Of a DNA stretch of 64,000 nt, positions 1-64,000 are shown in pieces; within the stretch, counting starts at the first letter, position 1; every line of letters starts with the position of its first letter. This DNA comes from Xestospongia bergquistia (lineage: Eukaryota > Porifera > Demospongiae > Haplosclerida > Petrosiidae). Position numbers and translations under genes: made by a program. The stretch is from NCBI GenBank assembly GCA_963965975.1, contig OZ014414.1, forward strand, positions 1,959,501 to 2,023,500. The letters are read 5' to 3'. The notes under the pieces are model-generated. The model worked only from the letters and a program-made list of their open reading frames with translations. It searched no databases and was not told the origin of the DNA.

Positions 1-574
1 ATTTTATTGAGTTCTAATGCCTTTTTTATATTTTAGCTTCTTCATATATTAATAGTTTACATACTTGTATTGTACATATGATGTCAACTTTGACCTTTTC
101 TTATGTTTCCATGACATTGAACAACATTTCTGTGTTAATAATTAGCGACCTGACTATAAGACAGCACAGACTATACAATCTTTTCTTTATCAAACATCTT
201 ATTTGATAATTATAATTAATATTTTTCTGTTAATATCTAATAAAAAGAAGAGTTATTGAGGAAATGTGCTTGTATATGTATGTATGTGCTCAATTAGTAC
301 ATTGTACATGTATAGGTAATATATTTGATCTGCTGTATGCGTTGTACCATGGTTTGACAAGTTGATAAGTAGATATGATATTGAATATTTTTTTTAAAAA
401 TGTGCTTGCACAATATACCTAAAAAAATTTTTTTTAAAAAAATGCCTGCACGATATACCTAAAAAGCAATGTATATTTAAAATATTGAGATAAAAAAGAT
501 CACTGATATTTTACAAGGGGTATTAAACAGTAATACAGCATGGAGTATGAATGTTTGTTTTTTGCTTCATTGTC

Positions 575-1258
575 CTAGTAGCTACAAAGGACATTAACAA
601 AAGGTTTGCCACGAGTAGTGTGTTCTCGGCTGGCGAAACGCACTTCGCGTCCATCTTCAATCTCGTTAGTAGCCCTGATCAGAACACCGTAATTATTTCC
701 TTGTGATTTCCATTCACGAGATGCCTCTGTAATATCAAACTCTATGTATTGTTGAACTGGACGACCTGTAAAAATTTTTACAGTATCTTCTACGCGACTT
801 GCAGCATCGGTTCCATCCAAAGCTAAGAAAGGAGCACTCCAGACTTCATTAGATTTACGATAGACTCTAGTTGCTTCTGTCTCACTCCACTCTTTCTTGA
901 TTTTATGAACTTGAAGTGTTCGCACTATAAATGGAACTTGTTGTACGGTCATAGAACTGTCCTTGTAAGAAAACCAGTATTCTATATACACCTTTGCCCA
1001 CTTGATCTCGCTACATCCAGTTGGGAGGTCGTCAAATTGCACTAGTATTCTATTATTGGATAAACCAGTGTGCTTTGCAACAGCTAAATAATTGTCATTG
1101 TTACGATTTGAACTGTCGCGAATAAAAACATCTTGAGTAGCGTCAAGTTTATAAAGTTTACCATTACCAGTGTCCACTGGGTCGTTAGTAGCACTGGAAA
1201 AGCTTAGCAGAAACATGACTACACTTGTAGTGAGAGCTGCAAATGAGAATGCATTCAT
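575..1258 (-). CDS. Secreted DNRLRE/CBM96-like protein, copy 1
   Basis: Single-exon gene for a 227-aa protein. A longer frame begins seven codons upstream (1279), but the Met at 1258 matches the start of the two paralogues and gives the same 227-aa length as the copy at 13.7 kb. Residues 1-24 form a hydrophobic signal peptide ending SFSSA before TND. The rest resembles the DNRLRE / CBM96 carbohydrate-binding beta-sandwich family: an early ATQDVFIRDSS strand, an R-x-L-V-Q-F strand, a 'W-A-K-V-Y' strand, then VQQYIEFDIT and YGVLIRATNE near the C-terminus. Two cysteines conserved among the paralogues (in GCSEI and the final VLCSY) could form a disulfide. Predicted to be extracellular; ligand unknown. 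The family call comes from motif pattern alone. Confidence 0.8.
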   Translation of the reverse strand: MNAFSFAALTTSVVMFLLSFSSATNDPVDTGNGKLYKLDATQDVFIRDSSNRNNDNYLAVAKHTGLSNNRILVQFDDLPTGCSEIKWAKVYIEYWFSYKDSSMTVQQVPFIVRTLQVHKIKKEWSETEATRVYRKSNEVWSAPFLALDGTDAASRVEDTVKIFTGRPVQQYIEFDITEASREWKSQGNNYGVLIRATNEIEDGREVRFASREHTTRGKPFVNVLCSY

Positions 1259-1350
1259 TTTCTTGTCTACGACTTTCAAAATACTTGATTGTATATGAGA
1301 TTTAGTAATGGAAGAGTCGTATACTGAATCTTTTGTACGTTATTTGTCAT

Positions 1351-1359
1351 CTTAAATAG
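1351..1359 (-). promoter_or_regulatory. TATA-like box of the copy 1 gene
   Basis: On the minus strand this reads CTATTTAAG. The same motif and its surroundings (GACAGTCTATTTAAG, followed downstream by a GATTCAG stretch) recur upstream of the other two intact copies. It ends 93 bp before the chosen ATG, exactly as at the 13.7-kb copy. Conservation inside otherwise drifting spacer suggests a core promoter. Confidence 0.55.
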
Positions 1360-3300
1360 ACTGTCTGATCGCAACTAGAACAATACAAACCAATTAACTT
1401 TATACTTCAATTACATTATTATATACAGATATGGCTCTCAAAATACATAGAGACTATGTTTATTCTATCAACTCATATAAGGCATACACAAGTCCTATCA
1501 TGACATTAAAACCTATCAACTTCAAACTAATATAATATTAATTATTTTGACTTTCTTCAATGTACTTTCTGTAGTTATAATTTTTTAATTGTTCTATTTT
1601 CTCTTAACATTCATTATCGTATTAACTTGTCTAAGGTAGATGACATCACATCAAATACATTGTTTATTGATATATGTACAATGCACTATTGAAGGACATG
1701 TGTACATGTACAAGTATATGTCCTCACAAACTTTCGTCATAAAGATATTAATAGAAAAAGTATTAATTACAATTTTTCAAATAAAAAATTGTATGATAAA
1801 GAGCAGATTACAGACTACATTGTTAGTTTAAAAGCCACTAATTTTTAATATTAAAATATTCTCTTATTGACTATAACTAGGACACTAAGAACAAAAATCA
1901 AAAAGTCCTTCATAGATACTAGTACAATGAGGCAAAAATATTTTTCATATACTCTATATTGTATTGCTGTTTAATGTATTTTTTGTAATATCAGTGATAT
2001 TTTGTATTTGTTCTTTTTCTCTCATTACTTTCATTATGATAAGTTTAATTTAATATTATAAATATCATTGACCTTATCAACAATCTATGTCTTACATAGT
2101 ACGATATCATAGAAGTCAGACTGTTTAATTAAATTTGTGTGAAATTGATAGGCTTAATGTTATGTAGACTTGTATATACCTTATATGAAACAATATAATA
2201 AACATAATCTGTTTATGTCACTAATAATTGGAAGGAAGACATCTGTTTATATATACTAATGTTATTGAAGTTTTAAGTTTATTGGGATCTAATGTCTAAT
2301 TATGATTTGTATCTGTGATAACTTGACTGGGAAAACAATTACGATTAAATAGGATTATAACAGAATGACAAAGAAGAGAATACAACAATCACAATCAAAA
2401 AGTTAACATGTGTCTGAGCCAACTGCTACTGAGCATGCTCATAATATAATTACATCAAATAACACAATAATGACAAATTAACATACATTAATGCATAATT
2501 CAATACACTACAGTATCCTTTCTATTTTGGCTTCTTTTAAACATTATACATACTTGTATTATATATATAATGTCAATTTTGAATTTTCTATATGATATTA
2601 TGACATAGGACAACATTTCTGTGTTAATAGTTAGTGGCTTGCCTATAAGACATCATAAACCATTTAACCTCTTCTTTACAGACATCATATTTGAAAATTA
2701 TATATAATACTTAATTCTGTTAATTGTGATATACTATAATACTAAGCAAACTGGTAAACTTTGAACTTACATGTATTAATTATATTCATTATTTTGTATA
2801 TAGGACATCAGTGTATCGATAAAAAAACGCATGCTTTTATCATTTTTGTCATAGTTGTCCTAGTGGTTATAGTTGCTATAGTTGTTGGTAGTATTGTTAT
2901 TATTATTGTTGCCATTTGGGTCAGTTGTCAGTGGTCATTAGACTTTAGTAACCCTTCGATTTATCAAGTTTGTGACTGCTGCGTTTCATAATTCTTCCCT
3001 CAATTCACTTGGTCACATTAATATCTTCATGAGAATAGTTATTGAGGACATATAGATTTATATAAACATATATGCTCCAATAAGGCACTGTACACATATA
3101 TGTAAATATATTTGCTTTGCTTTATGGATTGTAGCGTGCAACAAGTTGATATAATTATACATTTGATATTGAATATTTTCAAAAAAAAGTTTGCACAATG
3201 TAACTTAAAAATAGGTACATTGAATATTGTGGGGAAAAAAACTGCAAAATATCTCTAATATTACACAAGGGGAATTAAACATTAATATTAAGCATGACTG
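1360..3300. repeat. Spacer of diverged module copies
   Basis: AT-rich spacer without a supportable gene. Positions 2190-2700 carry the recurring module (AGTCTGTTTATGTCA, then the ATTTTGGCTTCTTT and ATGTCAACTTTGACC type segments) also found at 1-230, 5490-5830, 13090-13400, 15740-16080, 17190-17500, 28090-28300 and 51470-51680. Positions 1480-2040 contain the same material in reverse orientation. Open frames at 1640 and 2761 are short, low-complexity and not conserved, so they are not called. Confidence 0.55.
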
Positions 3301-3320
3301 ACTGCTTTTGCTTCATCGCC

Positions 3321-3998
3321 CTAGTACTTGCAAAGGACGTTAACAAAAGGTTTACCAGCAGTGCGTTCTCGGCTGAAGAAACGGGCATCACGTCCTTCAT
3401 GATTTTCATTAGTAGCTCGGATCAGAACACCGTAGTTATCTTCTCCTGATTTCCATTTATTAGATACTGCAGTAATATCAAACTCTATATATTGTTCATC
3501 TGGACGACTTGTATAAATACTCACAGTGTCTTCTACGTGACTCGCAGCATCAGTTCCCAGACCTAACAAAGGTGTATTCCATGGTACATTCAATTTACGA
3601 TTGATTCTAGTTGCTTCTGTCTCACTCCACTCTTTCTTGATTTGATGAACTTGAAGTGGTCGTACAATAAATGGAACTTGTTGTACTGTCATAGTGCTGT
3701 CCTTATAAGAGAACCAATAACCTACATACAATTTTGCCCACTCGATCTCGGTACATGTACTTGGAAGATTTTCAAATTGCAATAGCATTCTTTTCACGGA
3801 GGAACCAGTGTGTTTCCCAACAATTAAAAAATCGTCATTGTTATGATTTGAACTATCGTAAATAACAACATCTTGAGTAGCTTCAAGTTTATAAAGATAA
3901 CCATTACCAGTGTCCACACGTTCATTAGTGGCACTGGAAAAAGTTAGCAGAAGCATGACTACACATGTAGCGAGAGCTCCAAATACGAATGTATTCAT
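3321..3998 (-). CDS. Secreted DNRLRE/CBM96-like protein, copy 2
   Basis: Single-exon gene, 225 aa, clearly paralogous along its whole length to the genes ending at 575 and 13733. It has a signal peptide (residues 1-24, ending FSSA), then VDTGNGYLYKLEATQDV, the R-M-L-L-Q-F strand, EIEWAKLYVGYW, EQYIEFDIT and YGVLIRATNE. The conserved cysteines (STCTEI and terminal VLCKY) are present. Compared with copy 1 it is shortened by single residues in loops. Most likely an extracellular carbohydrate-binding or structural protein; no catalytic signature is visible. A TATA-like box lies at 4075-4083. Confidence 0.8.
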   Translation of the reverse strand: MNTFVFGALATCVVMLLLTFSSATNERVDTGNGYLYKLEATQDVVIYDSSNHNNDDFLIVGKHTGSSVKRMLLQFENLPSTCTEIEWAKLYVGYWFSYKDSTMTVQQVPFIVRPLQVHQIKKEWSETEATRINRKLNVPWNTPLLGLGTDAASHVEDTVSIYTSRPDEQYIEFDITAVSNKWKSGEDNYGVLIRATNENHEGRDARFFSRERTAGKPFVNVLCKY

Positions 3999-4074
3999 TT
4001 TCTTGTTTATGGCTTTTCAAAAAACTTGATTGTAAAAGAGTCGCATACTGAATCTTTCGCATATTATTTGTCCC

Positions 4075-4083
4075 CTTAAATAG
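4075..4083 (-). promoter_or_regulatory. TATA-like box of the copy 2 gene
   Basis: CTATTTAAG on the minus strand, 77 bp upstream of the ATG at 3998, in the same sequence context as in the other two intact copies. The closer spacing reflects small deletions in the 5' UTR. Confidence 0.5.
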
Positions 4084-4139
4084 ACTGTCCGATGATCGGA
4101 ACGAGAACAATTGAACCAAATTAACATAAACCTTCAATT

Positions 4140-6660
4140 ATATTAGTATATACGGTTATGGCTTTTAGAAGACATATGGACTATGCATGTTTACTCTATT
4201 AGTTCATATAAGGCAGCAGACATCCTATAACATTACAATCTATTAATTTCAAAGTAATATAATATTAATTAGTCTGACTTTCTTCAATATACTTTGTTTA
4301 TGTTAGTTATAATTTGTAATTGTTCTATTCTCTCTTAATATTCATTATCAAATGTACATATCAACTTATTTAAGGTAGACAATAGCACATCAACAGATCA
4401 AACATATTAAATACACATGTACAATTCACTATTGAATCACATAAATAGATGTCCTCACAAACATTCATTATAAAGATATTAACGGAAATAAATATTAATT
4501 ACAATTTTTCCAATAAAAATGCATGATAAAGAGCAGATTACAGACTATGCTAGAATTTTTTCACATTGATCACACAAACTATAGGGAATAAAGAATGACA
4601 ATCAAAAGTAGGGCAAAGAAGCAAAAATAATCATTCATACTCGACATTGTTTAATGTACCTTTTGTAAACTAGTGATATCTATCACTGTTCATTTTTCTC
4701 AATATTCTATATCACATATACATATCAACTTGTATAAGGTACATATCAAGCAGATCCTTACCTTTACAAGTACTATTGAAGCGCATACGTACATGTACTG
4801 GTTTGGTTTTCGTTAAAGCAGTCAATATTCAATGTATATATATCTCATTTACTATTTATGGTATTAAAATGTGAAGGTACATAAAATAGTGATAATTGTA
4901 GTATTCATATATATGTAATACATCAATAAGTAAGTTAGTACAATAATAATTACAATGAATATATATCAGACTATACGAGAAGCTCCGAATACAGTCCCTA
5001 TGTCATAGTAGATTTATCAGGGTCAACTACTCAGATGGTCTTTCATAATTATACTAGGTGTAATATAGTATTAAACATAATATTTGCACTATTAACAATC
5101 ATGGACTATTTCCTACATAGGACAATGTTGTGTTGACATAAAGTCAGACTAACTACTATTATATTAGTTTGATATTGATAGGTGTTAATGTTATGATAGG
5201 ACTTGAATATACTTTATATGAAACAACTTCATGAACTATTTCCTGCATAGGAAGATGTTGTTGTTGACAGAAAGTCAGACTAACTAATATTATATTAGTT
5301 TGATATTGATAGGTGTTAATGTTATGATAGGACTTGAATATACTTTATATGAAACAACTTCATGAACTATTTCCTGCATAGGAAGATGTTGTTGTTGACA
5401 GAAAGTCAGACTAACTAATATTATATTAGTTTGATATTGATAGGTGTTAATGTTATGATAGGACTTGAATATACTTTATATGAAACAAAGTAATGAACAG
5501 AGTCTGTATATGTCATTGATAATTGGAAGGGAGTCAACTGTTTATATAATAATACTAATAATTGAAAGTTTAAGTTTATTGGTTTCTAATATCATTGTTA
5601 TGTTATGCATTCTTTCTATTTTGGCTTCTTTCATACATTATACATACTTGTATTATATATATAATGTCAACTTTGACCTTTCTCTATGATATTATGACAT
5701 AGAACAACATTTCTATGTTGAAAATTAATGGCCTTTTAAAGTGCCTAAGACAACATAGCCTGTACTCTGCTCTTTATCAAGCATCTTTTCATTTTAATTA
5801 ATACTTAATTCTGTTAATATATATTTTATGACAAGTGATTATGATGACACATACATATACATGTACCATATGTGCTTCAGTAGTGAATTGTACATGTATA
5901 GGTAATTTTATTGATCTGTCTGAAGCATTGTAGTCTACCTTAGATAAATTGATATCCACATGTGATATTGAATATTGAGTGAAAAAAACAATTGCAAAAT
6001 ATTACTAATATTACACAACGTCCATTGAAAATATGCACATTAACAAATATTATATTTGTTTGAACTTGCTAGTTATAGTTTGATATCATAGTACATTTCC
6101 TACTTGTTACATTGGATATATATGGGTCAGCCATGCTGTCAGATGGCACCTTTAATTTTGTTGAGTTTAATTTAGTATTAAATATAATATTTATGCTTTT
6201 AACAAACAGGGACTATTGTCTACATAATGCAATAATATAATTGACAAAAGTTAGACTAATTAATATTATATTTGGGTGAAATTGATAGTGTTAATGTTAC
6301 GGTAAGACTTGTATATGCCTTATATGAAATAATATAATAAATATAGTCTGTATATGTCACTAATAATTAGAAGAGAATCAACACTTTATATACATTAATA
6401 TGTATGAAGTTTTAAGTTTATTGGGTTATAATGTCCAATTTATGTCATGCCTTCTTTAATTATCTATAGGTTTAAATATTAATTTTAATTACACTGCCAA
6501 CAAACATTATACATGTTAGCTAATATATTTAATTTGCTTGTAGTATTATAGTGTACTTTTAGTATGTTCATGTAGTACCAAATGTTGAGGCAAAAAAGCA
6601 TCTGCAAAATGTCACTAATAGTACACAAGGCATGTTAAACAGACATACAATATGTAGTAT
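4140..6660. repeat. Spacer of module copies and inverted segments
   Basis: No gene seen. The stretch 4200-4340 (TCATATAAGGCA, then AACTTCAAAGTAATATAATATTA) is an inverted relative of 5150-5220 and of similar segments elsewhere in the left cluster. Forward module copies lie at 5490-5830 and about 6340-6480. The short open frame near 5465 lies inside the module and is not conserved in other module copies. Confidence 0.5.
5100..5489. repeat. Tandem repeat, about 131 bp x 3
   Basis: Units begin at 5100, 5230 and 5361, each with CATG(G/A)ACTATTTCCT, and run through a GTTGACA, TCAGACTAACTA and GATAGGTGTTAATG series. Units 2 and 3 are almost identical; unit 1 has a few differences. This indicates recent tandem amplification of part of the spacer module. 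Confidence 0.8.
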
Positions 6661-6669
6661 GAATAATTA

Positions 6670-7100
6670 TTTTTGACTCATTATCATAAAGGTTACAAAT
6701 GATGTTAACATAAGGTTTGTTAGTAGTATGTTCACATCTATAGAGTTGGTCACATCCTTCTTGATTCTCATTAGTAGCCCAAACCAGAACGACACAGTTA
6801 TATTGTCCTGATTTCTAATTGCAAGATGCTTGAGAATGAACAAACTCCATATATTGTTCAGCTTGCAAAACGTTCCACATTATTTGTTTGTAGCATCACT
6901 TCTATTCAGAATTAAAAGGCATTAGTCCATGATCTATCAGATAGATGATTAACACTCATTGATTGTGCATGACTCCACTGTTTCTTGACTTCAAGAACTT
7001 AAAGTGTTCATGCAATAGAAAGAACTTGCATTGTCATATAGCTTGGGCTTATTAGAATACCAGTAATATAAATACATCTTTACCCACTTGACCATTTACG
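6670..7100 (-). pseudogene. Decayed DNRLRE/CBM96-like gene
   Basis: On the minus strand the sequence retains recognisable family landmarks in the right order: the 'TTT ACC CAC TTG' strand equivalent to K-W-A-K near 7080, the AATATATGGAGTTTGTTC remnant of Q-Y-I-E-F-D near 6845, and the GAATCAAGAAGGATGTGACC region near the C-terminus. No continuous frame survives; stops and small indels interrupt it, and the signal-peptide region is missing. It lies between intact copies in the same orientation, so it is best read as a dead duplicate. Confidence 0.65.
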
Positions 7101-7202
7101 TATTAATATTTGTATTTATTTATTAATATGTAACGAATAGTACTACAATTAAAAGCACTGCATGTAGCTCCATATCTTGATACTAAATATTCTATGAAAT
7201 AG

Positions 7203-7291
7203 TTATTTATTCATCTATTTATCTGTCCATTCATCTATGTATCTATCTATCCATCCATCCATCCCTCTATTCATCCATCCATCAATCCATC
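7203..7291. repeat. ATCC/ATCT simple repeat
   Basis: Imperfect tetranucleotide run of CATC, TATC and CATCCATC units. Confidence 0.85.
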
Positions 7292-7299
7292 TACATGAG

Positions 7300-8500
7300 A
7301 GATATGAGGTGGCCATTGTTAACAATTTTAATAGTCCTTTTTGAACTTTAAAAGTCTTTACTAAAAAGAAGTGTATATAAGGAAAGCTGATATAACTAGT
7401 GTTAAAAGATTTTCTTATGTATCATATTTTTATTAGCATTTTCCTTTTGTGTGATGGAGTTGATTAATAACTACATACATTGTTGCTCCTCCTCTTAATT
7501 AAAACTAATAACAACTTCCTGTAAAATGTTATTAATATGATGTCATATAATTAAACAGGGCATACCTCCTTATTATGTTGGTTTTAATATTGACATTTGT
7601 TCTTTTCTACACACTCTTTATCACCACACATTGCTCCTATTAATATTGTGATAATTACTGAAACTCACTTTTACTAGAGACATGACTTAATTAGTACCTA
7701 GAAGGTTATTTACAAGACATTAGTTTTTTATTTTATATAATATGCACACTCTTACTGATCAGTGGTCTGCAATTTGTTTACTGCATTGGTCTTCTAGAGG
7801 TGTTGGTGTTCCTTCATTGCACTTTGAAGGTTTAAGGATCAAGTCTATCCAGTAACAGATTGATTGCTGAAGCCTGACATTCACAGAGGTACAAGGCTTT
7901 TCTGTGTCTTATCCTTGGTTGTACCAGATAAAATCTGTATATTGCTTGTTAATTTTATGTCACTGGGGACTATAGCTCTCATTGTTGAGGACTCTTGTTT
8001 ATTGGAGTGTCCTGCACTTTGTTTACTGCACTCTGTTGAGAGAACCCAGTAGTGGTCTGTACTTTGATTACTGCACTACTGAGTAATCACTATTCAAGTG
8101 TTCGATATACTAAGGATCGATACTAGTAGATCTTAAGTCATACAGTAACTCATGAAATCAGCTATATGAGACCATCGGTTAAAAGGTTGAAACACTCCTG
8201 TATGAGTGGTCACAGGAGAAGATCTAGATCTCTTGTCAACATCGTCAACATTGTCAGACACAGAGAGATATAGTTTTTGACAGGATTCTGAGCCTGTTGC
8301 TAAAGGAGTCATAAAGTTTGCTATCTCAGACAGCTCCTCCTACTTGGTTCTGTAGAGTTAGATATACTGTATATAATTTACTTATTTGGTTGAAACTATT
8401 TCTAGTTTGTGTCTGTTTTGCTATAAATTGAGCTGATTTCTGTACTACTTTTTGTGTACTGACTTTTGACTTTGTAACAAAACTTATAAAGTCAATATTA
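7300..8500. other. Spacer with an inverted dispersed repeat
   Basis: No supported gene. Positions 7430-7560 (GTTGCTCCTCCTCTTAATTAAAACTA region) are a reverse-orientation copy of 27440-27600 and 57190-57330, so this is a dispersed repeat. Three imperfect copies of a TGGTCTG-x-TTTG-TTACTGCA motif occur at about 7762, 8012 and 8053. The small frames at 7864 and 8326 show no recognisable protein. Confidence 0.4.
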
Positions 8501-8639
8501 GAGGAAGAAATCACTCTAGCCTTCTACACTATATCTGTAGTACCTCATCAGCTGTGGATCATTCAGCTGCTAAAAGTTTCCAATAGTCTTCCACAAATTC
8601 TGGAAATGCAGACTCAACATTGCCATACTAGATAATTAT

Positions 8640-8885
8640 ACTGTCACATATACTGCCTCATCAGCTGTTGGACCATATCTTTATAACATTATCATTAACA
8701 ATAATCTACTGTTAAATCAAACAGTACGTTTTGCATGGAATCAGACATACAGAGCACATCATGCTAATTATGATGTCTGGGCGTTAGACAAGATCAGTAT
8801 ACCACAATGGATGTTATCGACAAATATATAAAGATTTTAACAATGGAGAAATTCCTGGTTGGGATCTTATTAATTCAGTGTATAT
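8640..8885 (+). pseudogene. Relic of adhesion GPCR exon 2
   Basis: About 240 bp closely match exon 2 of the receptor array further right: the ACTGCCTCATCAGCTGTTGG segment, the AATCAAACAGTACGTTTTGC segment, the region encoding V-W-A-L-D and the region encoding IPGWDLIN. The frame is broken by a deletion around the CAACAA stretch near 8805 and a TAA shortly after. Flanking exons are absent. This shows that receptor material was copied about 11 kb outside the main array. Confidence 0.8.
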
Positions 8886-9239
8886 ATTATATCTAACCTA
8901 TTATTTATGATACTATGAATTGGATGTTTATACAGTGCTGATAATTGTAGCATTGATAATTATATGTAACATATCAATAAGTAAGTTAGTACAATATACT
9001 GATTACAATAAATACATATCTAAATATAGGAGAAGCTCCAAATAAAGTCCTTAGTTATTAACATAGTTCCAAAAGCAGTAGCATACAACAATGTACAAAA
9101 TATGTAAACTTCAAATTTACACTACATTTACATAGATATATCATCGATAGTTTACTTAATACAATACTGGCTGCACTCAAGAGGAAGGTTCTTCTGTCAA
9201 GCGATACCGAGTTTTACAACCTCGTCAATTATCGTTCAA

Positions 9240-10750
9240 CGATCCTCTAGCTGCTTGTTCACATAACGACGCAAAGCCTTGCGTCGCGTCGCGTTGCGTA
9301 CGTACATCGAACACAGTGCATGCACGACGCACAAACGCGACTGGTCTCAACGCGATTTCTATCTTGACGTTTCAAGCAATGCGTTCAGCCAATCAGATTT
9401 CAATAACTACGTGTTGTGTGGCAGACTAGAAACTTATGAAACTAGGATCCATAGCAGAGGATTATACTAGAGAAAAAAGTTCTAGTAATAAAGATTGAAA
9501 TTGTGATGACGATAGTTTTAATTTTGAAGACATTCCACCAAGATCATGTACTCAATTTGGTACTAATCTTTCAATGCCGTCACTTCTGGGCAATAGTGAT
9601 ATTGTAGCAATGTTACAACAACAACAAGTGATGCTACAGCAGGTTATTGAGGGTCAAAAAGCTTTTGAACTAAGAGAAAATCAACTAGAAGAAAAACTGA
9701 CAACTTTATAGTCACAAATTGACATACTGTCATTATCAACTACTAGTTTAAGTAGCAGTGATGAAAAAAGAAAACAAGTAGTAACTAGTACATTATCTGT
9801 AGGTTTACTTAAATTACTGTGTAGTGTTGTTAACAACCACTTTTTTTCAGAGCAGGATGTATTCCATCCATAAAAAATTAGAAAATCGATTTAAGGAATC
9901 AGAAGGGTAGGTAATTGAAGTAACAATTACTGTTATAAGTTGTATTTCTAGATTTTCATCTCATTGAAACAAAACTGTTCAAATCTCTATTACTGAACAA
10001 ATTCAAGGTCAACCAAGCTGCAAAATTTTTGAAAAAAAATATAAAGTAAGACTAGCTGAAAAAATTATCTGAGTTTTTTCAACATGTTTTAGTGGCAGTA
10101 AGACATTGTTATGTAAATATGTGCTGTACTTTCCTTGAACATCAGTCTGGCAAAGGAGATTTTGTAGAGAATTAATCAAAACAGAAAAAATACAGATTGC
10201 AACATAAACGTGTATGTTTAGTAATTATGAATTAACTTTAGAAGAATATGCTAAAAGCTGAGACTGCATGCTATATATAATTGATTTTATTTTTTACAGA
10301 AATTCCAAAGACAAGAGTCAGTGACAGCTGAAGTGGAACACAAGAAGCACTAGCAGTTTCTAAACTTGTTATACGTAACTAAAGAATCATAATATGATTC
10401 TCTGATGTCAGGATCATATTATGATCCTGACATCCTTAATGGAATAATTGAACACAAATTATTGTGGCGTTCTGATAGTAAGTATTAAGAATCAATTATT
10501 TAAACTGTTATTATGTTGTTGTAGGACTTAATGAGTTTATAAAAATTTTAGATGATTGATTCAGTAACAAGCAAGCAAAAATCAGAAGGAAAGGACCACC
10601 TTACGCTACTGTTCGACCTAATGATGCACCTAAATGGGCGATAAAAATTGAAATTGGTGAACATAGTAATTACTATAATTATAATCATCACTTTATACTA
10701 TTAGGTGATAATTCTGTTGCCAGAAGTGTAACTCCCACTCATTAAGGTAC
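9240..10750 (+). pseudogene. Decayed coiled-coil gene behind a CpG-rich patch
   Basis: A CpG-rich stretch at about 9180-9420 (including GCGTCGCGTCGCGTTGCG) contrasts with the AT-rich surroundings and may be an old promoter. A frame starting at ATG 9437 has one early stop, then a coding-looking acidic, Gln-rich segment around 9520-9708 (MLQQQQVMLQQV, then a charged E-x-Q-L-E-E-K helix) ending in TAG. Further exon-like pieces follow at about 10260-10480 and 10530-10740 (GPPYATVRPNDAPKWAIKIE), with plausible GT-AG borders but several stops. I do not recognise the family. It looks like a dead multi-exon gene, perhaps from a repetitive host family or a transposon. Confidence 0.4.
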
Positions 10751-10862
10751 ATATATTTATGGTAGTCATTACATCTTACCATACATAGCTGAATCTGTAT
10801 TGGCACCGATATAAGTAGTATCGGCTTAATCCGATACTTTTCCAAATTACCGATATTATTAA

Positions 10863-11081
10863 TTTTTAATAAACTTGCCGGAAATTTTGATTGAGCGAAA
10901 ATTTAAAATTTATACGTGTGTTTGTGGTTTGGCTACCAAGAAACTTCCTACTGTTCCATCTGAAAGGCTATTTAGTAGTGGAAGGAACATAGTAACAGAC
11001 AAACGTAGCAGAATTTTACCAAAGAAAATGAAAATGCTCCTGTTTTTAAATAAGAACCTCAAGTTAAGTAATGACTGATGA
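10863..11081 (+). pseudogene. hAT transposase C-terminal (dimerisation) fragment
   Basis: An open frame of about 67 codons contains LPTVPSERLFSSGRNIVTD, then R-S-R-I-L-P and a final LLFLNKNLKL. This is the hallmark hAT C-terminal dimerisation pattern (P-x-x-S-E-R-x-F-S-x-G, then R-x-x-L and F-L-x-x-N). Flanking sequence carries repeated CCGATA/TATCGG motifs (10810-10850 and 11180-11190), typical of subterminal repeats of some hAT elements. No upstream BED finger or DDE core is seen, so the element is a remnant. Confidence 0.75.
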
Positions 11082-11364
11082 ACTTATGTGTGTATAACTG
11101 GATGTTTTACATCGTTTTGTCATTTTTTAAAATTTTGGTGTACTTTTTTGCGAAAATGAGACAGTCTCATATTTATGGTATCGGCAGATACATTCATGCA
11201 TTATATTGGGTATTGAAATATAAGAAAATTACATTAGTACACCTTTAGTTTGTGTGAACTACATTATATCTCTGAAATGAATGAAGGTATATTACTTTAT
11301 TCATACTTTTTGATAACTTTTACAGGTTGCTGTACAAATGTAACCTCTTGTGTGATCATTTATG

Positions 11365-11420
11365 AAAATTACAATATCTATCATTTATTGACGTCAATAA
11401 ATGATAGATATTGTAATTTT
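11365..11420. repeat. Perfect 56-bp palindrome
   Basis: Two 28-bp arms meet at GAC|GTC (11392/11393) with no spacer and no mismatch. The arms begin AAAATTACAATATC. Symmetry ends abruptly on both sides. It could extrude as a cruciform or be the remnant of a foldback element. Confidence 0.9.
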
Positions 11421-11939
11421 TGACACTCATTACTTACATGTATATATATCATGTATCACTCCATACTATGAGGTTAATATCATGGACTTCTATATTTACT
11501 AAAAGTTTTTCTTTATACCTACACAATCATAATTATGCTACACTTGACAACACTAATGTACAGTATTCGATGTAACATAGCTGTTAATTCTCATCTCTTA
11601 TATAGTTGTGCTTGAGGCTCAAATTTGCTGTTGGAACTGAATGGAACTCAGCATTGCATCATGATTGATTTTTGACTGTGTACATGCATAACCTTAATAT
11701 TTTTTCAATAAAACATTGTTGCAGTATCATTTATGATGACCTTTATCTAATGTACATAAAGTTTACAAAGACATTAATGTCAAGTGTACATTGCATTGTA
11801 CATGCTTTGTCCAAATCAGTTCATCTACTGTAGTCTACAGATGTAGAAATTCCAAGTGTCAACCATTGTAAACTATGGTGTAAACTAGAGTTTACATCAT
11901 AGTTTACAGCACTGTTCTCAAAGTATTTTGTCCCTGTGG

Positions 11940-12420
11940 CACAAATGCACACTGGTAATGGCTACATTTATAAACTTGAAGCTACTCAAGATGTTTATAT
12001 TTACAACAGTTCAAATTATAACTTTTGTGACTTTTAATTTGTTGCTAAAAAACCCATGTTATCCCAAGGAAAGATAGTATTACGATTACAAAATCTCATA
12101 CATACTTATTAACTGTTCAATTAGGCAAAGATATATTTATATTGCTTGTGTTAATCATCAATCTGATATGGCATAGACTAATCTCTTCTTAGTTCTGAAT
12201 GGAATTCATGTTACTGATATAACTGTACAAGATAATGTGCTTCAATTTACTAATCACCCAAGTAAACAATACATGAGTTTGATATTACTGATGCATCTTG
12301 TAATTGGAAATTTAAAGTGTTCTAACCTGGGCCACTAATTAGAATTAAGAAGGGCTTGGTACACATTTCTACTAGCCAAGAACATACTATTGGTAACCTT
12401 ATGTTAATATTCTTTGTAAT
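11940..12420 (+). pseudogene. Decayed DNRLRE/CBM96-like gene, opposite strand
   Basis: On the plus strand the frame begins around TGNGYIYKLEATQDVYIY, the family's N-terminal mature sequence, followed by a degraded V-L-R-L-Q-N strand, a YMSLILLMHL-type remnant of the Y-I-E-F-D-I-T region (about 12265) and a terminal HTIGNLMLIFF region matching the family C-terminus. Many stops and frameshifts. It is the only family member in this orientation, pointing to an inverted duplication. Confidence 0.75.
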
Positions 12421-12429
12421 TACTAAGGC

Positions 12430-13730
12430 TTTAATTAAGTACTTACTTTGTATTCATGAGAGTTGATATAGTTGGTCTCAATTGGATCAGCCATCATGTA
12501 AGTTAAAACAATAAATTAAGAAGTAAGTGATTATGTATATGTATAACATAAGTATTATTTTTTGGATTGAAACAACATTTTCATGTGTGCATATAACTAT
12601 TTAATTGTTAATCAAGTAATACAGTGGAGTGAAATAGATTGTCTTCTGTCAATCTTGTAAAGCATGGTCTACTTCCTTAGATCCGAATAGAAGTGACACT
12701 GCAAGTTATATACAAATAATTTAAAAGTTTGTTATTTTAGTGGACAATGCATTCAGTTTAATATCAAAATCTGTTGGTACTCAGTTATAAAATATGTATG
12801 TGTATATATTATCTCACTATATAAGAGAAGCTATAAGAAGTGTCTTTACTCATTAACATCACAATGGATATATCAAGTAAAGGTCAACAACTCATCAGAT
12901 GCTGTCTTTATTAATTATAGTAGGTTTAATTTAGTTATAGACATAATATTAATACTATCAACAAACAAGGAATATGTCTTACATAATACAATATCATAGA
13001 AGTCAGACTGATTAATTAAGTGTGTATGAAATTATTAGGTTTTATCGTCATGATAACACTTGTATATACCTTATAAAAACTTATAAACTAAACATAGTCT
13101 GTTTATGTCTGTGATAATCAGAAGAAAGTGTATATAATTGATGTAATTGATGTTTTAAGTTTAATGGGTTCTACTGCCTTTATATTTTGGCTTCTTATAC
13201 ATTATGGATTATACATGTTTGTATTATACATAATATTATAATGTCAACTTTGACCTTTTTATATGCTTTGATAACATAGAAAAACATTTCTGTATTAGTA
13301 TTTAGTTGCCTGACTATAAAACATTATAGACTATATAATCTCTTCTTGATCAATCATCTTATTTAACAATTATCTTATTTAACAATTATAATTAATCCTT
13401 TTTCTGTTAATATCTTAAAGAGAAGAGTTATTGAGGACGTACACATGTATATGTACATATGTGCTTAAATAATACATTGTTCATGTATCAGTAATATATT
13501 TGATCTGTTGTGTGCATTTTACCATGCTTTAGACAAGTTGATATGTAGATATGATATTGAATATATTTTTAAAAAAAGGTGCCTGAACAATATACCTAAA
13601 AACATTTTTTTAGAAAATATGCTTGCACAATATAGCTAAAAAGCAAAATATTGAGAAAAAAAACATTCCTAATATTTTATAAGGGGCATTAAACAATAAT
13701 ACAGCATTGAGTATGAATGTTTGCTTTTTG
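12430..13730. repeat. Spacer with module copy
   Basis: No gene. The recurring module is present at 13090-13400, ending in the short A-rich block and AAGGGGCATTAAACA that precedes the 3' end of each intact gene of the left cluster (compare 515-545 and 3265-3290). Confidence 0.5.
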
Positions 13731-13732
13731 GT

Positions 13733-14416
13733 TCATTGTGTACAAAGGACAAGAACAAAAGCTTTCTTGCCAGTAGTGTGTTCTTTGCTGAAGAAACGGG
13801 CCTCATGTCCATCTTGATCCTCATTAGTAGCCCTGACCAGAACACCGTAATTATCTTCTCCTGATTTCCATTTCTGAGCTACTGTAGTAATATCAAACTC
13901 TATGTAATCATCAATTGGACGGTTTGTAAAAATATTCACAGTATCTTCCACATGACGTTCAAAATCAGTTCCATCCAGATCTAAGAAAGGACTATTCCAG
14001 GCTGTATTAGATTGACGATTGATACTAGTTGCTTCGTCTTCACGCCACGCTTGCTTGATTTGATGAACTTGAAGTTCTCGCGAAATAAATGGAACTTCTT
14101 GTACTGTCATAGAGCTTTTCTTATAAGAATACCAGTAACCTAAATACATTTTTGCTGACGTGATCTTGCGACATGTAGATGGGAGATTTTCAAATTGCAA
14201 TAATATTCTACTCTTGGGTAAACCAGTGTGCTTTGCAACAGCTAAAAACTTTTCATTGTTATGATTTGAACTGTCGTGAATATAAACGTCTTGAGTAACG
14301 CTAAGGTTATAAATGTAGCCATTACCAGTGTCCACTCGGTCGTTAGTAGCACTGGAAAAGCTTACCAGAAACATGACTACACTTGTAGTAAGAACTGCAA
14401 TTGAGAATGTATTCAT
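13733..14416 (-). CDS. Secreted DNRLRE/CBM96-like protein, copy 3
   Basis: Single-exon gene, 227 aa. Signal peptide residues 1-24 (ending SFSSA), then VDTGNGYIYNLSVTQDVYI, R-I-L-L-Q-F, an aromatic MYLGYWYSY strand, DDYIEFDITTVAQKWKSG and NYGVLVRATNE. Both family cysteines are kept (STCRKI and final VLCTQ). It is full length with no frame damage, about 10 kb from copy 2 with two dead copies between. A secreted binding protein is inferred; no enzyme motif is seen. Confidence 0.8.
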   Translation of the reverse strand: MNTFSIAVLTTSVVMFLVSFSSATNDRVDTGNGYIYNLSVTQDVYIHDSSNHNNEKFLAVAKHTGLPKSRILLQFENLPSTCRKITSAKMYLGYWYSYKKSSMTVQEVPFISRELQVHQIKQAWREDEATSINRQSNTAWNSPFLDLDGTDFERHVEDTVNIFTNRPIDDYIEFDITTVAQKWKSGEDNYGVLVRATNEDQDGHEARFFSKEHTTGKKAFVLVLCTQ

Positions 14417-14508
14417 TTTCTTGTCAATGACTTTCCAAAGAGTTGATTGTAATTGAGATTTAGTAAATGAATAGTCGTATGCTGAATCTTTCGTACCTTA
14501 TTCGTCGG

Positions 14509-14517
14509 CTTAAATAG
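14509..14517 (-). promoter_or_regulatory. TATA-like box of the copy 3 gene
   Basis: CTATTTAAG on the minus strand, 93 bp upstream of the ATG at 14416, in the same flanking context (GACAGTCTATTTAAG) as copy 1. Confidence 0.55.
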
Positions 14518-14519
14518 AC

Positions 14520-17500
14520 TGTCTGATCGCAACTCGAACAAATAGAACCCGATTAACTTTATACTTCAATTACACTAGTAGATACAGTTTAAACATTACA
14601 ACCTATCAACTTCAAACTAATATAATATTAATTAGTCTGACATTCTTCAATGTACTTTGTGTAAAGTTATTTATAACTTGTAAGTTTCTCTTAACATTCA
14701 GTATCACATATATATGTATTGACTTGTCTAAGATAAACGACAACACATCAAACTGATCGAATATATTTTATTAAGGACGTATGTACTAGTATATCTCCTC
14801 GCAAACTCTGTTCGTAATAGAAAAAAGTACTAATTACATTTTTCAAATGAAAATGTGCATAATAAAGAGCAGACTACAGACTACATTGTCACTTTAAAAG
14901 CCACTAATAATTAATAAAATATTCTCCTGTTGATTATAACTATAGGAAAAGAAGAACAAAATCAAAAAATCCTTTCAATGAAACACAAATAATTATCATA
15001 CTCTATATTGTATTGGTGTTTAATGTACATTCTGTAATATCAGTGATATTTTGAAATTGTTCTTTTTCCCTCAATATTTAATATTATATATACATGCCAA
15101 ATTGTCTAAGATACACATCAAAATAATCCATACCTTCACAAGTACAATGCATTATTGAAGCGCATATACAAGTATGACTTTTAGTCATAAAAACAGTCAA
15201 TATTTAATTATACATATTAATATATATATAATTATAGTATTAATATGTGGAGTTACATACAGTGCTTATATCAAGAAGTAGACATAATACAGGGAAACAT
15301 TATATGAATATAATAACATATTCCATTTTTTAATTTAAATGCCTATTTGGTCTAAATTTGTTAATATATTGTTACTGTTAGTATAACGACGTGTATTACA
15401 GTGATTATATATAAGACTATAGGAGAAGCTTCAAGTATATACAGTCCTTACTAATTAATGTCACAGTTAATGTATCATGGTCAACCATTCAGATGTCATA
15501 TTTTATAAGTATAATTTAGTATTAAAATTAATATTCACTCTATCAACAAACATGGAGCAATTCCTGCATAGTATGATGTCATAGTTGACAGAAAGTCTTA
15601 CATAGTATGATGTCATAGTATGGCATCATAGAAGACAGACCAATTAATTATATTTGTGTGAAATTGGTAGGTTTTAATGTTGTGATAACATTTAAATTTG
15701 TCTTTGATAAGATTTGAAAATGCCTAATAGGAAATAATATAATAAACATAGTCTATATATGTTAATTACAATTGGATAAAAGTCAGCTGTTTATATATAC
15801 TAATGTAATTGATGTTTTAAGTTTATTGGGTTAATATGTCCTAGTTATGTCTAGCATTCTTTCAATTTTGGCTTCTTTCATACATTATACATACTTGTAT
15901 TATATATAGAATGTCAACTTTGACCTTTCACTATGATATCATGACATAAGGCAACATTTCTGTTTTTATAATTAGTGACCTTTTAAAGTGACTGAGACAT
16001 CATAACCTGTAGTCTTCTCTTTATCAAACATCTTTTCATTTGATCATTATAATTGATTCTTTAATTCTGTTAATTACAAGAAGAGAATGTGATGACACAT
16101 ACCTATACATGTAATATATATGCTTCAATAGTGCATTATACATGTATAGATAGATAATTTATTTAACTTACTTGAATGTGGTAGTGTACCTTAGACAAGT
16201 TTAGATGTACATGTGATACTGAATTTTGAAATGAAAAAAAAACAATTGTAAAATATAACTAATATTACACAAGTGTATTGTAGAATGTCAGTCTAATTAA
16301 TATTATATTTGTTTGAAGTTGATAGGAATAGTTTGTAATCTAGTGCAGTCCCAACTTGTTAATATCACAGTAGATGTATAAAAGTCAACCACTCAGATAC
16401 CACCTTAATATTACTTTAAGTTTAATATTACTATAAGTTTAATTTATTATATTTACACTATCAACAAACAGGAACTATTACCTACATTGTATGATATCAT
16501 AATCGACGATTAGCAGACTAATTAATATTATATTTGGATAAAATTAATTGCTTTAAAGGTTATGATAAGATTTGTATACGCCTAATATGAACTAATCTAA
16601 TGAACATAGTCTGCGTATGTCTTTGATGATTGGAAAGAGGTTAACTGTTTATATAATTATACTAATATCATTGAAGTTTTAATTTTATTGGTTTCTAATG
16701 TCTAAGCTTTAACGTCTTCTTTAATTTATACAAGGTTTCATTTAGTATTAGAAATAATATTTCTACTATTAACAAACATGGACATTATTTGTGTGAGTTT
16801 GATAGGTTTTAATGTTATGATAAGACTTGTTTGTATCTTATATGAGCTATCTGATTAAACATAGTTTGTTTATACTTTTATGTACCATATGTGCTTTAAT
16901 AGTGCATTGTTTGATCTACTTAATATATTGTAGTCTACCTTAGACAAGTTGATATGTATATATGATTTTGAAATTTGTGAGAAAAAAGAACAATAGCAAT
17001 AATTATATATATGTATAACATTACATATACACAAGGTACATTGAAGAAAGACAAACTAACTAATATTATATTTGTTTAAAGTTGATAGGGATAGATTGAT
17101 CATAATTAACAGAAAGTCAGACTAATTGACACTATATTTGTGTGATATTGTTATTGCTGAGCTAGTATATTAAGCACATAGTCTGTATATGTCACTAATA
17201 TTTGAAAGGAAGTCAATTGTTTATGTATACTAATGTACTTGAAGTTTTAAGTTTATTGGGTTCTAATGTCTAAGTTATGTCATGCATTCTTTCCATTTTG
17301 GGTGCTTTTATACGCTATACATTATACATACTTGTAATTATACATAATATAATTAATGTCAATTTTGACCTTTCACTATGATATCATGAGAACATTTCTG
17401 GGTTAATAATTAGCAGGCCTTTAAAATGACTATGAGAGCATACAGTAATAGGGTCTCTATTAAGCAAATCCTCATTTTGACATTATAATTAATACTTTAT

Positions 17501-17720
17501 TACGTTAATATCATTTTGAGAGGAGATTATAGACATATACATGCACATCTACATATGCTTTGTACACATATATGTAATATTTTTGAACAGCTCGATGTAT
17601 TGTATAGTGTGCCTTTGATATGTACATGTGACATTGAACTTTGAGAATAAAAAGAACAACTATAAAAGATCACAAATATTACACAAAATGCAATAAACAA
17701 TAATACAGTATTGAGTGTGA
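14520..17720. repeat. Spacer of diverged module copies
   Basis: No gene recognised. Module copies occur at 15740-16080, about 16610-16760 and 17190-17500. Inverted-orientation material sits at 14590-15130 (for example the ATCAACTTCAAACTAATATAATATTA segment near 14607). A frame on the minus strand at 17527-17799 is mostly module sequence running into the next pseudogene. Confidence 0.5.
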
Positions 17721-17726
17721 AAAATT

Positions 17727-18060
17727 TTTGCTCATTGCTATGGCAGTTACAAATTATATTAACATAAAGTTCATCATTAGCTATTGAAATGGATATCACT
17801 TCCTTCTTGATCTAATCAGTAGCCCAAACCAGAACATCATAGATAGGTTCTCCTGATTTCCAATTATGAACTGCCAAATAATATCAAACTCTATATATTG
17901 TTCAACTGGACAGTTTGTATAAAATTTCATATTAAATGTATATGAATTGCAGCATCACTTACGTCCAGAGCTAAGAATTGACTTGTCCATAGAATACCAG
18001 ATACACTAGTTGTCTCATTCCACTGTTTCTTGATTTAATGAATTTGTTTTATGAGTAAAA
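17727..18060 (-). pseudogene. Decayed DNRLRE/CBM96-like gene fragment
   Basis: On the minus strand the sequence keeps the family order: the GAACAATATATAGAGTTTGA stretch (Q-Y-I-E-F-D, near 17900), the GGAAATCAGGAGAACC stretch (K-W-K-S-G-E, near 17855) and the TGGGCTACTGATTAG remnant of R-A-T-N-E. The N-terminal half is missing beyond about 18060, and stops interrupt the frame. Confidence 0.65.
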
Positions 18061-18069
18061 ATGCCTTCA

Positions 18070-18810
18070 TGAGAGCTGTTAGTTGAGTCCTTCTTGGTGC
18101 AACTTCTATGATGATGTAATTTGTACTATGACAATGACATCACTATGTGTCATAAGGTTTTGGTTTAGGGTTTAGGTGATGGATGTCATCATATATATAT
18201 ATATATTATATATATATATATATATGGGCTTAATATTATTGAAAATTACGTAATTAGAAACAAGAGAATCTAACTACAAAATTTTGTCTGGACTACTAAT
18301 GAAAATGAAGACTCAACATCAACATTTCCTTCATGAACTTGTGTATATAATTAATGACCTGCAATTAGAATTATGATTTTTGCATAGATCAAAATAGTAA
18401 TAATAATGCAGAAATAATGGACACCTGTTAGACTATCAATAATATTTCTATAATAATGGTAAGCAATAAGGAGATCTATACAAAAATCATCAATCTAACT
18501 GCTTATCATTAATAATATACAAACATTCTTGATAATCTGACAGCTGTTACCTCAATATCATAACAGAACTAATCACTCTAGCCTTCCACACTATATCTGT
18601 ATTACCTCATGAGCCGTGGTTCATTCAGCTGTTAAAAGTTTCCAACAGTCATCCACTAACTCTGTAAGACCAGGAAATAAAGTCTCAAAGTGTGTATCAA
18701 ATCAATCTGCAATTAGAATGATGATGTTTGTATAGACCAAAATAATAATTATAAATAAGATACCTGTTAGACTATCAATAATGTTTATATTATTATGGTA
18801 ACAATAATGG
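18070..18810. repeat. Receptor-upstream dispersed repeats
   Basis: No gene. A TA microsatellite lies at 18196-18226. From about 18340 the sequence belongs to a block duplicated at 26220-27420. Within it are the dispersed inverted-repeat family with GACACCTGTTAGACTATCAA (18421, 18759) and the block AATCACTCTAGCCTTCCACAC (18569), which recurs at 8510, 26470, 29897 and, interrupted, at 30241/30744. Confidence 0.6.
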
Positions 18811-19064
18811 GATCTGTCTCAAAGCATCATCATACTATTTGCTAATGGTGAAGAGTATCTAGAAGATTTTGAAAACAATGTGGACAATGTTGATATATTA
18901 ATGTCTTCTGGACTTGTAACTGCAAAGAGGAAAAGAATTTCAAGATCTCTCGAAAAATACACAAAATAACTAAATATTCTTCTTGTGTGACGTCTAATGT
19001 TTTCATTTTTAACATACTTATGAGGAAATATAATGCAAGATGTCATAACTACACGAGTTATGAA

Positions 19065-19539
19065 CAGAGGGGTAGGAATGAAGTTTAAGTTCGGGGGGCT
19101 GACTTTATAATTTAGTTGCATTATATTATTAAACTTTAAAAATGACCAAAAACTAATTCGTCTGTCATTAAAGGAAACAAACTCTTTAGCTATTTCTAAT
19201 AAGTTTATGTTATCAGTATGGTCCTTATGTGTACATAACAGCATGACATAGTTTAGTTGTTCTTGGGTCATTGTACTTTCTAGATATTTTTTTAGTTGGC
19301 GTAAGGTTAAAAAAATGTATTCCGTTCTATTAATACTTTTGTTATAGCAATTAATTTTACAGAAGGTAACATGACCACACAATAATGTGGTGATTGATTG
19401 TTAATGTACACCAATTAACACAATAACCACTTCAGTCAAGAGGTTATTGTGTACATAGTCTCGAGTGCAAATCAGGGGGCTCAGCCCCCAGATTTGAAGT
19501 GGGGGGCCTGAAGCCTCCCTGCCCCCTTTCTACCCTATT
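19065..19539 (-). mobile_element. hAT-like non-autonomous element, copy 1
   Basis: Element of 475 bp with a CAGAGGGGTAGGAATG left end and an imperfectly inverted CTTTCTACCCTATT right end, flanked by GTTATGAA (19057-19064) and ATTATGAA (19540-19547), an 8-bp target duplication with one mismatch. On the minus strand (19382 down to 19065) it keeps a transposase C-terminal frame with LRQLKKYLESTMTQEQLNYV, the pattern seen before the C-terminus of hAT / ZMYM1-like transposases. The downstream part of that open frame (to 18819) is host spacer sequence. It ends about 130 bp upstream of the receptor A start codon. Confidence 0.8.
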
Positions 19540-19675
19540 ATTATGAATATTCATCATTTGTGATTGAACGTTTATTGACTTGTTTCTTCATTCTCGTTGC
19601 ATAAGTTTTTAGTGGATATTACAAAGACAATTGAAAATAGTCTGCATTCGTGCTGTTAGCCAGCTAGTCATGGTC

Positions 19676-19898
19676 ATGTTTACTGCTGTGTGTCTCTGCA
19701 TCATATCTCTTATTTATCTGTCAACTAAAGCTGGAGATATTAAAATGTAAGTTATATACTAGCGCTGATATAATACTATAACTCTCTGTTTCTCTGTCTC
19801 TCTGTCTCTCTGTCTCTCTCTCTGTCTCTCCCTCTCTCTCTCTACCTCTCTCTCCCTCTCCCTCGCCTTCCCTCCTCCCTCCCTCCCTCCCTCCCTCC

Positions 19899-19934
<36 letters not shown>

Positions 19935-22900
19935 CTTTTTCTCTCTCTCTCTAGCGACATAGAATTCTCACTAGTTCTCCAATATACACCTAATAATGCC
20001 TATAATTGTTCACCATTGAATGTACCAAATGAAGGTGTTCTCATTAAAGCATTAATTGACAATACTACAGTTATTCCACTTCATTTCTATTATGTAAATG
20101 GAACAGAAGATAATTATAAAATTAAACATATTCCCACAGTGACCTTCATTAGCTCATCACTCCTTAATTTAACATATAATACTACTCCATATAATGCTAA
20201 TACATATGCTAAATATACTACATATACTGTTCCATTTACTGCCTCATCAGCTGCTGGACCATATCTTTATAACATTAACATTAACAATGATCTACTGTTA
20301 AATCAAACAGTACGTTTTGCATGGAATCAGACATACAGAGCACCTCGTGCTAATTGTGATGTGTGGGCATTAGACAACATCAGTATATCTCTACAACAAA
20401 ATGGATGTTATCGACAAATATATCAACAAGATTTTAACAATTGGAAAACTCCTGGTTGGGATCTTATTAACTCAACTATCTCATTTAAATCTAGTCAATG
20501 TGATAGTTCAAGTGGTTGTCTTTATTTTACTGGTGGTCCTGACTATAAAGTAGTAGCAAGTCGTCAAGCAACATCCCCAATGTTAGATCTTCATGTTATT
20601 ACACCTGTTACTCTACCATCTTCACCTACTACTTATAAAGAGAATATGTGTAATAATGATGAAAATATAATGTAAGTAATATCTTTATATATCAAGAAAT
20701 ATAATGTATTTTTTTCTCAGAATTATAAGTTTCTTACTTCAATTAACTCAATTCATTGGACCTGGTCCATGTACTGATACCTCACCTAATGCTATCCTTC
20801 TCTCTCTACATTCTGAAGATACCTCATCACCTTTGGCATACTTTGTACCAATGGGTAACAAATACTGGGCATATTTTAATGGTAGTAGTTTATATAATGT
20901 TCCAATATACTCTCCTAGTAGTACTCAGACTACATTAATTACATCATGTCTTAATTATAATACCAATCAATTTTCATTGAGTTGGATACAAGAGAACTAT
21001 ACTATTAATAAAGATATCTGGAGTCTTAGTGAAGTCAATATAACATTGAAACATTATGAGTTATGTTATAACAATGAGTGAGTAATAATTCTTATATTAT
21101 ATTCTAATTATATCTTTGTAGATCTTGGAGTCTTTATAATGGGAATATATCACAATCATTATCTACTAATAACAGTACATTGTTTTTTCATAATGGAAAT
21201 GGGTCATCACCACGTTGTGCTAATCTATCTCTCTCCTATCATTGTCACATATCATTAAGTTCTGTAGCAACCTCTAGTATTGAACCATCAGTATCAAGTA
21301 TAATAAGTATGACCAGCAATAATATCATAACTACACCATCTCCAAGTCCAATAAATTGTTCTATTGATAGTATATGGCCAGAGACACAACCAGGTTATAA
21401 TGTCACTGGTTCTTACTGTTATAAAGGAACTGTTAATGGTAAATGATAATTCTCCTTACATTATAATCCTCTTCAACAGGTACCAGACTATGTAAACAAG
21501 ATGGAAAGTGGGATGATAAATTTTGTTTTACTAGTAAACTATTTAATAGTATATTATCAAAAGTATAGCACTAATAATATAATTTGTAACATTATCTCTC
21601 ACTCTATTACATACACAGATCAATAGTTCTTCTTTAATAGCTTTGGAAATTTTAAGTGAAAATAATGAAGAGATAACAGTTGATCAAACCATTTTCTTAT
21701 TGTCTGTTATTGTTAATAACCAGTTAAACCAGTCACCAGAACCCATTTCAATTAATTTCACTAAGGTATGTACAATATAATGTAATTAATTACAGTTCAT
21801 GATATTATCATAGTATTTTAATAATGTTATTAATAATATACTGACAAACAAGACCATTCCTAATAATGAGGTTAATTTATAATTGATTACTGGATAATTA
21901 TATTAATACTTACAGGATAAGAGGCGATCAATTGGTAGTCAACTCCTCCTAACATTAGATATATATGCACTATATCTTTATAATACTACAGGACTACAAA
22001 TGATAGGAGATACTACTGGTAGGTACTGTGTAAAATTTATTGGTTGATTTAACTAATATATAATTATACACTTTGCTAATTTGATTACTAATGTAATATT
22101 TAAGTAGCAATATAAACAAGTACATTAGTAATAATAACAGTATTGTGCTTACTTTTTAACAAAAAAAGCTTTTATTTGCAGCTTGTATAACCAAGTAATA
22201 CTTAAATCAACCAATAAATTTATACAGTGTATATATACATAAGTTGCTTACTTCATGTCTCTCTTGTATATATAGCATTTATTGTTAAAGACATTGCAAC
22301 TATAACTGGTCCAATTCAAGCAATATCTCTTAATAATAATTCTATTACATTACCTCCTGATATATTTGATAATCTACCAGTTAAAATAGCTTCATTTTAC
22401 TACCAGAACTTATCAAGATGGTTACCTCCTGATCATACTAACCATTTTATCATATCTCCAGTTCTTTCTTCTACTAATTGTACAGACTGCTCTATAACAG
22501 ATCTGAATACTCTGGTTAATATTGTGTTTAACCTATCTAGTCAACAGGTATAACAAGACATGGTCGCTTGTCATAGCAATTCTTGTTCCTCTACACAGAT
22601 ATCAAGTACTGATAATTTATCTTGTGTATATTGGAAGTTTCAATTGTACATAGTACATGAAAATATATAATGAGTGTATTATATCTCCTATTAGATCTGA
22701 TATAACATTACCAAGTGGTGAGTGGAATACTAATGGGTGTGGTCTTATTAGTCAAGAAGGCTCAACAATAACATGTCAATGTGATCATCTAACACACTTT
22801 GCTATTCTACTTAGTCCAGGAGTACAAGTACATTAGTCTGTCTGTATGTATATATAAATGCCCATTTGATAGGTTAGTGACAAAGATCTCAAGATCCTTC

Positions 22901-24345
22901 AAACTATAGGTGTTATGTTATTACCTATCTCTTTGATATGTATGTTACTGACAATATTGACCTATCTTTGTATGAGGTAATACAAACACACATATATATC
23001 ATTGATGATATATATGTCAATAGATCACTGTGGAATATAAGGAACTATATTCATGTTATGTTATGTAGTAATTTATTGGTAGCACAACTCTTGTTTGTAG
23101 TGGGCATTGAACAAACCAAGTATTGGGTATGTGGTCATGTGACTCTCATGTGATATTATTGGCGTGTATGATTTAAGTTTGTATGTTCAGCAATAGCTGT
23201 AGTACTGCAGTACATGTTTCTAGTGACATTTATGTGGATGTTAATGGAGGGTGTGGTCTTATACGTTGCTTTGATTAGGGTCTTTGTGTCACGCCCTAAA
23301 CAATACATTATACGTTTTACACTACTGAGTTATGGTCTGTTAATTATATTCATTGATATATCAATTATTTTGATAATTATTAGGTATTCCTGGACTATAT
23401 ATGTTGATTATAGTACCCATTGGGTATCTGGTTGGTACTCATGAAATCCACAGCCACTACTTATTTTACAAAAATAAAAAACTGATTGCGTGAGTAGTAA
23501 AGTCATAAAAACTTAATATATTTATCAATGTTTATAGATGTTGGTTAAATTATGAGAGTGGATTTATATGGACATTTATTGCACCAGTTATCCTAATACT
23601 TCTAGTAATTTTAATGAATAGATGGATTGATAATAATGTGATGACACTATTCAGGTCAATATTGGGTTCTTCATCATGTCTATTGTGATAATAAGAAGAC
23701 ATCAAAACCGTCAACGACATAAAGATGAAACTGCTAACATCAAGTATGATGTAATCATTTTGTTAATTATAATATTTCTCACAGACAACTGATAAAATCT
23801 TCTATATCACTTACTATAGTGATGGGTATAGGATGGCTAGCTAATGTTCTTTTTTTCTCAGACAAATTACTTTTTATTGCATATATAATGACAGTCTTTA
23901 TTGCTGGTCAAGGTATTATTATCTTCATACTTTATGTCCCACTCTCTAAATCTGTAAGTCGGACTATCATTACTAATGAGAATAAATATCACACACACAC
24001 ACACATATACACATACAGGTTAGAGAGGCATACTTAAAAATGTGGTATAATAAACAGAGAAAATCTCAAATTTTCAGCAAAAATTCTTTCACTAAAGCAA
24101 CTTCATTGAGGACATCAGTGAGTTCCATAATCTCTTTATCATGATATCTTTTTTTTTTTACAGAATGTTGTTAAAAAGTCTGAAACATCAGTTCCTTCTG
24201 TTAATAACTCTGGACAATATAGTTTAGAAACATTTGATGGTATGTATATGTATAAAATGTAGAGTTGGTAATAGTCTTTTGTTCAGATACTTTGAAGATA
24301 GTAAAGAACACTGAAGAATGTAATGAAACTAAACTGGTCATGTAA
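19676..24345 (+). CDS. Adhesion GPCR with reelin-type repeats, copy A
   Basis: Twenty exons joined at GT-AG borders: 19676-19746, 19955-20671, 20721-21077, 21122-21438, 21480-21562, 21619-21765, 21916-22018, 22276-22547, 22599-22645, 22695-22827, 22873-22976, 23024-23126, 23178-23334, 23384-23489, 23538-23604, 23655-23743, 23785-23953, 24019-24117, 24164-24239, 24287-24345. They sum to 3276 nt, an uninterrupted 1091-aa frame. Order: signal peptide (about 1-20); reelin-like sub-repeats (about 30-440: VRFAWNQ, CDVWALDNISI, DF-x-W, LYFTGG, LSWIQ); Ser/Thr stalk; HRM domain (461-503, W-P and three Cys); GAIN domain; GPS with CVYW, GEWNTNGC and CQCDHLTHF, predicted cleavage Leu737|Thr738; seven TM helices (about 752-1012); tail ending TKLVM. 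A further Met at 19670 is not conserved in other copies, so 19676 is used. Ligand unknown; surface chemosensory or adhesion role inferred. Confidence 0.85.
19783..19954 (+). repeat. CT microsatellite in intron 1 of copy A
   Basis: Pyrimidine-only CTCTCTGT/CCCT run ending in the exon 2 acceptor CTAG at 19954. It forms an extreme polypyrimidine tract. Equivalent runs of different length occur in all other copies. Confidence 0.9.
22026..22229. mobile_element. Mariner-like MITE in intron 7 of copy A
   Basis: A 204-bp insertion with inverted ends of about 27 bp (left end CTGTGTAAAATTTATTGG; right end, inverted, CACTGTATAAATTTATTGG) flanked by TA on both sides (22024-22025, 22230-22231). Copies B, C and D have the empty site at the same intron position. 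TA duplication and the TACAGTG-type end point to the Tc1/mariner group. No coding capacity. Confidence 0.8.
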
Positions 24346-26220
24346 TTATTATGCTACATATCTTAATTTGAAATTGTTGATGGTCATCAAATCATTTTCA
24401 TAATATCAAAATGTAGATATGTATTGTTGTTTTGTTAGTTACCTTATTATGTATTATTATTATTATTTACCAAATAACTTAATCCTAATTTTAATTGCCT
24501 ATACTTTTAACTTTCTGGATACAATCGCTAAACGCACTAAACTACTGATTAACTTCATCAGTTAAAATTAATGAGCGTGACTCAGTAAAAACGCAAAAGT
24601 CGTAAGTAGCAGACATAATTACTACTAGTTGCTTAAAATTAAGTATTATATAAAAATCAACTGTTTATAATAAAACATCTTTTAATGTGTGGATGAAAAT
24701 AAATCATATCAAATTAAGCTCAATGTAGAAATGATTGCATGAATATCCCTACATATTATTCCATATTATGAAGTTATAATGTTTTGTTATGATATTTTAA
24801 AACAATTCTATAAGAAATCTAGTATAAAAGGCTATAATGTCTCAGAAAATTTCTTCATAGGTACTAGTTAAGTCATTTTTCTAGTAAAGGTGGGTTTCAA
24901 TGATTATTGTAACATTAACAGGAACACTGTCCAGAGAGGAAAGGAATATGCAGAAATAAGAAAGTAAAAGTAAATGTTAAAACCACAGAAAAAGGACGTA
25001 TGTCAACTACTACTTACATGCCACCTGTAACTATAATAGATTTAATTTAATATTAGAATAATATTGACACCATAAACAATCAAGGAATATATAGTATTCC
25101 TTATATAATAATATATTATACTTTACAGAAAAATAGACTAAGCATTATTATATTATATGTCATATTGATAAGATTTAATGTTATGATAAGACTTGTATAT
25201 ATTTTATATTAACTAGCAGAGTAAACATAGTCTGTATGACTTTAATAAGAATTTTTTCAACAGCAAGCTAAGAAATTCACTGCATGTAAAGTTGACTCTA
25301 TCATGTTTTTTAGACTAGAAAAGCTATTCTGATAATTTGGTAATTTACTTGTCTAAACATTTGTCCTTGTTATTTTTAAAAACCAAAAGTAGTTCCCCTA
25401 AACCAGCTTTGTTTGATAATAATGGTCCTCCCTTATCAAAAATGTTACTAGTACTCCAGACAATTTTTGAAAACCAAACTTTAATTAGTCTGGCAATTCT
25501 TATCCTAAATGATTATAATAATTATACTCAAGACTACTTGGTCCTTCAAGATCAGATGGAATTTTGAGATGTGTTGAAATTGTGAATACTCTACCAATAA
25601 AATATTTGAAGTATCATGTTTATCTAATATAAAAGAAACAATGGATGTTCTAATCAAACTCTTTCTTTAATAACCTCAGTACTGATGCTATTGTTGTACC
25701 AACATACAGTTGTGGTCTAGCGAGCTAGCACCTCCTCTTTTCAAAAAGTCGACCTGAGGAGGAGGGTCTAGAAGCAAACTAAGCTTACTGCTTCATTGGA
25801 ATGTATGGAATGTTGTAAAGTACAACAATGTTTATATAGTAGTTATAACTGGAATTACTATTACCATGAAGTTGTGTGTTCATGAAGTATGACAATTAAC
25901 CTGAACCTTATTACAGAGCACCAAATAGTTTTGTTAGTGTAGATATCACTGACCTGTATTAACTATTTTTATTTTATTGTTATCTTTTGTGATGTGTGTC
26001 TATTTTTGTTGATGCTACATTAATTGACTTTGTTTACAATGTCTCCTATTCACTATTGTAATAAACTAATGTCTCTTTACCTGAAAGCTTGAGTCTTTCC
26101 AAGGACCACATCCTATTTGTAATCCACCAATCACAATCTGCAGTCATTGATTTAACATTGATTCTTCTGTGTTCTGTATGTCAACTAACCTGAGCCTGTA
26201 AGACCAGAATATGAAGACCA
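24346..26220. other. Spacer after receptor copy A
   Basis: The first 250 bp are a conserved 3' flank shared with the other receptor copies (36210-36480, 50730-51000, 56560-56830, 59050-59230). A conserved short frame of unknown function lies at 25395-25567. The stretch 25690-25860 (GGTCTAGAAGCAAAC, TTGGAATGTATGGAATG) is a diverged partner of 29440-29520. Nothing else recognised. Confidence 0.5.
25395..25567 (+). pseudogene. Conserved short coding-like segment of unknown function, copy 1
   Basis: The translated frame contains PALFDNNGPPLSK, T-I-F-E-N-Q-T-L-I-S and YLVLQDQ. Two related segments at about 37640-37817 and 42020-42198 keep the same frame open (PALFDINGPPLPK, SDQTLI, IIDDCNNYNH, YLVFQDQFNGNF). 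Maintenance of frame in three copies suggests an exon of a former or current gene. I do not recognise the protein; it may be a transposon piece. Confidence 0.35.
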
Positions 26221-27420
26221 TTTCCTTCATGAATTTGTGTATATAATTAATGATCTGCAATTGCAATGATGATGTTTGCATAGATCAAAATAGTAATAAT
26301 AATAATACAGAAATAATGGACACCTGTTAGAATATCAATAATATTTGTATGATAATGGTAAGCAATAAGGAGATCTATACAAAGATCATCATTCTAACTG
26401 CTTATCATTAATAATATACAAACATTCTTGATAATCTGACAACTGTTACCTCAATATCATAACAGAACTAATCACTCTAATCTTCCACACTATATCTGTA
26501 TTACCTCTTGAGCTGTGGTTCATTCAGCTGTTAAAAGTTTCCAACAGTCTTCCACTAACTCTGTAAGACCAGAAATAAAGTCTCAACATTTCCTACATGA
26601 GATAGTGTGTATCAAATCAATCTGCAATTAGAATGATGATGTTTGTATAGACCAAAATAATAATTATAAATAAGATACCTGTTAGACTATCAATAATGTT
26701 TTTATTATTATGGTAACAATAATGGGATCTGTCTCAAAGCATCATCATACTATTTGCTAATGGTGAAGAGTATCTAGAAGATTTTGAAAACAATGTGGAC
26801 AATGTTGATATATTAATGTCTTCTGGACTTGTGACTGCAAAGAGGAAAAGAATTTCAAGATCTCTCGAAAAATACACAAAATAACTAAATATTCTTCTTG
26901 TGTGACGTCTAATGTTTTCATTTTTAACATACTTATGAGGAAATATAATGCAAGATGTCATAACTACACGAGTTATGAACAGAAGGGTAGGAATGAAGTT
27001 TAAGTTGGGAGGGCTGACCTTATAATTTAGTTGCATTATATTATTAATTAAACATCAAAAATGACCAAAAAGTTAATTTGTCTGTCATTAAAGGAAACGA
27101 ACTCTTTAGCTATTTCTAATAAGTTTATGTTATCAGTATGGTCCTTATTTGTACATAACAGCATGACATAGTTTAGTTGTTCTTGGGTCATTGTACTTTG
27201 TAGATAATTTTTTAGTTGGCGTAAGGTTAAAAAAATGTATTCCGTTCTATTAATACTTTTGTTATAGCAATTAATTTTACAGAAGGTAACATGACCACAC
27301 AATAATGTGGTGATTGATTGTTAATGTACACCAATTAACAAAATAACCACTTCAGTCAAGAGGTTATTGTGTACATAGTCTTGAGTGCAAATCAGGGGGC
27401 TTAGCCCCAGATTTGAAGTG
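26220..27420. repeat. Segmental duplication of the copy A upstream region
   Basis: This block repeats 18340-19495 nearly base for base, including the dispersed inverted repeats and the hAT-like element. It ends inside the element (GATTTGAAGTG then unrelated AAAAGAGAG) where copy 1 continues with GGGGGGCCTG. Confidence 0.85.
26980..27420 (-). mobile_element. hAT-like non-autonomous element, copy 2 (right end missing)
   Basis: Starts CAGAAGGGTAGGAATG after AGTTATGAA, the same insertion site as copy 1, so it was carried here by segmental duplication rather than by new transposition. The minus-strand frame 27302-27048 retains LRQLKNYLQSTMTQEQLNYV. A small insertion breaks the frame near 27048, and the right terminal repeat is absent. 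Confidence 0.8.
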
Positions 27421-30240
27421 AAAAGAGAGAACAATGGTAGATGTTGTAAAGAGGAGGGTATGTCTTATTTTATTTTATGACATCATAATGACATTTTACA
27501 GGAAGTTGCTATTATAGTTTTATTTAAGAGGAGGAGCAACATGTGTCTATTATTGATCAACCCAATCATCAAAGGAAAATGCTAATAAAAAGTATGAGAC
27601 ATAACAATATTTTTAGCACTAATTATATCTGCTTTGCTTATGTATATTCCTTGTTCACATAGGACTATTGCAAATATTTACCATGGTCACCTAATATACC
27701 TCATATAGAAGAATAGATAGATGCATATTATATGTAATATTTAATGTTAAAATATGTAGGTACATACAGTGCTTATAATTGTAGTACTAACATATTTAGC
27801 AATAGGCATAAATATTAATATCAATGTTTATAGTAGAGATATGTATCTATGAACATATTTGGCTTCTTATATTTGTTCCTATTTGTCTCTTTTTTGCAGA
27901 TACTGAATATTTTCAGCAAAAAAGAAAAAATTACTATCAAAAAATAACTAACACTACACAAGCTATTTTTAAGATTAATTTTATATCCTAGTTGAGAGAA
28001 AGTTGACTGAATAATATTATATTTGCGTGAAATTAATAAGGTTTAATATTATGATAACACTTATATATGCCTTATATGAACTAATTGAGTAAGCATAGTC
28101 TGTATGTCTCAGACAATTGTATAGGGTCCAATGTTTATACTAATTTTAGTGAAATTTTAAGTTTATTGGGTTCTAACATCTACTCAAGTGATGCTTTCTT
28201 TAATATATATATATTTTGGCTTCTATCATATATTATGCATTATAATTACTCTTAGTATGCATTTTATGTCAACTTTGGCCTTTTATAATGCTTGCAAACA
28301 TAAATCATGTATAATTTTCATGTAACTATTTGTATAATTTGCACACATAGTAGCATAATTGTAGTGGCAACTTATATATGTATGTTTTATAAGTACATAT
28401 TCAATCATAAGAGTTGTTGGCCATACAGTTATGTTAATATCCTTTGTACATATTAGGGCAATCAAAGAAAAACAATTATTCATGTCTAAACATGCTACAG
28501 GATCCAATCATATTAAATATACTTTTGACATACAATGCACTAAATTTGCTATTAATAAAGATATTAACAGAATTAAGTATCAATTACAATGTTCAAATGA
28601 GAAAATGTGTGATTAAAAGCTAATATAGGCTATGCTGTCTTAATTAGTATGTCACTATATAATAGAGATGTTGTCCAATATCATGATATCACAAGTAAAG
28701 CTCTAAGTGAAGTTTATATGTATAATACAATTATGTATAATATATAAAAGAAGCCAGAATAAAAAGATGACTTTGTTATTATAACATAATTAATTTTAAA
28801 TTCAATTATATTAGTATAAACATATACAGACTATGTTTTAGCTACAAATGTAACACACAATGTCATTCTATGAACTTGGCTTTACCTCATATATTATACC
28901 TATATAATATATACATGTACATATCCGATTTTGACATTACAACCTTATCAACTTTTGAATCAAATTCAATACTATTATTAAGTCTGATATTCTGTCAACC
29001 GTGATATCAAAATGTAGGGTATAGTCTTCAATAATTTGATAGTGTAAACATTATTTATATATAAAACACATATGAAACATATATATTATGTCTGATTATA
29101 ACATTAAACTATAATGACTTCACAAAAATATAATATTAATTAGTCTGATTTCTGTCAACTATGATATCATACTATTGCTATCAACTTCAAACATGTAATA
29201 TTAGTCTGAATTCCTTTTAACTAAGATATCATACTATGTAGGAAAAAGCCCTGATTGTTGATAGTAATACCAACAATAGTTCCATTACTTATTACTAAAA
29301 TAGATAATGAGATATAACAACACTTCCAATATTACATTGCTTACCACTAGCTCCATTACTAGAAGCAGTAGGTTTTGTTCCTCCTACTGAGATAGGCCTA
29401 CAGTTGATGAAGGTCTATGTATCCTGAACGGGTAAACTGAGGGACGAAGGAGGATCTAGAAACAATTTTTCTTATTGGAATGTATGGAATTTGGGGCAAT
29501 ACCACAATGTTTACGAGGTTGATGAAAATAATATTTCTTAGTGAGCTTCCTTATTTCATTCTTTTCATCGTGAAGAATTGAACGACAATAAAACAGAAAA
29601 ATTAACTCAATTGGTCCAACAGTTTAGATAACCACTATGTAAACATTGAGGTTCTGCCACACATTCCAAAGCTAATGCATAAACCTAGTTAACTCCGCCT
29701 CTTGTATTAACCAGTTTATATTGTAACAGTTTGTTTAGTAATGTCATATACATGTAGATATTTAGATCAGTCAAATGAATGTCAAATATTTTGATCTATA
29801 TATGGAAATATCATCATTCTAATTTCTGATCATTAATAATATACAAAGATTCTTGATAATTTGACAGCTGTTACCACAATATCACAACAGAACAAATCAC
29901 TTTAGCCTTCTACACTATATCTGTAGTACCTGTGGATCTTCAGCTGCTAAATGTCTCCAAGAGTCTTCCAGTAATTCTGTAAGACCAAGAAATGAATATT
30001 CAATATTTCCTTCATGATATACTATTAATGATCAGTAATTGGAATGATGATCTTTGCATAGATCATCATAATAATACAGAAATAATGGACACCTGTTATA
30101 GACTATCAATAATGTTTGCATTATTATGCTTGCAAGTGTGACAGCTATGCAAACATCATCATTCTAATTGTTGATCATTAATAATATAAAAACATTCTTA
30201 ATAATCTGACAGCTGTTAACTCAACATCATAGCAGAACAA
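27421..30240. other. Repeat-rich spacer upstream of copy B
   Basis: No supported gene. It holds the GGAGGAGCAACATGTGTC repeat (27531; inverted relative at 7470), a module copy at 28090-28300 shared with the left cluster, and dispersed inverted repeats around 29820-30230. Small frames at 28283 and 28431 overlap on opposite strands without recognisable content. Confidence 0.4.
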
Positions 30241-30252
30241 ATCACTCTACCC

Positions 30253-30743
30253 CAGTGGGGTAGGAATGAAGTTTAAGTCTTGGGGGCTGACCTTATATTT
30301 AGTTGTGTTATATTATTAAACATTAAAAATGACCAAAAAAATTAATTCGTCTGTCATTAAAGGAAACAATCTCATTAACTATTTCTAATAAGTTTACATT
30401 GTCAGTACGGCTGTTATGTGTATCTAACAGCATGACATGGTTTAGTCATTCTTGGGTCATACTACTTCGTAGGTAACTTTTTAGTCGGCATAAGATTGTT
30501 GAAAAAGTGTGTTCTGTTCTATTAATACTTTTGTTATAGCAATTAATTTTACAGAAGGTAACATGACCACACAATAATGTGGTGATTGATTGTTAATGTA
30601 CAAAAATTAACACAATAACCACTTCAGTCAAGACATTATTGTGTATATAGTCTTGAGTGCTAATCATGGGTCGCTTAGCCCCCCCCCTGATTTGAAGTTG
30701 GAGGGCCTTCAACCCCCTTGTCACCACATTTCCTATCCCTATG
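30253..30743 (-). mobile_element. hAT-like non-autonomous element, copy 3
   Basis: Element of 491 bp, left end CAGTGGGGTAGGAATG, right end TTTCCTATCCCTATG, flanked by an exact 8-bp duplication CTCTACCC (30245-30252 and 30744-30751). It interrupts the dispersed block AATCACTCTA/CTTCTACAC known intact at 8510 and 18569. The transposase-like frame is degraded. Confidence 0.88.
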
Positions 30744-30751
30744 CTCTACCC

Positions 30752-31286
30752 TTCTACACAATATCTGTAGTACCTCAGCTGTGGATCTTCAGCTGCTAAA
30801 TGTCTCCAACAGTCTTCCACTAATTCTGTAAACTTGTGTATACAATTAATGATCAGTAATATAGTCAGCAAAAGTGATGAATATTCATATCTTGTAGCTA
30901 TGACATCATTACATTATATTACCTCATAAGTATATTAAAACTGAAATGATTAGATGTTTACAAGAAGAACACTTAGTTTTAATGTGTATTTTTGGGAGAT
31001 CTTAAGATTCTTATATATACTCTTTATAATTACATATACAGAAATATTGGACACCTGTCAAACTACCAAGAGTGTTGTATATTATTAATGATAAGCAATT
31101 ATTATGATGATGTTTAGAAACAGATCTCATTCTTACCAACAATAACAATACAAACATTATTGATAGTCTAACAGATGTCCATTGTTTCTGTATTATTATT
31201 ATCATCTATTCAAACATAAGTGCTAATAGTAGATATAATATAATCAGTTGACAATAGTCTGCATTCATGTTATTAGTGAGCTAGTC
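30752..31286. other. Proximal upstream region of receptor copy B
   Basis: Contains an inverted-repeat element at about 31040-31190 (arms with GGACACCTGTCAAACTACC and its inverted partner GACATCTGTTAGACTATC), then a block at 31225-31286 conserved upstream of the other receptor start codons (TAGTAGATATAATATAATCAGTTGAC, then GTGAGCTAGTC before the ATG). This block is a promoter/5'-UTR candidate. Confidence 0.5.
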
Positions 31287-31862
31287 ATGTTTACTGCTGT
31301 GTGTCTCTACATCATATCTCTTAGTTATCTGACAACTAAAGCTGGAGATGTTAAAATGTAAGTTATATACTAGTGCTGAGAGAGGGGTAGGAATGAAGTT
31401 TAAGTTAGGGGGCTGACCTTATATTAATTGCGTTATATTATTAAATACCAAAAATGACCAAAAAATTAATTTGTCTGTTGTTAAAGGAAACAAACTCTTT
31501 AGCTATTTCTAATAAGTTTATGTTATTAGTACAGTCCTTATGTGTATGTAACAGCATGACATGGTTTATTTGTTCTTGGATCATAGTACTTTGTAGGTAA
31601 TTATTTAGTCAGCGTAAGTTTAAAAAAGAGCGTTCCGTTCTATTAATGCTTTTGTTATAGGAATTAATTTTATAGAAGGTAACATGACCACACAATAATG
31701 TGGTGATTGATTGTTAATGTACACAAATTAGCACAATAAGGTTATTGTGTACATAGTCTTGAGTGCAAATCAGGGGGGTTTACACACCCTGATTTGATGT
31801 TGGGGAGGGGGCTTCAACCCCACCCCCCTTTCCTACCCCTAAGAGTGCTAATATAGTACTGT

Positions 31863-31914
<52 letters not shown>

Positions 31915-34900
31915 ATCTATCTTTCTCTCTCTCTCTCTTTCTATCTCTCTCTCTCTCTTTCTATCTATCTATCTCTCTCTCTCTATATATATATATCTTT
32001 AGTAACATAGAATTCTCACTAGTTCTCCAATATACACCTAATAATACCTATAATTGTTCACCATTGAATGTACCAAATGAAGGTGTTCTCATTAAAGCAT
32101 TAATAGACAATACTACAGTTGTTCCACTTCATTTCTATTATGTAAATGGAACAGAAGATAATTATAAAATTAAACATATTCCCACAGTGACCTTCATTAG
32201 CTCATCATTTCTTAATTTAACATATAATGCTACTCCATATAATGCTAATACATATGCTAAATATACCACATATACTGTCCCATTTACTGCCTCATCAGCT
32301 GTTGGACCATATCTTTATAACATTAGCATTGACAATGATCTACTGTTAAATCAAACAGTACGTTTTGCATGGAATCAAACATACATAGCAGCTCGTGCTA
32401 ATTGTGATGTGTGGGCATTAGACAACATCAGTATATCTCTACAACAAAATGGATGTTATCGACAAATATATCAACTGGATTTTAACAGTGGGGAAATTCC
32501 TGATTGGGATCTTATTAACTCAACTATCTCATTTAATTCTAGTCAATGTGATAGTTCAAGTGGTTGTCTTTATTTTACTGGTGGTCCTGACTATAATGTA
32601 GTAGCAAGTCGTCAAGCAACATCCCCAATGTTAGATCTTCATGTTATTACACCTGTTACTCTACCATCTTCACCTACTACTTATAAAGAGAATATATGTA
32701 ATAATGATGACAATATAATGTAAGTAATATCTTTATATATCAATAAGTACAGTATACTTCTTTTTTCTCAGAATTATAAGTTTCTTACTTCAATTAACTC
32801 AATTCATTGGACCTGGTCCATGTAATGATACCTCACCTAATGCTATCCTTCTCTCTCTACATACTGAAGATACCTCATCAGCTTTGGCATATTTTGTACC
32901 AGTGGGTAACAAATACTGGCCTTATTTTAATGGAAGTAGTTTATATAATGTTCCAATATACTCTCCTAGTAGTACTCAGAATACAGTAATTATAACATGT
33001 CTTAATAATAATATCAATCAATTTTCATTGAGTTGGATACAAGAGAACTATACTATTAATAAAGATATCTGGAGTCTTAGTCAAGTCAATATAACATTGG
33101 AACAATACGAGTTATGTTATAAAAATGAGTGAGTAGTAATTCTTTATATTATATTCTAATAATACCTTGTAGATCTTGGAGTCTTTATAATGGGAATATA
33201 TCACAATCATTAAATACTAATAAGAGTACATTGATGTTTGATAATGGAAATGGGTCATCACCACGTAGTGCTAATCATTCTTTCTCCAATCATTGTGACA
33301 TATCTGCACCTGCTGTAACAACCTCTACTATTGAACCCTCAGTATCAACTATAGTCAGTTTGATTAGCACTAATGTTATATTTACCCCATCTCCAAGTCC
33401 TATAAATTGTTTTACTGATGGTATATGGCCAGAGACACAACCTGGTTATAATGTCACTGGGTCATATTGTTATAAAGGAACTGTTAATGGTAAATGATAA
33501 TTTCTCTTTACATTATAATCCTCTTTAACAGGTACCAGACTATGTAAACAAGATGGAAAGTGGGATGATAATATTTATTGTTTTACTAGTAAACAATTTA
33601 ATACTGTATTATCAAAAGTATAGCACTAATGTAATTTATAACATTATCATTCACTCTATTACATACACAGATCAATAGTTCTTCTCTAATAGCTTTGGAA
33701 CTATTAAGTGAAAATAATGAAGAGATAACAGTTGATCAAACCATTTTCTTATTGTCTACTATTATTAATAACCAGTTAAACCAGTCACCAGAACCTGTTT
33801 CAATTAATTTCACTAAGGTATGTACAATATAATGTAATAATTAATGACAATTAATGATATTATCATAGTATTTCAATAATATTATTAATAATGTACTGAC
33901 AAACAAGACCATTCCTGATAATGAGGTTAATTTATAATTGATTACTGGATAATCATATCAATAGTTACAGGATAAGAGGCGATCTATTGGTAGTCAACTA
34001 CTTCTAACGTTAGATATATTTGCACTATATCTTTATAATACTACAGGACTACAAATGATAGGAGATAATATTGGTAGGTATATATCCATAAGTTGGTTAA
34101 TTTATGTCTCTCTTGTATATATAGCATTTATTGTTAAAGAGATTACAACTATAACTGGTCCAATTCAAGCAATATCTCTTAATAATAATTCTATTACATT
34201 ACCTCCTGATATATTTGATAATATATCTGTTAAAATAGCCTCATTTTACTACCAGAACTTATCAAGATGGTTACCAGTTCATCATCCTAACCAATCAGTC
34301 ATATCTCCAGTTCTCTCCTCTGCTAATTGTACAAACTGTTCTATAACAGGTTTGACTAAACCAGTTAACATTGTGTTTAACCTGTCCAGTCAACAGGTAT
34401 AGCAAAATACATTCAGTGGTCATACCAACCATATTTTTTCTCTACACAGATATCAAGTACTGATGATTTATCTTGTGTATATTGGAAGTTTCAATTGTAC
34501 ATAGTACTTGAAAATATATAATGAGTGTATTATATCTCCAATTAGATCTGATATAACATTACCAAGTGGTGAGTGGAACACCAATGGGTGTGGTCTTATT
34601 AGTCGAGAGGGTTTAACAATAAAATGTCAATGTGATCATCTAACACATTTTGCTATTCTACTTAGTCCAGGAGTACAAGTACATTAGTCTGTCTGTCTAT
34701 ATATATACCTGTCTATTTTATAGGTTAGTGACAAAGATCGTAAGATCCTTCAAACTATAGGTGTTATGTTAATACCTATCTCTCTGATATGTATGTTACT
34801 GACAATATTAACCTATGTTTGTATGAGGTATGATACACATGCATATTGCAGATAATTTATATATGTCCATAGATCACTGTGGAATATGAGGAATTATATT

Positions 34901-36209
34901 CATGTTATGTTATGTAGTAATTTATTGATAGCACAACTCTTGTTTGTAGTGGGTATTGAACAAACGGAGTATTGGGTATGTGGTCATGTGACTCTCATGT
35001 GATTATTATTGGTGTATATTATTTAGTTTGTATGTTCAGCAATAGCTGTAGTACTACAGTACATGTATCTAGTGACATTTATGTGGATGTTAATGGAGGG
35101 TGTTGTCTTATATGTTGCTTTGGTTAGAGTCTTTGTGTCACGCCCTAAACAACACATAATGCGTTTTACACTACTGAGTTATGGTTTGTTAATTCTATTC
35201 ATTGACATATAAATTATTATGATAATTATTAGGTATTCCTGGAGTATATATGTTGATTATAGTACCCATTGGGTATCTTGTTGGTACCGATGAAATCCAC
35301 ACCCACTACTTATTTTACAAAAATCAAAAACTGATTGCGTGAGTAATGAAGATGTAATAACTAAATTTATTTATTTTATAGATGTTGGTTAAATTATGAG
35401 AGTGGATTTATATGGACATTTATTGCACCAGTTATACTAATACTTTTAGTAATTTTAATGAATAGATTGATTGATAATAATATGATGACACTTTTTAGGT
35501 CAATATTGGGTTCTTCATCATGTCTATTGTGATAATAGGAAAACATCAAAAACGTCAACAACATAAAGATGAAACTGCTAATATCAAGTATGATGTATTT
35601 ATTTTGTTTTTGGTCATTTTTTCTGCAGACAATTTATAAAAGCTTCTATATCACTTACTATAGTGATGGGTATAGGATGGCTAGCTAATGTTCTTTTTTT
35701 CTCAGACAAATTACTCTTTATTGCATATATAATGACAGTCTTTATTGCTGGTCAAGGTATTATTATCTTCATACTTTATGTCCCTCTCTCTAAACCTGTA
35801 AGTCTGATTATCATTACTAGTGAAGATAAATATCACAAAGACACACATGTACACATATGTAAATACAGGTTAGAGAGGCATACTTAAAATGGTTGTATAA
35901 TAAAGAAAGAAAATCTCAAGTCTTTAGCAAAAATTATTTCACTAACGCAGCTTCATTGAGGACATCAGTAAGTTTCAATAATGTCATTATCATGATATCT
36001 TATTTTTTACAGAATATTGTTAAAAAGTCTGAAAGATCAGTTCCTTCTGTTAATAACTCTGGACAATATACTCTAGGAACAGTTGATGGTATGTATGTAT
36101 ATATGTATAGCTGGTAATGATCTATTGTTTAGTATCAGAAAGTGCAGTAGATACTTTTAAGAAATTAAAGAATGCTGAACAAAGTAACGAAACTAAACTG
36201 GTCATGTAA
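31287..36209 (+). CDS. Adhesion GPCR with reelin-type repeats, copy B
   Basis: Twenty exons: 31287-31357, 32003-32719, 32772-33128, 33173-33489, 33532-33617, 33671-33817, 33971-34073, 34125-34396, 34450-34496, 34546-34678, 34724-34827, 34873-34975, 35027-35183, 35233-35338, 35382-35448, 35499-35587, 35629-35797, 35869-35967, 36013-36088, 36133-36209. Total 3297 nt, one open frame of 1098 aa. Same architecture as copy A: signal peptide, reelin-like repeats, Thr/Ser stalk, HRM (W-P, YCYKG, KQDGKW), GAIN, GPS with CQCDHLTHF (predicted cut Leu738|Thr739), 7TM including a TM5 with APVILILLVNIGFF, tail ending NETKLVM. Exon 20 carries six extra codons relative to A. Intron 1 contains a hAT-like element and a CT microsatellite. 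No inactivating change seen. Confidence 0.85.
31380..31843 (-). mobile_element. hAT-like non-autonomous element, copy 4, in intron 1 of copy B
   Basis: Element of 464 bp, left end GAGAGGGGTAGGAATG, right end TTTCCTACCCCTAAG, flanked by AGTGCTGA (31372-31379) and AGTGCTAA (31844-31851), one mismatch. It sits 22 bp after the exon 1 donor, oriented against the receptor. The transposase-like frame is broken. Confidence 0.85.
31866..32000 (+). repeat. CT microsatellite in intron 1 of copy B
   Basis: CTCT/TATC pyrimidine-rich run up to the exon 2 acceptor at 32002. Confidence 0.9.
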
Positions 36210-37060
36210 TTATCATGTTCCAATGAAGGAGCTAAGATTGTATTGTAGTTTTAAATTGTTGATAGTCAACAAATTATAAACATTCATAATATCAAAATGT
36301 ATTGTTGTTTTGTCGGTTACCTGATTACGTTGTTATTATTATTATTTATCACATAACTTAATTGTAATTTTAGTTGCCTATACTTATAATTTTCTAAATA
36401 CAATTGCTGAAATATACACTTGATTAACTTCATCAGTTAATATTAATGAGAGTGACTCAGTAAATACACAAAAGCTGCTAAATTTAAGTAGCAGACATTG
36501 TTCCTAGTTGCTTAAAGTATATATTAATATCAACAGCATATAATTAAACACCATTTAATGTAGTGATGATGGTAAAATATATTAATTAGCTCAATGTAGG
36601 AATAATTGTATGAACATCCCTACATATTATATAATACTATCAAAGGTATAATGTTTTGTTACAATATTATAGTGGAATTTTAAGGCAAACAATACTATAA
36701 AAAATCTAAAATAAAAGGCTATAATGCTTCAGTAAATTTCTTCATAGGTACAAGTTAAGTAAAGGTGAGTTGCAGTGATTATTACAACTTTAATAAGGAA
36801 CACAATGCAGAGAGATAAAGATGTGCAGAAAAGATAGAACAAAGATAAATGTTAATCCACAGAAAGAGGAATACGTCACCTACTACTTACATTCCATCTT
36901 TAATATAATAAATTTAATTTAATTTTAGAATAATATTTACACTATGAACAATCAAGGAATATATAGTTTTCCTGATATAGTATTATATCTTTTATATATT
37001 ATATTAGTTTTTAGTTTTGAAAGTATTCTGACTCGAGATTAATTTTTGGCTCTAGATTGA
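36210..37060. other. 3' flank and spacer after copy B
   Basis: Shares the receptor 3' flank with copy A (24346-25030). No gene recognised. Confidence 0.5.
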
Positions 37061-37074
37061 AAGAGGGCAGTCAA

Positions 37075-37365
37075 CCAGTTTTTCTCTGAGCATCATCATC
37101 TACAAGCTCTTTTACTAATAATTCAGCTGCTTGCTTATAACCTTCTTGACTAGTTAACTTTTTGGCTGTCACTCCATTCTTTGCCTGGATGTTCATGTCT
37201 GCATCTCCTTTTAACAGTAGTTCAGCAATCTCGATTTGACTGTTTTACTGGCTAGCATTAGGGCAGTCCATCCTTCTTCCTGAATATTCACTGCATCTCC
37301 TTTGAGAAGTATAGGTCAGAAACTTTAGTATAACTGTTTTGACAGCTATCATTAAGGCATATATG
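37075..37365 (-). pseudogene. Ankyrin-repeat gene fragment
   Basis: Read on the minus strand the sequence encodes ankyrin consensus pieces: N-I-Q-E-E-G-W-T-A-L-M-L-A-S, then E-L-L-L-K-G-D-A-D-M-N-I-Q-A-K-N-G-V-T-A, ending in an acidic helix with AAELLVKELVDDDAQ. A frameshift separates the two repeats (around 37235) and another lies near 37310. No start or flanking exons are visible. This is a dead fragment of about two and a half repeats. Confidence 0.75.
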
Positions 37366-37503
37366 TAATATTATGTAATAGTATATTATTATAGTTGACA
37401 GAAAAATAGACTAAGCATTATTATATTATATGTCATATTGATAAGATTTAATATTATGATAAGACTTGTATATAAAATATTAGAGTAATCATAGTCTGTA
37501 TGA

Positions 37504-38325
37504 CTTTAATAAGATTTTTTCTAAAACAGATTTATTGTATGTAAAGTTTTATAGACTATGTGAGCTATTATGATAATTTGACAATTTACTTGTCTAAATA
37601 CATGTTTGTGTTATTTTAATTGGATGACCAAAATTAATTCCCTAGACCAGCTTTGTTTGATATTAATGGTCCTCCCTTACCTAAAATATTAAGCCAGACA
37701 ATTTTTAGTGACCAAACTTTAATTAGTCCAACAATTCTTATCATAGATGATTGTAATAATTACAATCACAACTACTTGGTCTTTCAAGATCAATTCAATG
37801 GGAATTTTGAGATATGTTGAAAATGTGAATTCTCTACCAATAAAATATTTGAAGTATCCTGTTCAAGCATAATAATAAAAACAATGTAATAGATTATCAT
37901 GAATTATAATCTGACAGGTGTCAACATTTCTGCATAATTATTATCATTTTATTTATGCAAACATTATCACTCTAATTGCTGATCATTAGGTTTGAGAGTT
38001 TCTATAAGATTCTGAATTCAATGAGGACAAGGTCAATACATCACTAACTTTTTGATATGCAATTACAAAGAGTAACCGAATTTCAAGACTTCCCGAGAAG
38101 CATAAAATATAACTAAATATTTTCTAATATTTGTGATATCAATTCTTTTAATTTTAAATTTACTTATGAGGAAGTAATAAAGTCGTAATTACTAGGAAGT
38201 TATGAATATTTATCATTTGTGGTTGACTGAATATAGTGTGATCTCTTCATGCTAGTAAAGTAATCGAATACCGATAGTAGATATTGCATAATCAGTTGTA
38301 CATTCGTACTGTTAGTGAGCTAATC
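37504..38325. repeat. Copy C upstream region, duplicated at 41887-42668
   Basis: Nearly identical to 41887-42668. Includes a second copy of the conserved short frame (about 37640-37817; PALFDINGPPLPK to EIC stop) and the conserved pre-ATG block CGATAGTAGATATTGCATAATCAGTT at 38272-38297. Confidence 0.85.
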
Positions 38326-38427
38326 ATGTTTACCGCTGTGTGTCTCTGTCTTTTGTCTCTTATTTATATGTCAACTAAAGCTGAAGATGCTGAAATGTAA
38401 GTTGTATACTAGTTTCCGGTATTATAG

Positions 38428-38528
38428 TACTCTCTCTCTGTCTCTCTCTCTCACACTGTCTGTCTGTCTGTCTCTCTCTGTCTCTGTCTCTCTGTCTCTC
38501 TCTGTCTCTCTGTCTCTGTCTCTGTCTT

Positions 38529-38589
<61 letters not shown>

Positions 38590-38627
38590 CTTTCTATCTC
38601 TCTCACTCTATATATATATATCTCTAG
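38428..38627 (+). repeat. CT plus CA microsatellite in intron 1 of copy C
   Basis: CTCTGT run followed by a (CA)n tract (38563-38585) and CT/TA before the acceptor at 38627. Confidence 0.9.
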
Positions 38628-39932
38628 TGACATAGAATTCTCACTAGTTCTCCAATATACACCTAACAATACCTATAATTGTTCACCATTGAATGTACCA
38701 AATGAAGGTGTTCTCATTAAAGCATTAATAGACAATACTACAGTTGTTCCACTTCATTTCTATTATGTAAATGGACAGAAGATAATTATAAAATTAAACA
38801 TATTCCCACAGTGACCTTCATTAGCTCATCATTCCTTAATTTAACATATAATGCTACTCCATATAATGCTAATACATATGCTAAATATACTACATATACT
38901 GTCCCATTTACTGCCTCATCAGCTGTTGGACCATATCTTTATAACATTAACATTAACAATGATCAACTGTTAAATCAAACAGTACGTTTTGCATGGAATC
39001 AAACATACAGAGCAGCTCGTGCTAATTGTGATGTGTGGGCGTTAGACAACATCAGTATATCTCTACAACAAAATGGATGTTATCGACAAATATATCAACA
39101 AGATTTCAACAATGGGGAAATTCCTGGTTGGGATCTTATTAACTCAACTATCTCATTTAACTCTAGTCAATGTGATAGTTCAAGTGGTTGTCTTTATTTT
39201 ACTGGTGGTCCTGGCAATTTTAAAGTAGCAAGTCGTCAAGCAACATCCCCAATGTTAGATCTTCATGTTATTACACCTGTTACTCTATCATCTTCACCTA
39301 CTACTTATAAAGAGAATATATGTAATAATGATGAAAATATAATGTAAGTAATATCTTTATATGTCAATAAATATAATGTATTTCTATCATCTCAGAATCA
39401 TCAATTTCTTACTTCAATTAACTCAATTCATTGGACCTGGTCCATGTACTGATACCTCACCTAATGCTATCCTTCTCTCTCTACATACTGAAGATACCTC
39501 ATCACATTTGGCATATTTTGTACCAATGGGTAACAAATACTGGGCATATTTTAATGGTAGTAGTTTATATAATGTTCCAATATACTCTCCTAGTAGTACT
39601 CAGAATACATTAATTACAACATGTCTTAATAATAATATCAATCAATTCTCATTGAGTTGGATACAAGAGAACTATACTATTAATAAAGATATCTGGAGTC
39701 TTAGTCAAGTCAATATAACATTGGAACAATATGAGTTATGTTATAAAAATGAGTGAGTAGTAATTCTTTATATTATATTCTAATAATACCTTATAGATCT
39801 TGGAATCTTTATAACGGGAATATATCACAATCATTATCTACTAATAACAGTACGTTGATGTTTGATAATGGAAATGGGTCATCACCACGTAGTGCTAATC
39901 TTTCTTTCTCCTATCATTGTGACATATCATCA

Positions 39933-40112
39933 CCTGCTGTAACAACCTCTAGTATTGAACGCTCAGCATCAACTACACCTGCTGTAACAACCTCTAGTAT
40001 TGAACGCTCAGCATCAACTACACCTGCTGTAACAACCTCTAGTATTGAACGCTCAGCATCAACTACACCTGCTGTAACGACCTCTAGTATTGAACCCTCA
40101 GTATCAAGTATA
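39933..40112 (+). repeat. 45-bp coding minisatellite, 4 units, in the stalk of copy C
   Basis: Units start at 39933, 39978, 40023 and 40068. Each encodes PAVTTSSIE(R/P)SAST-type 15-residue repeats rich in Ser/Thr. The first three units are virtually identical. Paralogues A, B and F have one unit; D has a different partial duplication. Confidence 0.92.
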
Positions 40113-41886
40113 ATCAGCATGACCAGTACTAATGTTATATTTACACCATCTCCAAATCCTATAAATTGTTTTACTGATGGTATATGGCCAGAGACACAAC
40201 CAGGTTATAATGTCACTGGGTCATATTGTTATAAAGGAACTGTTAATGGTAAATGATAAAAATTCTTCTTACATTATAATCCTCTTTAACAGGTACCAGA
40301 CTATGTAAACAAGATGGAAAGTGGGATGATAATTTTTGTTTTACTAGTGAACTATTTAATTCTGTATTATCAAAAGTATAGCATTAATAATATCATCTCT
40401 CACTCTATTACATACACAGATCAATAGTTCTTCTCTAATAGCTTTGGAAATATTAAGTGAAAATAATGAAGAGATAACAGTTGATCAAACCATTTTCTTA
40501 TTGTCTACTTTTGTTAATAACCAGCTAAACCAGTCACCAGAACCTGTTTCAATTAATTTCACTAAGGTATGTACAATATAATGTAATTAATGACAATTTA
40601 TGATATTATTATTGTATTTTAATAATATTATTAATAATATACTGTCAAACAAGACCATTTCTGATAATGACGTTAATTTATAATTTATTACTGGATAATT
40701 ACATTAACAACTACAGGATAAGAGGCGATCTATTGGTAGTCAACTCCTCCTAACGTTAGATATATTTGCACTATATCTTTATAATACTATAGGACTACAG
40801 ATTATAGAAGATAATATTGGTAGGGATACAAAAATTAGTTGTTTATTTTTTGTCTCTCTTGTATATGTAGCATTTATCGTTAAAGAGATTACAACTATAA
40901 CTGGTCCAATTCAAGCAATATCTGTTAACAATAATTCTATTATATTACCTCCTGATATATTTGATAATCTACCAGTTAAAATAGCTTCATTTTACTACCA
41001 TAACATATCAAGATGGCTACCTACTGATCATCCTAACCAAACAATCATATCTCCAATTCTCTCCTCTACTAATTGTACAGACTGCTCTATAACAGATCTG
41101 AATACGCTGGTTAATATTGTGTTTAACCTGTCCAGTCAACAGGTATAGCAAAACACATTTAGTGGTCATACCAACCATATCTCTTCTTTCTCTACACAGA
41201 TATCAAGTACTGATAATTTATCTTGTGTATATTGGAAGTTTCAATTGTACATAGTATTCTAAAATATATAATGAGTGTATTATATCTCCAATTAGATCTG
41301 ATACAACATTACCAAGTGGTGAGTGGAACACCAATGGGTGTGGTCTCATTAGTCAAGAGGGTTTAACAATAAAGTGTCAATGTGATCATCTTACACACTT
41401 TGCTATTCTGCTAAGTCCAAGAGTACAAGTATATTAGTCTGTCTGTCTATATATATAACTGTCCATATTATAGCTTAGTGACAAAGATCTTAAGATCCTT
41501 CAAACTATAGGTGCTGTGTTAATACCTATCTCTCTGATATGTATGTTACTAACAATATTAACCTATCTTTGTATGAGGTAATACACACACATATCACTGA
41601 TGATATATATATATATATATATATATGTCTATAGATCACTGTGGAATATGAGGAGCTATATTCATGTTATGTTATGTAGTAATTTATTGATAGCACAACT
41701 CTTGTTTGTAGTGGTATTGAACAAACGGAGTATTGGGTAAGTGGTCATGTGACTCTCATGTGATTATTATTGGTGTATATGATTTAGTTTATATGTTCAG
41801 CAATAGCTGTAGTACTGCAGTACATGTTTCTAGTGACATTTATGTGGATATTAATGGAGGGTGTGGTCTTATACGTTGCTTTGGTT

Positions 41887-42668
41887 AAGATTTTTTCTAA
41901 AACAGATTAAGAAATTCATTGTATGTAAAGTTTTATAGACTATGGGAGCTATTATGATAATTTGACTATTTACTTGTCTAAATACATGTTTGTGTTATTT
42001 TGATGACCAAAATTAATTTCCTAGACCAGCTTTGTTTGATATTAATGGTCCTCCCTTACCTAAAATATTAAACCAGACAATTTTTAGTGACCAAACTTTA
42101 ATTATTCCAGCAATTCTTATCATAGATGATTGTAATAATTATAATCACAACTACTTGGTCTTTCAAGATCAGTTCAATGGGAATTTTGGGATGTCTTGAA
42201 AATGTGAATTTTCTACCAGTAAAATATTTGAAGTATCCTGTTCAAGCATAATAAAAAAAACAATGTAATAGATTATCATGAATTATAATCTGACAGGTGT
42301 CAACATTTCTGCATAATTATTATCATTTCATTTATGCAAACATTATCACTTTAATTGCTGATCATTAGGTTTGAGAGATTCTATAAGATTCCGAATTCAA
42401 TGAGGACAAGGTCAATACATCACTAAGTTTTTGATATGCAACTACAAAGAGTAACCGAATTTCAAGACTTCCCAAGAAGCATAAAATATAACTAAATATT
42501 TTCTAATATTTGTGATATCAGTTCTTTTAATTTTAAATTTACTTATGAGGAAGTAATAAAGTCGTAATAACTAGGAAGTTATGAATATTTATCATTTGTG
42601 GTTGACTGAATATAGTGTGATCTCTTCATGCTAGTAAAGTAATTGAATACCGATAGTAGATATTGCAT
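41887..42668. repeat. Duplicated upstream block before copy D
   Basis: Matches 37504-38290 at high identity, including the third copy of the conserved short frame (about 42020-42198). Its left edge is fused to receptor exon 13 of copy C at TTAAGATTTTTTC; its right edge is interrupted by a transposon. Confidence 0.85.
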
Positions 42669-42891
42669 AATCAGTTCAGGGCCTCCAATGTTAGGGAAAT
42701 TTCCCTAAAACTAGGGAATAATTGATTAACTTAGGGTCCAGGGGAGGAATTTTTAAAAATTAAGTAATTTAGGGATTTTATAATTTCAAACTTTTAATAA
42801 TATTCATAACTAATAATAAATTCATAGCCTGTTTAAAATCTATTTTTGATAAACATGCATGATTACATACATGTAAAATTTACTGATTAGC

Positions 42892-43073
42892 AGGTATACT
42901 ACAAAACAAAGACAAGAAATAGTATGAAAACAAAAACTTTAGATGCTATTATTTTGACTAAACGAAGCTTGCCTTGCACTTGTGTGGAATTTAAACCTGA
43001 CAGTTCCATGTGCAAATGTGTCGACTTAGAAATATATGATGGTGATGAAAGTTCTGACTCTGACAATGACTAA
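42892..43073 (+). pseudogene. Terminal exon remnant of a hAT-type transposase
   Basis: Following an acceptor-like TTAGCAG at 42891, an open frame encodes YYKTKTRNSMKTKTLDAIIL, a Cys-bearing segment (PCTCVEF, MCKC) and a very acidic tail (DGDESSDSDND) before TAA at 43071. The K-T-R-N-x-M-x-x-x-T-L-D-A pattern resembles the extreme C-terminal region of some hAT transposases. The rest of the gene is absent, so the host element is non-autonomous. Confidence 0.5.
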
Positions 43074-43094
43074 GTATTGGTTTAAGTATAAGAT

Positions 43095-43391
43095 TGTAAT
43101 ATATTGTAATTGTATATTACTTAGCACTTACTTATTGTGTATAATTGTATCTTTTGTTATGTTTGATTTACTGTGTATTTGTTAATAGGTGCTTACTATG
43201 TTTCTTTTGTTATAGGTGACAATGTTAGTTGTGTTAATACTCTTTCTTTTATGCTATGTGTTACTTTTTAGTTACACCTTTCTTGTTGAGTTTTCTATAT
43301 AAACTTGCTTGATGTTGTTATTGAATATAGAGAGATAGAAAGATTTATTTCTAAATCATACTTTGTGAATTCAGTGGTTTAAGTTACCACA
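43095..43391 (+). repeat. 5' LTR
   Basis: Begins TG and ends CA. The 287 bp from 43105 read identical to the 3' LTR. The leading 10 bp TGTAATATAT are an extra, near-duplicate of the LTR start. A TATA-like TCTATATAAAC lies at about 43292. Confidence 0.9.
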
Positions 43392-43412
43392 TATTTGGCG
43401 ACGAGGGTCTCA

Positions 43413-45500
43413 ATGGCTGCTACACATGGTCACCTGGGAGAGTTCGACAGTACTCAGGAAGAATGGGAGACGTACACTGAGCGTCTAGAGCAATACTTCA
43501 CAGCAAATGATGTCCAAGATGCGGAAAAGCAAAGGGCAATCCTTCTTAGCTGCTGTGGTGCATCAACTTATCGACTCATCAAAAATGTACTGGCCCCTAA
43601 TAGGCCTACAGACGTCCCTTTTGATGACATTGTCACACAAATGAGGACACATTTTCACCCGACTCGTTCTGAGACGGTACAACGATACCTGTTTTACTCC
43701 AGGACCCGAAGAGCAGGCGAATCAGTCTCGATGTATGTAGCTGAGCTGAAAAAGCTGGCTGAGTTCTGTAATTTTGGAGATACGCTCGAACCGATGCTCC
43801 GTGATCGTATTGTTTGCGGAATAGGCAACGAACGCTGGCAGCGTCGTCTACTCGGTGAGGAAGATCTCACGTACAAGAGTGCTATGAAAATTGTTCTAGC
43901 ACTAGAATCAGCAGACAGCCAAGTGAAAGAACTTCAAGGTGCTACAAAGATACACCATGTCCGCAAGCCTTGGCAATCCCAGAGACCCAAGAGACAAGAC
44001 ACACTTCCACAGATTGTACCGTGTTTTCGTTGTGGCGGAAAGCACGAGCCCAAGGAGTGCCGATTTAAGGACTCGGAGTGTCACTTTTGTCACAAGAAAG
44101 GACACATATCCAAAGTTTGCCGTAAGAAGACATGGAGTCAACAAGGTAAACGTATGGCGACTCCACATGGTACAAACACTGTTGCTGAACCCGATAAAGT
44201 GGAGTATCCCTTGCATGCTCTCACTACAGGCAAAAACCACCCACTTACAGTGAAAGTGAAGATAAATAACGCCGACTTACAGATGGAAGTCGACACAGGA
44301 GCTACTCTATCTATAATCAGCAAAAAGACATACGAGAGGCTATGGCCCACACAAAAGCTGGCTCCGTTGTTAAAGTTCTCTCACGCTACGTTAAAAACGT
44401 ATACTGGTGAACAGATTAATGTATTAGGGTCTATTGATGTCAATGTGACCTACCAGACTCAAAAGAGACGATTACCGCTGTTAGTAGTACCAGGAGATGG
44501 TCCATCACTGTTAGGCCGAGACTGGCTACGGCAGATAAAAGTAGAATGGTCAGATCTCCATGCTCTTAGTACTACAGATCCTCTACACCCGTGGGAATGG
44601 CCAGAACGTCCATGGTCACGATTACACGCAGACTATGCAGGTCCATTTTTAGGTAAGATGTTTCTTATCGTCGTAGATGCTTACTCGAAATGGCTAGAAG
44701 TTATACCTGTGAGTTCTGCTACATCTCTCTCAACAATTGAACAGTTCAGATCTATATTCTCCATACACGGTTTACCTGAAGTGCTAGTTACTGACAATGG
44801 CACTGCATTTACAAGTACTGAATTTGCGGAATTCATGAGGAGAAATGGAGTACGTCACGTTAAGTCTGCTCCATATCATCCAGCATCTAATGGGCTGGCA
44901 GAGAGAGCTGTTCAGACATTTAAAGAAAGCATGAGGAAACAGTCAAAAGACTCTCTCAATACTCGTATAGCTCGTTTTCTCTTTAGCTACCGTATTACTC
45001 CTCATACAACAACTGGCACTAGCCCAGCTGAACTCTTATTCAGTAGACTTCCACGTTCACATTTGGACTTACTGAAGCCAACTTTAGCGGGAAGAGTGCT
45101 TAGAAAGCAAGAAAAGCAGAAAGAAAACCATGATGTTCGTTCTAAAGAGAGAACATTTCAGGTTGGTGATTTTGTATTTATTTGTGATTTTCCAGATCGT
45201 AAACATTGGCTCTCTGGAAAAATTATATCTACTAAAGGTCCATGTTCCTATTTAGTGGAACTTGAGGATGGACGAATTGTTCGACGACATGTTGACCATA
45301 TTCGAGCATGTACATCTAATTCATGTTCACTTCCTACTGATGTATCAGCTCCGTTAAATGGTTCTGATGATGACTTAGCTGATATCTCTATCCCGACACC
45401 TCCTTTACATGAAGATTCATCACCTGTTTCAGTTGAAGCACCCCAACCTACATTACGTCGTTCAACAAGAATTTCTCGACCTCCTGATCGATATTTTTAA
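43413..45500 (+). CDS. Gag-protease-integrase polyprotein of the LTR element
   Basis: Intact frame of 695 aa from ATG 43413 (an upstream TTG-initiated extension overlaps the primer-binding site and is rejected). N-terminal gag-like region; two CCHC-type zinc knuckles (residues about 204-240, CFRCGGKHEPKEC and CHFCHKKGHISKVC); aspartic protease with DTGA (294-297) and a later LLGRDWL; then, directly, integrase core with D407 (HADYAG), D461 (TDNG) and E497, a DD35E spacing; and a C-terminal region with RSTRISRPPDRY. Reverse transcriptase, RNase H and the integrase HHCC finger, which normally lie between protease and integrase core, are missing without loss of frame. The frame shows no stop or indel. 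Confidence 0.93.
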   Translation: MAATHGHLGEFDSTQEEWETYTERLEQYFTANDVQDAEKQRAILLSCCGASTYRLIKNVLAPNRPTDVPFDDIVTQMRTHFHPTRSETVQRYLFYSRTRRAGESVSMYVAELKKLAEFCNFGDTLEPMLRDRIVCGIGNERWQRRLLGEEDLTYKSAMKIVLALESADSQVKELQGATKIHHVRKPWQSQRPKRQDTLPQIVPCFRCGGKHEPKECRFKDSECHFCHKKGHISKVCRKKTWSQQGKRMATPHGTNTVAEPDKVEYPLHALTTGKNHPLTVKVKINNADLQMEVDTGATLSIISKKTYERLWPTQKLAPLLKFSHATLKTYTGEQINVLGSIDVNVTYQTQKRRLPLLVVPGDGPSLLGRDWLRQIKVEWSDLHALSTTDPLHPWEWPERPWSRLHADYAGPFLGKMFLIVVDAYSKWLEVIPVSSATSLSTIEQFRSIFSIHGLPEVLVTDNGTAFTSTEFAEFMRRNGVRHVKSAPYHPASNGLAERAVQTFKESMRKQSKDSLNTRIARFLFSYRITPHTTTGTSPAELLFSRLPRSHLDLLKPTLAGRVLRKQEKQKENHDVRSKERTFQVGDFVFICDFPDRKHWLSGKIISTKGPCSYLVELEDGRIVRRHVDHIRACTSNSCSLPTDVSAPLNGSDDDLADISIPTPPLHEDSSPVSVEAPQPTLRRSTRISRPPDRYF

Positions 45501-45533
45501 TAACTCAATTAGTTCAATTTAAAAAGGGAGGAA

Positions 45534-45820
45534 TGTAATTGTATATTACTTAGCACTTACTTATTGTGTATAATTGTATCTTTTGTTATGTTTGATTTAC
45601 TGTGTATTTGTTAATAGGTGCTTACTATGTTTCTTTTGTTATAGGTGACAATGTTAGTTGTGTTAATACTCTTTCTTTTATGCTATGTGTTACTTTTTAG
45701 TTACACCTTTCTTGTTGAGTTTTCTATATAAACTTGCTTGATGTTGTTATTGAATATAGAGAGATAGAAAGATTTATTTCTAAATCATACTTTGTGAATT
45801 CAGTGGTTTAAGTTACCACA
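45534..45820 (+). repeat. 3' LTR
   Basis: 287 bp, TG...CA, identical by eye to 43105-43391, indicating very recent insertion. Confidence 0.93.
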
Positions 45821-46027
45821 AAGATAAGTATTGGTTTTTCTAGGGAAAATTCAAGGAAATATTGTAAAACTTAAGGGGGGGTTTAGGGGCTTACTAATTT
45901 TGTATTTAGGGAAATAAAGGGAAAAATTTTAGTTCCCCTAGGGGAAAATCAAATTTTGAGGTTGGAGGCCCTGAATCAGTTGTACATTCGTGCTGTTAGT
46001 AAGCTAATCGAGCTAATCAAGGTAATC

Positions 46028-46284
46028 ATGTTTACCGCTGTGTGTCTCTGTCTCTTGTCTCTTATTTATATGTCAACTAAAGCTGGAGATGTTGAAATGT
46101 AAGTTGTATACTAGTTTTTGGTATTATAGTACTCTCTCTGTGTCTCTCTCTTTGTCTCTCTGTCTCTCTGTCTCTCTCTCATACTGTCTGTCTCTCTCTG
46201 TCTCTATCTCTGTCTCTCTCTGTGTCTTTCTCTGTCTCTCTCTCTCTCTTTCTCTCACACACACTCACTCTCTTTCTATCTCTC

Positions 46285-46337
<53 letters not shown>

Positions 46338-49300
46338 CTTTAGTGACATGGAATTCTCACTAGTTCTCCAATATACACCTAATAATACCTATAATTGTTC
46401 ACCATTGAATGTACCAAATGAAGGTGTTCTCATTAAAGCATTAATAGACAATACTACAGTTGTTCCACTTCATTTCTATTATGTAAATGGAAAAGAAGAA
46501 AATTATAAAATTAAACATATTCCCACAGTGTCCTTCATTAGCTCATCATTCCTTAATTTAACATATAATACTACTCCATATAATGCTAATACATATGCTA
46601 AATATACTACATATACTGTTCCATTTACTGCCTCATCAGCTGTTGGACCATATCTTTATAACATTACCATTAACAATGATCAACTGTTAAATCAAACAGT
46701 ACGTTTTGCATGGAATCAAACATACATAGCAGCTCGTGCTAATTGTGATGTGTGGGCATTAGACAACATCAGTATATCTCTACAACACAATGGATGTTAT
46801 CGTCAAATATATCAACAAGATTTCAACAATGGGGAAATTCCTGGTTGGGATCTTATTAACTCAACTATCTCATTTAACTCTAGTCAATGTGATAGTTCAA
46901 GTGGTTGTCTTTATTTTACTGGTGGTCCTGACTATAAAGTAGTAGCAAGTCGTCAAGCAACATCCCCAATGTTAGATCTTCATGTTATTACACCTGTTAC
47001 TTTATCATCTTCACCTACTACTTATAAAGAGAATATATGTAATAATGATGAAAATATAATGTAAGTAATATCTTTATATATCAATAAATAAAATGTATTT
47101 CTATCTTCTCAGAATCATCAATTTCTTTCTTCAATTAACTCAATTCATTGGACCTGGTCCATGTACTGATACCTCACCTAATGCTATCCTTCTCTCTCTA
47201 CATTCTGAAGATACCTCATCACATTTGGCATATTTTGTACCAATGGGTAACAAATACTGGCCATATTTTAATGGTAGTAGTTTATATAATGTTCCAATAT
47301 ACTCTCCTAGTAGTACTCGGACTACATTAATTACATCATGTCTTAAGAATAATATCAATCAATTCTCATTGAGTTGGGTACAAGAGAACTATACTATCAA
47401 TAAAGATATCTGGAGTCTTAGTCAAGTCAATATAACATTGGAACAGTATGAGTTATGTTATAAAAATGAGTGAGTAGTAACTGTTTATATTATATTCTAA
47501 TTATTATCTTTGTAGATCTTGGAGTCTTTATAATGGGAATATATCACAATCATTATCTACTAATAACAGTACTTTGATGTTTGATAATGAAAATGGGTCA
47601 TTACCACGTAGTGCTAATCTTTCTCTCTCCTATCATTGTGACATATCATCATCTGCTGTAGCAACCTCTACTATTGAACCGTCAGTATCAAGTATAACCA
47701 GTATGACCAGTACTGATGTTATATCTACACCATCTCCAAGTTCTATGAGTTGTTGTTATGCAACAACGTCTAATATTGAACCCTCAGTATCAATTGTAAT
47801 CAATATGATTAGCACTAATGTTATATTTATCCCATCTCCAAGTCCTATAAATTGTTCTACTAATGGTATATGGCCAGAGACACAACCAGGTTATAACGTC
47901 ACTGGGTCATATTGTTATGAAGGAACTGTTAATGGTAAATGATAGATTCTCCTTACATTATAATCCTCTTCAACAGGTACCAGACTATGTAAACAAGATG
48001 GAAAGTGGGATGATAATTTTTGTTGTTTTCCTAGTGAGCAATTTTGTACTGTATTATCAAAGGTATAGCACTAATATTATTTGTTATTTCATCTCTCACT
48101 CTATTACATACACAGATCAATAGTTCTTCTCTAATGGCTTTGGAAATATTAAGTGAAAATAATGAAGATATAACAGTCGATCAAACCATTTTCTTATTGT
48201 CTACTATTGTTAATAACCAGCTAAACCAGTCACCAGAACCTGTTTCAATTAATTTCACTAAGGTATGTACAATATAATGTAATTAATTACAGTTCATGAT
48301 ATTATTATAGTATTTTAATGATATTATTAATAATTTACTGACAAACAAGAACATTCCATATAATGAGGTTAATTTATAATTTAATACTGGATAATTATAT
48401 TAATAATTACAGGATAAGAGGCGATCTATTGGTAGTCAACTCCTTCTAACATTAGATAAATTTACACTATATCTCTATAAAGCAACAGGACTACAGATGA
48501 TAGGAGATAATATTGGTAGGGATACAAAAATAAGTTGTTTATTTTTTGTCTCTCTTGTATATGTAGCATTTATTGTTAAAGATATTACAACTATAACTGG
48601 TCCAATTCAAGCAATATCTGTTAATAATAATTCTATTACATTACCTCCTGATATATTTGATAATCTACCAGTTAAAATAGCTTCATTTTACTACCATAAC
48701 ATATCAAGATGGTTACCTCCTGATCATCCTAACCAATCTATCATATCTCCAGTTCTCTCCTCTACTAATTGTACAGATTGCTCTATAACAGATCTGACTA
48801 CACCAGTTAACATTGTGTTTAACCTGTCTAGTCAACAGGTATGAAAATACATGGTTTGAAGTCATAGCAACAATATCTCTTCTTAATCTACACAGATATC
48901 AAGTACTGATAATTTATCTTGTGTATATTGGAAGTTTGAATTGTACATAGTATTCTAAAATATATAATGAGTGTATTATATCTCCAATTAGATCTGATAC
49001 AACATTACCAAGTGGTGAGTGGAACACCAATGGGTGTGGTCTCATTAGTCAAGAGGGTTTAACAATAAAGTGTCAATGTGATCATCTTACACACTTTGCT
49101 ATTCTGCTAAGTCCAGGAGTACAAGTATATTAGTCTGTCTGTCTATATATATAACTGTCCATATTATAGCTTAGTGACAAAGATCTTAAGATCCTTCAAA
49201 CTATAGGTGCTGTGTTAATACCTATCTCTCTGATATGTATGTTACTAACAATATTAACCTATCTTTGTATGAGGTAATACACACACATATCACTGATGAT

Positions 49301-50297
49301 ATATATATATATATATATATGTCTATAGATCACTGTGGAATATGAGGAGCTATATTCATGTTATGTTATGTAGTAATTTATTGATAGCACAACTCTTGTT
49401 TGTAGTGGGTATTGAACAAACGGAGTATTGGGTAAGTGGTCATGTGACTCTCATGTGATTATTATTGGTGTATATGATTTAGTTTATATGTTCAGCAATA
49501 GCTGTAGTACTGCAGTACATGTTTCTAGTGACATTTATGTGGATGTTAATGGAGGGTGTGGTCTTATACGTTGCTTTGGTTAGGGTCTTTGTCAAACATC
49601 CTAATCAGTACTTGATGTGTTTTACACTACTAAGTTATGGTCTGTTAATTATATTCTTTGATATATCAATTATTTTGATAATTATTAGGTATTCCTGGAG
49701 TATATATGTTGATTATAGTACCCATTGGATATCTTGTTGGTACTGATGAAAACCACACCCAGTACTTGTTATACGAAAATAAGGAACTTGTTGCGTGAGT
49801 AATAAAGTCATAATAACTAAATGATGATGTTTATTTATTTTATAGATGTTGGTTAAGTTATGAGAGTGGATTTATATGGACATTTATTGCACCAGTTATC
49901 CTAATACTTTTAGTAATTTTAATGGGTAGATAGATTGATGATAACATAATGACATCTTTCAGGTCAATATTGGGTTCTTCATCATGTCTATTGTGATAAT
50001 AAGAAAACATCAAAAACATCAACTACATAAAGATGAAACTGCTAATATCAAGTATGGGGTATTTATTTTTTTATTTATCATTTTTCCCACAGACAACTGA
50101 TAAAATCTTCTATATCACTTACTATAGTGATGGGTATAGGATGGCTAGCTAATGTTCTTTTCTTTACTGACAAATTACTCTTTATTGCATACATAATGAC
50201 AGTCTTTATTGCTGGTCAAGGTATTATTATCTTCATACTTTATGTCCCTCTCTCTAAACATGTAAGTCTGGTAATCATTACTAGTAGGTATAAATGT

Positions 50298-50362
<65 letters not shown>

Positions 50363-50711
50363 GCGCGCATGTTTGTATATATATACACAGGTAAGAGAGG
50401 CATACTTAAAATGGTGGTATAATGAAAGGATAAAATCTCAATTTTTCAGCAAAACATATTTGACTAAATCAACTTCTTACGAGAAATCTGTGAGTTGCAA
50501 TAATGTCATTATCATGATATGTTAATTTCTTGATGTTAAACAGTCTGAAAGATCAGTTCCTACTGTCAATAAGTCTGGACAATATACTCTAGGAACATTT
50601 GACGGTATGTTTGTATAATTATGTAGAGCAGGTACCAGTATTGTCTATTGCTCTGTATTAGAGAGTACATCAGACAGTTTGAAGAAATCTGAAGTAATGA
50701 AACTGAGGTAG
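46028..50711 (+). CDS. Adhesion GPCR with reelin-type repeats, copy D
   Basis: Exons: 46028-46098, 46344-47060, 47113-47469, 47516-47934, 47977-48062, 48116-48262, 48413-48515, 48567-48838, 48896-48942, 48992-49124, 49170-49273, 49329-49431, 49483-49639, 49689-49794, 49846-49912, 49963-50051, 50093-50261, 50391-50489, 50544-50604, 50662-50711. Total 3357 nt, open for 1118 aa. Domain order as in copy A; the stalk (exon 4) is 34 codons longer through an internal duplication with an added CC pair; predicted GPS cut Leu772|Thr773. The usual acceptors of exons 19 and 20 are mutated. In-frame replacement acceptors (AAACAG, TATTAG) restore a frame, but the tail then ends KLR and loses the TKLVM terminus. 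A nested transposon lies about 50 bp upstream of the ATG. Functional status therefore depends on those two acceptors. Confidence 0.78.
46129..46343 (+). repeat. CT microsatellite in intron 1 of copy D
   Basis: The longest of the intron 1 runs (about 210 bp), CTCTGT/CTCT with short CA and TA parts, up to the exon 2 acceptor at 46343. Confidence 0.9.
50299..50368 (+). repeat. (CA)n/(CG)n microsatellite in intron 17 of copy D
   Basis: About 60 bp of CA followed by a GCGCGCGC run. Shorter CA tracts occupy the same intron in A (23993), E and the 56.2-kb fragment. Confidence 0.9.
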
Positions 50712-52650
50712 CGATGTAATTATCACATTCCTTTGAAAAAGCTGAGATAATATCTTAGTAATTACTTACAGTCAAATCGTGACATTCGTACTATCTTAAT
50801 GTAGTAAAATATTGTGGTTTTCCTAACTACCCGATTATCTTGTTACTATTTGTTTATCACAAAACTTAATCCCAATTTTTATTCCCTATATTTACAATTT
50901 TATTGAATATAATATTATTACTGAATATGCACACATTAAATTATTGATTAACTTCACAAGTTAAAATTAATAGGCTTGACTCAGTAAAAACGCAAACGTG
51001 GGTAAATTTTAGAAGTAAAGTTTCTAGTTGCTCAAAAGTATATATTATATAATTATAAACTATTTATAACTAAAAATCATTTAATTTCAGTACAAACAAC
51101 AAAACAACATTACATTGTTACTATTCTTATTTATCACAAAACTTAATCCTAATTTTAGTTGCCTACACTTATAATTTTCCGTATACAATCACTGAAAATA
51201 TACACACTAAACTTAACTTCATCAGTTAAAATTAATTTCTGTGACTCATTAAAATACAGTAGTTGCTAATAGCAGGAAAGTAGTAGAGATGGTTACTAGT
51301 TGCTTAAAAGTATATATTATATAAAAATCAATTGCTTATATTAAAAATGATTTAATATTGGGATGACGATAAAAACACATCAATTAAGCTAAAGGTAGAA
51401 ATAGTTGTATAAACATCTCTACATTCTAACCACACTATCAAGGACATAATGCATTACTAGTAGAATAAACATAGTCTGTATGTCTTTAATAATTGTAAGG
51501 AAGTCAACTGTTTATACTTAATTGGTTAAGTTTATTGTGTTTTAATATCTACTAATGTAATGTTTTCTTTATATTTTGGCTTCTATCTTATATCATGTAT
51601 TATAATTACTCTTATTATAATTTAATTTTAATGTCAACTTTGACTCTTTGTTATGTTTTTATGACAACAGTTACAAACTTATATTATGTATATATACTAT
51701 ATGTTAAATTTTTACATAATTATATTCATAATTTATGAATATAATTAGAAAGAAACGTTTTATTTATCATTTTAGAAGGTACATGCATAAAAGTATTAAG
51801 ATCAGGTTTTTGGATGTCAAACATTTTGATCAATGAATTATTGTCATTGTGATTACTATTCACTAATGATGTACTAAACATTTATCATAATAAAGTAATC
51901 TATTCATTTAACAACTAATTTGTAGTTAGTTGATTGATTACTACGAAATCTAGTATTAATGTAAATTACTCATTGTAATTTTGATGCTTACAACATACCA
52001 AAAATTGTTTATTGAGTAATTCACAAGGAAATCGTATAGCAGCATAATCCAGCCACATTAGCTACAAAGTAGTTGTTAAGATAACAAATTAAATTAAAAT
52101 GTTCACCTGTCCATATATACATATGGACTTGTCCATGTATAGTAGTTATTTAATAAAGTAAACAAACTACATGATAACATTGAATTGTTGGACGTGTCAG
52201 ATTATTATGAATTATAATCTGACAGGTTTTCAACATTTCTGTATTATTATTAATATTTGATTTATGCAAACATCATCGTTTTAATTGTGGATTATTAAAG
52301 CTTGAAAGTTTCTATAAGATTCTGAAGACAATGAGGACAATGTCAATACATTATTAATCGTTTAATATGCAAATACAAAGAGTAGTCGAATTTCAAGACT
52401 TCCCGGAAGTATAAAGTTTAATTAAGTATTTTAAAAGTTATTAATTATTTGTGACGTCAAATCTTTTAATTTAAAAATTTACATTTAAAGGAAGCAAATG
52501 TAATAATGTGTTAATTACTAGGAAAATATGAATATTAATCATTTACTGTTGACTATATAATGACGTCATCTCTTTATTCTTGTAAAGTTATTGAATGCTG
52601 ATAGTAGATATTACATAATCAGTTGACAAAAGTCTATATTCGTGCAGTTA
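50712..52650. other. Spacer between copies D and E
   Basis: Receptor 3' flank at 50730-51000 and again, partly, at 51100-51250, suggesting an internal duplication. A module segment at 51470-51680 is shared with the left gene cluster. The conserved pre-ATG block is at 52590-52660. No gene recognised. Confidence 0.5.
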
Positions 52651-52663
52651 GTGAGCTAGTCTT

Positions 52664-54546
52664 GTTTATTGCTGTGTGTCTCTGTGTCATTTTTCTTCTT
52701 TATAAACTAAAGCTGGAGATGTTAAGATGTAAGTTGTATACTAGTGATGATATACTACTATAACTCTCTCTCTCTCTCTCTAGTAACATAGAATTCTCAC
52801 TAGTTCTCCAGTATACACCTAACAATACCTATAATTGTTCACCATTGAATGTACCAAATGAAGGTGTTCTCATTAAAGCATTAATAGACAATACTACAGT
52901 TGTTCCACTTCATTTCTATTGTGTAAATAGAACAGAAGATAATTATAAGACAAAGCATATTTCCACAGTGTCCTTCATTAACTCATCATTCCTTAATTTA
53001 ACATATAATACCGTACTACTGCATATAATGCTACTACATATGCTAAATATACTACATATACTGTCCCATTTACTGCCTCATACAACATTACCAAGTGGTG
53101 AGTGGAATGCCAATGGGTGTGGTCTCATTAGTCAAGAGGGTTTAACAATAAAATGTCAATGTGATCATCTAACACACTTTGCTATTCTACTAAGTCCAGG
53201 AACACAAGTATATTAGTCTGTCTGTCTATATATATAACTGTCCATATTATAGGTTAGTGACAAAGATCTTAAGATCCTTCAAACTATAGGTGCTGTGTAT
53301 CTCTCTGATGTGTATGTTACTAGCAATATTGACCTATCTTTGTATGAGGTAAGTCACACACACACATATCACTGATGATATATATATATATATATATACA
53401 TCTATAGATCACTGTGGAATATGAGGAACTATATTCATGTTATGTTATGTAGTAATTTATTGATAGCACAACTCTTGTTTGTAGTGGGTATTGAACAAAC
53501 GGAGTATTTGGTATGTGGTCATGTGACTCTCATGTGATTATTATTGGTGTATATGATTTAGTTTATATGTTCAGCAATAGCTGTAGTACTGCAGTACATG
53601 TTTCTAGTGACATTTATGTGGATGTTAATGGAGGGTGTGGTCTTATATGTTGCTTTGGTTAGAGTCTTTGTCAAACATCCTAATCAGAACTTGATGTGTT
53701 TTACACTACTGAGTTATGGTCTGTTAATTATATTCATTGATATATCAATTATTATTATAATTATTAGGTATTCCTGGAGTATATATGTTGTTTATAGTAC
53801 CCATTGGGTATCTTGTTGGTACTGATGAAAACTCCACCCAGTACTTGTTATACGAAAATAAGGAGCTTGTTGTGTGAGTAATAAAGTCATAATAACTAAA
53901 TGATGATGTTTATTTATTTTATAGATGTTGGTTAAATTATGAGAGTGGATTTATATGGACATTTATTGCACCAGTTATTCTAATACTTCTAGTAATTTTA
54001 ATAGATAGATGGATTGATGATAACATAATGACATCTTTCAGGTCAATATTGGGTTCTTCATCATGTCTATTGTGATAATAAGAAAACATCAAAAACATCA
54101 ACTACATAAAGATGAAACTGCTAATATCAAGTATGATGTATTTATTTTTTTATTTATCATTTTTCCCACAGACAACTGATAAAATCTTCTATATCACTTA
54201 CTATAGTGATGGGTATAGGATGGCTAGCTAATGTTCTTTTCTTTACTGACAAATTACTCTTTATTGCATATATAATGACAGTCTTTATTGCTGGTCAAGG
54301 TATTATTATCTTCATACTTTATGTCCCTCTCTCTAAACATGTAAGTCTGATTATTATTACTAGTGGATATAAATGTCACGCACACACGTATTTACACATA
54401 AATACATATGTCATACACATACACACATATCTCTATGTGTATGAATACATACACAGGTAAGAGAGGCATACTTAAAATGGTGGTATAATGAAAGGACAAA
54501 ATCTCAATTTTTCAGCAAAACATATTTGACTAAATCAATTTCTTTT
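52664..54546 (+). pseudogene. Adhesion GPCR pseudogene, copy E
   Basis: The exon 1 start codon is TTG (52664) where paralogues have ATG, and deletions shift the signal-peptide frame. Exon 2 begins at 52784 but joins directly to exon 10 within about 53083 (CTGCCTCAT fused to ACAACATTACCAAG), removing the rest of the reelin-like region, stalk, HRM and most of GAIN. Exon 11 lacks about 8 bp (53296). Exons 12-18 are well preserved (53408-53510, 53562-53718, 53768-53873 and onward), closely matching copy D. The 3' end breaks in exon 18 near 54546 and runs into an exon 8/9 boundary of another copy. Confidence 0.85.
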
Positions 54547-56204
54547 AAAATAGTCTACAACAGGTATAAGAGTACATGCTCAGTTGTCATAGTAACCATA
54601 TCTCTTCTTTCTCTAAACAGATATCAATTACTGATACTTTATCTTGTGTACATTGGAAGTTTGAATTGTACATAGTAAACTTAGTAATATGTGACCTGAT
54701 ATGCAAAAAAGACACCAATTTTGGCAAACATTTCAGATGTGATTTATAAAACATTTCAAAACCAGTTTTGTATACATACAGATTATATGCATTTACAACA
54801 GTTCATGCATGGTAACTGCATATATGTATGCATATCTGTTTCTTGAGGTGTTTAACAATGATCCTTTGTCATAAATTATATCATGATTGTTTTGACAGAA
54901 GTAGTCCCTTATTGTACATCAGGTTAAATATATATTTATATTATATCTCCTGTTAGATCTGATATAACATTACCAAGTGGTGAGTGGAACACTAATGGGT
55001 GTGGTCTTGTTAGTCAAGAGGGTTCAACAGTAACTTGTCAATGTGATCATTTAACACACTTTGCTATTCTACTTAGTCCAGGAGTACCAGTACATTAGTC
55101 AATTTGTCTACATATAAAAATACCAATTTTATAGGTTAGTGACAAAGATCAAAAGATCCTTCAAATTATAGGTGTTGTATTAATACCCACCTCTCTGATA
55201 TGACAATATTTACCTATCTTTTTATGAAGTAAGATTCACAAACACATATATTGCTGATGACATAAATGTATATAGATCATTGTGGAATATGAGGAACTTC
55301 ATTCATGTTATGTTATGTAGTAATTTATTTATAGCACAACTCTTGTTTGTAGTGGGTATTGAACAAACCAAGTTATGGTCTGTTAATTATATTCATTGAT
55401 ATATCAATTATTATGACTATTGTTATTAGGTATTCCTGGAGTATATATGTTGATTATAGTACCCATTGGATATCTTGTTGGTACTGATAAAAACCACACC
55501 AACTAGTTATATGAAAATGAAGAACTGGTTGCGTGAGTATAAAAGTCATAATTACAAAATAATAATATTAATTTCATTAATTTTATAGATGATGGTTAAA
55601 TTATGAGAGTGGATTTATATGGACATTTATTGCACCAGTTATCCTAATACTATGTTAATGTTTAAATGAATTAATGATAACATAATGACATCTGTCAGGT
55701 AAATATTGGATTATTCATCAAATCTATTATGATAGTGAGAAGACATCAAAAACGCCAACTACATAAACATGAAACTGCTAATGTCAAGTATGATGTAATT
55801 ATTTTTGTAAATGTTATTGTCATTTTTTTTGCAGACAATTTATAAAGGCTTCTATATCACTTACTATAGTGATGGGTATAGGATGGCTAGCTAATGTTCT
55901 TTTTTCTCAATCAAATTACTCTTTATTGCATATATAATGACAGTCTTTATTTCTGGTCAAGGTCTTATTATCTTCATACTTTATGTCCCTCTCTCTAAAC
56001 CTGTAAGTCCGATTGTCACTACTAGTGAAGATAAATATCACACAGACACACATGTACATATATGTGAATACAGGTTAGAGAGGCATACTTAAAATGGTTG
56101 TATAATAAAAAAAGAAAATCTCAAGCCTTTAGCAAAAATTATTACACTAACGCAGCTTCATTAAGGACATCAAGTCTGAGTATCACTATTATTGAAAATA
56201 AATG

Positions 56205-56239
<35 letters not shown>

Positions 56240-56555
56240 CATGCATTCACATACATACAGGTAAGGGAGGCATACTCAAAATGGTGGTATAATAAAAAGA
56301 GAAAATCTCACTTTTTCAATAAAATATATTTCACTAATCCAACTTCATTACAGACATCAGTGAGTTACAATAATGTTATTATCATGACATCTTATTTCCT
56401 TACAGAATAATGTTACAAAATCTGACAGATCAGTTCCTGCTGTTAACAAGTATAGCCAATATAACTTGATCGTATTGTTTAATATTAGAGGGTAGATCAG
56501 ATACTCTGAAGAAATTATGAATAAAGTAGTGAAACTAAGCTGACCGTGTAATTGT
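54547..56555 (+). pseudogene. Adhesion GPCR fragment E2 (exons 9-20, scrambled)
   Basis: Exon 9 (54622-54668), exon 10 with GPS (about 54957-55089), exon 11 with a deletion (from 55136), exon 12 (55277 onward) fused to intron 13 by loss of exon 13 near 55372, exons 14-17 with indels (for example TTTTTTCTCAATC at 55900), then two successive copies of exon 18 (56074 and 56261) and a degraded tail. The multiple frameshifts make it non-functional. Confidence 0.8.
54672..54945. mobile_element. MITE-like insertion in intron 9 of fragment E2
   Basis: Extra sequence relative to other copies, starting TATGTGACCTGATATGC and ending with the inverted form ACATCAGGTTAAAT. A related insertion occurs in intron 7 of copy F, also beginning TTGTGACCTGATTTTC. 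Shared ends in two unrelated intron positions suggest one non-autonomous family. Confidence 0.55.
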
Positions 56556-58383
56556 CATATTCTAATGAAGGAGCTGAGATTGTATCTTAGCTTGAAATTA
56601 TTGAAAGTCAATAAATCATGACGTTTATAATATCAAAATGTAATAATGTATTGTCGTTTTATTAGTTACCTGATTATGTCGTTAATATTGTTTTTATAGA
56701 TTAACTTTTTAGTTGCCTATACATTACAATTTCACCAAATATATATTCTCCAAAAAATGTACACACTAAATTATTATTGATTAACTTAATGAGTTAAAAT
56801 TAATGGACCTGACTCAGTAATGAATACGTTAAATTTAAATAGTAGGTGTAGTTACTATAATGTATATATCTAAAAAATCTTTTAATGTGTGTATGTCAGT
56901 AAAAACAACTCAATCATATATAGGATGTTGTATGGATATTCCTCTATAATAAATGCACTATCAAAGGAACAATTGTTTGTTGCAATAGTTATTATGCAAT
57001 TTTAAGACAAAACGTGCTATAAGAATTCTAAATAAAAGGCTATAATGTCTCAGTAAATAACTTTGTAGGCATTAATTCTTTTTTCTAATTAAGGTGAGTT
57101 TCAGTGATTATCACAACATTAATAGGAGCACTATGTGGTGAGGAGAAAGAGTGCGCACAGAAGAGAAAACAAAAGTAAATGTTAAACCCTAAAAAGAGGA
57201 GGTATCTCTTGGTTTATTATATGACATTATAATGACATTTTACAGGAAGTTGTTATTAGTTCTAGATTAAGTGGAGGAGCTACATTTGTCTGTTATTGAG
57301 GAACTCCATTACTTAAGAAGAAATGCTAATAAAAAGTACGAGACATATCAACTTGCTCATATGCACTCCAATTTAGACATTTCAAGTTCAAAAAGGCTCA
57401 TTGCAAATATCTACCATGGTCACCTCATATACCTCACATAGATGCATATAATATATGGATGACGGATAGAGGTGTGAATGGATGGATAGATAGATATTTA
57501 TGTGATATTAACTATTAATATACAGATGTACATACAGTAATAATATATGTAACTTATAAAAAATAGGCATAAATATTAGTATCCAAGTTTATAGCAGAGA
57601 AATATTATATGCATCAATCAACATATTCGTCTTCTTATATTTGTGGCTATTTGTCTCTTGCAAGTCCAAATTTGTTAGTATTTAGTTAATACAATCATTT
57701 GTATTGCAATGTGTATTTTTATGACTCTAAGAGAAGTAAAATCTATGCATATTAATGTCACTATTCAGATGAAACCTTTAATTATAATAGATTTGTGTAG
57801 TATTAAATATAATGTTTATACTATGAACTATCATCACGGCCTAAAATATGGGGTATCACTGCTCAAATGGGTAGTGATAATCTAAAATTGGGTAGTGATA
57901 AATGTCCAACAATCCAAGCCTCCAAGGCCCTTTTTATAGCTTTGACTGCTAAATTTGACATATAAGATCTGTAGATCTGTGGCTGTCAAGAGCCGAAAGG
58001 AAAAAAGTTCATGACAGAGATATTACCAATTTCATGCACCAAGAATATGTGGCAAAATTTTTCGGAACTTCCTCCAGTAACTCTGACTCAGTAACACCTC
58101 CCATAGTCAAATTTTGATTTCTATTATAACACTTGTGTTTAAATAATTGTATGTCATGTGATTGTAACCTTTCTTCAAAGTCTCCTCTCACTGATTAATG
58201 CATGCTCTAGTTACGGCTTATGCTTAGGGTCTTGGGCAGTGATAAAAAAACATTTAGGCACTGACAATCACACACTATACAATACTTCTTACATAATATA
58301 ATATCATATTGACAAAAAGGCAGACTAACTAATATTATATTTGTGTGTAAAATAGAGGTTTTACTGTTATGTCTATGTTACAT
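56556..58383. other. Spacer with receptor 3' flank and a possible small element
   Basis: Receptor-type 3' flank at 56560-57120. The GGAGGAGCTACATTTGTC repeat is near 57282 (related to 27531). Region 57850-58255 is unlike its surroundings and is bracketed by TATCACTGCTCAA and GGGCAGTGATA. On the minus strand it has a 60-codon frame (58191-58009) I cannot identify. Confidence 0.4.
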
Positions 58384-59050
58384 CATGTCTATTGTATTAT
58401 AATAATAAGACATCAAAAACATCAACTACATAAACATGAAACTGGTAATGTCAAGTAAAAGATGTAGTAATTTTATTAATGGTCATTTTTTCCTGCAGAT
58501 AACTTATAAAAGCTTCTATATCACTTACTATAGTGATGGGTATAGGATGGCTAGCTAATGTTCTTTTCTTTACTGACAAATTACTCTTTAAATTTATTGC
58601 ATATATAATGACAGTCTTTATTGCTGGTCAAGGTATTATTATCTTCATACTTTATGTCCCTCTCTCTAAACCTGTAAGTCTGACTATCATTACTAGTGGG
58701 TATAAATTAATGTTACACACACACGCATACACAGCTAAGAGAGACATATTAAAAATGGTTGTATAATAAATAGTGAAAATCTCAAGTATTTAGCAAAAAT
58801 TATTTCTCTAACACAACTTCACTGAGGACATCAGTGAGTTCCAATAATGGCATTATGTTGTTAAAATGTCAGAAAGATCAGTTCCTCCTGTTAACAGTTC
58901 TGGACAATATTCTCTAAGAACAATTTAAGGCATGTATGTATATATGTACAGCTGGTAATGATCTATTGTTCAGTATCAGAAAGTACATTAGATGCTTTGA
59001 AGAAATAAAAGAATGCTTAACAAAGTAATACAACTGAGCTGGTCATTTAA
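58384..59050 (+). pseudogene. Adhesion GPCR fragment E3 (exons 16-20)
   Basis: Part of exon 16 (58384-58457), exon 17 (58501-58673, with a 6-bp in-frame insertion at about 58590), degraded exon 18 (58736 onward), exon 19 (58857-58929, ending in an early TAA) and exon 20 ending GGTCATTTAA. Upstream exons are absent. Confidence 0.8.
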
Positions 59051-59457
59051 TTATTGTGTTACAATGAAAGAACTGAGATTGTGTCTATTAGTTTTAAATT
59101 ATTGAGTGTCAAAAAATTATAATCATTCATAATATCAAAATGTAGAGATTACGTTGTTGTTATTATTATCATTTATCATTTATTACATTAGTTAATCCTA
59201 ATTACAGTTATCTATAATTTTCTGTATATAATCTCTGAAAATAGATCTAGTTACTAGTTAATCAAAAGTATATATTATATAAAATTAATATCAACTGATT
59301 AAAATTAAAAATCATTTAACGTGGGAATAAAGGTAAAAATATATTAATTAAGCTCAATGTAGAAATGGTTGTATGAACATCCCTACATGTTATTCCATAC
59401 TATCAAAGGTATAATGTTTTGTTATGATAGTTACAGCGGAATTTTAAGGCAAACAGA

Positions 59458-59632
59458 AGGAAATTGGGATGATAATATTTATTGTTTTACCAATTAAAAA
59501 TTTAATACTGTATTTCAAAAGTATAGCACTAATATAATTTGTAATATCATCTCTCATTCTATTACATACACAGATAAATAGTTCTTTTCTAATGGCTTTG
59601 GAAATGTTAACACACTTTGCAATTCTACTATT
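59458..59632 (+). pseudogene. Adhesion GPCR fragment E4 (exons 5-6 joined to exon 10)
   Basis: GGAAATTGGGATGATAATATT (exon 5, HRM end) with a following exon 6 start (ATAAATAGTTCTTTTCTAATGG) fused to CACACTTTGCAATTCTACT from the GPS exon. A small deletion remnant in the spacer between fragment E3 and copy F. Confidence 0.75.
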
Positions 59633-60347
59633 TGTATAGATTAAAAAATAATAATTATATAGAAATGATGGATACCTGACAGACTATCAATAATGTGGTA
59701 TTTCATTTAGTAATTAATGCATTACTCTATGATGTAATATGTTTTGTGAGTAGTATTTAATATCATGTTTTGGTTGTTTAGTTTAGTTATCATGTTATGG
59801 TTGTTTTATAAAATTTGTCAGTTACTATTAAAAGTAGCAAGACACAACAAATAATGTTTGTATTATAATGGTCAGCAAGAATGAGATCTTTCTCCAAACA
59901 TCATCATTCTAGCTAATTGCTGATCATTAATAACACACAAACACTCTTAATAGTTTGATAGATGTCCATTATTTCTATATAATTACTATTATTATGATCT
60001 ATGCAAATGTTATTATTCTAATTGCTAATCATTAATGGTGGGGAGTTTCTATGAGATACTAAAATCAGTGAGGACAATGTCAATACATTAATGTAATCAC
60101 AAAGAGTAGCTGAATTTGAAGATCTTTTGAAAGATACACAATATAACTAAATATTTTATCATGTGTAACGTCTAATATTTTTATTTTAATGTACTTAAAG
60201 GAAATGTGACGTAATAATGTCGTAACTACTAGGCTATGAAATTTATTATATTGACGTTGATCGCTACATTCTCGTCGTAAAGTTATTGAGTGCCGATAGT
60301 AGATAATAGATAATTAATTCTATATTCTCACATTTAGTGAGATAGTT
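59633..60347. other. Upstream region of receptor copy F
   Basis: Dispersed inverted repeats (about 59665-59700, 59880-60010), then the conserved pre-ATG block (GCCGATAGTAGATAATAGATAATTAATTC, GTGAGATAGTT before the ATG). No gene. Confidence 0.5.
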
Positions 60348-60470
60348 ATGTTTACTACTGTGTGCCTCTGTCTCTTGTCTCTTATTTATCTGTCAACTAA
60401 AGCTGGAGATGTTGAAATGTACGTTATATACTAGTACTGATAACTAACTCTCTGTCTGTCTCTGTCTCTG

Positions 60471-60536
<66 letters not shown>

Positions 60537-63500
60537 TCTCTCTCTAGTGACATAGAATTCTCAGTAGCTCTCCAGTATACACCTAACAATACCTATAATT
60601 GTTCACCATTGAATGTACCAAATGAAGGTGTTCTCATTAAAGCATTAATTGACAATACTACAGTTGTTCCACTTCATTTCTATTATGTAAATGGAACAGA
60701 AGATAATTACTGTAAGAAACATATTCCCACAGTGTCCTTTATTAACTCATCATTCCTTAATTTAACATATAATACTACTGCATATAATACTAATACATAT
60801 GCTAAATATACTACATATACTGTCCCATTTACTAACTCATCAGCTGTTGGACCATATCTTTATAACATTACCATTGACAATGATCTACTGTTAAATCAAA
60901 CATTACGTTTTGCATGGAATCAGACATACAAAGCAAAAGGGGCTAATTGTGATGTGTGGGCGTTAGACAACATCAGTATATCTCTACAACACAATGGATG
61001 TTATCGACAAATATATCAACAAGATTTCAATAATAAGGAAAATCCTGGATGGGATCTTATTAACTCAACTATCTCATTTAACTCTAGTCAATGTGATAGT
61101 TCAAGTGGTTGTCTTTATTTTACTGGTGGTCCCGACTACAGAGGAGTAGCAAGTCGTCAAGCAACATCCCCGATGTTAGATCTTCAAGTTATTACACCTG
61201 TTACTATACCATCTTCACCTACTACTTATAAAGAGTATATATGCGATACTGATGAAAATATAATGTTAGTAATATCTTCATATATCAATAAATAGAATGT
61301 ATTTCTTTCTTCTCAGAATTATAAGTTTCTTACTTCAATTAAGTCAATTCATCGGACCTGGTCCATGTAACGATATCTCACCTAATACTATCCTTCTCTC
61401 TCTACATACTGAAGATATCTCATCACCTTTGGCATTTTTTGTACAAATGGGCAACAAATACTGGCCTTACTTTGATGGTAGTAGTTTATATAATGTTCCA
61501 ATATACTTTCCTAGTAGTACTCAGAATACATTAATTACAACATGTCTTAATAATAATATCAGTCAATTCTCATTGAGTTGGATACAAGAGAACTATACTA
61601 TTAATAAAGATATCTGGAGTCTTAGTCAAGTCAATATAACATTGAAACAATATGAGTTATGTTATAAAAATGAGTGAGTAGTAATTCTTTATATTATATT
61701 CTAATAATACCTTGTAGATCTTGGAGTCTTTATAATGAGAATATATCACAATCATTTTATACTAATAGCAGTACTTTGATGTTTTATGATGGAAATGGGA
61801 CATTACCACGTAGTGCTAATCTTTCTTTCTCCTATCATTGTGACATATCATCACCTGCTGTACCAACATCTACTATTGAACCCTCAGTAACAAGTATAAC
61901 CAGTATGACCAGCACTGATCTTATATCTACACCATTTCCAAGACCTATTAGTTGTTCTGCTGATGGTATATGGCCAGTGACACAACCAGGTCATAATATC
62001 ACTGGTTTTTACTGTTATAAAGGAACTGTTAATGGTAAATGATAACTTCTCCTTACATTATAATCCTCTTAAAAAGGTACGAGACTATGTAAACAAGATG
62101 GAAAATGGGATGATAATATTTATTGTTTTACTAGTAAACAATTTAATACTGTATTATCAAAGGTAGCACTAATATAATTTGTAACATTATCTTTCACTCT
62201 ATTATATACACAGATCAATAGTTCTTCTGTAATGGCTTTGGAAATTTTAAGTGAAAATAATGAAGAGATAGCAGTTGATCAAACCATTTTCTTATTGTCT
62301 ACTATTGTTAATTATCAATTAAACCAGTCACCAGAACCTGTTTCAATTAATTTCACTAAGGTATGTATAATAAAATGTAATGAATTACAATTTATAATAT
62401 TATTATAGTATTTTAATAATGTTATTAATGATATACTGACAAACAAGACCATTCCTAATAATGAGGTTAATTTATAATTGATTACTGGATAATTACATTA
62501 ATAACTACAGGATAAGAGGCGATCTATTGGTAGTCAACTCCTCCTAACATTAGATATATTTGCACTATATCTTTATAATACTACAGGACTACAAATGATA
62601 GGAGATAATATTGGTAGGTATATATAAATTAGTTGGTTACTTTATGTCTCTCTTGTATATATATATAAAAAATTGTGACCTGATTTTCAAAAAGGGTCCA
62701 CTTCTGTCAAATCATTTCTGACCTTATTTGTGACAAAACCCACTTTTAAAACATATGAGGAAACAGAACATACATATAGAATAGTTATGCATACATAGAA
62801 AGCTGTTGTTTTTTTTTAACAGTGATCTTTTCACAAATCAAATCACATATATATGCACATATATTAATCGTATACTTTGTCTCTTTTGTATATATAGCAT
62901 TTATTGTTAAAGATATTACAACTATAACTGGTCCAATTCAAGCAATATCTCTTAATAATAATTCTATTACATTACCTCCTGATATATTTGATAATCTACC
63001 AGTTAAAATTGCATCATTTTATTACCAAAACTTATCAAGATGGTTACCTCCTGATCATCCTAACAAATCAATCATATCTCCAATTCTCTCCTCTACTAAT
63101 TGTACAGACTGCTCTATAACAGATCTGACTACACCTGTTAATATTGTGTTTAACTTGTCTAAACAACAGGTATAGCAAAACATACTTAATAATTGTCATA
63201 GCAATGTTATGTCTCTCCCTCTACACAGATATCAAGTACTGATAATTTATCTTGTGTATATTGGACATTTAAATTGTACATAGTATACTAAATATATAAT
63301 GAGTTTATTATATCTCCTATTAGATCTGATATAACATTACCAAGTGGTGAGTGGAATACTAATGGGTGTGGTCTTATTGGTCAAGAACGTTCAACAGTGA
63401 CATGTCAATGTGATCATTTAACTCACTTTGCTATTCTACTTAGTCCAGGATTACAAGTACATTAGTCTGTCTGTATATCTGTATATATAACTGTCGATTT

Positions 63501-64000
63501 TATAGGTTAGTGACAAAGATCATAAGATCCTTCAAACTATAGGTGTTGTGTTATTACCTATCTCTCTGATATATATGTTACTGACGATATTGATCTATCT
63601 TTGTATGAGGTAAGTCACACACACATATATATCACTGATAATGTATATGTCTATAGATCACTGTGGAATATGAGCAACTATATTCATGTTATGTTATGTA
63701 GTAATTTATTTATAGCACAACTCTTGTTTGTTGTGGGTATTGAACAAACCAAGTATTGGGTATGTGGTCATGTGACTCTCATGTGATTATTATTGGTGTG
63801 TATTATTTAGTTTGTATGTTCAACAATAGCTGTAGTATTGCAGTACATGTTTCTAGTGACATTTATGTGGATGTTAATGGAGGGTGTGGTCTTATACTTT
63901 GCTCTGGTTAGAGTCTTTGTCACACATCCTAAGCAATACATAATGAGTTTTACACTACTGAGTTATGGTCTGTTAAGTATTTCATTGAGATATTAATTAT
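60348..64000 (+). CDS. Adhesion GPCR with reelin-type repeats, copy F (cut by window end)
   Basis: Exons 1-13 seen: 60348-60418, 60548-61264, 61317-61673, 61718-62034, 62077-62162, 62214-62360, 62511-62613, 62898-63169, 63229-63275, 63324-63456, 63506-63609, 63657-63759, 63811-63967; the remainder lies beyond the window. The frame is open throughout. Signal peptide, reelin-like repeats, stalk, HRM (W-P, YCYKG, KQDGKW), GAIN, GPS with CQCDHLTHF, and TM1-3 are present. Splice sites show mild drift (donor GTACGT after exon 1, GTTAGT after exon 2, acceptor AAAAAG before exon 5), which could reduce splicing but keep GT-AG. Intron 7 contains a MITE-like insertion. Confidence 0.8.
60448..60547 (+). 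repeat. CT microsatellite in intron 1 of copy F
   Basis: CTGTCT units followed by pure CT up to the exon 2 acceptor at 60547. The equivalent tract in copy E (52763-52783) is only about 20 bp. Confidence 0.9.
62655..62845. mobile_element. MITE-like insertion in intron 7 of copy F
   Basis: About 200 bp extra relative to copies B and D, beginning ATTGTGACCTGATTTTCAAAAA and ending near CACAAATCAAATCAC (imperfectly inverted). Related at its left end to the insertion at 54672. Confidence 0.5.

Follow-up and report, generated by a model that had tools for sequence, protein, structure and literature searches.

The window, a 64,000-nucleotide stretch of the sponge Xestospongia bergquistia (contig OZ014414.1, positions 1,959,501 to 2,023,500), contains a tandem array of adhesion GPCR (aGPCR) genes, copies A to E, within positions 19676..64000. 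Their common layout runs from two related units, each bounded by exon borders, through an HRM-like segment and a GAIN/GPS region to a 7tm_2 domain with a short tail. The variable exon of these genes is exon 2, and, as profile comparisons of the sequences indicate, it holds a block resembling the C-terminal end of a reelin sub-repeat. We consider it fairly probable that the genes form a diversified family that would serve in recognition, with duplication and conversion varying exon 2 and the signalling half conserved.

Copy B, which splices into a single 1117-residue frame of 21 exons with zero splice or frame flags, was used as the reference model, and the exons of the other copies were placed by exon transfer. 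Copies A, B and D have exons 1-18 open with AG/GT at every junction and without any splice or frame flag. An earlier reading made from the letters of this DNA (hereafter the sequence-only reading) had proposed a tandem array of aGPCRs with three copies in frame; both points held, with B whole and GPS and 7tm_2 clear, and the motifs it quoted are present in the copies. Copy C is broken: exons 2 and 13 carry frame flags, the exon-7 acceptor is lost and exons 14-18 are not placed. Copy F is decayed. Copy E is unflagged over exons 1-14, where the window ends, and exons 10-18 of its continuation were located, again unflagged, in locus L045. The features are as follows.

8517..8878, + strand: fragment of a diverged exon 2, lying upstream of the array
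19676..24239, + strand: copy A, exons 1-18 without flag or stop, tail exons reaching 24239, final exon not placed
19676-19746, + strand: copy A exon 1 (this and the following copy A exons by exon transfer)
19955-20671, + strand: copy A exon 2
20721-21077, + strand: copy A exon 3
21122-21438, + strand: copy A exon 4
21480-21562, + strand: copy A exon 5
within 21619-22827, + strand: copy A GAIN/GPS exons 6-11
within 22873-23953, + strand: copy A 7TM exons 12-18
31287..36209, + strand: copy B, complete 21-exon gene, GPS and 7tm_2 above cut-off
32003..32719, + strand: copy B exon 2, phase 2-2, the variable exon; first unit, holding the reelin-like block (PF21471 E 0.012)
32307..32438, + strand: copy B reelin-like block by profile comparisons, exon-2 residues 102-145, ...TVRFAWNQ...VWALDNISIS...
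32772..33128, + strand: copy B exon 3, phase 2-2, LSWIQ...IWSLSQVNI, likely a diverged repeat
33173..33617, + strand: copy B exons 4-5, S-W-S-L-Y-N-G stretch, Ser/Thr-rich linker and HRM-like segment (sub-threshold)
33671..34678, + strand: copy B exons 6-11, GAIN region (matching solved aGPCR GAIN regions) and GPS with HL/T site CQCDHLTHFAILLSP
34724..35797, + strand: copy B exons 12-18, seven-transmembrane domain
38326..41736, + strand: copy C, broken, exon 2 short by one base (exon transfer)
46028..50489, + strand: copy D, open over exons 1-18 with canonical sites, exon 19 reaching 50489, the final exons being uncertain
52704..56172, + strand: copy F, decayed remnants; in frame 52764-53216 the exon-2 start runs into GPS-exon sequence
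60348..64000, + strand: copy E as far as exon 14, where the window ends; continuation in L045

A genome search with exon 2 gave 44 matches, 27 of which span at least 222 of the 224 residues without a stop; these full copies are spread over three contigs. HLT stands at the GPS in all 14 assembled proteins. That the array exceeds chance expectation shows in the full exon-2 copies and in the repeat family D13, four copies of which are 92-95% identical to its reference across 300 bases.

The array genes are aGPCR genes. In Pfam profile searches copy B matched 7tm_2 at E 1.4e-41 (142.9 bits against a cut-off of 20.6) and GPS at E 2.9e-12, above cut-off, as had been claimed for the part downstream of the ectodomain; the best solved relative of the 7TM part in a search against the PDB was ADGRL3 (E 9.8e-51). 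The GAIN domain was borne out through sequence matches to solved GAIN-containing aGPCR chains, among them the ectodomain-only chains of ADGRG6 (6v55, E 4.7e-9, query 135-259) and ADGRB2 (8oek, E 1.6e-8), both over stretches that include the GPS; the copy-B pieces gave no separate Pfam GAIN match at E <= 10. The HRM domain of the sequence-only reading fared less well: HRM was the best match in both pieces tried (E 0.024 and 0.028), but both lay below cut-off, the former with 15.5 bits against 26.2. The N-terminal exon is short and signal-peptide-like by eye only, falling below the 19-residue hydropathy threshold used.

The sequence-only reading had described the ectodomain as built from reelin-type sub-repeats, and the part of this claim that stood is the RFxWxQ plus WALDNxxI block of exon 2. 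PF21471 (Reelin_subrepeat-B) matched all 24 scanned exon-2 copies at E <= 1 (best E 4.2e-4), but stayed below the gathering score of 27 bits in copy B (15.8) and in the genome search (20.5 at best), and all 11 of its matches in the genome at E <= 10 lie in the exon-2 receptor family. A PDB profile search with exon 2 returned two matches, both reelin (E 0.035 and 0.069). When the RFxWxQ...WAxDNVxI block was compared with reelin, hhalign gave E 4e-5 and probability 70, and in our own profile test none of 1000 shuffles reached the observed match (p 2.4e-6). The first half of a reelin sub-repeat (DFE, W, CG, LYFxG) did not match the exon-2 unit (p 0.56), so that the D-F, W, C, LYFTGG block, put forward earlier as reelin-like, is not; nor was there a match in the second unit once the block was left out (p 0.41) or in the sister-type first half (p 0.74), and a reelin first half in the ectodomain, unsupported by hhalign and by our own profile tests, was rejected. 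The Asp-box/BNR motif [ST]x[DN]xGxxW, as defined in PMC4882317, occurred in none of 14 ectodomains, and no EGF match between sub-repeats appeared at E <= 5 when exons 2, 3 and 4 of copy B were scanned singly. Since the first half, the Asp-box and EGF were not found, to describe the ectodomain as made up of reelin sub-repeats goes too far.

Structure prediction and profile search had also been proposed as a check, and it was the profiles that recovered the reelin block. Neither AF2 model was usable, be it that of exon 2 with 24 copies (pLDDT 33) or that of the one-unit sister domain, built on 17 rows (pLDDT 45); of the 164 Foldseek matches that the latter drew at E <= 10, none reached E <= 0.001. 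A phmmer search of the copy-B ectodomain against the PDB gave one chance match (E 1.5). The distal unit is, in our view, probably a beta domain whose end is like a reelin sub-repeat.

Exon 3 likely repeats the first half of exon 2 in diverged form, to judge from its match to the exon-2 unit in our own profile test (p 1.6e-4). This match rests on the RFxWxQ/WALDNxxI block and was not significant without it (p 0.26). Against reelin itself exon 3 gave p 0.053 in our own test and probability 1.4 by hhalign. It is conceivable, if improbable, that the ectodomain is made of a circularly permuted reelin sub-repeat that starts with its second half and occurs in two copies, the exon borders falling where the permutation cuts it. 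The motif order, judged by eye, the register of the exon 4 start with the exon 2 end (p 0.03), the 2-2 phase of both exons 2 and 3, and the single unit of sister receptors L036 and L038 all fit such an arrangement, but a control pair expected not to match reached p 0.028, and the failed first-half comparisons, with the exon-2 unit and with the sister type, speak against it. We think it quite improbable that the ectodomain is of MAM or another jelly-roll type and not reelin-like. MAM and reelin profiles do resemble each other (p 0.015) through a common A-[IL]-D-[DN]-[IV] strand; MAM, which the sequence-only reading had named as a competing fold, nevertheless gave p 0.066 with the exon-2 unit, where reelin gave 2.4e-6 with the block, p 0.15 with exon 3 and p 0.68 with sister type 2, and Pfam MAM had no match at E <= 1 among the 24 scanned members.

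The sister receptors keep the receptor half and carry an ectodomain of another kind. Six sister ectodomain pieces searched against Pfam gave weak unrelated matches and none to reelin. A fourfold HRM repeat was seen in L036. A fibrinogen fusion considered for L026, L027 and L034 was rejected, the fibrinogen-like frames looking, by eye, like neighbours with their own start.

Variation between the copies is concentrated in exon 2. Its dN/dS was 0.85, compared with 0.42 for exon 3, 0.47 for exons 5-11 and 0.30 for exons 12-18, and third-position diversity was similar between the gene parts (12 C4 copies). Four duplicated pairs had 40 differences in 2868 bases of exon 2 and 25 in 17099 bases around it, that is, 40 of the 65 differences of a near-identical duplication in 14% of the bases. 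The pairs were not uniform: exon 2 held only 2 of 8 differences in A/L013 and 5 of 15 in C/L015, and copy B and L014 also differed at 6 sites outside it. If the 76-kb duplication were an assembly error placing two haplotypes in tandem, the exon-2 differences would be allelic and not paralogous. We think this unlikely; blocks of 6.4 to 10 kb with 99.1-99.8% identity are what such an error could give, but at the left side identity drops to 95.8-97.7% and at copy E to 95.9%, a drop that a simple haplotig need not show.

In three pairs, 28 of the 35 exon-2 differences had both states in other copies, as expected from gene conversion, and the other 7 carried a state absent from all other copies; in exons 12-18 of the same pairs, 1 of 5 differences had both states elsewhere. 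Of six comparisons between gene parts, five showed no correlation of the pairwise distances among 12 copies (rho -0.13 to 0.09), as reassortment predicts, and the sixth, exon 2 versus exons 5-11, gave rho 0.44. On average, dN/dS in exon 2 stays below 1, which leaves room for relaxed constraint. Ordinary birth-and-death expansion, with a weakly constrained outer domain, drift and unselected conversion in exon 2 and no recognition role, is a possibility that we take seriously and still hold somewhat unlikely. Several copies are decayed, and there are many aGPCR-like clusters elsewhere in the genome, where GPS matches at E <= 0.01 number at least 150 (of 166 candidates, 150 were scored), as this account would have it; relaxed constraint alone, however, neither causes a near-tenfold density of exon-2 differences in recent duplicates nor favours states present in other copies.

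Returning to the diversified recognition family, the outermost part is the most different between copies, which suggests that many different partners are recognised. The receptor would be cut at the GPS and its halves held non-covalently, and the distal unit would bind a variable partner on another cell, in the matrix or on a microbe; pull or release would then expose the tethered agonist THFAILL and activate the 7TM domain. Exon-2 versions may have moved between copies by duplication and gene conversion with the signalling half conserved, giving one signalling machine with many recognition surfaces. A further idea, which we find doubtful, is a variable-receptor system, a tandem library of self-cleaving receptors in which gene conversion would go on dealing out versions of exon 2 to the conserved HRM-GAIN-7TM half, yielding an individual-specific repertoire for recognition of self/non-self or microbes.

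These genes would be candidate recognition receptors in an early-branching animal, and their symmetric phase 2-2 exons, together with the local excess of variation in one exon, make exon-wise diversification of aGPCRs testable. Reelin repeats (3a7q, 2e26, 2ddu; PMC4882317) share the RFxWxQ...WAxDNVxI block at the sub-repeat end; the Xestospongia exon-2 unit differs in having no Asp-box, EGF spacer or detectable first half, and its block sits in a membrane receptor. Amphimedon queenslandica has 40 Adhesion receptors, 28 with GPS and at least 8 with HRM, mostly in one sponge-specific cluster, according to PMC4302439, where reelin is absent from the domains of the Figure 4 legend and the words "reelin" and "tandem" from the main text. 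The aGPCRs of choanoflagellates and filastereans share the HRM-GAIN-7TM module with varied further ectodomains, and the main text of PMC12716839, which describes them, does not contain the word "reelin". In octopus, the accessible part of PMC6408891 likewise reports a lineage-specific expansion of aGPCRs, with co-localised genes and positive selection; the extra domains there include leucine-rich repeats, and exon-wise conversion is not described in that part.

Several ectodomain types stand on one conserved GAIN-7TM module within a single sponge genome. Adhesion GPCRs are known for diverse ectodomains, and the distal domains of latrophilin-type and other known aGPCRs are of other kinds. Latrophilin-type and other aGPCRs (ADGRL3, 8jmt/7wy5; ADGRG2; ADGRG6) share the GAIN/GPS with HL/T and the 7tm_2 domain with the Xestospongia receptors, and likewise have an HRM-like segment ahead of GAIN. 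Compared with ADGRL3-type aGPCRs, the Xestospongia genes form a tandem family with at least 27 exon-2 copies and one variable exon.

From position 19676, related multi-exon adhesion GPCR genes (copies A to F) follow one another on the plus strand as a tandem array; the window lies on contig C4 of a 146-Mb genome in 21 contigs. Copy B was modelled manually on the basis of its reading frames and splice sites, and its exons were transferred to the other copies by DNA alignment.

31287-36209, plus strand: copy B, 21 exons, a single frame of 1117 aa whose only stop is terminal

Copy B carries no splice or frame flag. By exon transfer, copies A and D are open and unflagged over exons 1-18, copy E is unflagged up to the window end (its later exons were located in locus L045), and copies C and F are broken. 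The sequence-only reading had counted three copies fully in frame, which is right for exons 1-18, where A, B and D are open without flag; for A and D the final exons could not be placed cleanly.

The GPS and 7TM claimed downstream of the ectodomain were confirmed, both exceeding the Pfam cut-off in copy B (GPS, E 2.9e-12, sequence CQCDHLTHFAILLSP; 7tm_2, E 1.4e-41), and HLT is kept in 14/14 automatically assembled proteins. The GAIN-7TM part of copy B matched 78 distinct sequences of solved structures at E <= 0.001; among the 60 matches listed, latrophilin 3 was the closest (8jmt, E 9.8e-51). Chains comprising just the ectodomain of ADGRG6 or ADGRB2 were matched as well. HRM was the top Pfam match in both pieces tried, under the cut-off (E 0.024 and 0.028). 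The N-terminal exon looks signal-peptide-like by eye and falls under the 19-residue hydropathy threshold.

Searching the genome with exon 2 gave 44 matches (50 candidates scored), of which 27 are free of stops and span 222 or more of the 224 query residues (18 on C4, 7 on C15 and 2 on C2). Exons 1-18 are clean in 12/40 loci examined, and five more (L020, L028, L029, L031, L033) fail solely at the length-variable exon 4 or exon 18. Three loci (L026, L027, L034) have exons 2-3, part of exon 4 and an exon-1-like stretch, flagged or without ATG in L026 and L027; the receptor half (GAIN/GPS and 7TM exons) was not found within the stretch examined. Conversely, seven sister receptors (L036-L042) have most receptor-half exons without exons 2-3. 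A related exon 1 also aligned in L039-L042, with a donor flag in two of the four, and L040 and L041 are flagged in exons 17-18. Ectodomains among these sister loci include a one-unit type marked by W-S-I-N-N-V (L036 and L038) and a third type whose motif is W-S-V-S-N-[IV] or close to it (L039-L042); six pieces of these sister ectodomains gave weak unrelated Pfam matches only. L036, on C15, has four HRM-like GIWPETLPGHNVTGFYCYKGTVNGK copies in tandem ahead of its GAIN exons, three frames being identical, and fibrinogen-like reading frames, recognized by eye, adjoin the partial receptor copies in L034 and L035. At E <= 0.01 the genome has at least 150 GPS matches, with 150 of the 166 candidates scored, and 24 of these matches lie within C4:1982214-2201492. 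More clustered GPS and 7tm_2 matches occur on C1, C2, C3, C5, C7, C8 and C10, probably representing other adhesion GPCR arrays.

The ectodomain had been read as built from reelin-type sub-repeats; the support extends to a reelin-like block in exon 2. Exons 2 and 3 (238 and 118 aa) are both phase 2-2. The sole Pfam match of copy-B exon 2 is Reelin_subrepeat-B (E 0.012), and exons 3 and 4 have no match at E <= 5. The same family was matched at E <= 1 by 24/24 scanned exon-2 copies (best E 4.2e-4), the set being 24 of 28 rows after removal of copy C, whose frame is broken, and of L013, L015 and L016 as near-duplicates; six further families were each matched by one member. With 12 candidates scored, the genome search for Reelin_subrepeat-B had 11 matches at E <= 10, every one in this receptor family and none above the cut-off. 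At E <= 10, a profile of the 24 copies matched just two PDB sequences, each of them reelin (E 0.035 and 0.069). With hhalign, the exon-2 unit aligned with nine reelin sub-repeats over 34 columns (E 4e-5, probability 70), while probabilities were 1.4 for exon 3 against reelin, 15.8 for exon 3 against the exon-2 unit and 2.4 for the exon 4 start against the exon 2 end.

We also ran a profile test of our own (1000 column shuffles, Gumbel-fitted p) on 29 comparisons, five of which fell under the limit of 0.05/29: the exon-2 unit against reelin (p 2.4e-6, restricted to QTVRFAWNQ...VWALDNISIS), exon 3 against the exon-2 unit (p 1.6e-4, rising to 0.26 with the block removed), sister type 3 against the exon-2 unit (p 8.9e-5), sister types 2 against 3 (p 1.9e-4) and sister type 2 against reelin (p 4.4e-4). 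Not significant against reelin at this limit were the exon-2 unit outside the block (p 0.013), exon 3 (p 0.053), the second unit (p 0.072; 0.41 without its block), sister type 3 (p 0.028) and, against the first half of reelin, the exon 2 end with the claimed DF, W, C and LYFTGG elements (p 0.56). Neither were sister type 2 against the exon-2 unit (p 0.067) or exon 3 (p 0.45), nor the exon 4 start against the exon 2 end (p 0.029; control pair 0.028). MAM is a jelly roll related to reelin, and its profile gave p 0.066 for exon 2, 0.15 for exon 3 and 0.68 for sister type 2. AF2 predictions reached pLDDT 33 and 45, too low to assign a fold, from alignments that were shallow because every row came from one genome. 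Since the similarity is confined to one block, an Asp-box was found in 0/14 ectodomains and EGF had no match in exons 2-4, we did not assign the class of reelin-repeat protein; judged by these comparisons, the ectodomain is one reelin-like block with a remainder lacking a family assignment.

Mean pairwise dN/dS was 0.85 in exon 2 and 0.42 in exon 3 (26 copies each), 0.47 in exons 5-11 (26 copies) and 0.30 in exons 12-18 (22 copies); copies C, F, L015 and L035 did not enter these means. At third codon positions, diversity among 12 C4 copies was similar across all four gene parts (0.083-0.105), so the exon-2 excess consists of amino-acid changes. The compared stretches within window 2519-51759 (25.2-30.7 kb left out) are duplicated about 75.8 kb further downstream, at C4 ~2037881-2087000. 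Five blocks, each 6.4 to 10 kb long, are 99.1-99.8% identical between the two, and identity is 95.8-97.7% on the left and 95.9% around copy E; this segmental duplication could be an assembly artefact. The array and its flank also contain the following elements.

43105-45820: LTR-type element with 287-base ends (43105-43391 and 45534-45820)
578-1339, minus strand: CBM96 frame, Pfam CBM96 above cut-off
3324-4016, minus strand: CBM96 frame, Pfam CBM96 above cut-off
13736-14497, minus strand: CBM96 frame, Pfam CBM96 above cut-off

The ends of the LTR-type element are 99.7-100% identical to their counterparts in the duplicate, and one frame has gag-like, aspartyl protease and integrase model matches; searches of three pieces at E <= 0.01 found no reverse transcriptase match.

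In 5-kb alignments of each duplicate pair (A, B, C and D), exon 2 held 40 differences in 2868 bases compared with 25 in 17099 elsewhere (odds ratio 9.7; Fisher p 2e-18, overstated because changes within one converted tract are not independent). Exon 2 accounts for 2/8 differences in pair A, 24/30 in B, 5/15 in C and 9/12 in D, so the effect comes from pairs B and D. Taking pairs A, B and D together, both states were found in other copies for 28/35 exon-2 differences and 1/5 differences in exons 12-18, and exons 3 and 5-11 showed no difference; the two-site variant IAA/RAP is swapped one way in pair A and the other way in pair B. Such a pattern would be the trace expected from gene conversion among the copies.

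GAIN cleavage and a tethered agonist are established in adhesion GPCRs, and by analogy the receptor half would work in the same way here, its input presumably being a copy-specific partner bound by the distal unit. The main rival is that the outer domain, under weak constraint, has drifted. We favour recognition of variable partners as the role suggested by the sequences, because the receptor half is kept with other ectodomains and the variation is focused on exon 2. By eye, each of the three CBM96 frames has a hydrophobic stretch at its N-terminus, and DNA resembling the first two is found again at C4:1956373, 2194399, 2203463, 2205703 and 2211795, placing such sites at both ends of the array; their products could be secreted partners.

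Full-text literature searches combining adhesion GPCR, reelin and sponge gave Schwann-cell work only, and those on reelin repeat with GPCR or reelin with Amphimedon gave no title on such receptors; subscription papers and preprints are thinly covered, so these negatives are no proof of novelty. Titles on adhesion GPCRs and gene conversion include the octopus expansion (PMC6408891, consulted in part). The word reelin was not found in the main texts on Amphimedon (PMC4302439) and choanoflagellate and filasterean adhesion GPCRs (PMC12716839), nor in the searched 300,000 of 412,533 characters of a review (PMC13197933). In the part of the reelin-repeat description consulted (PMC4882317), Asp-box and EGF are parts of the repeat; the receptor ectodomain differs from reelin repeats in having neither, but it carries one reelin-like block.
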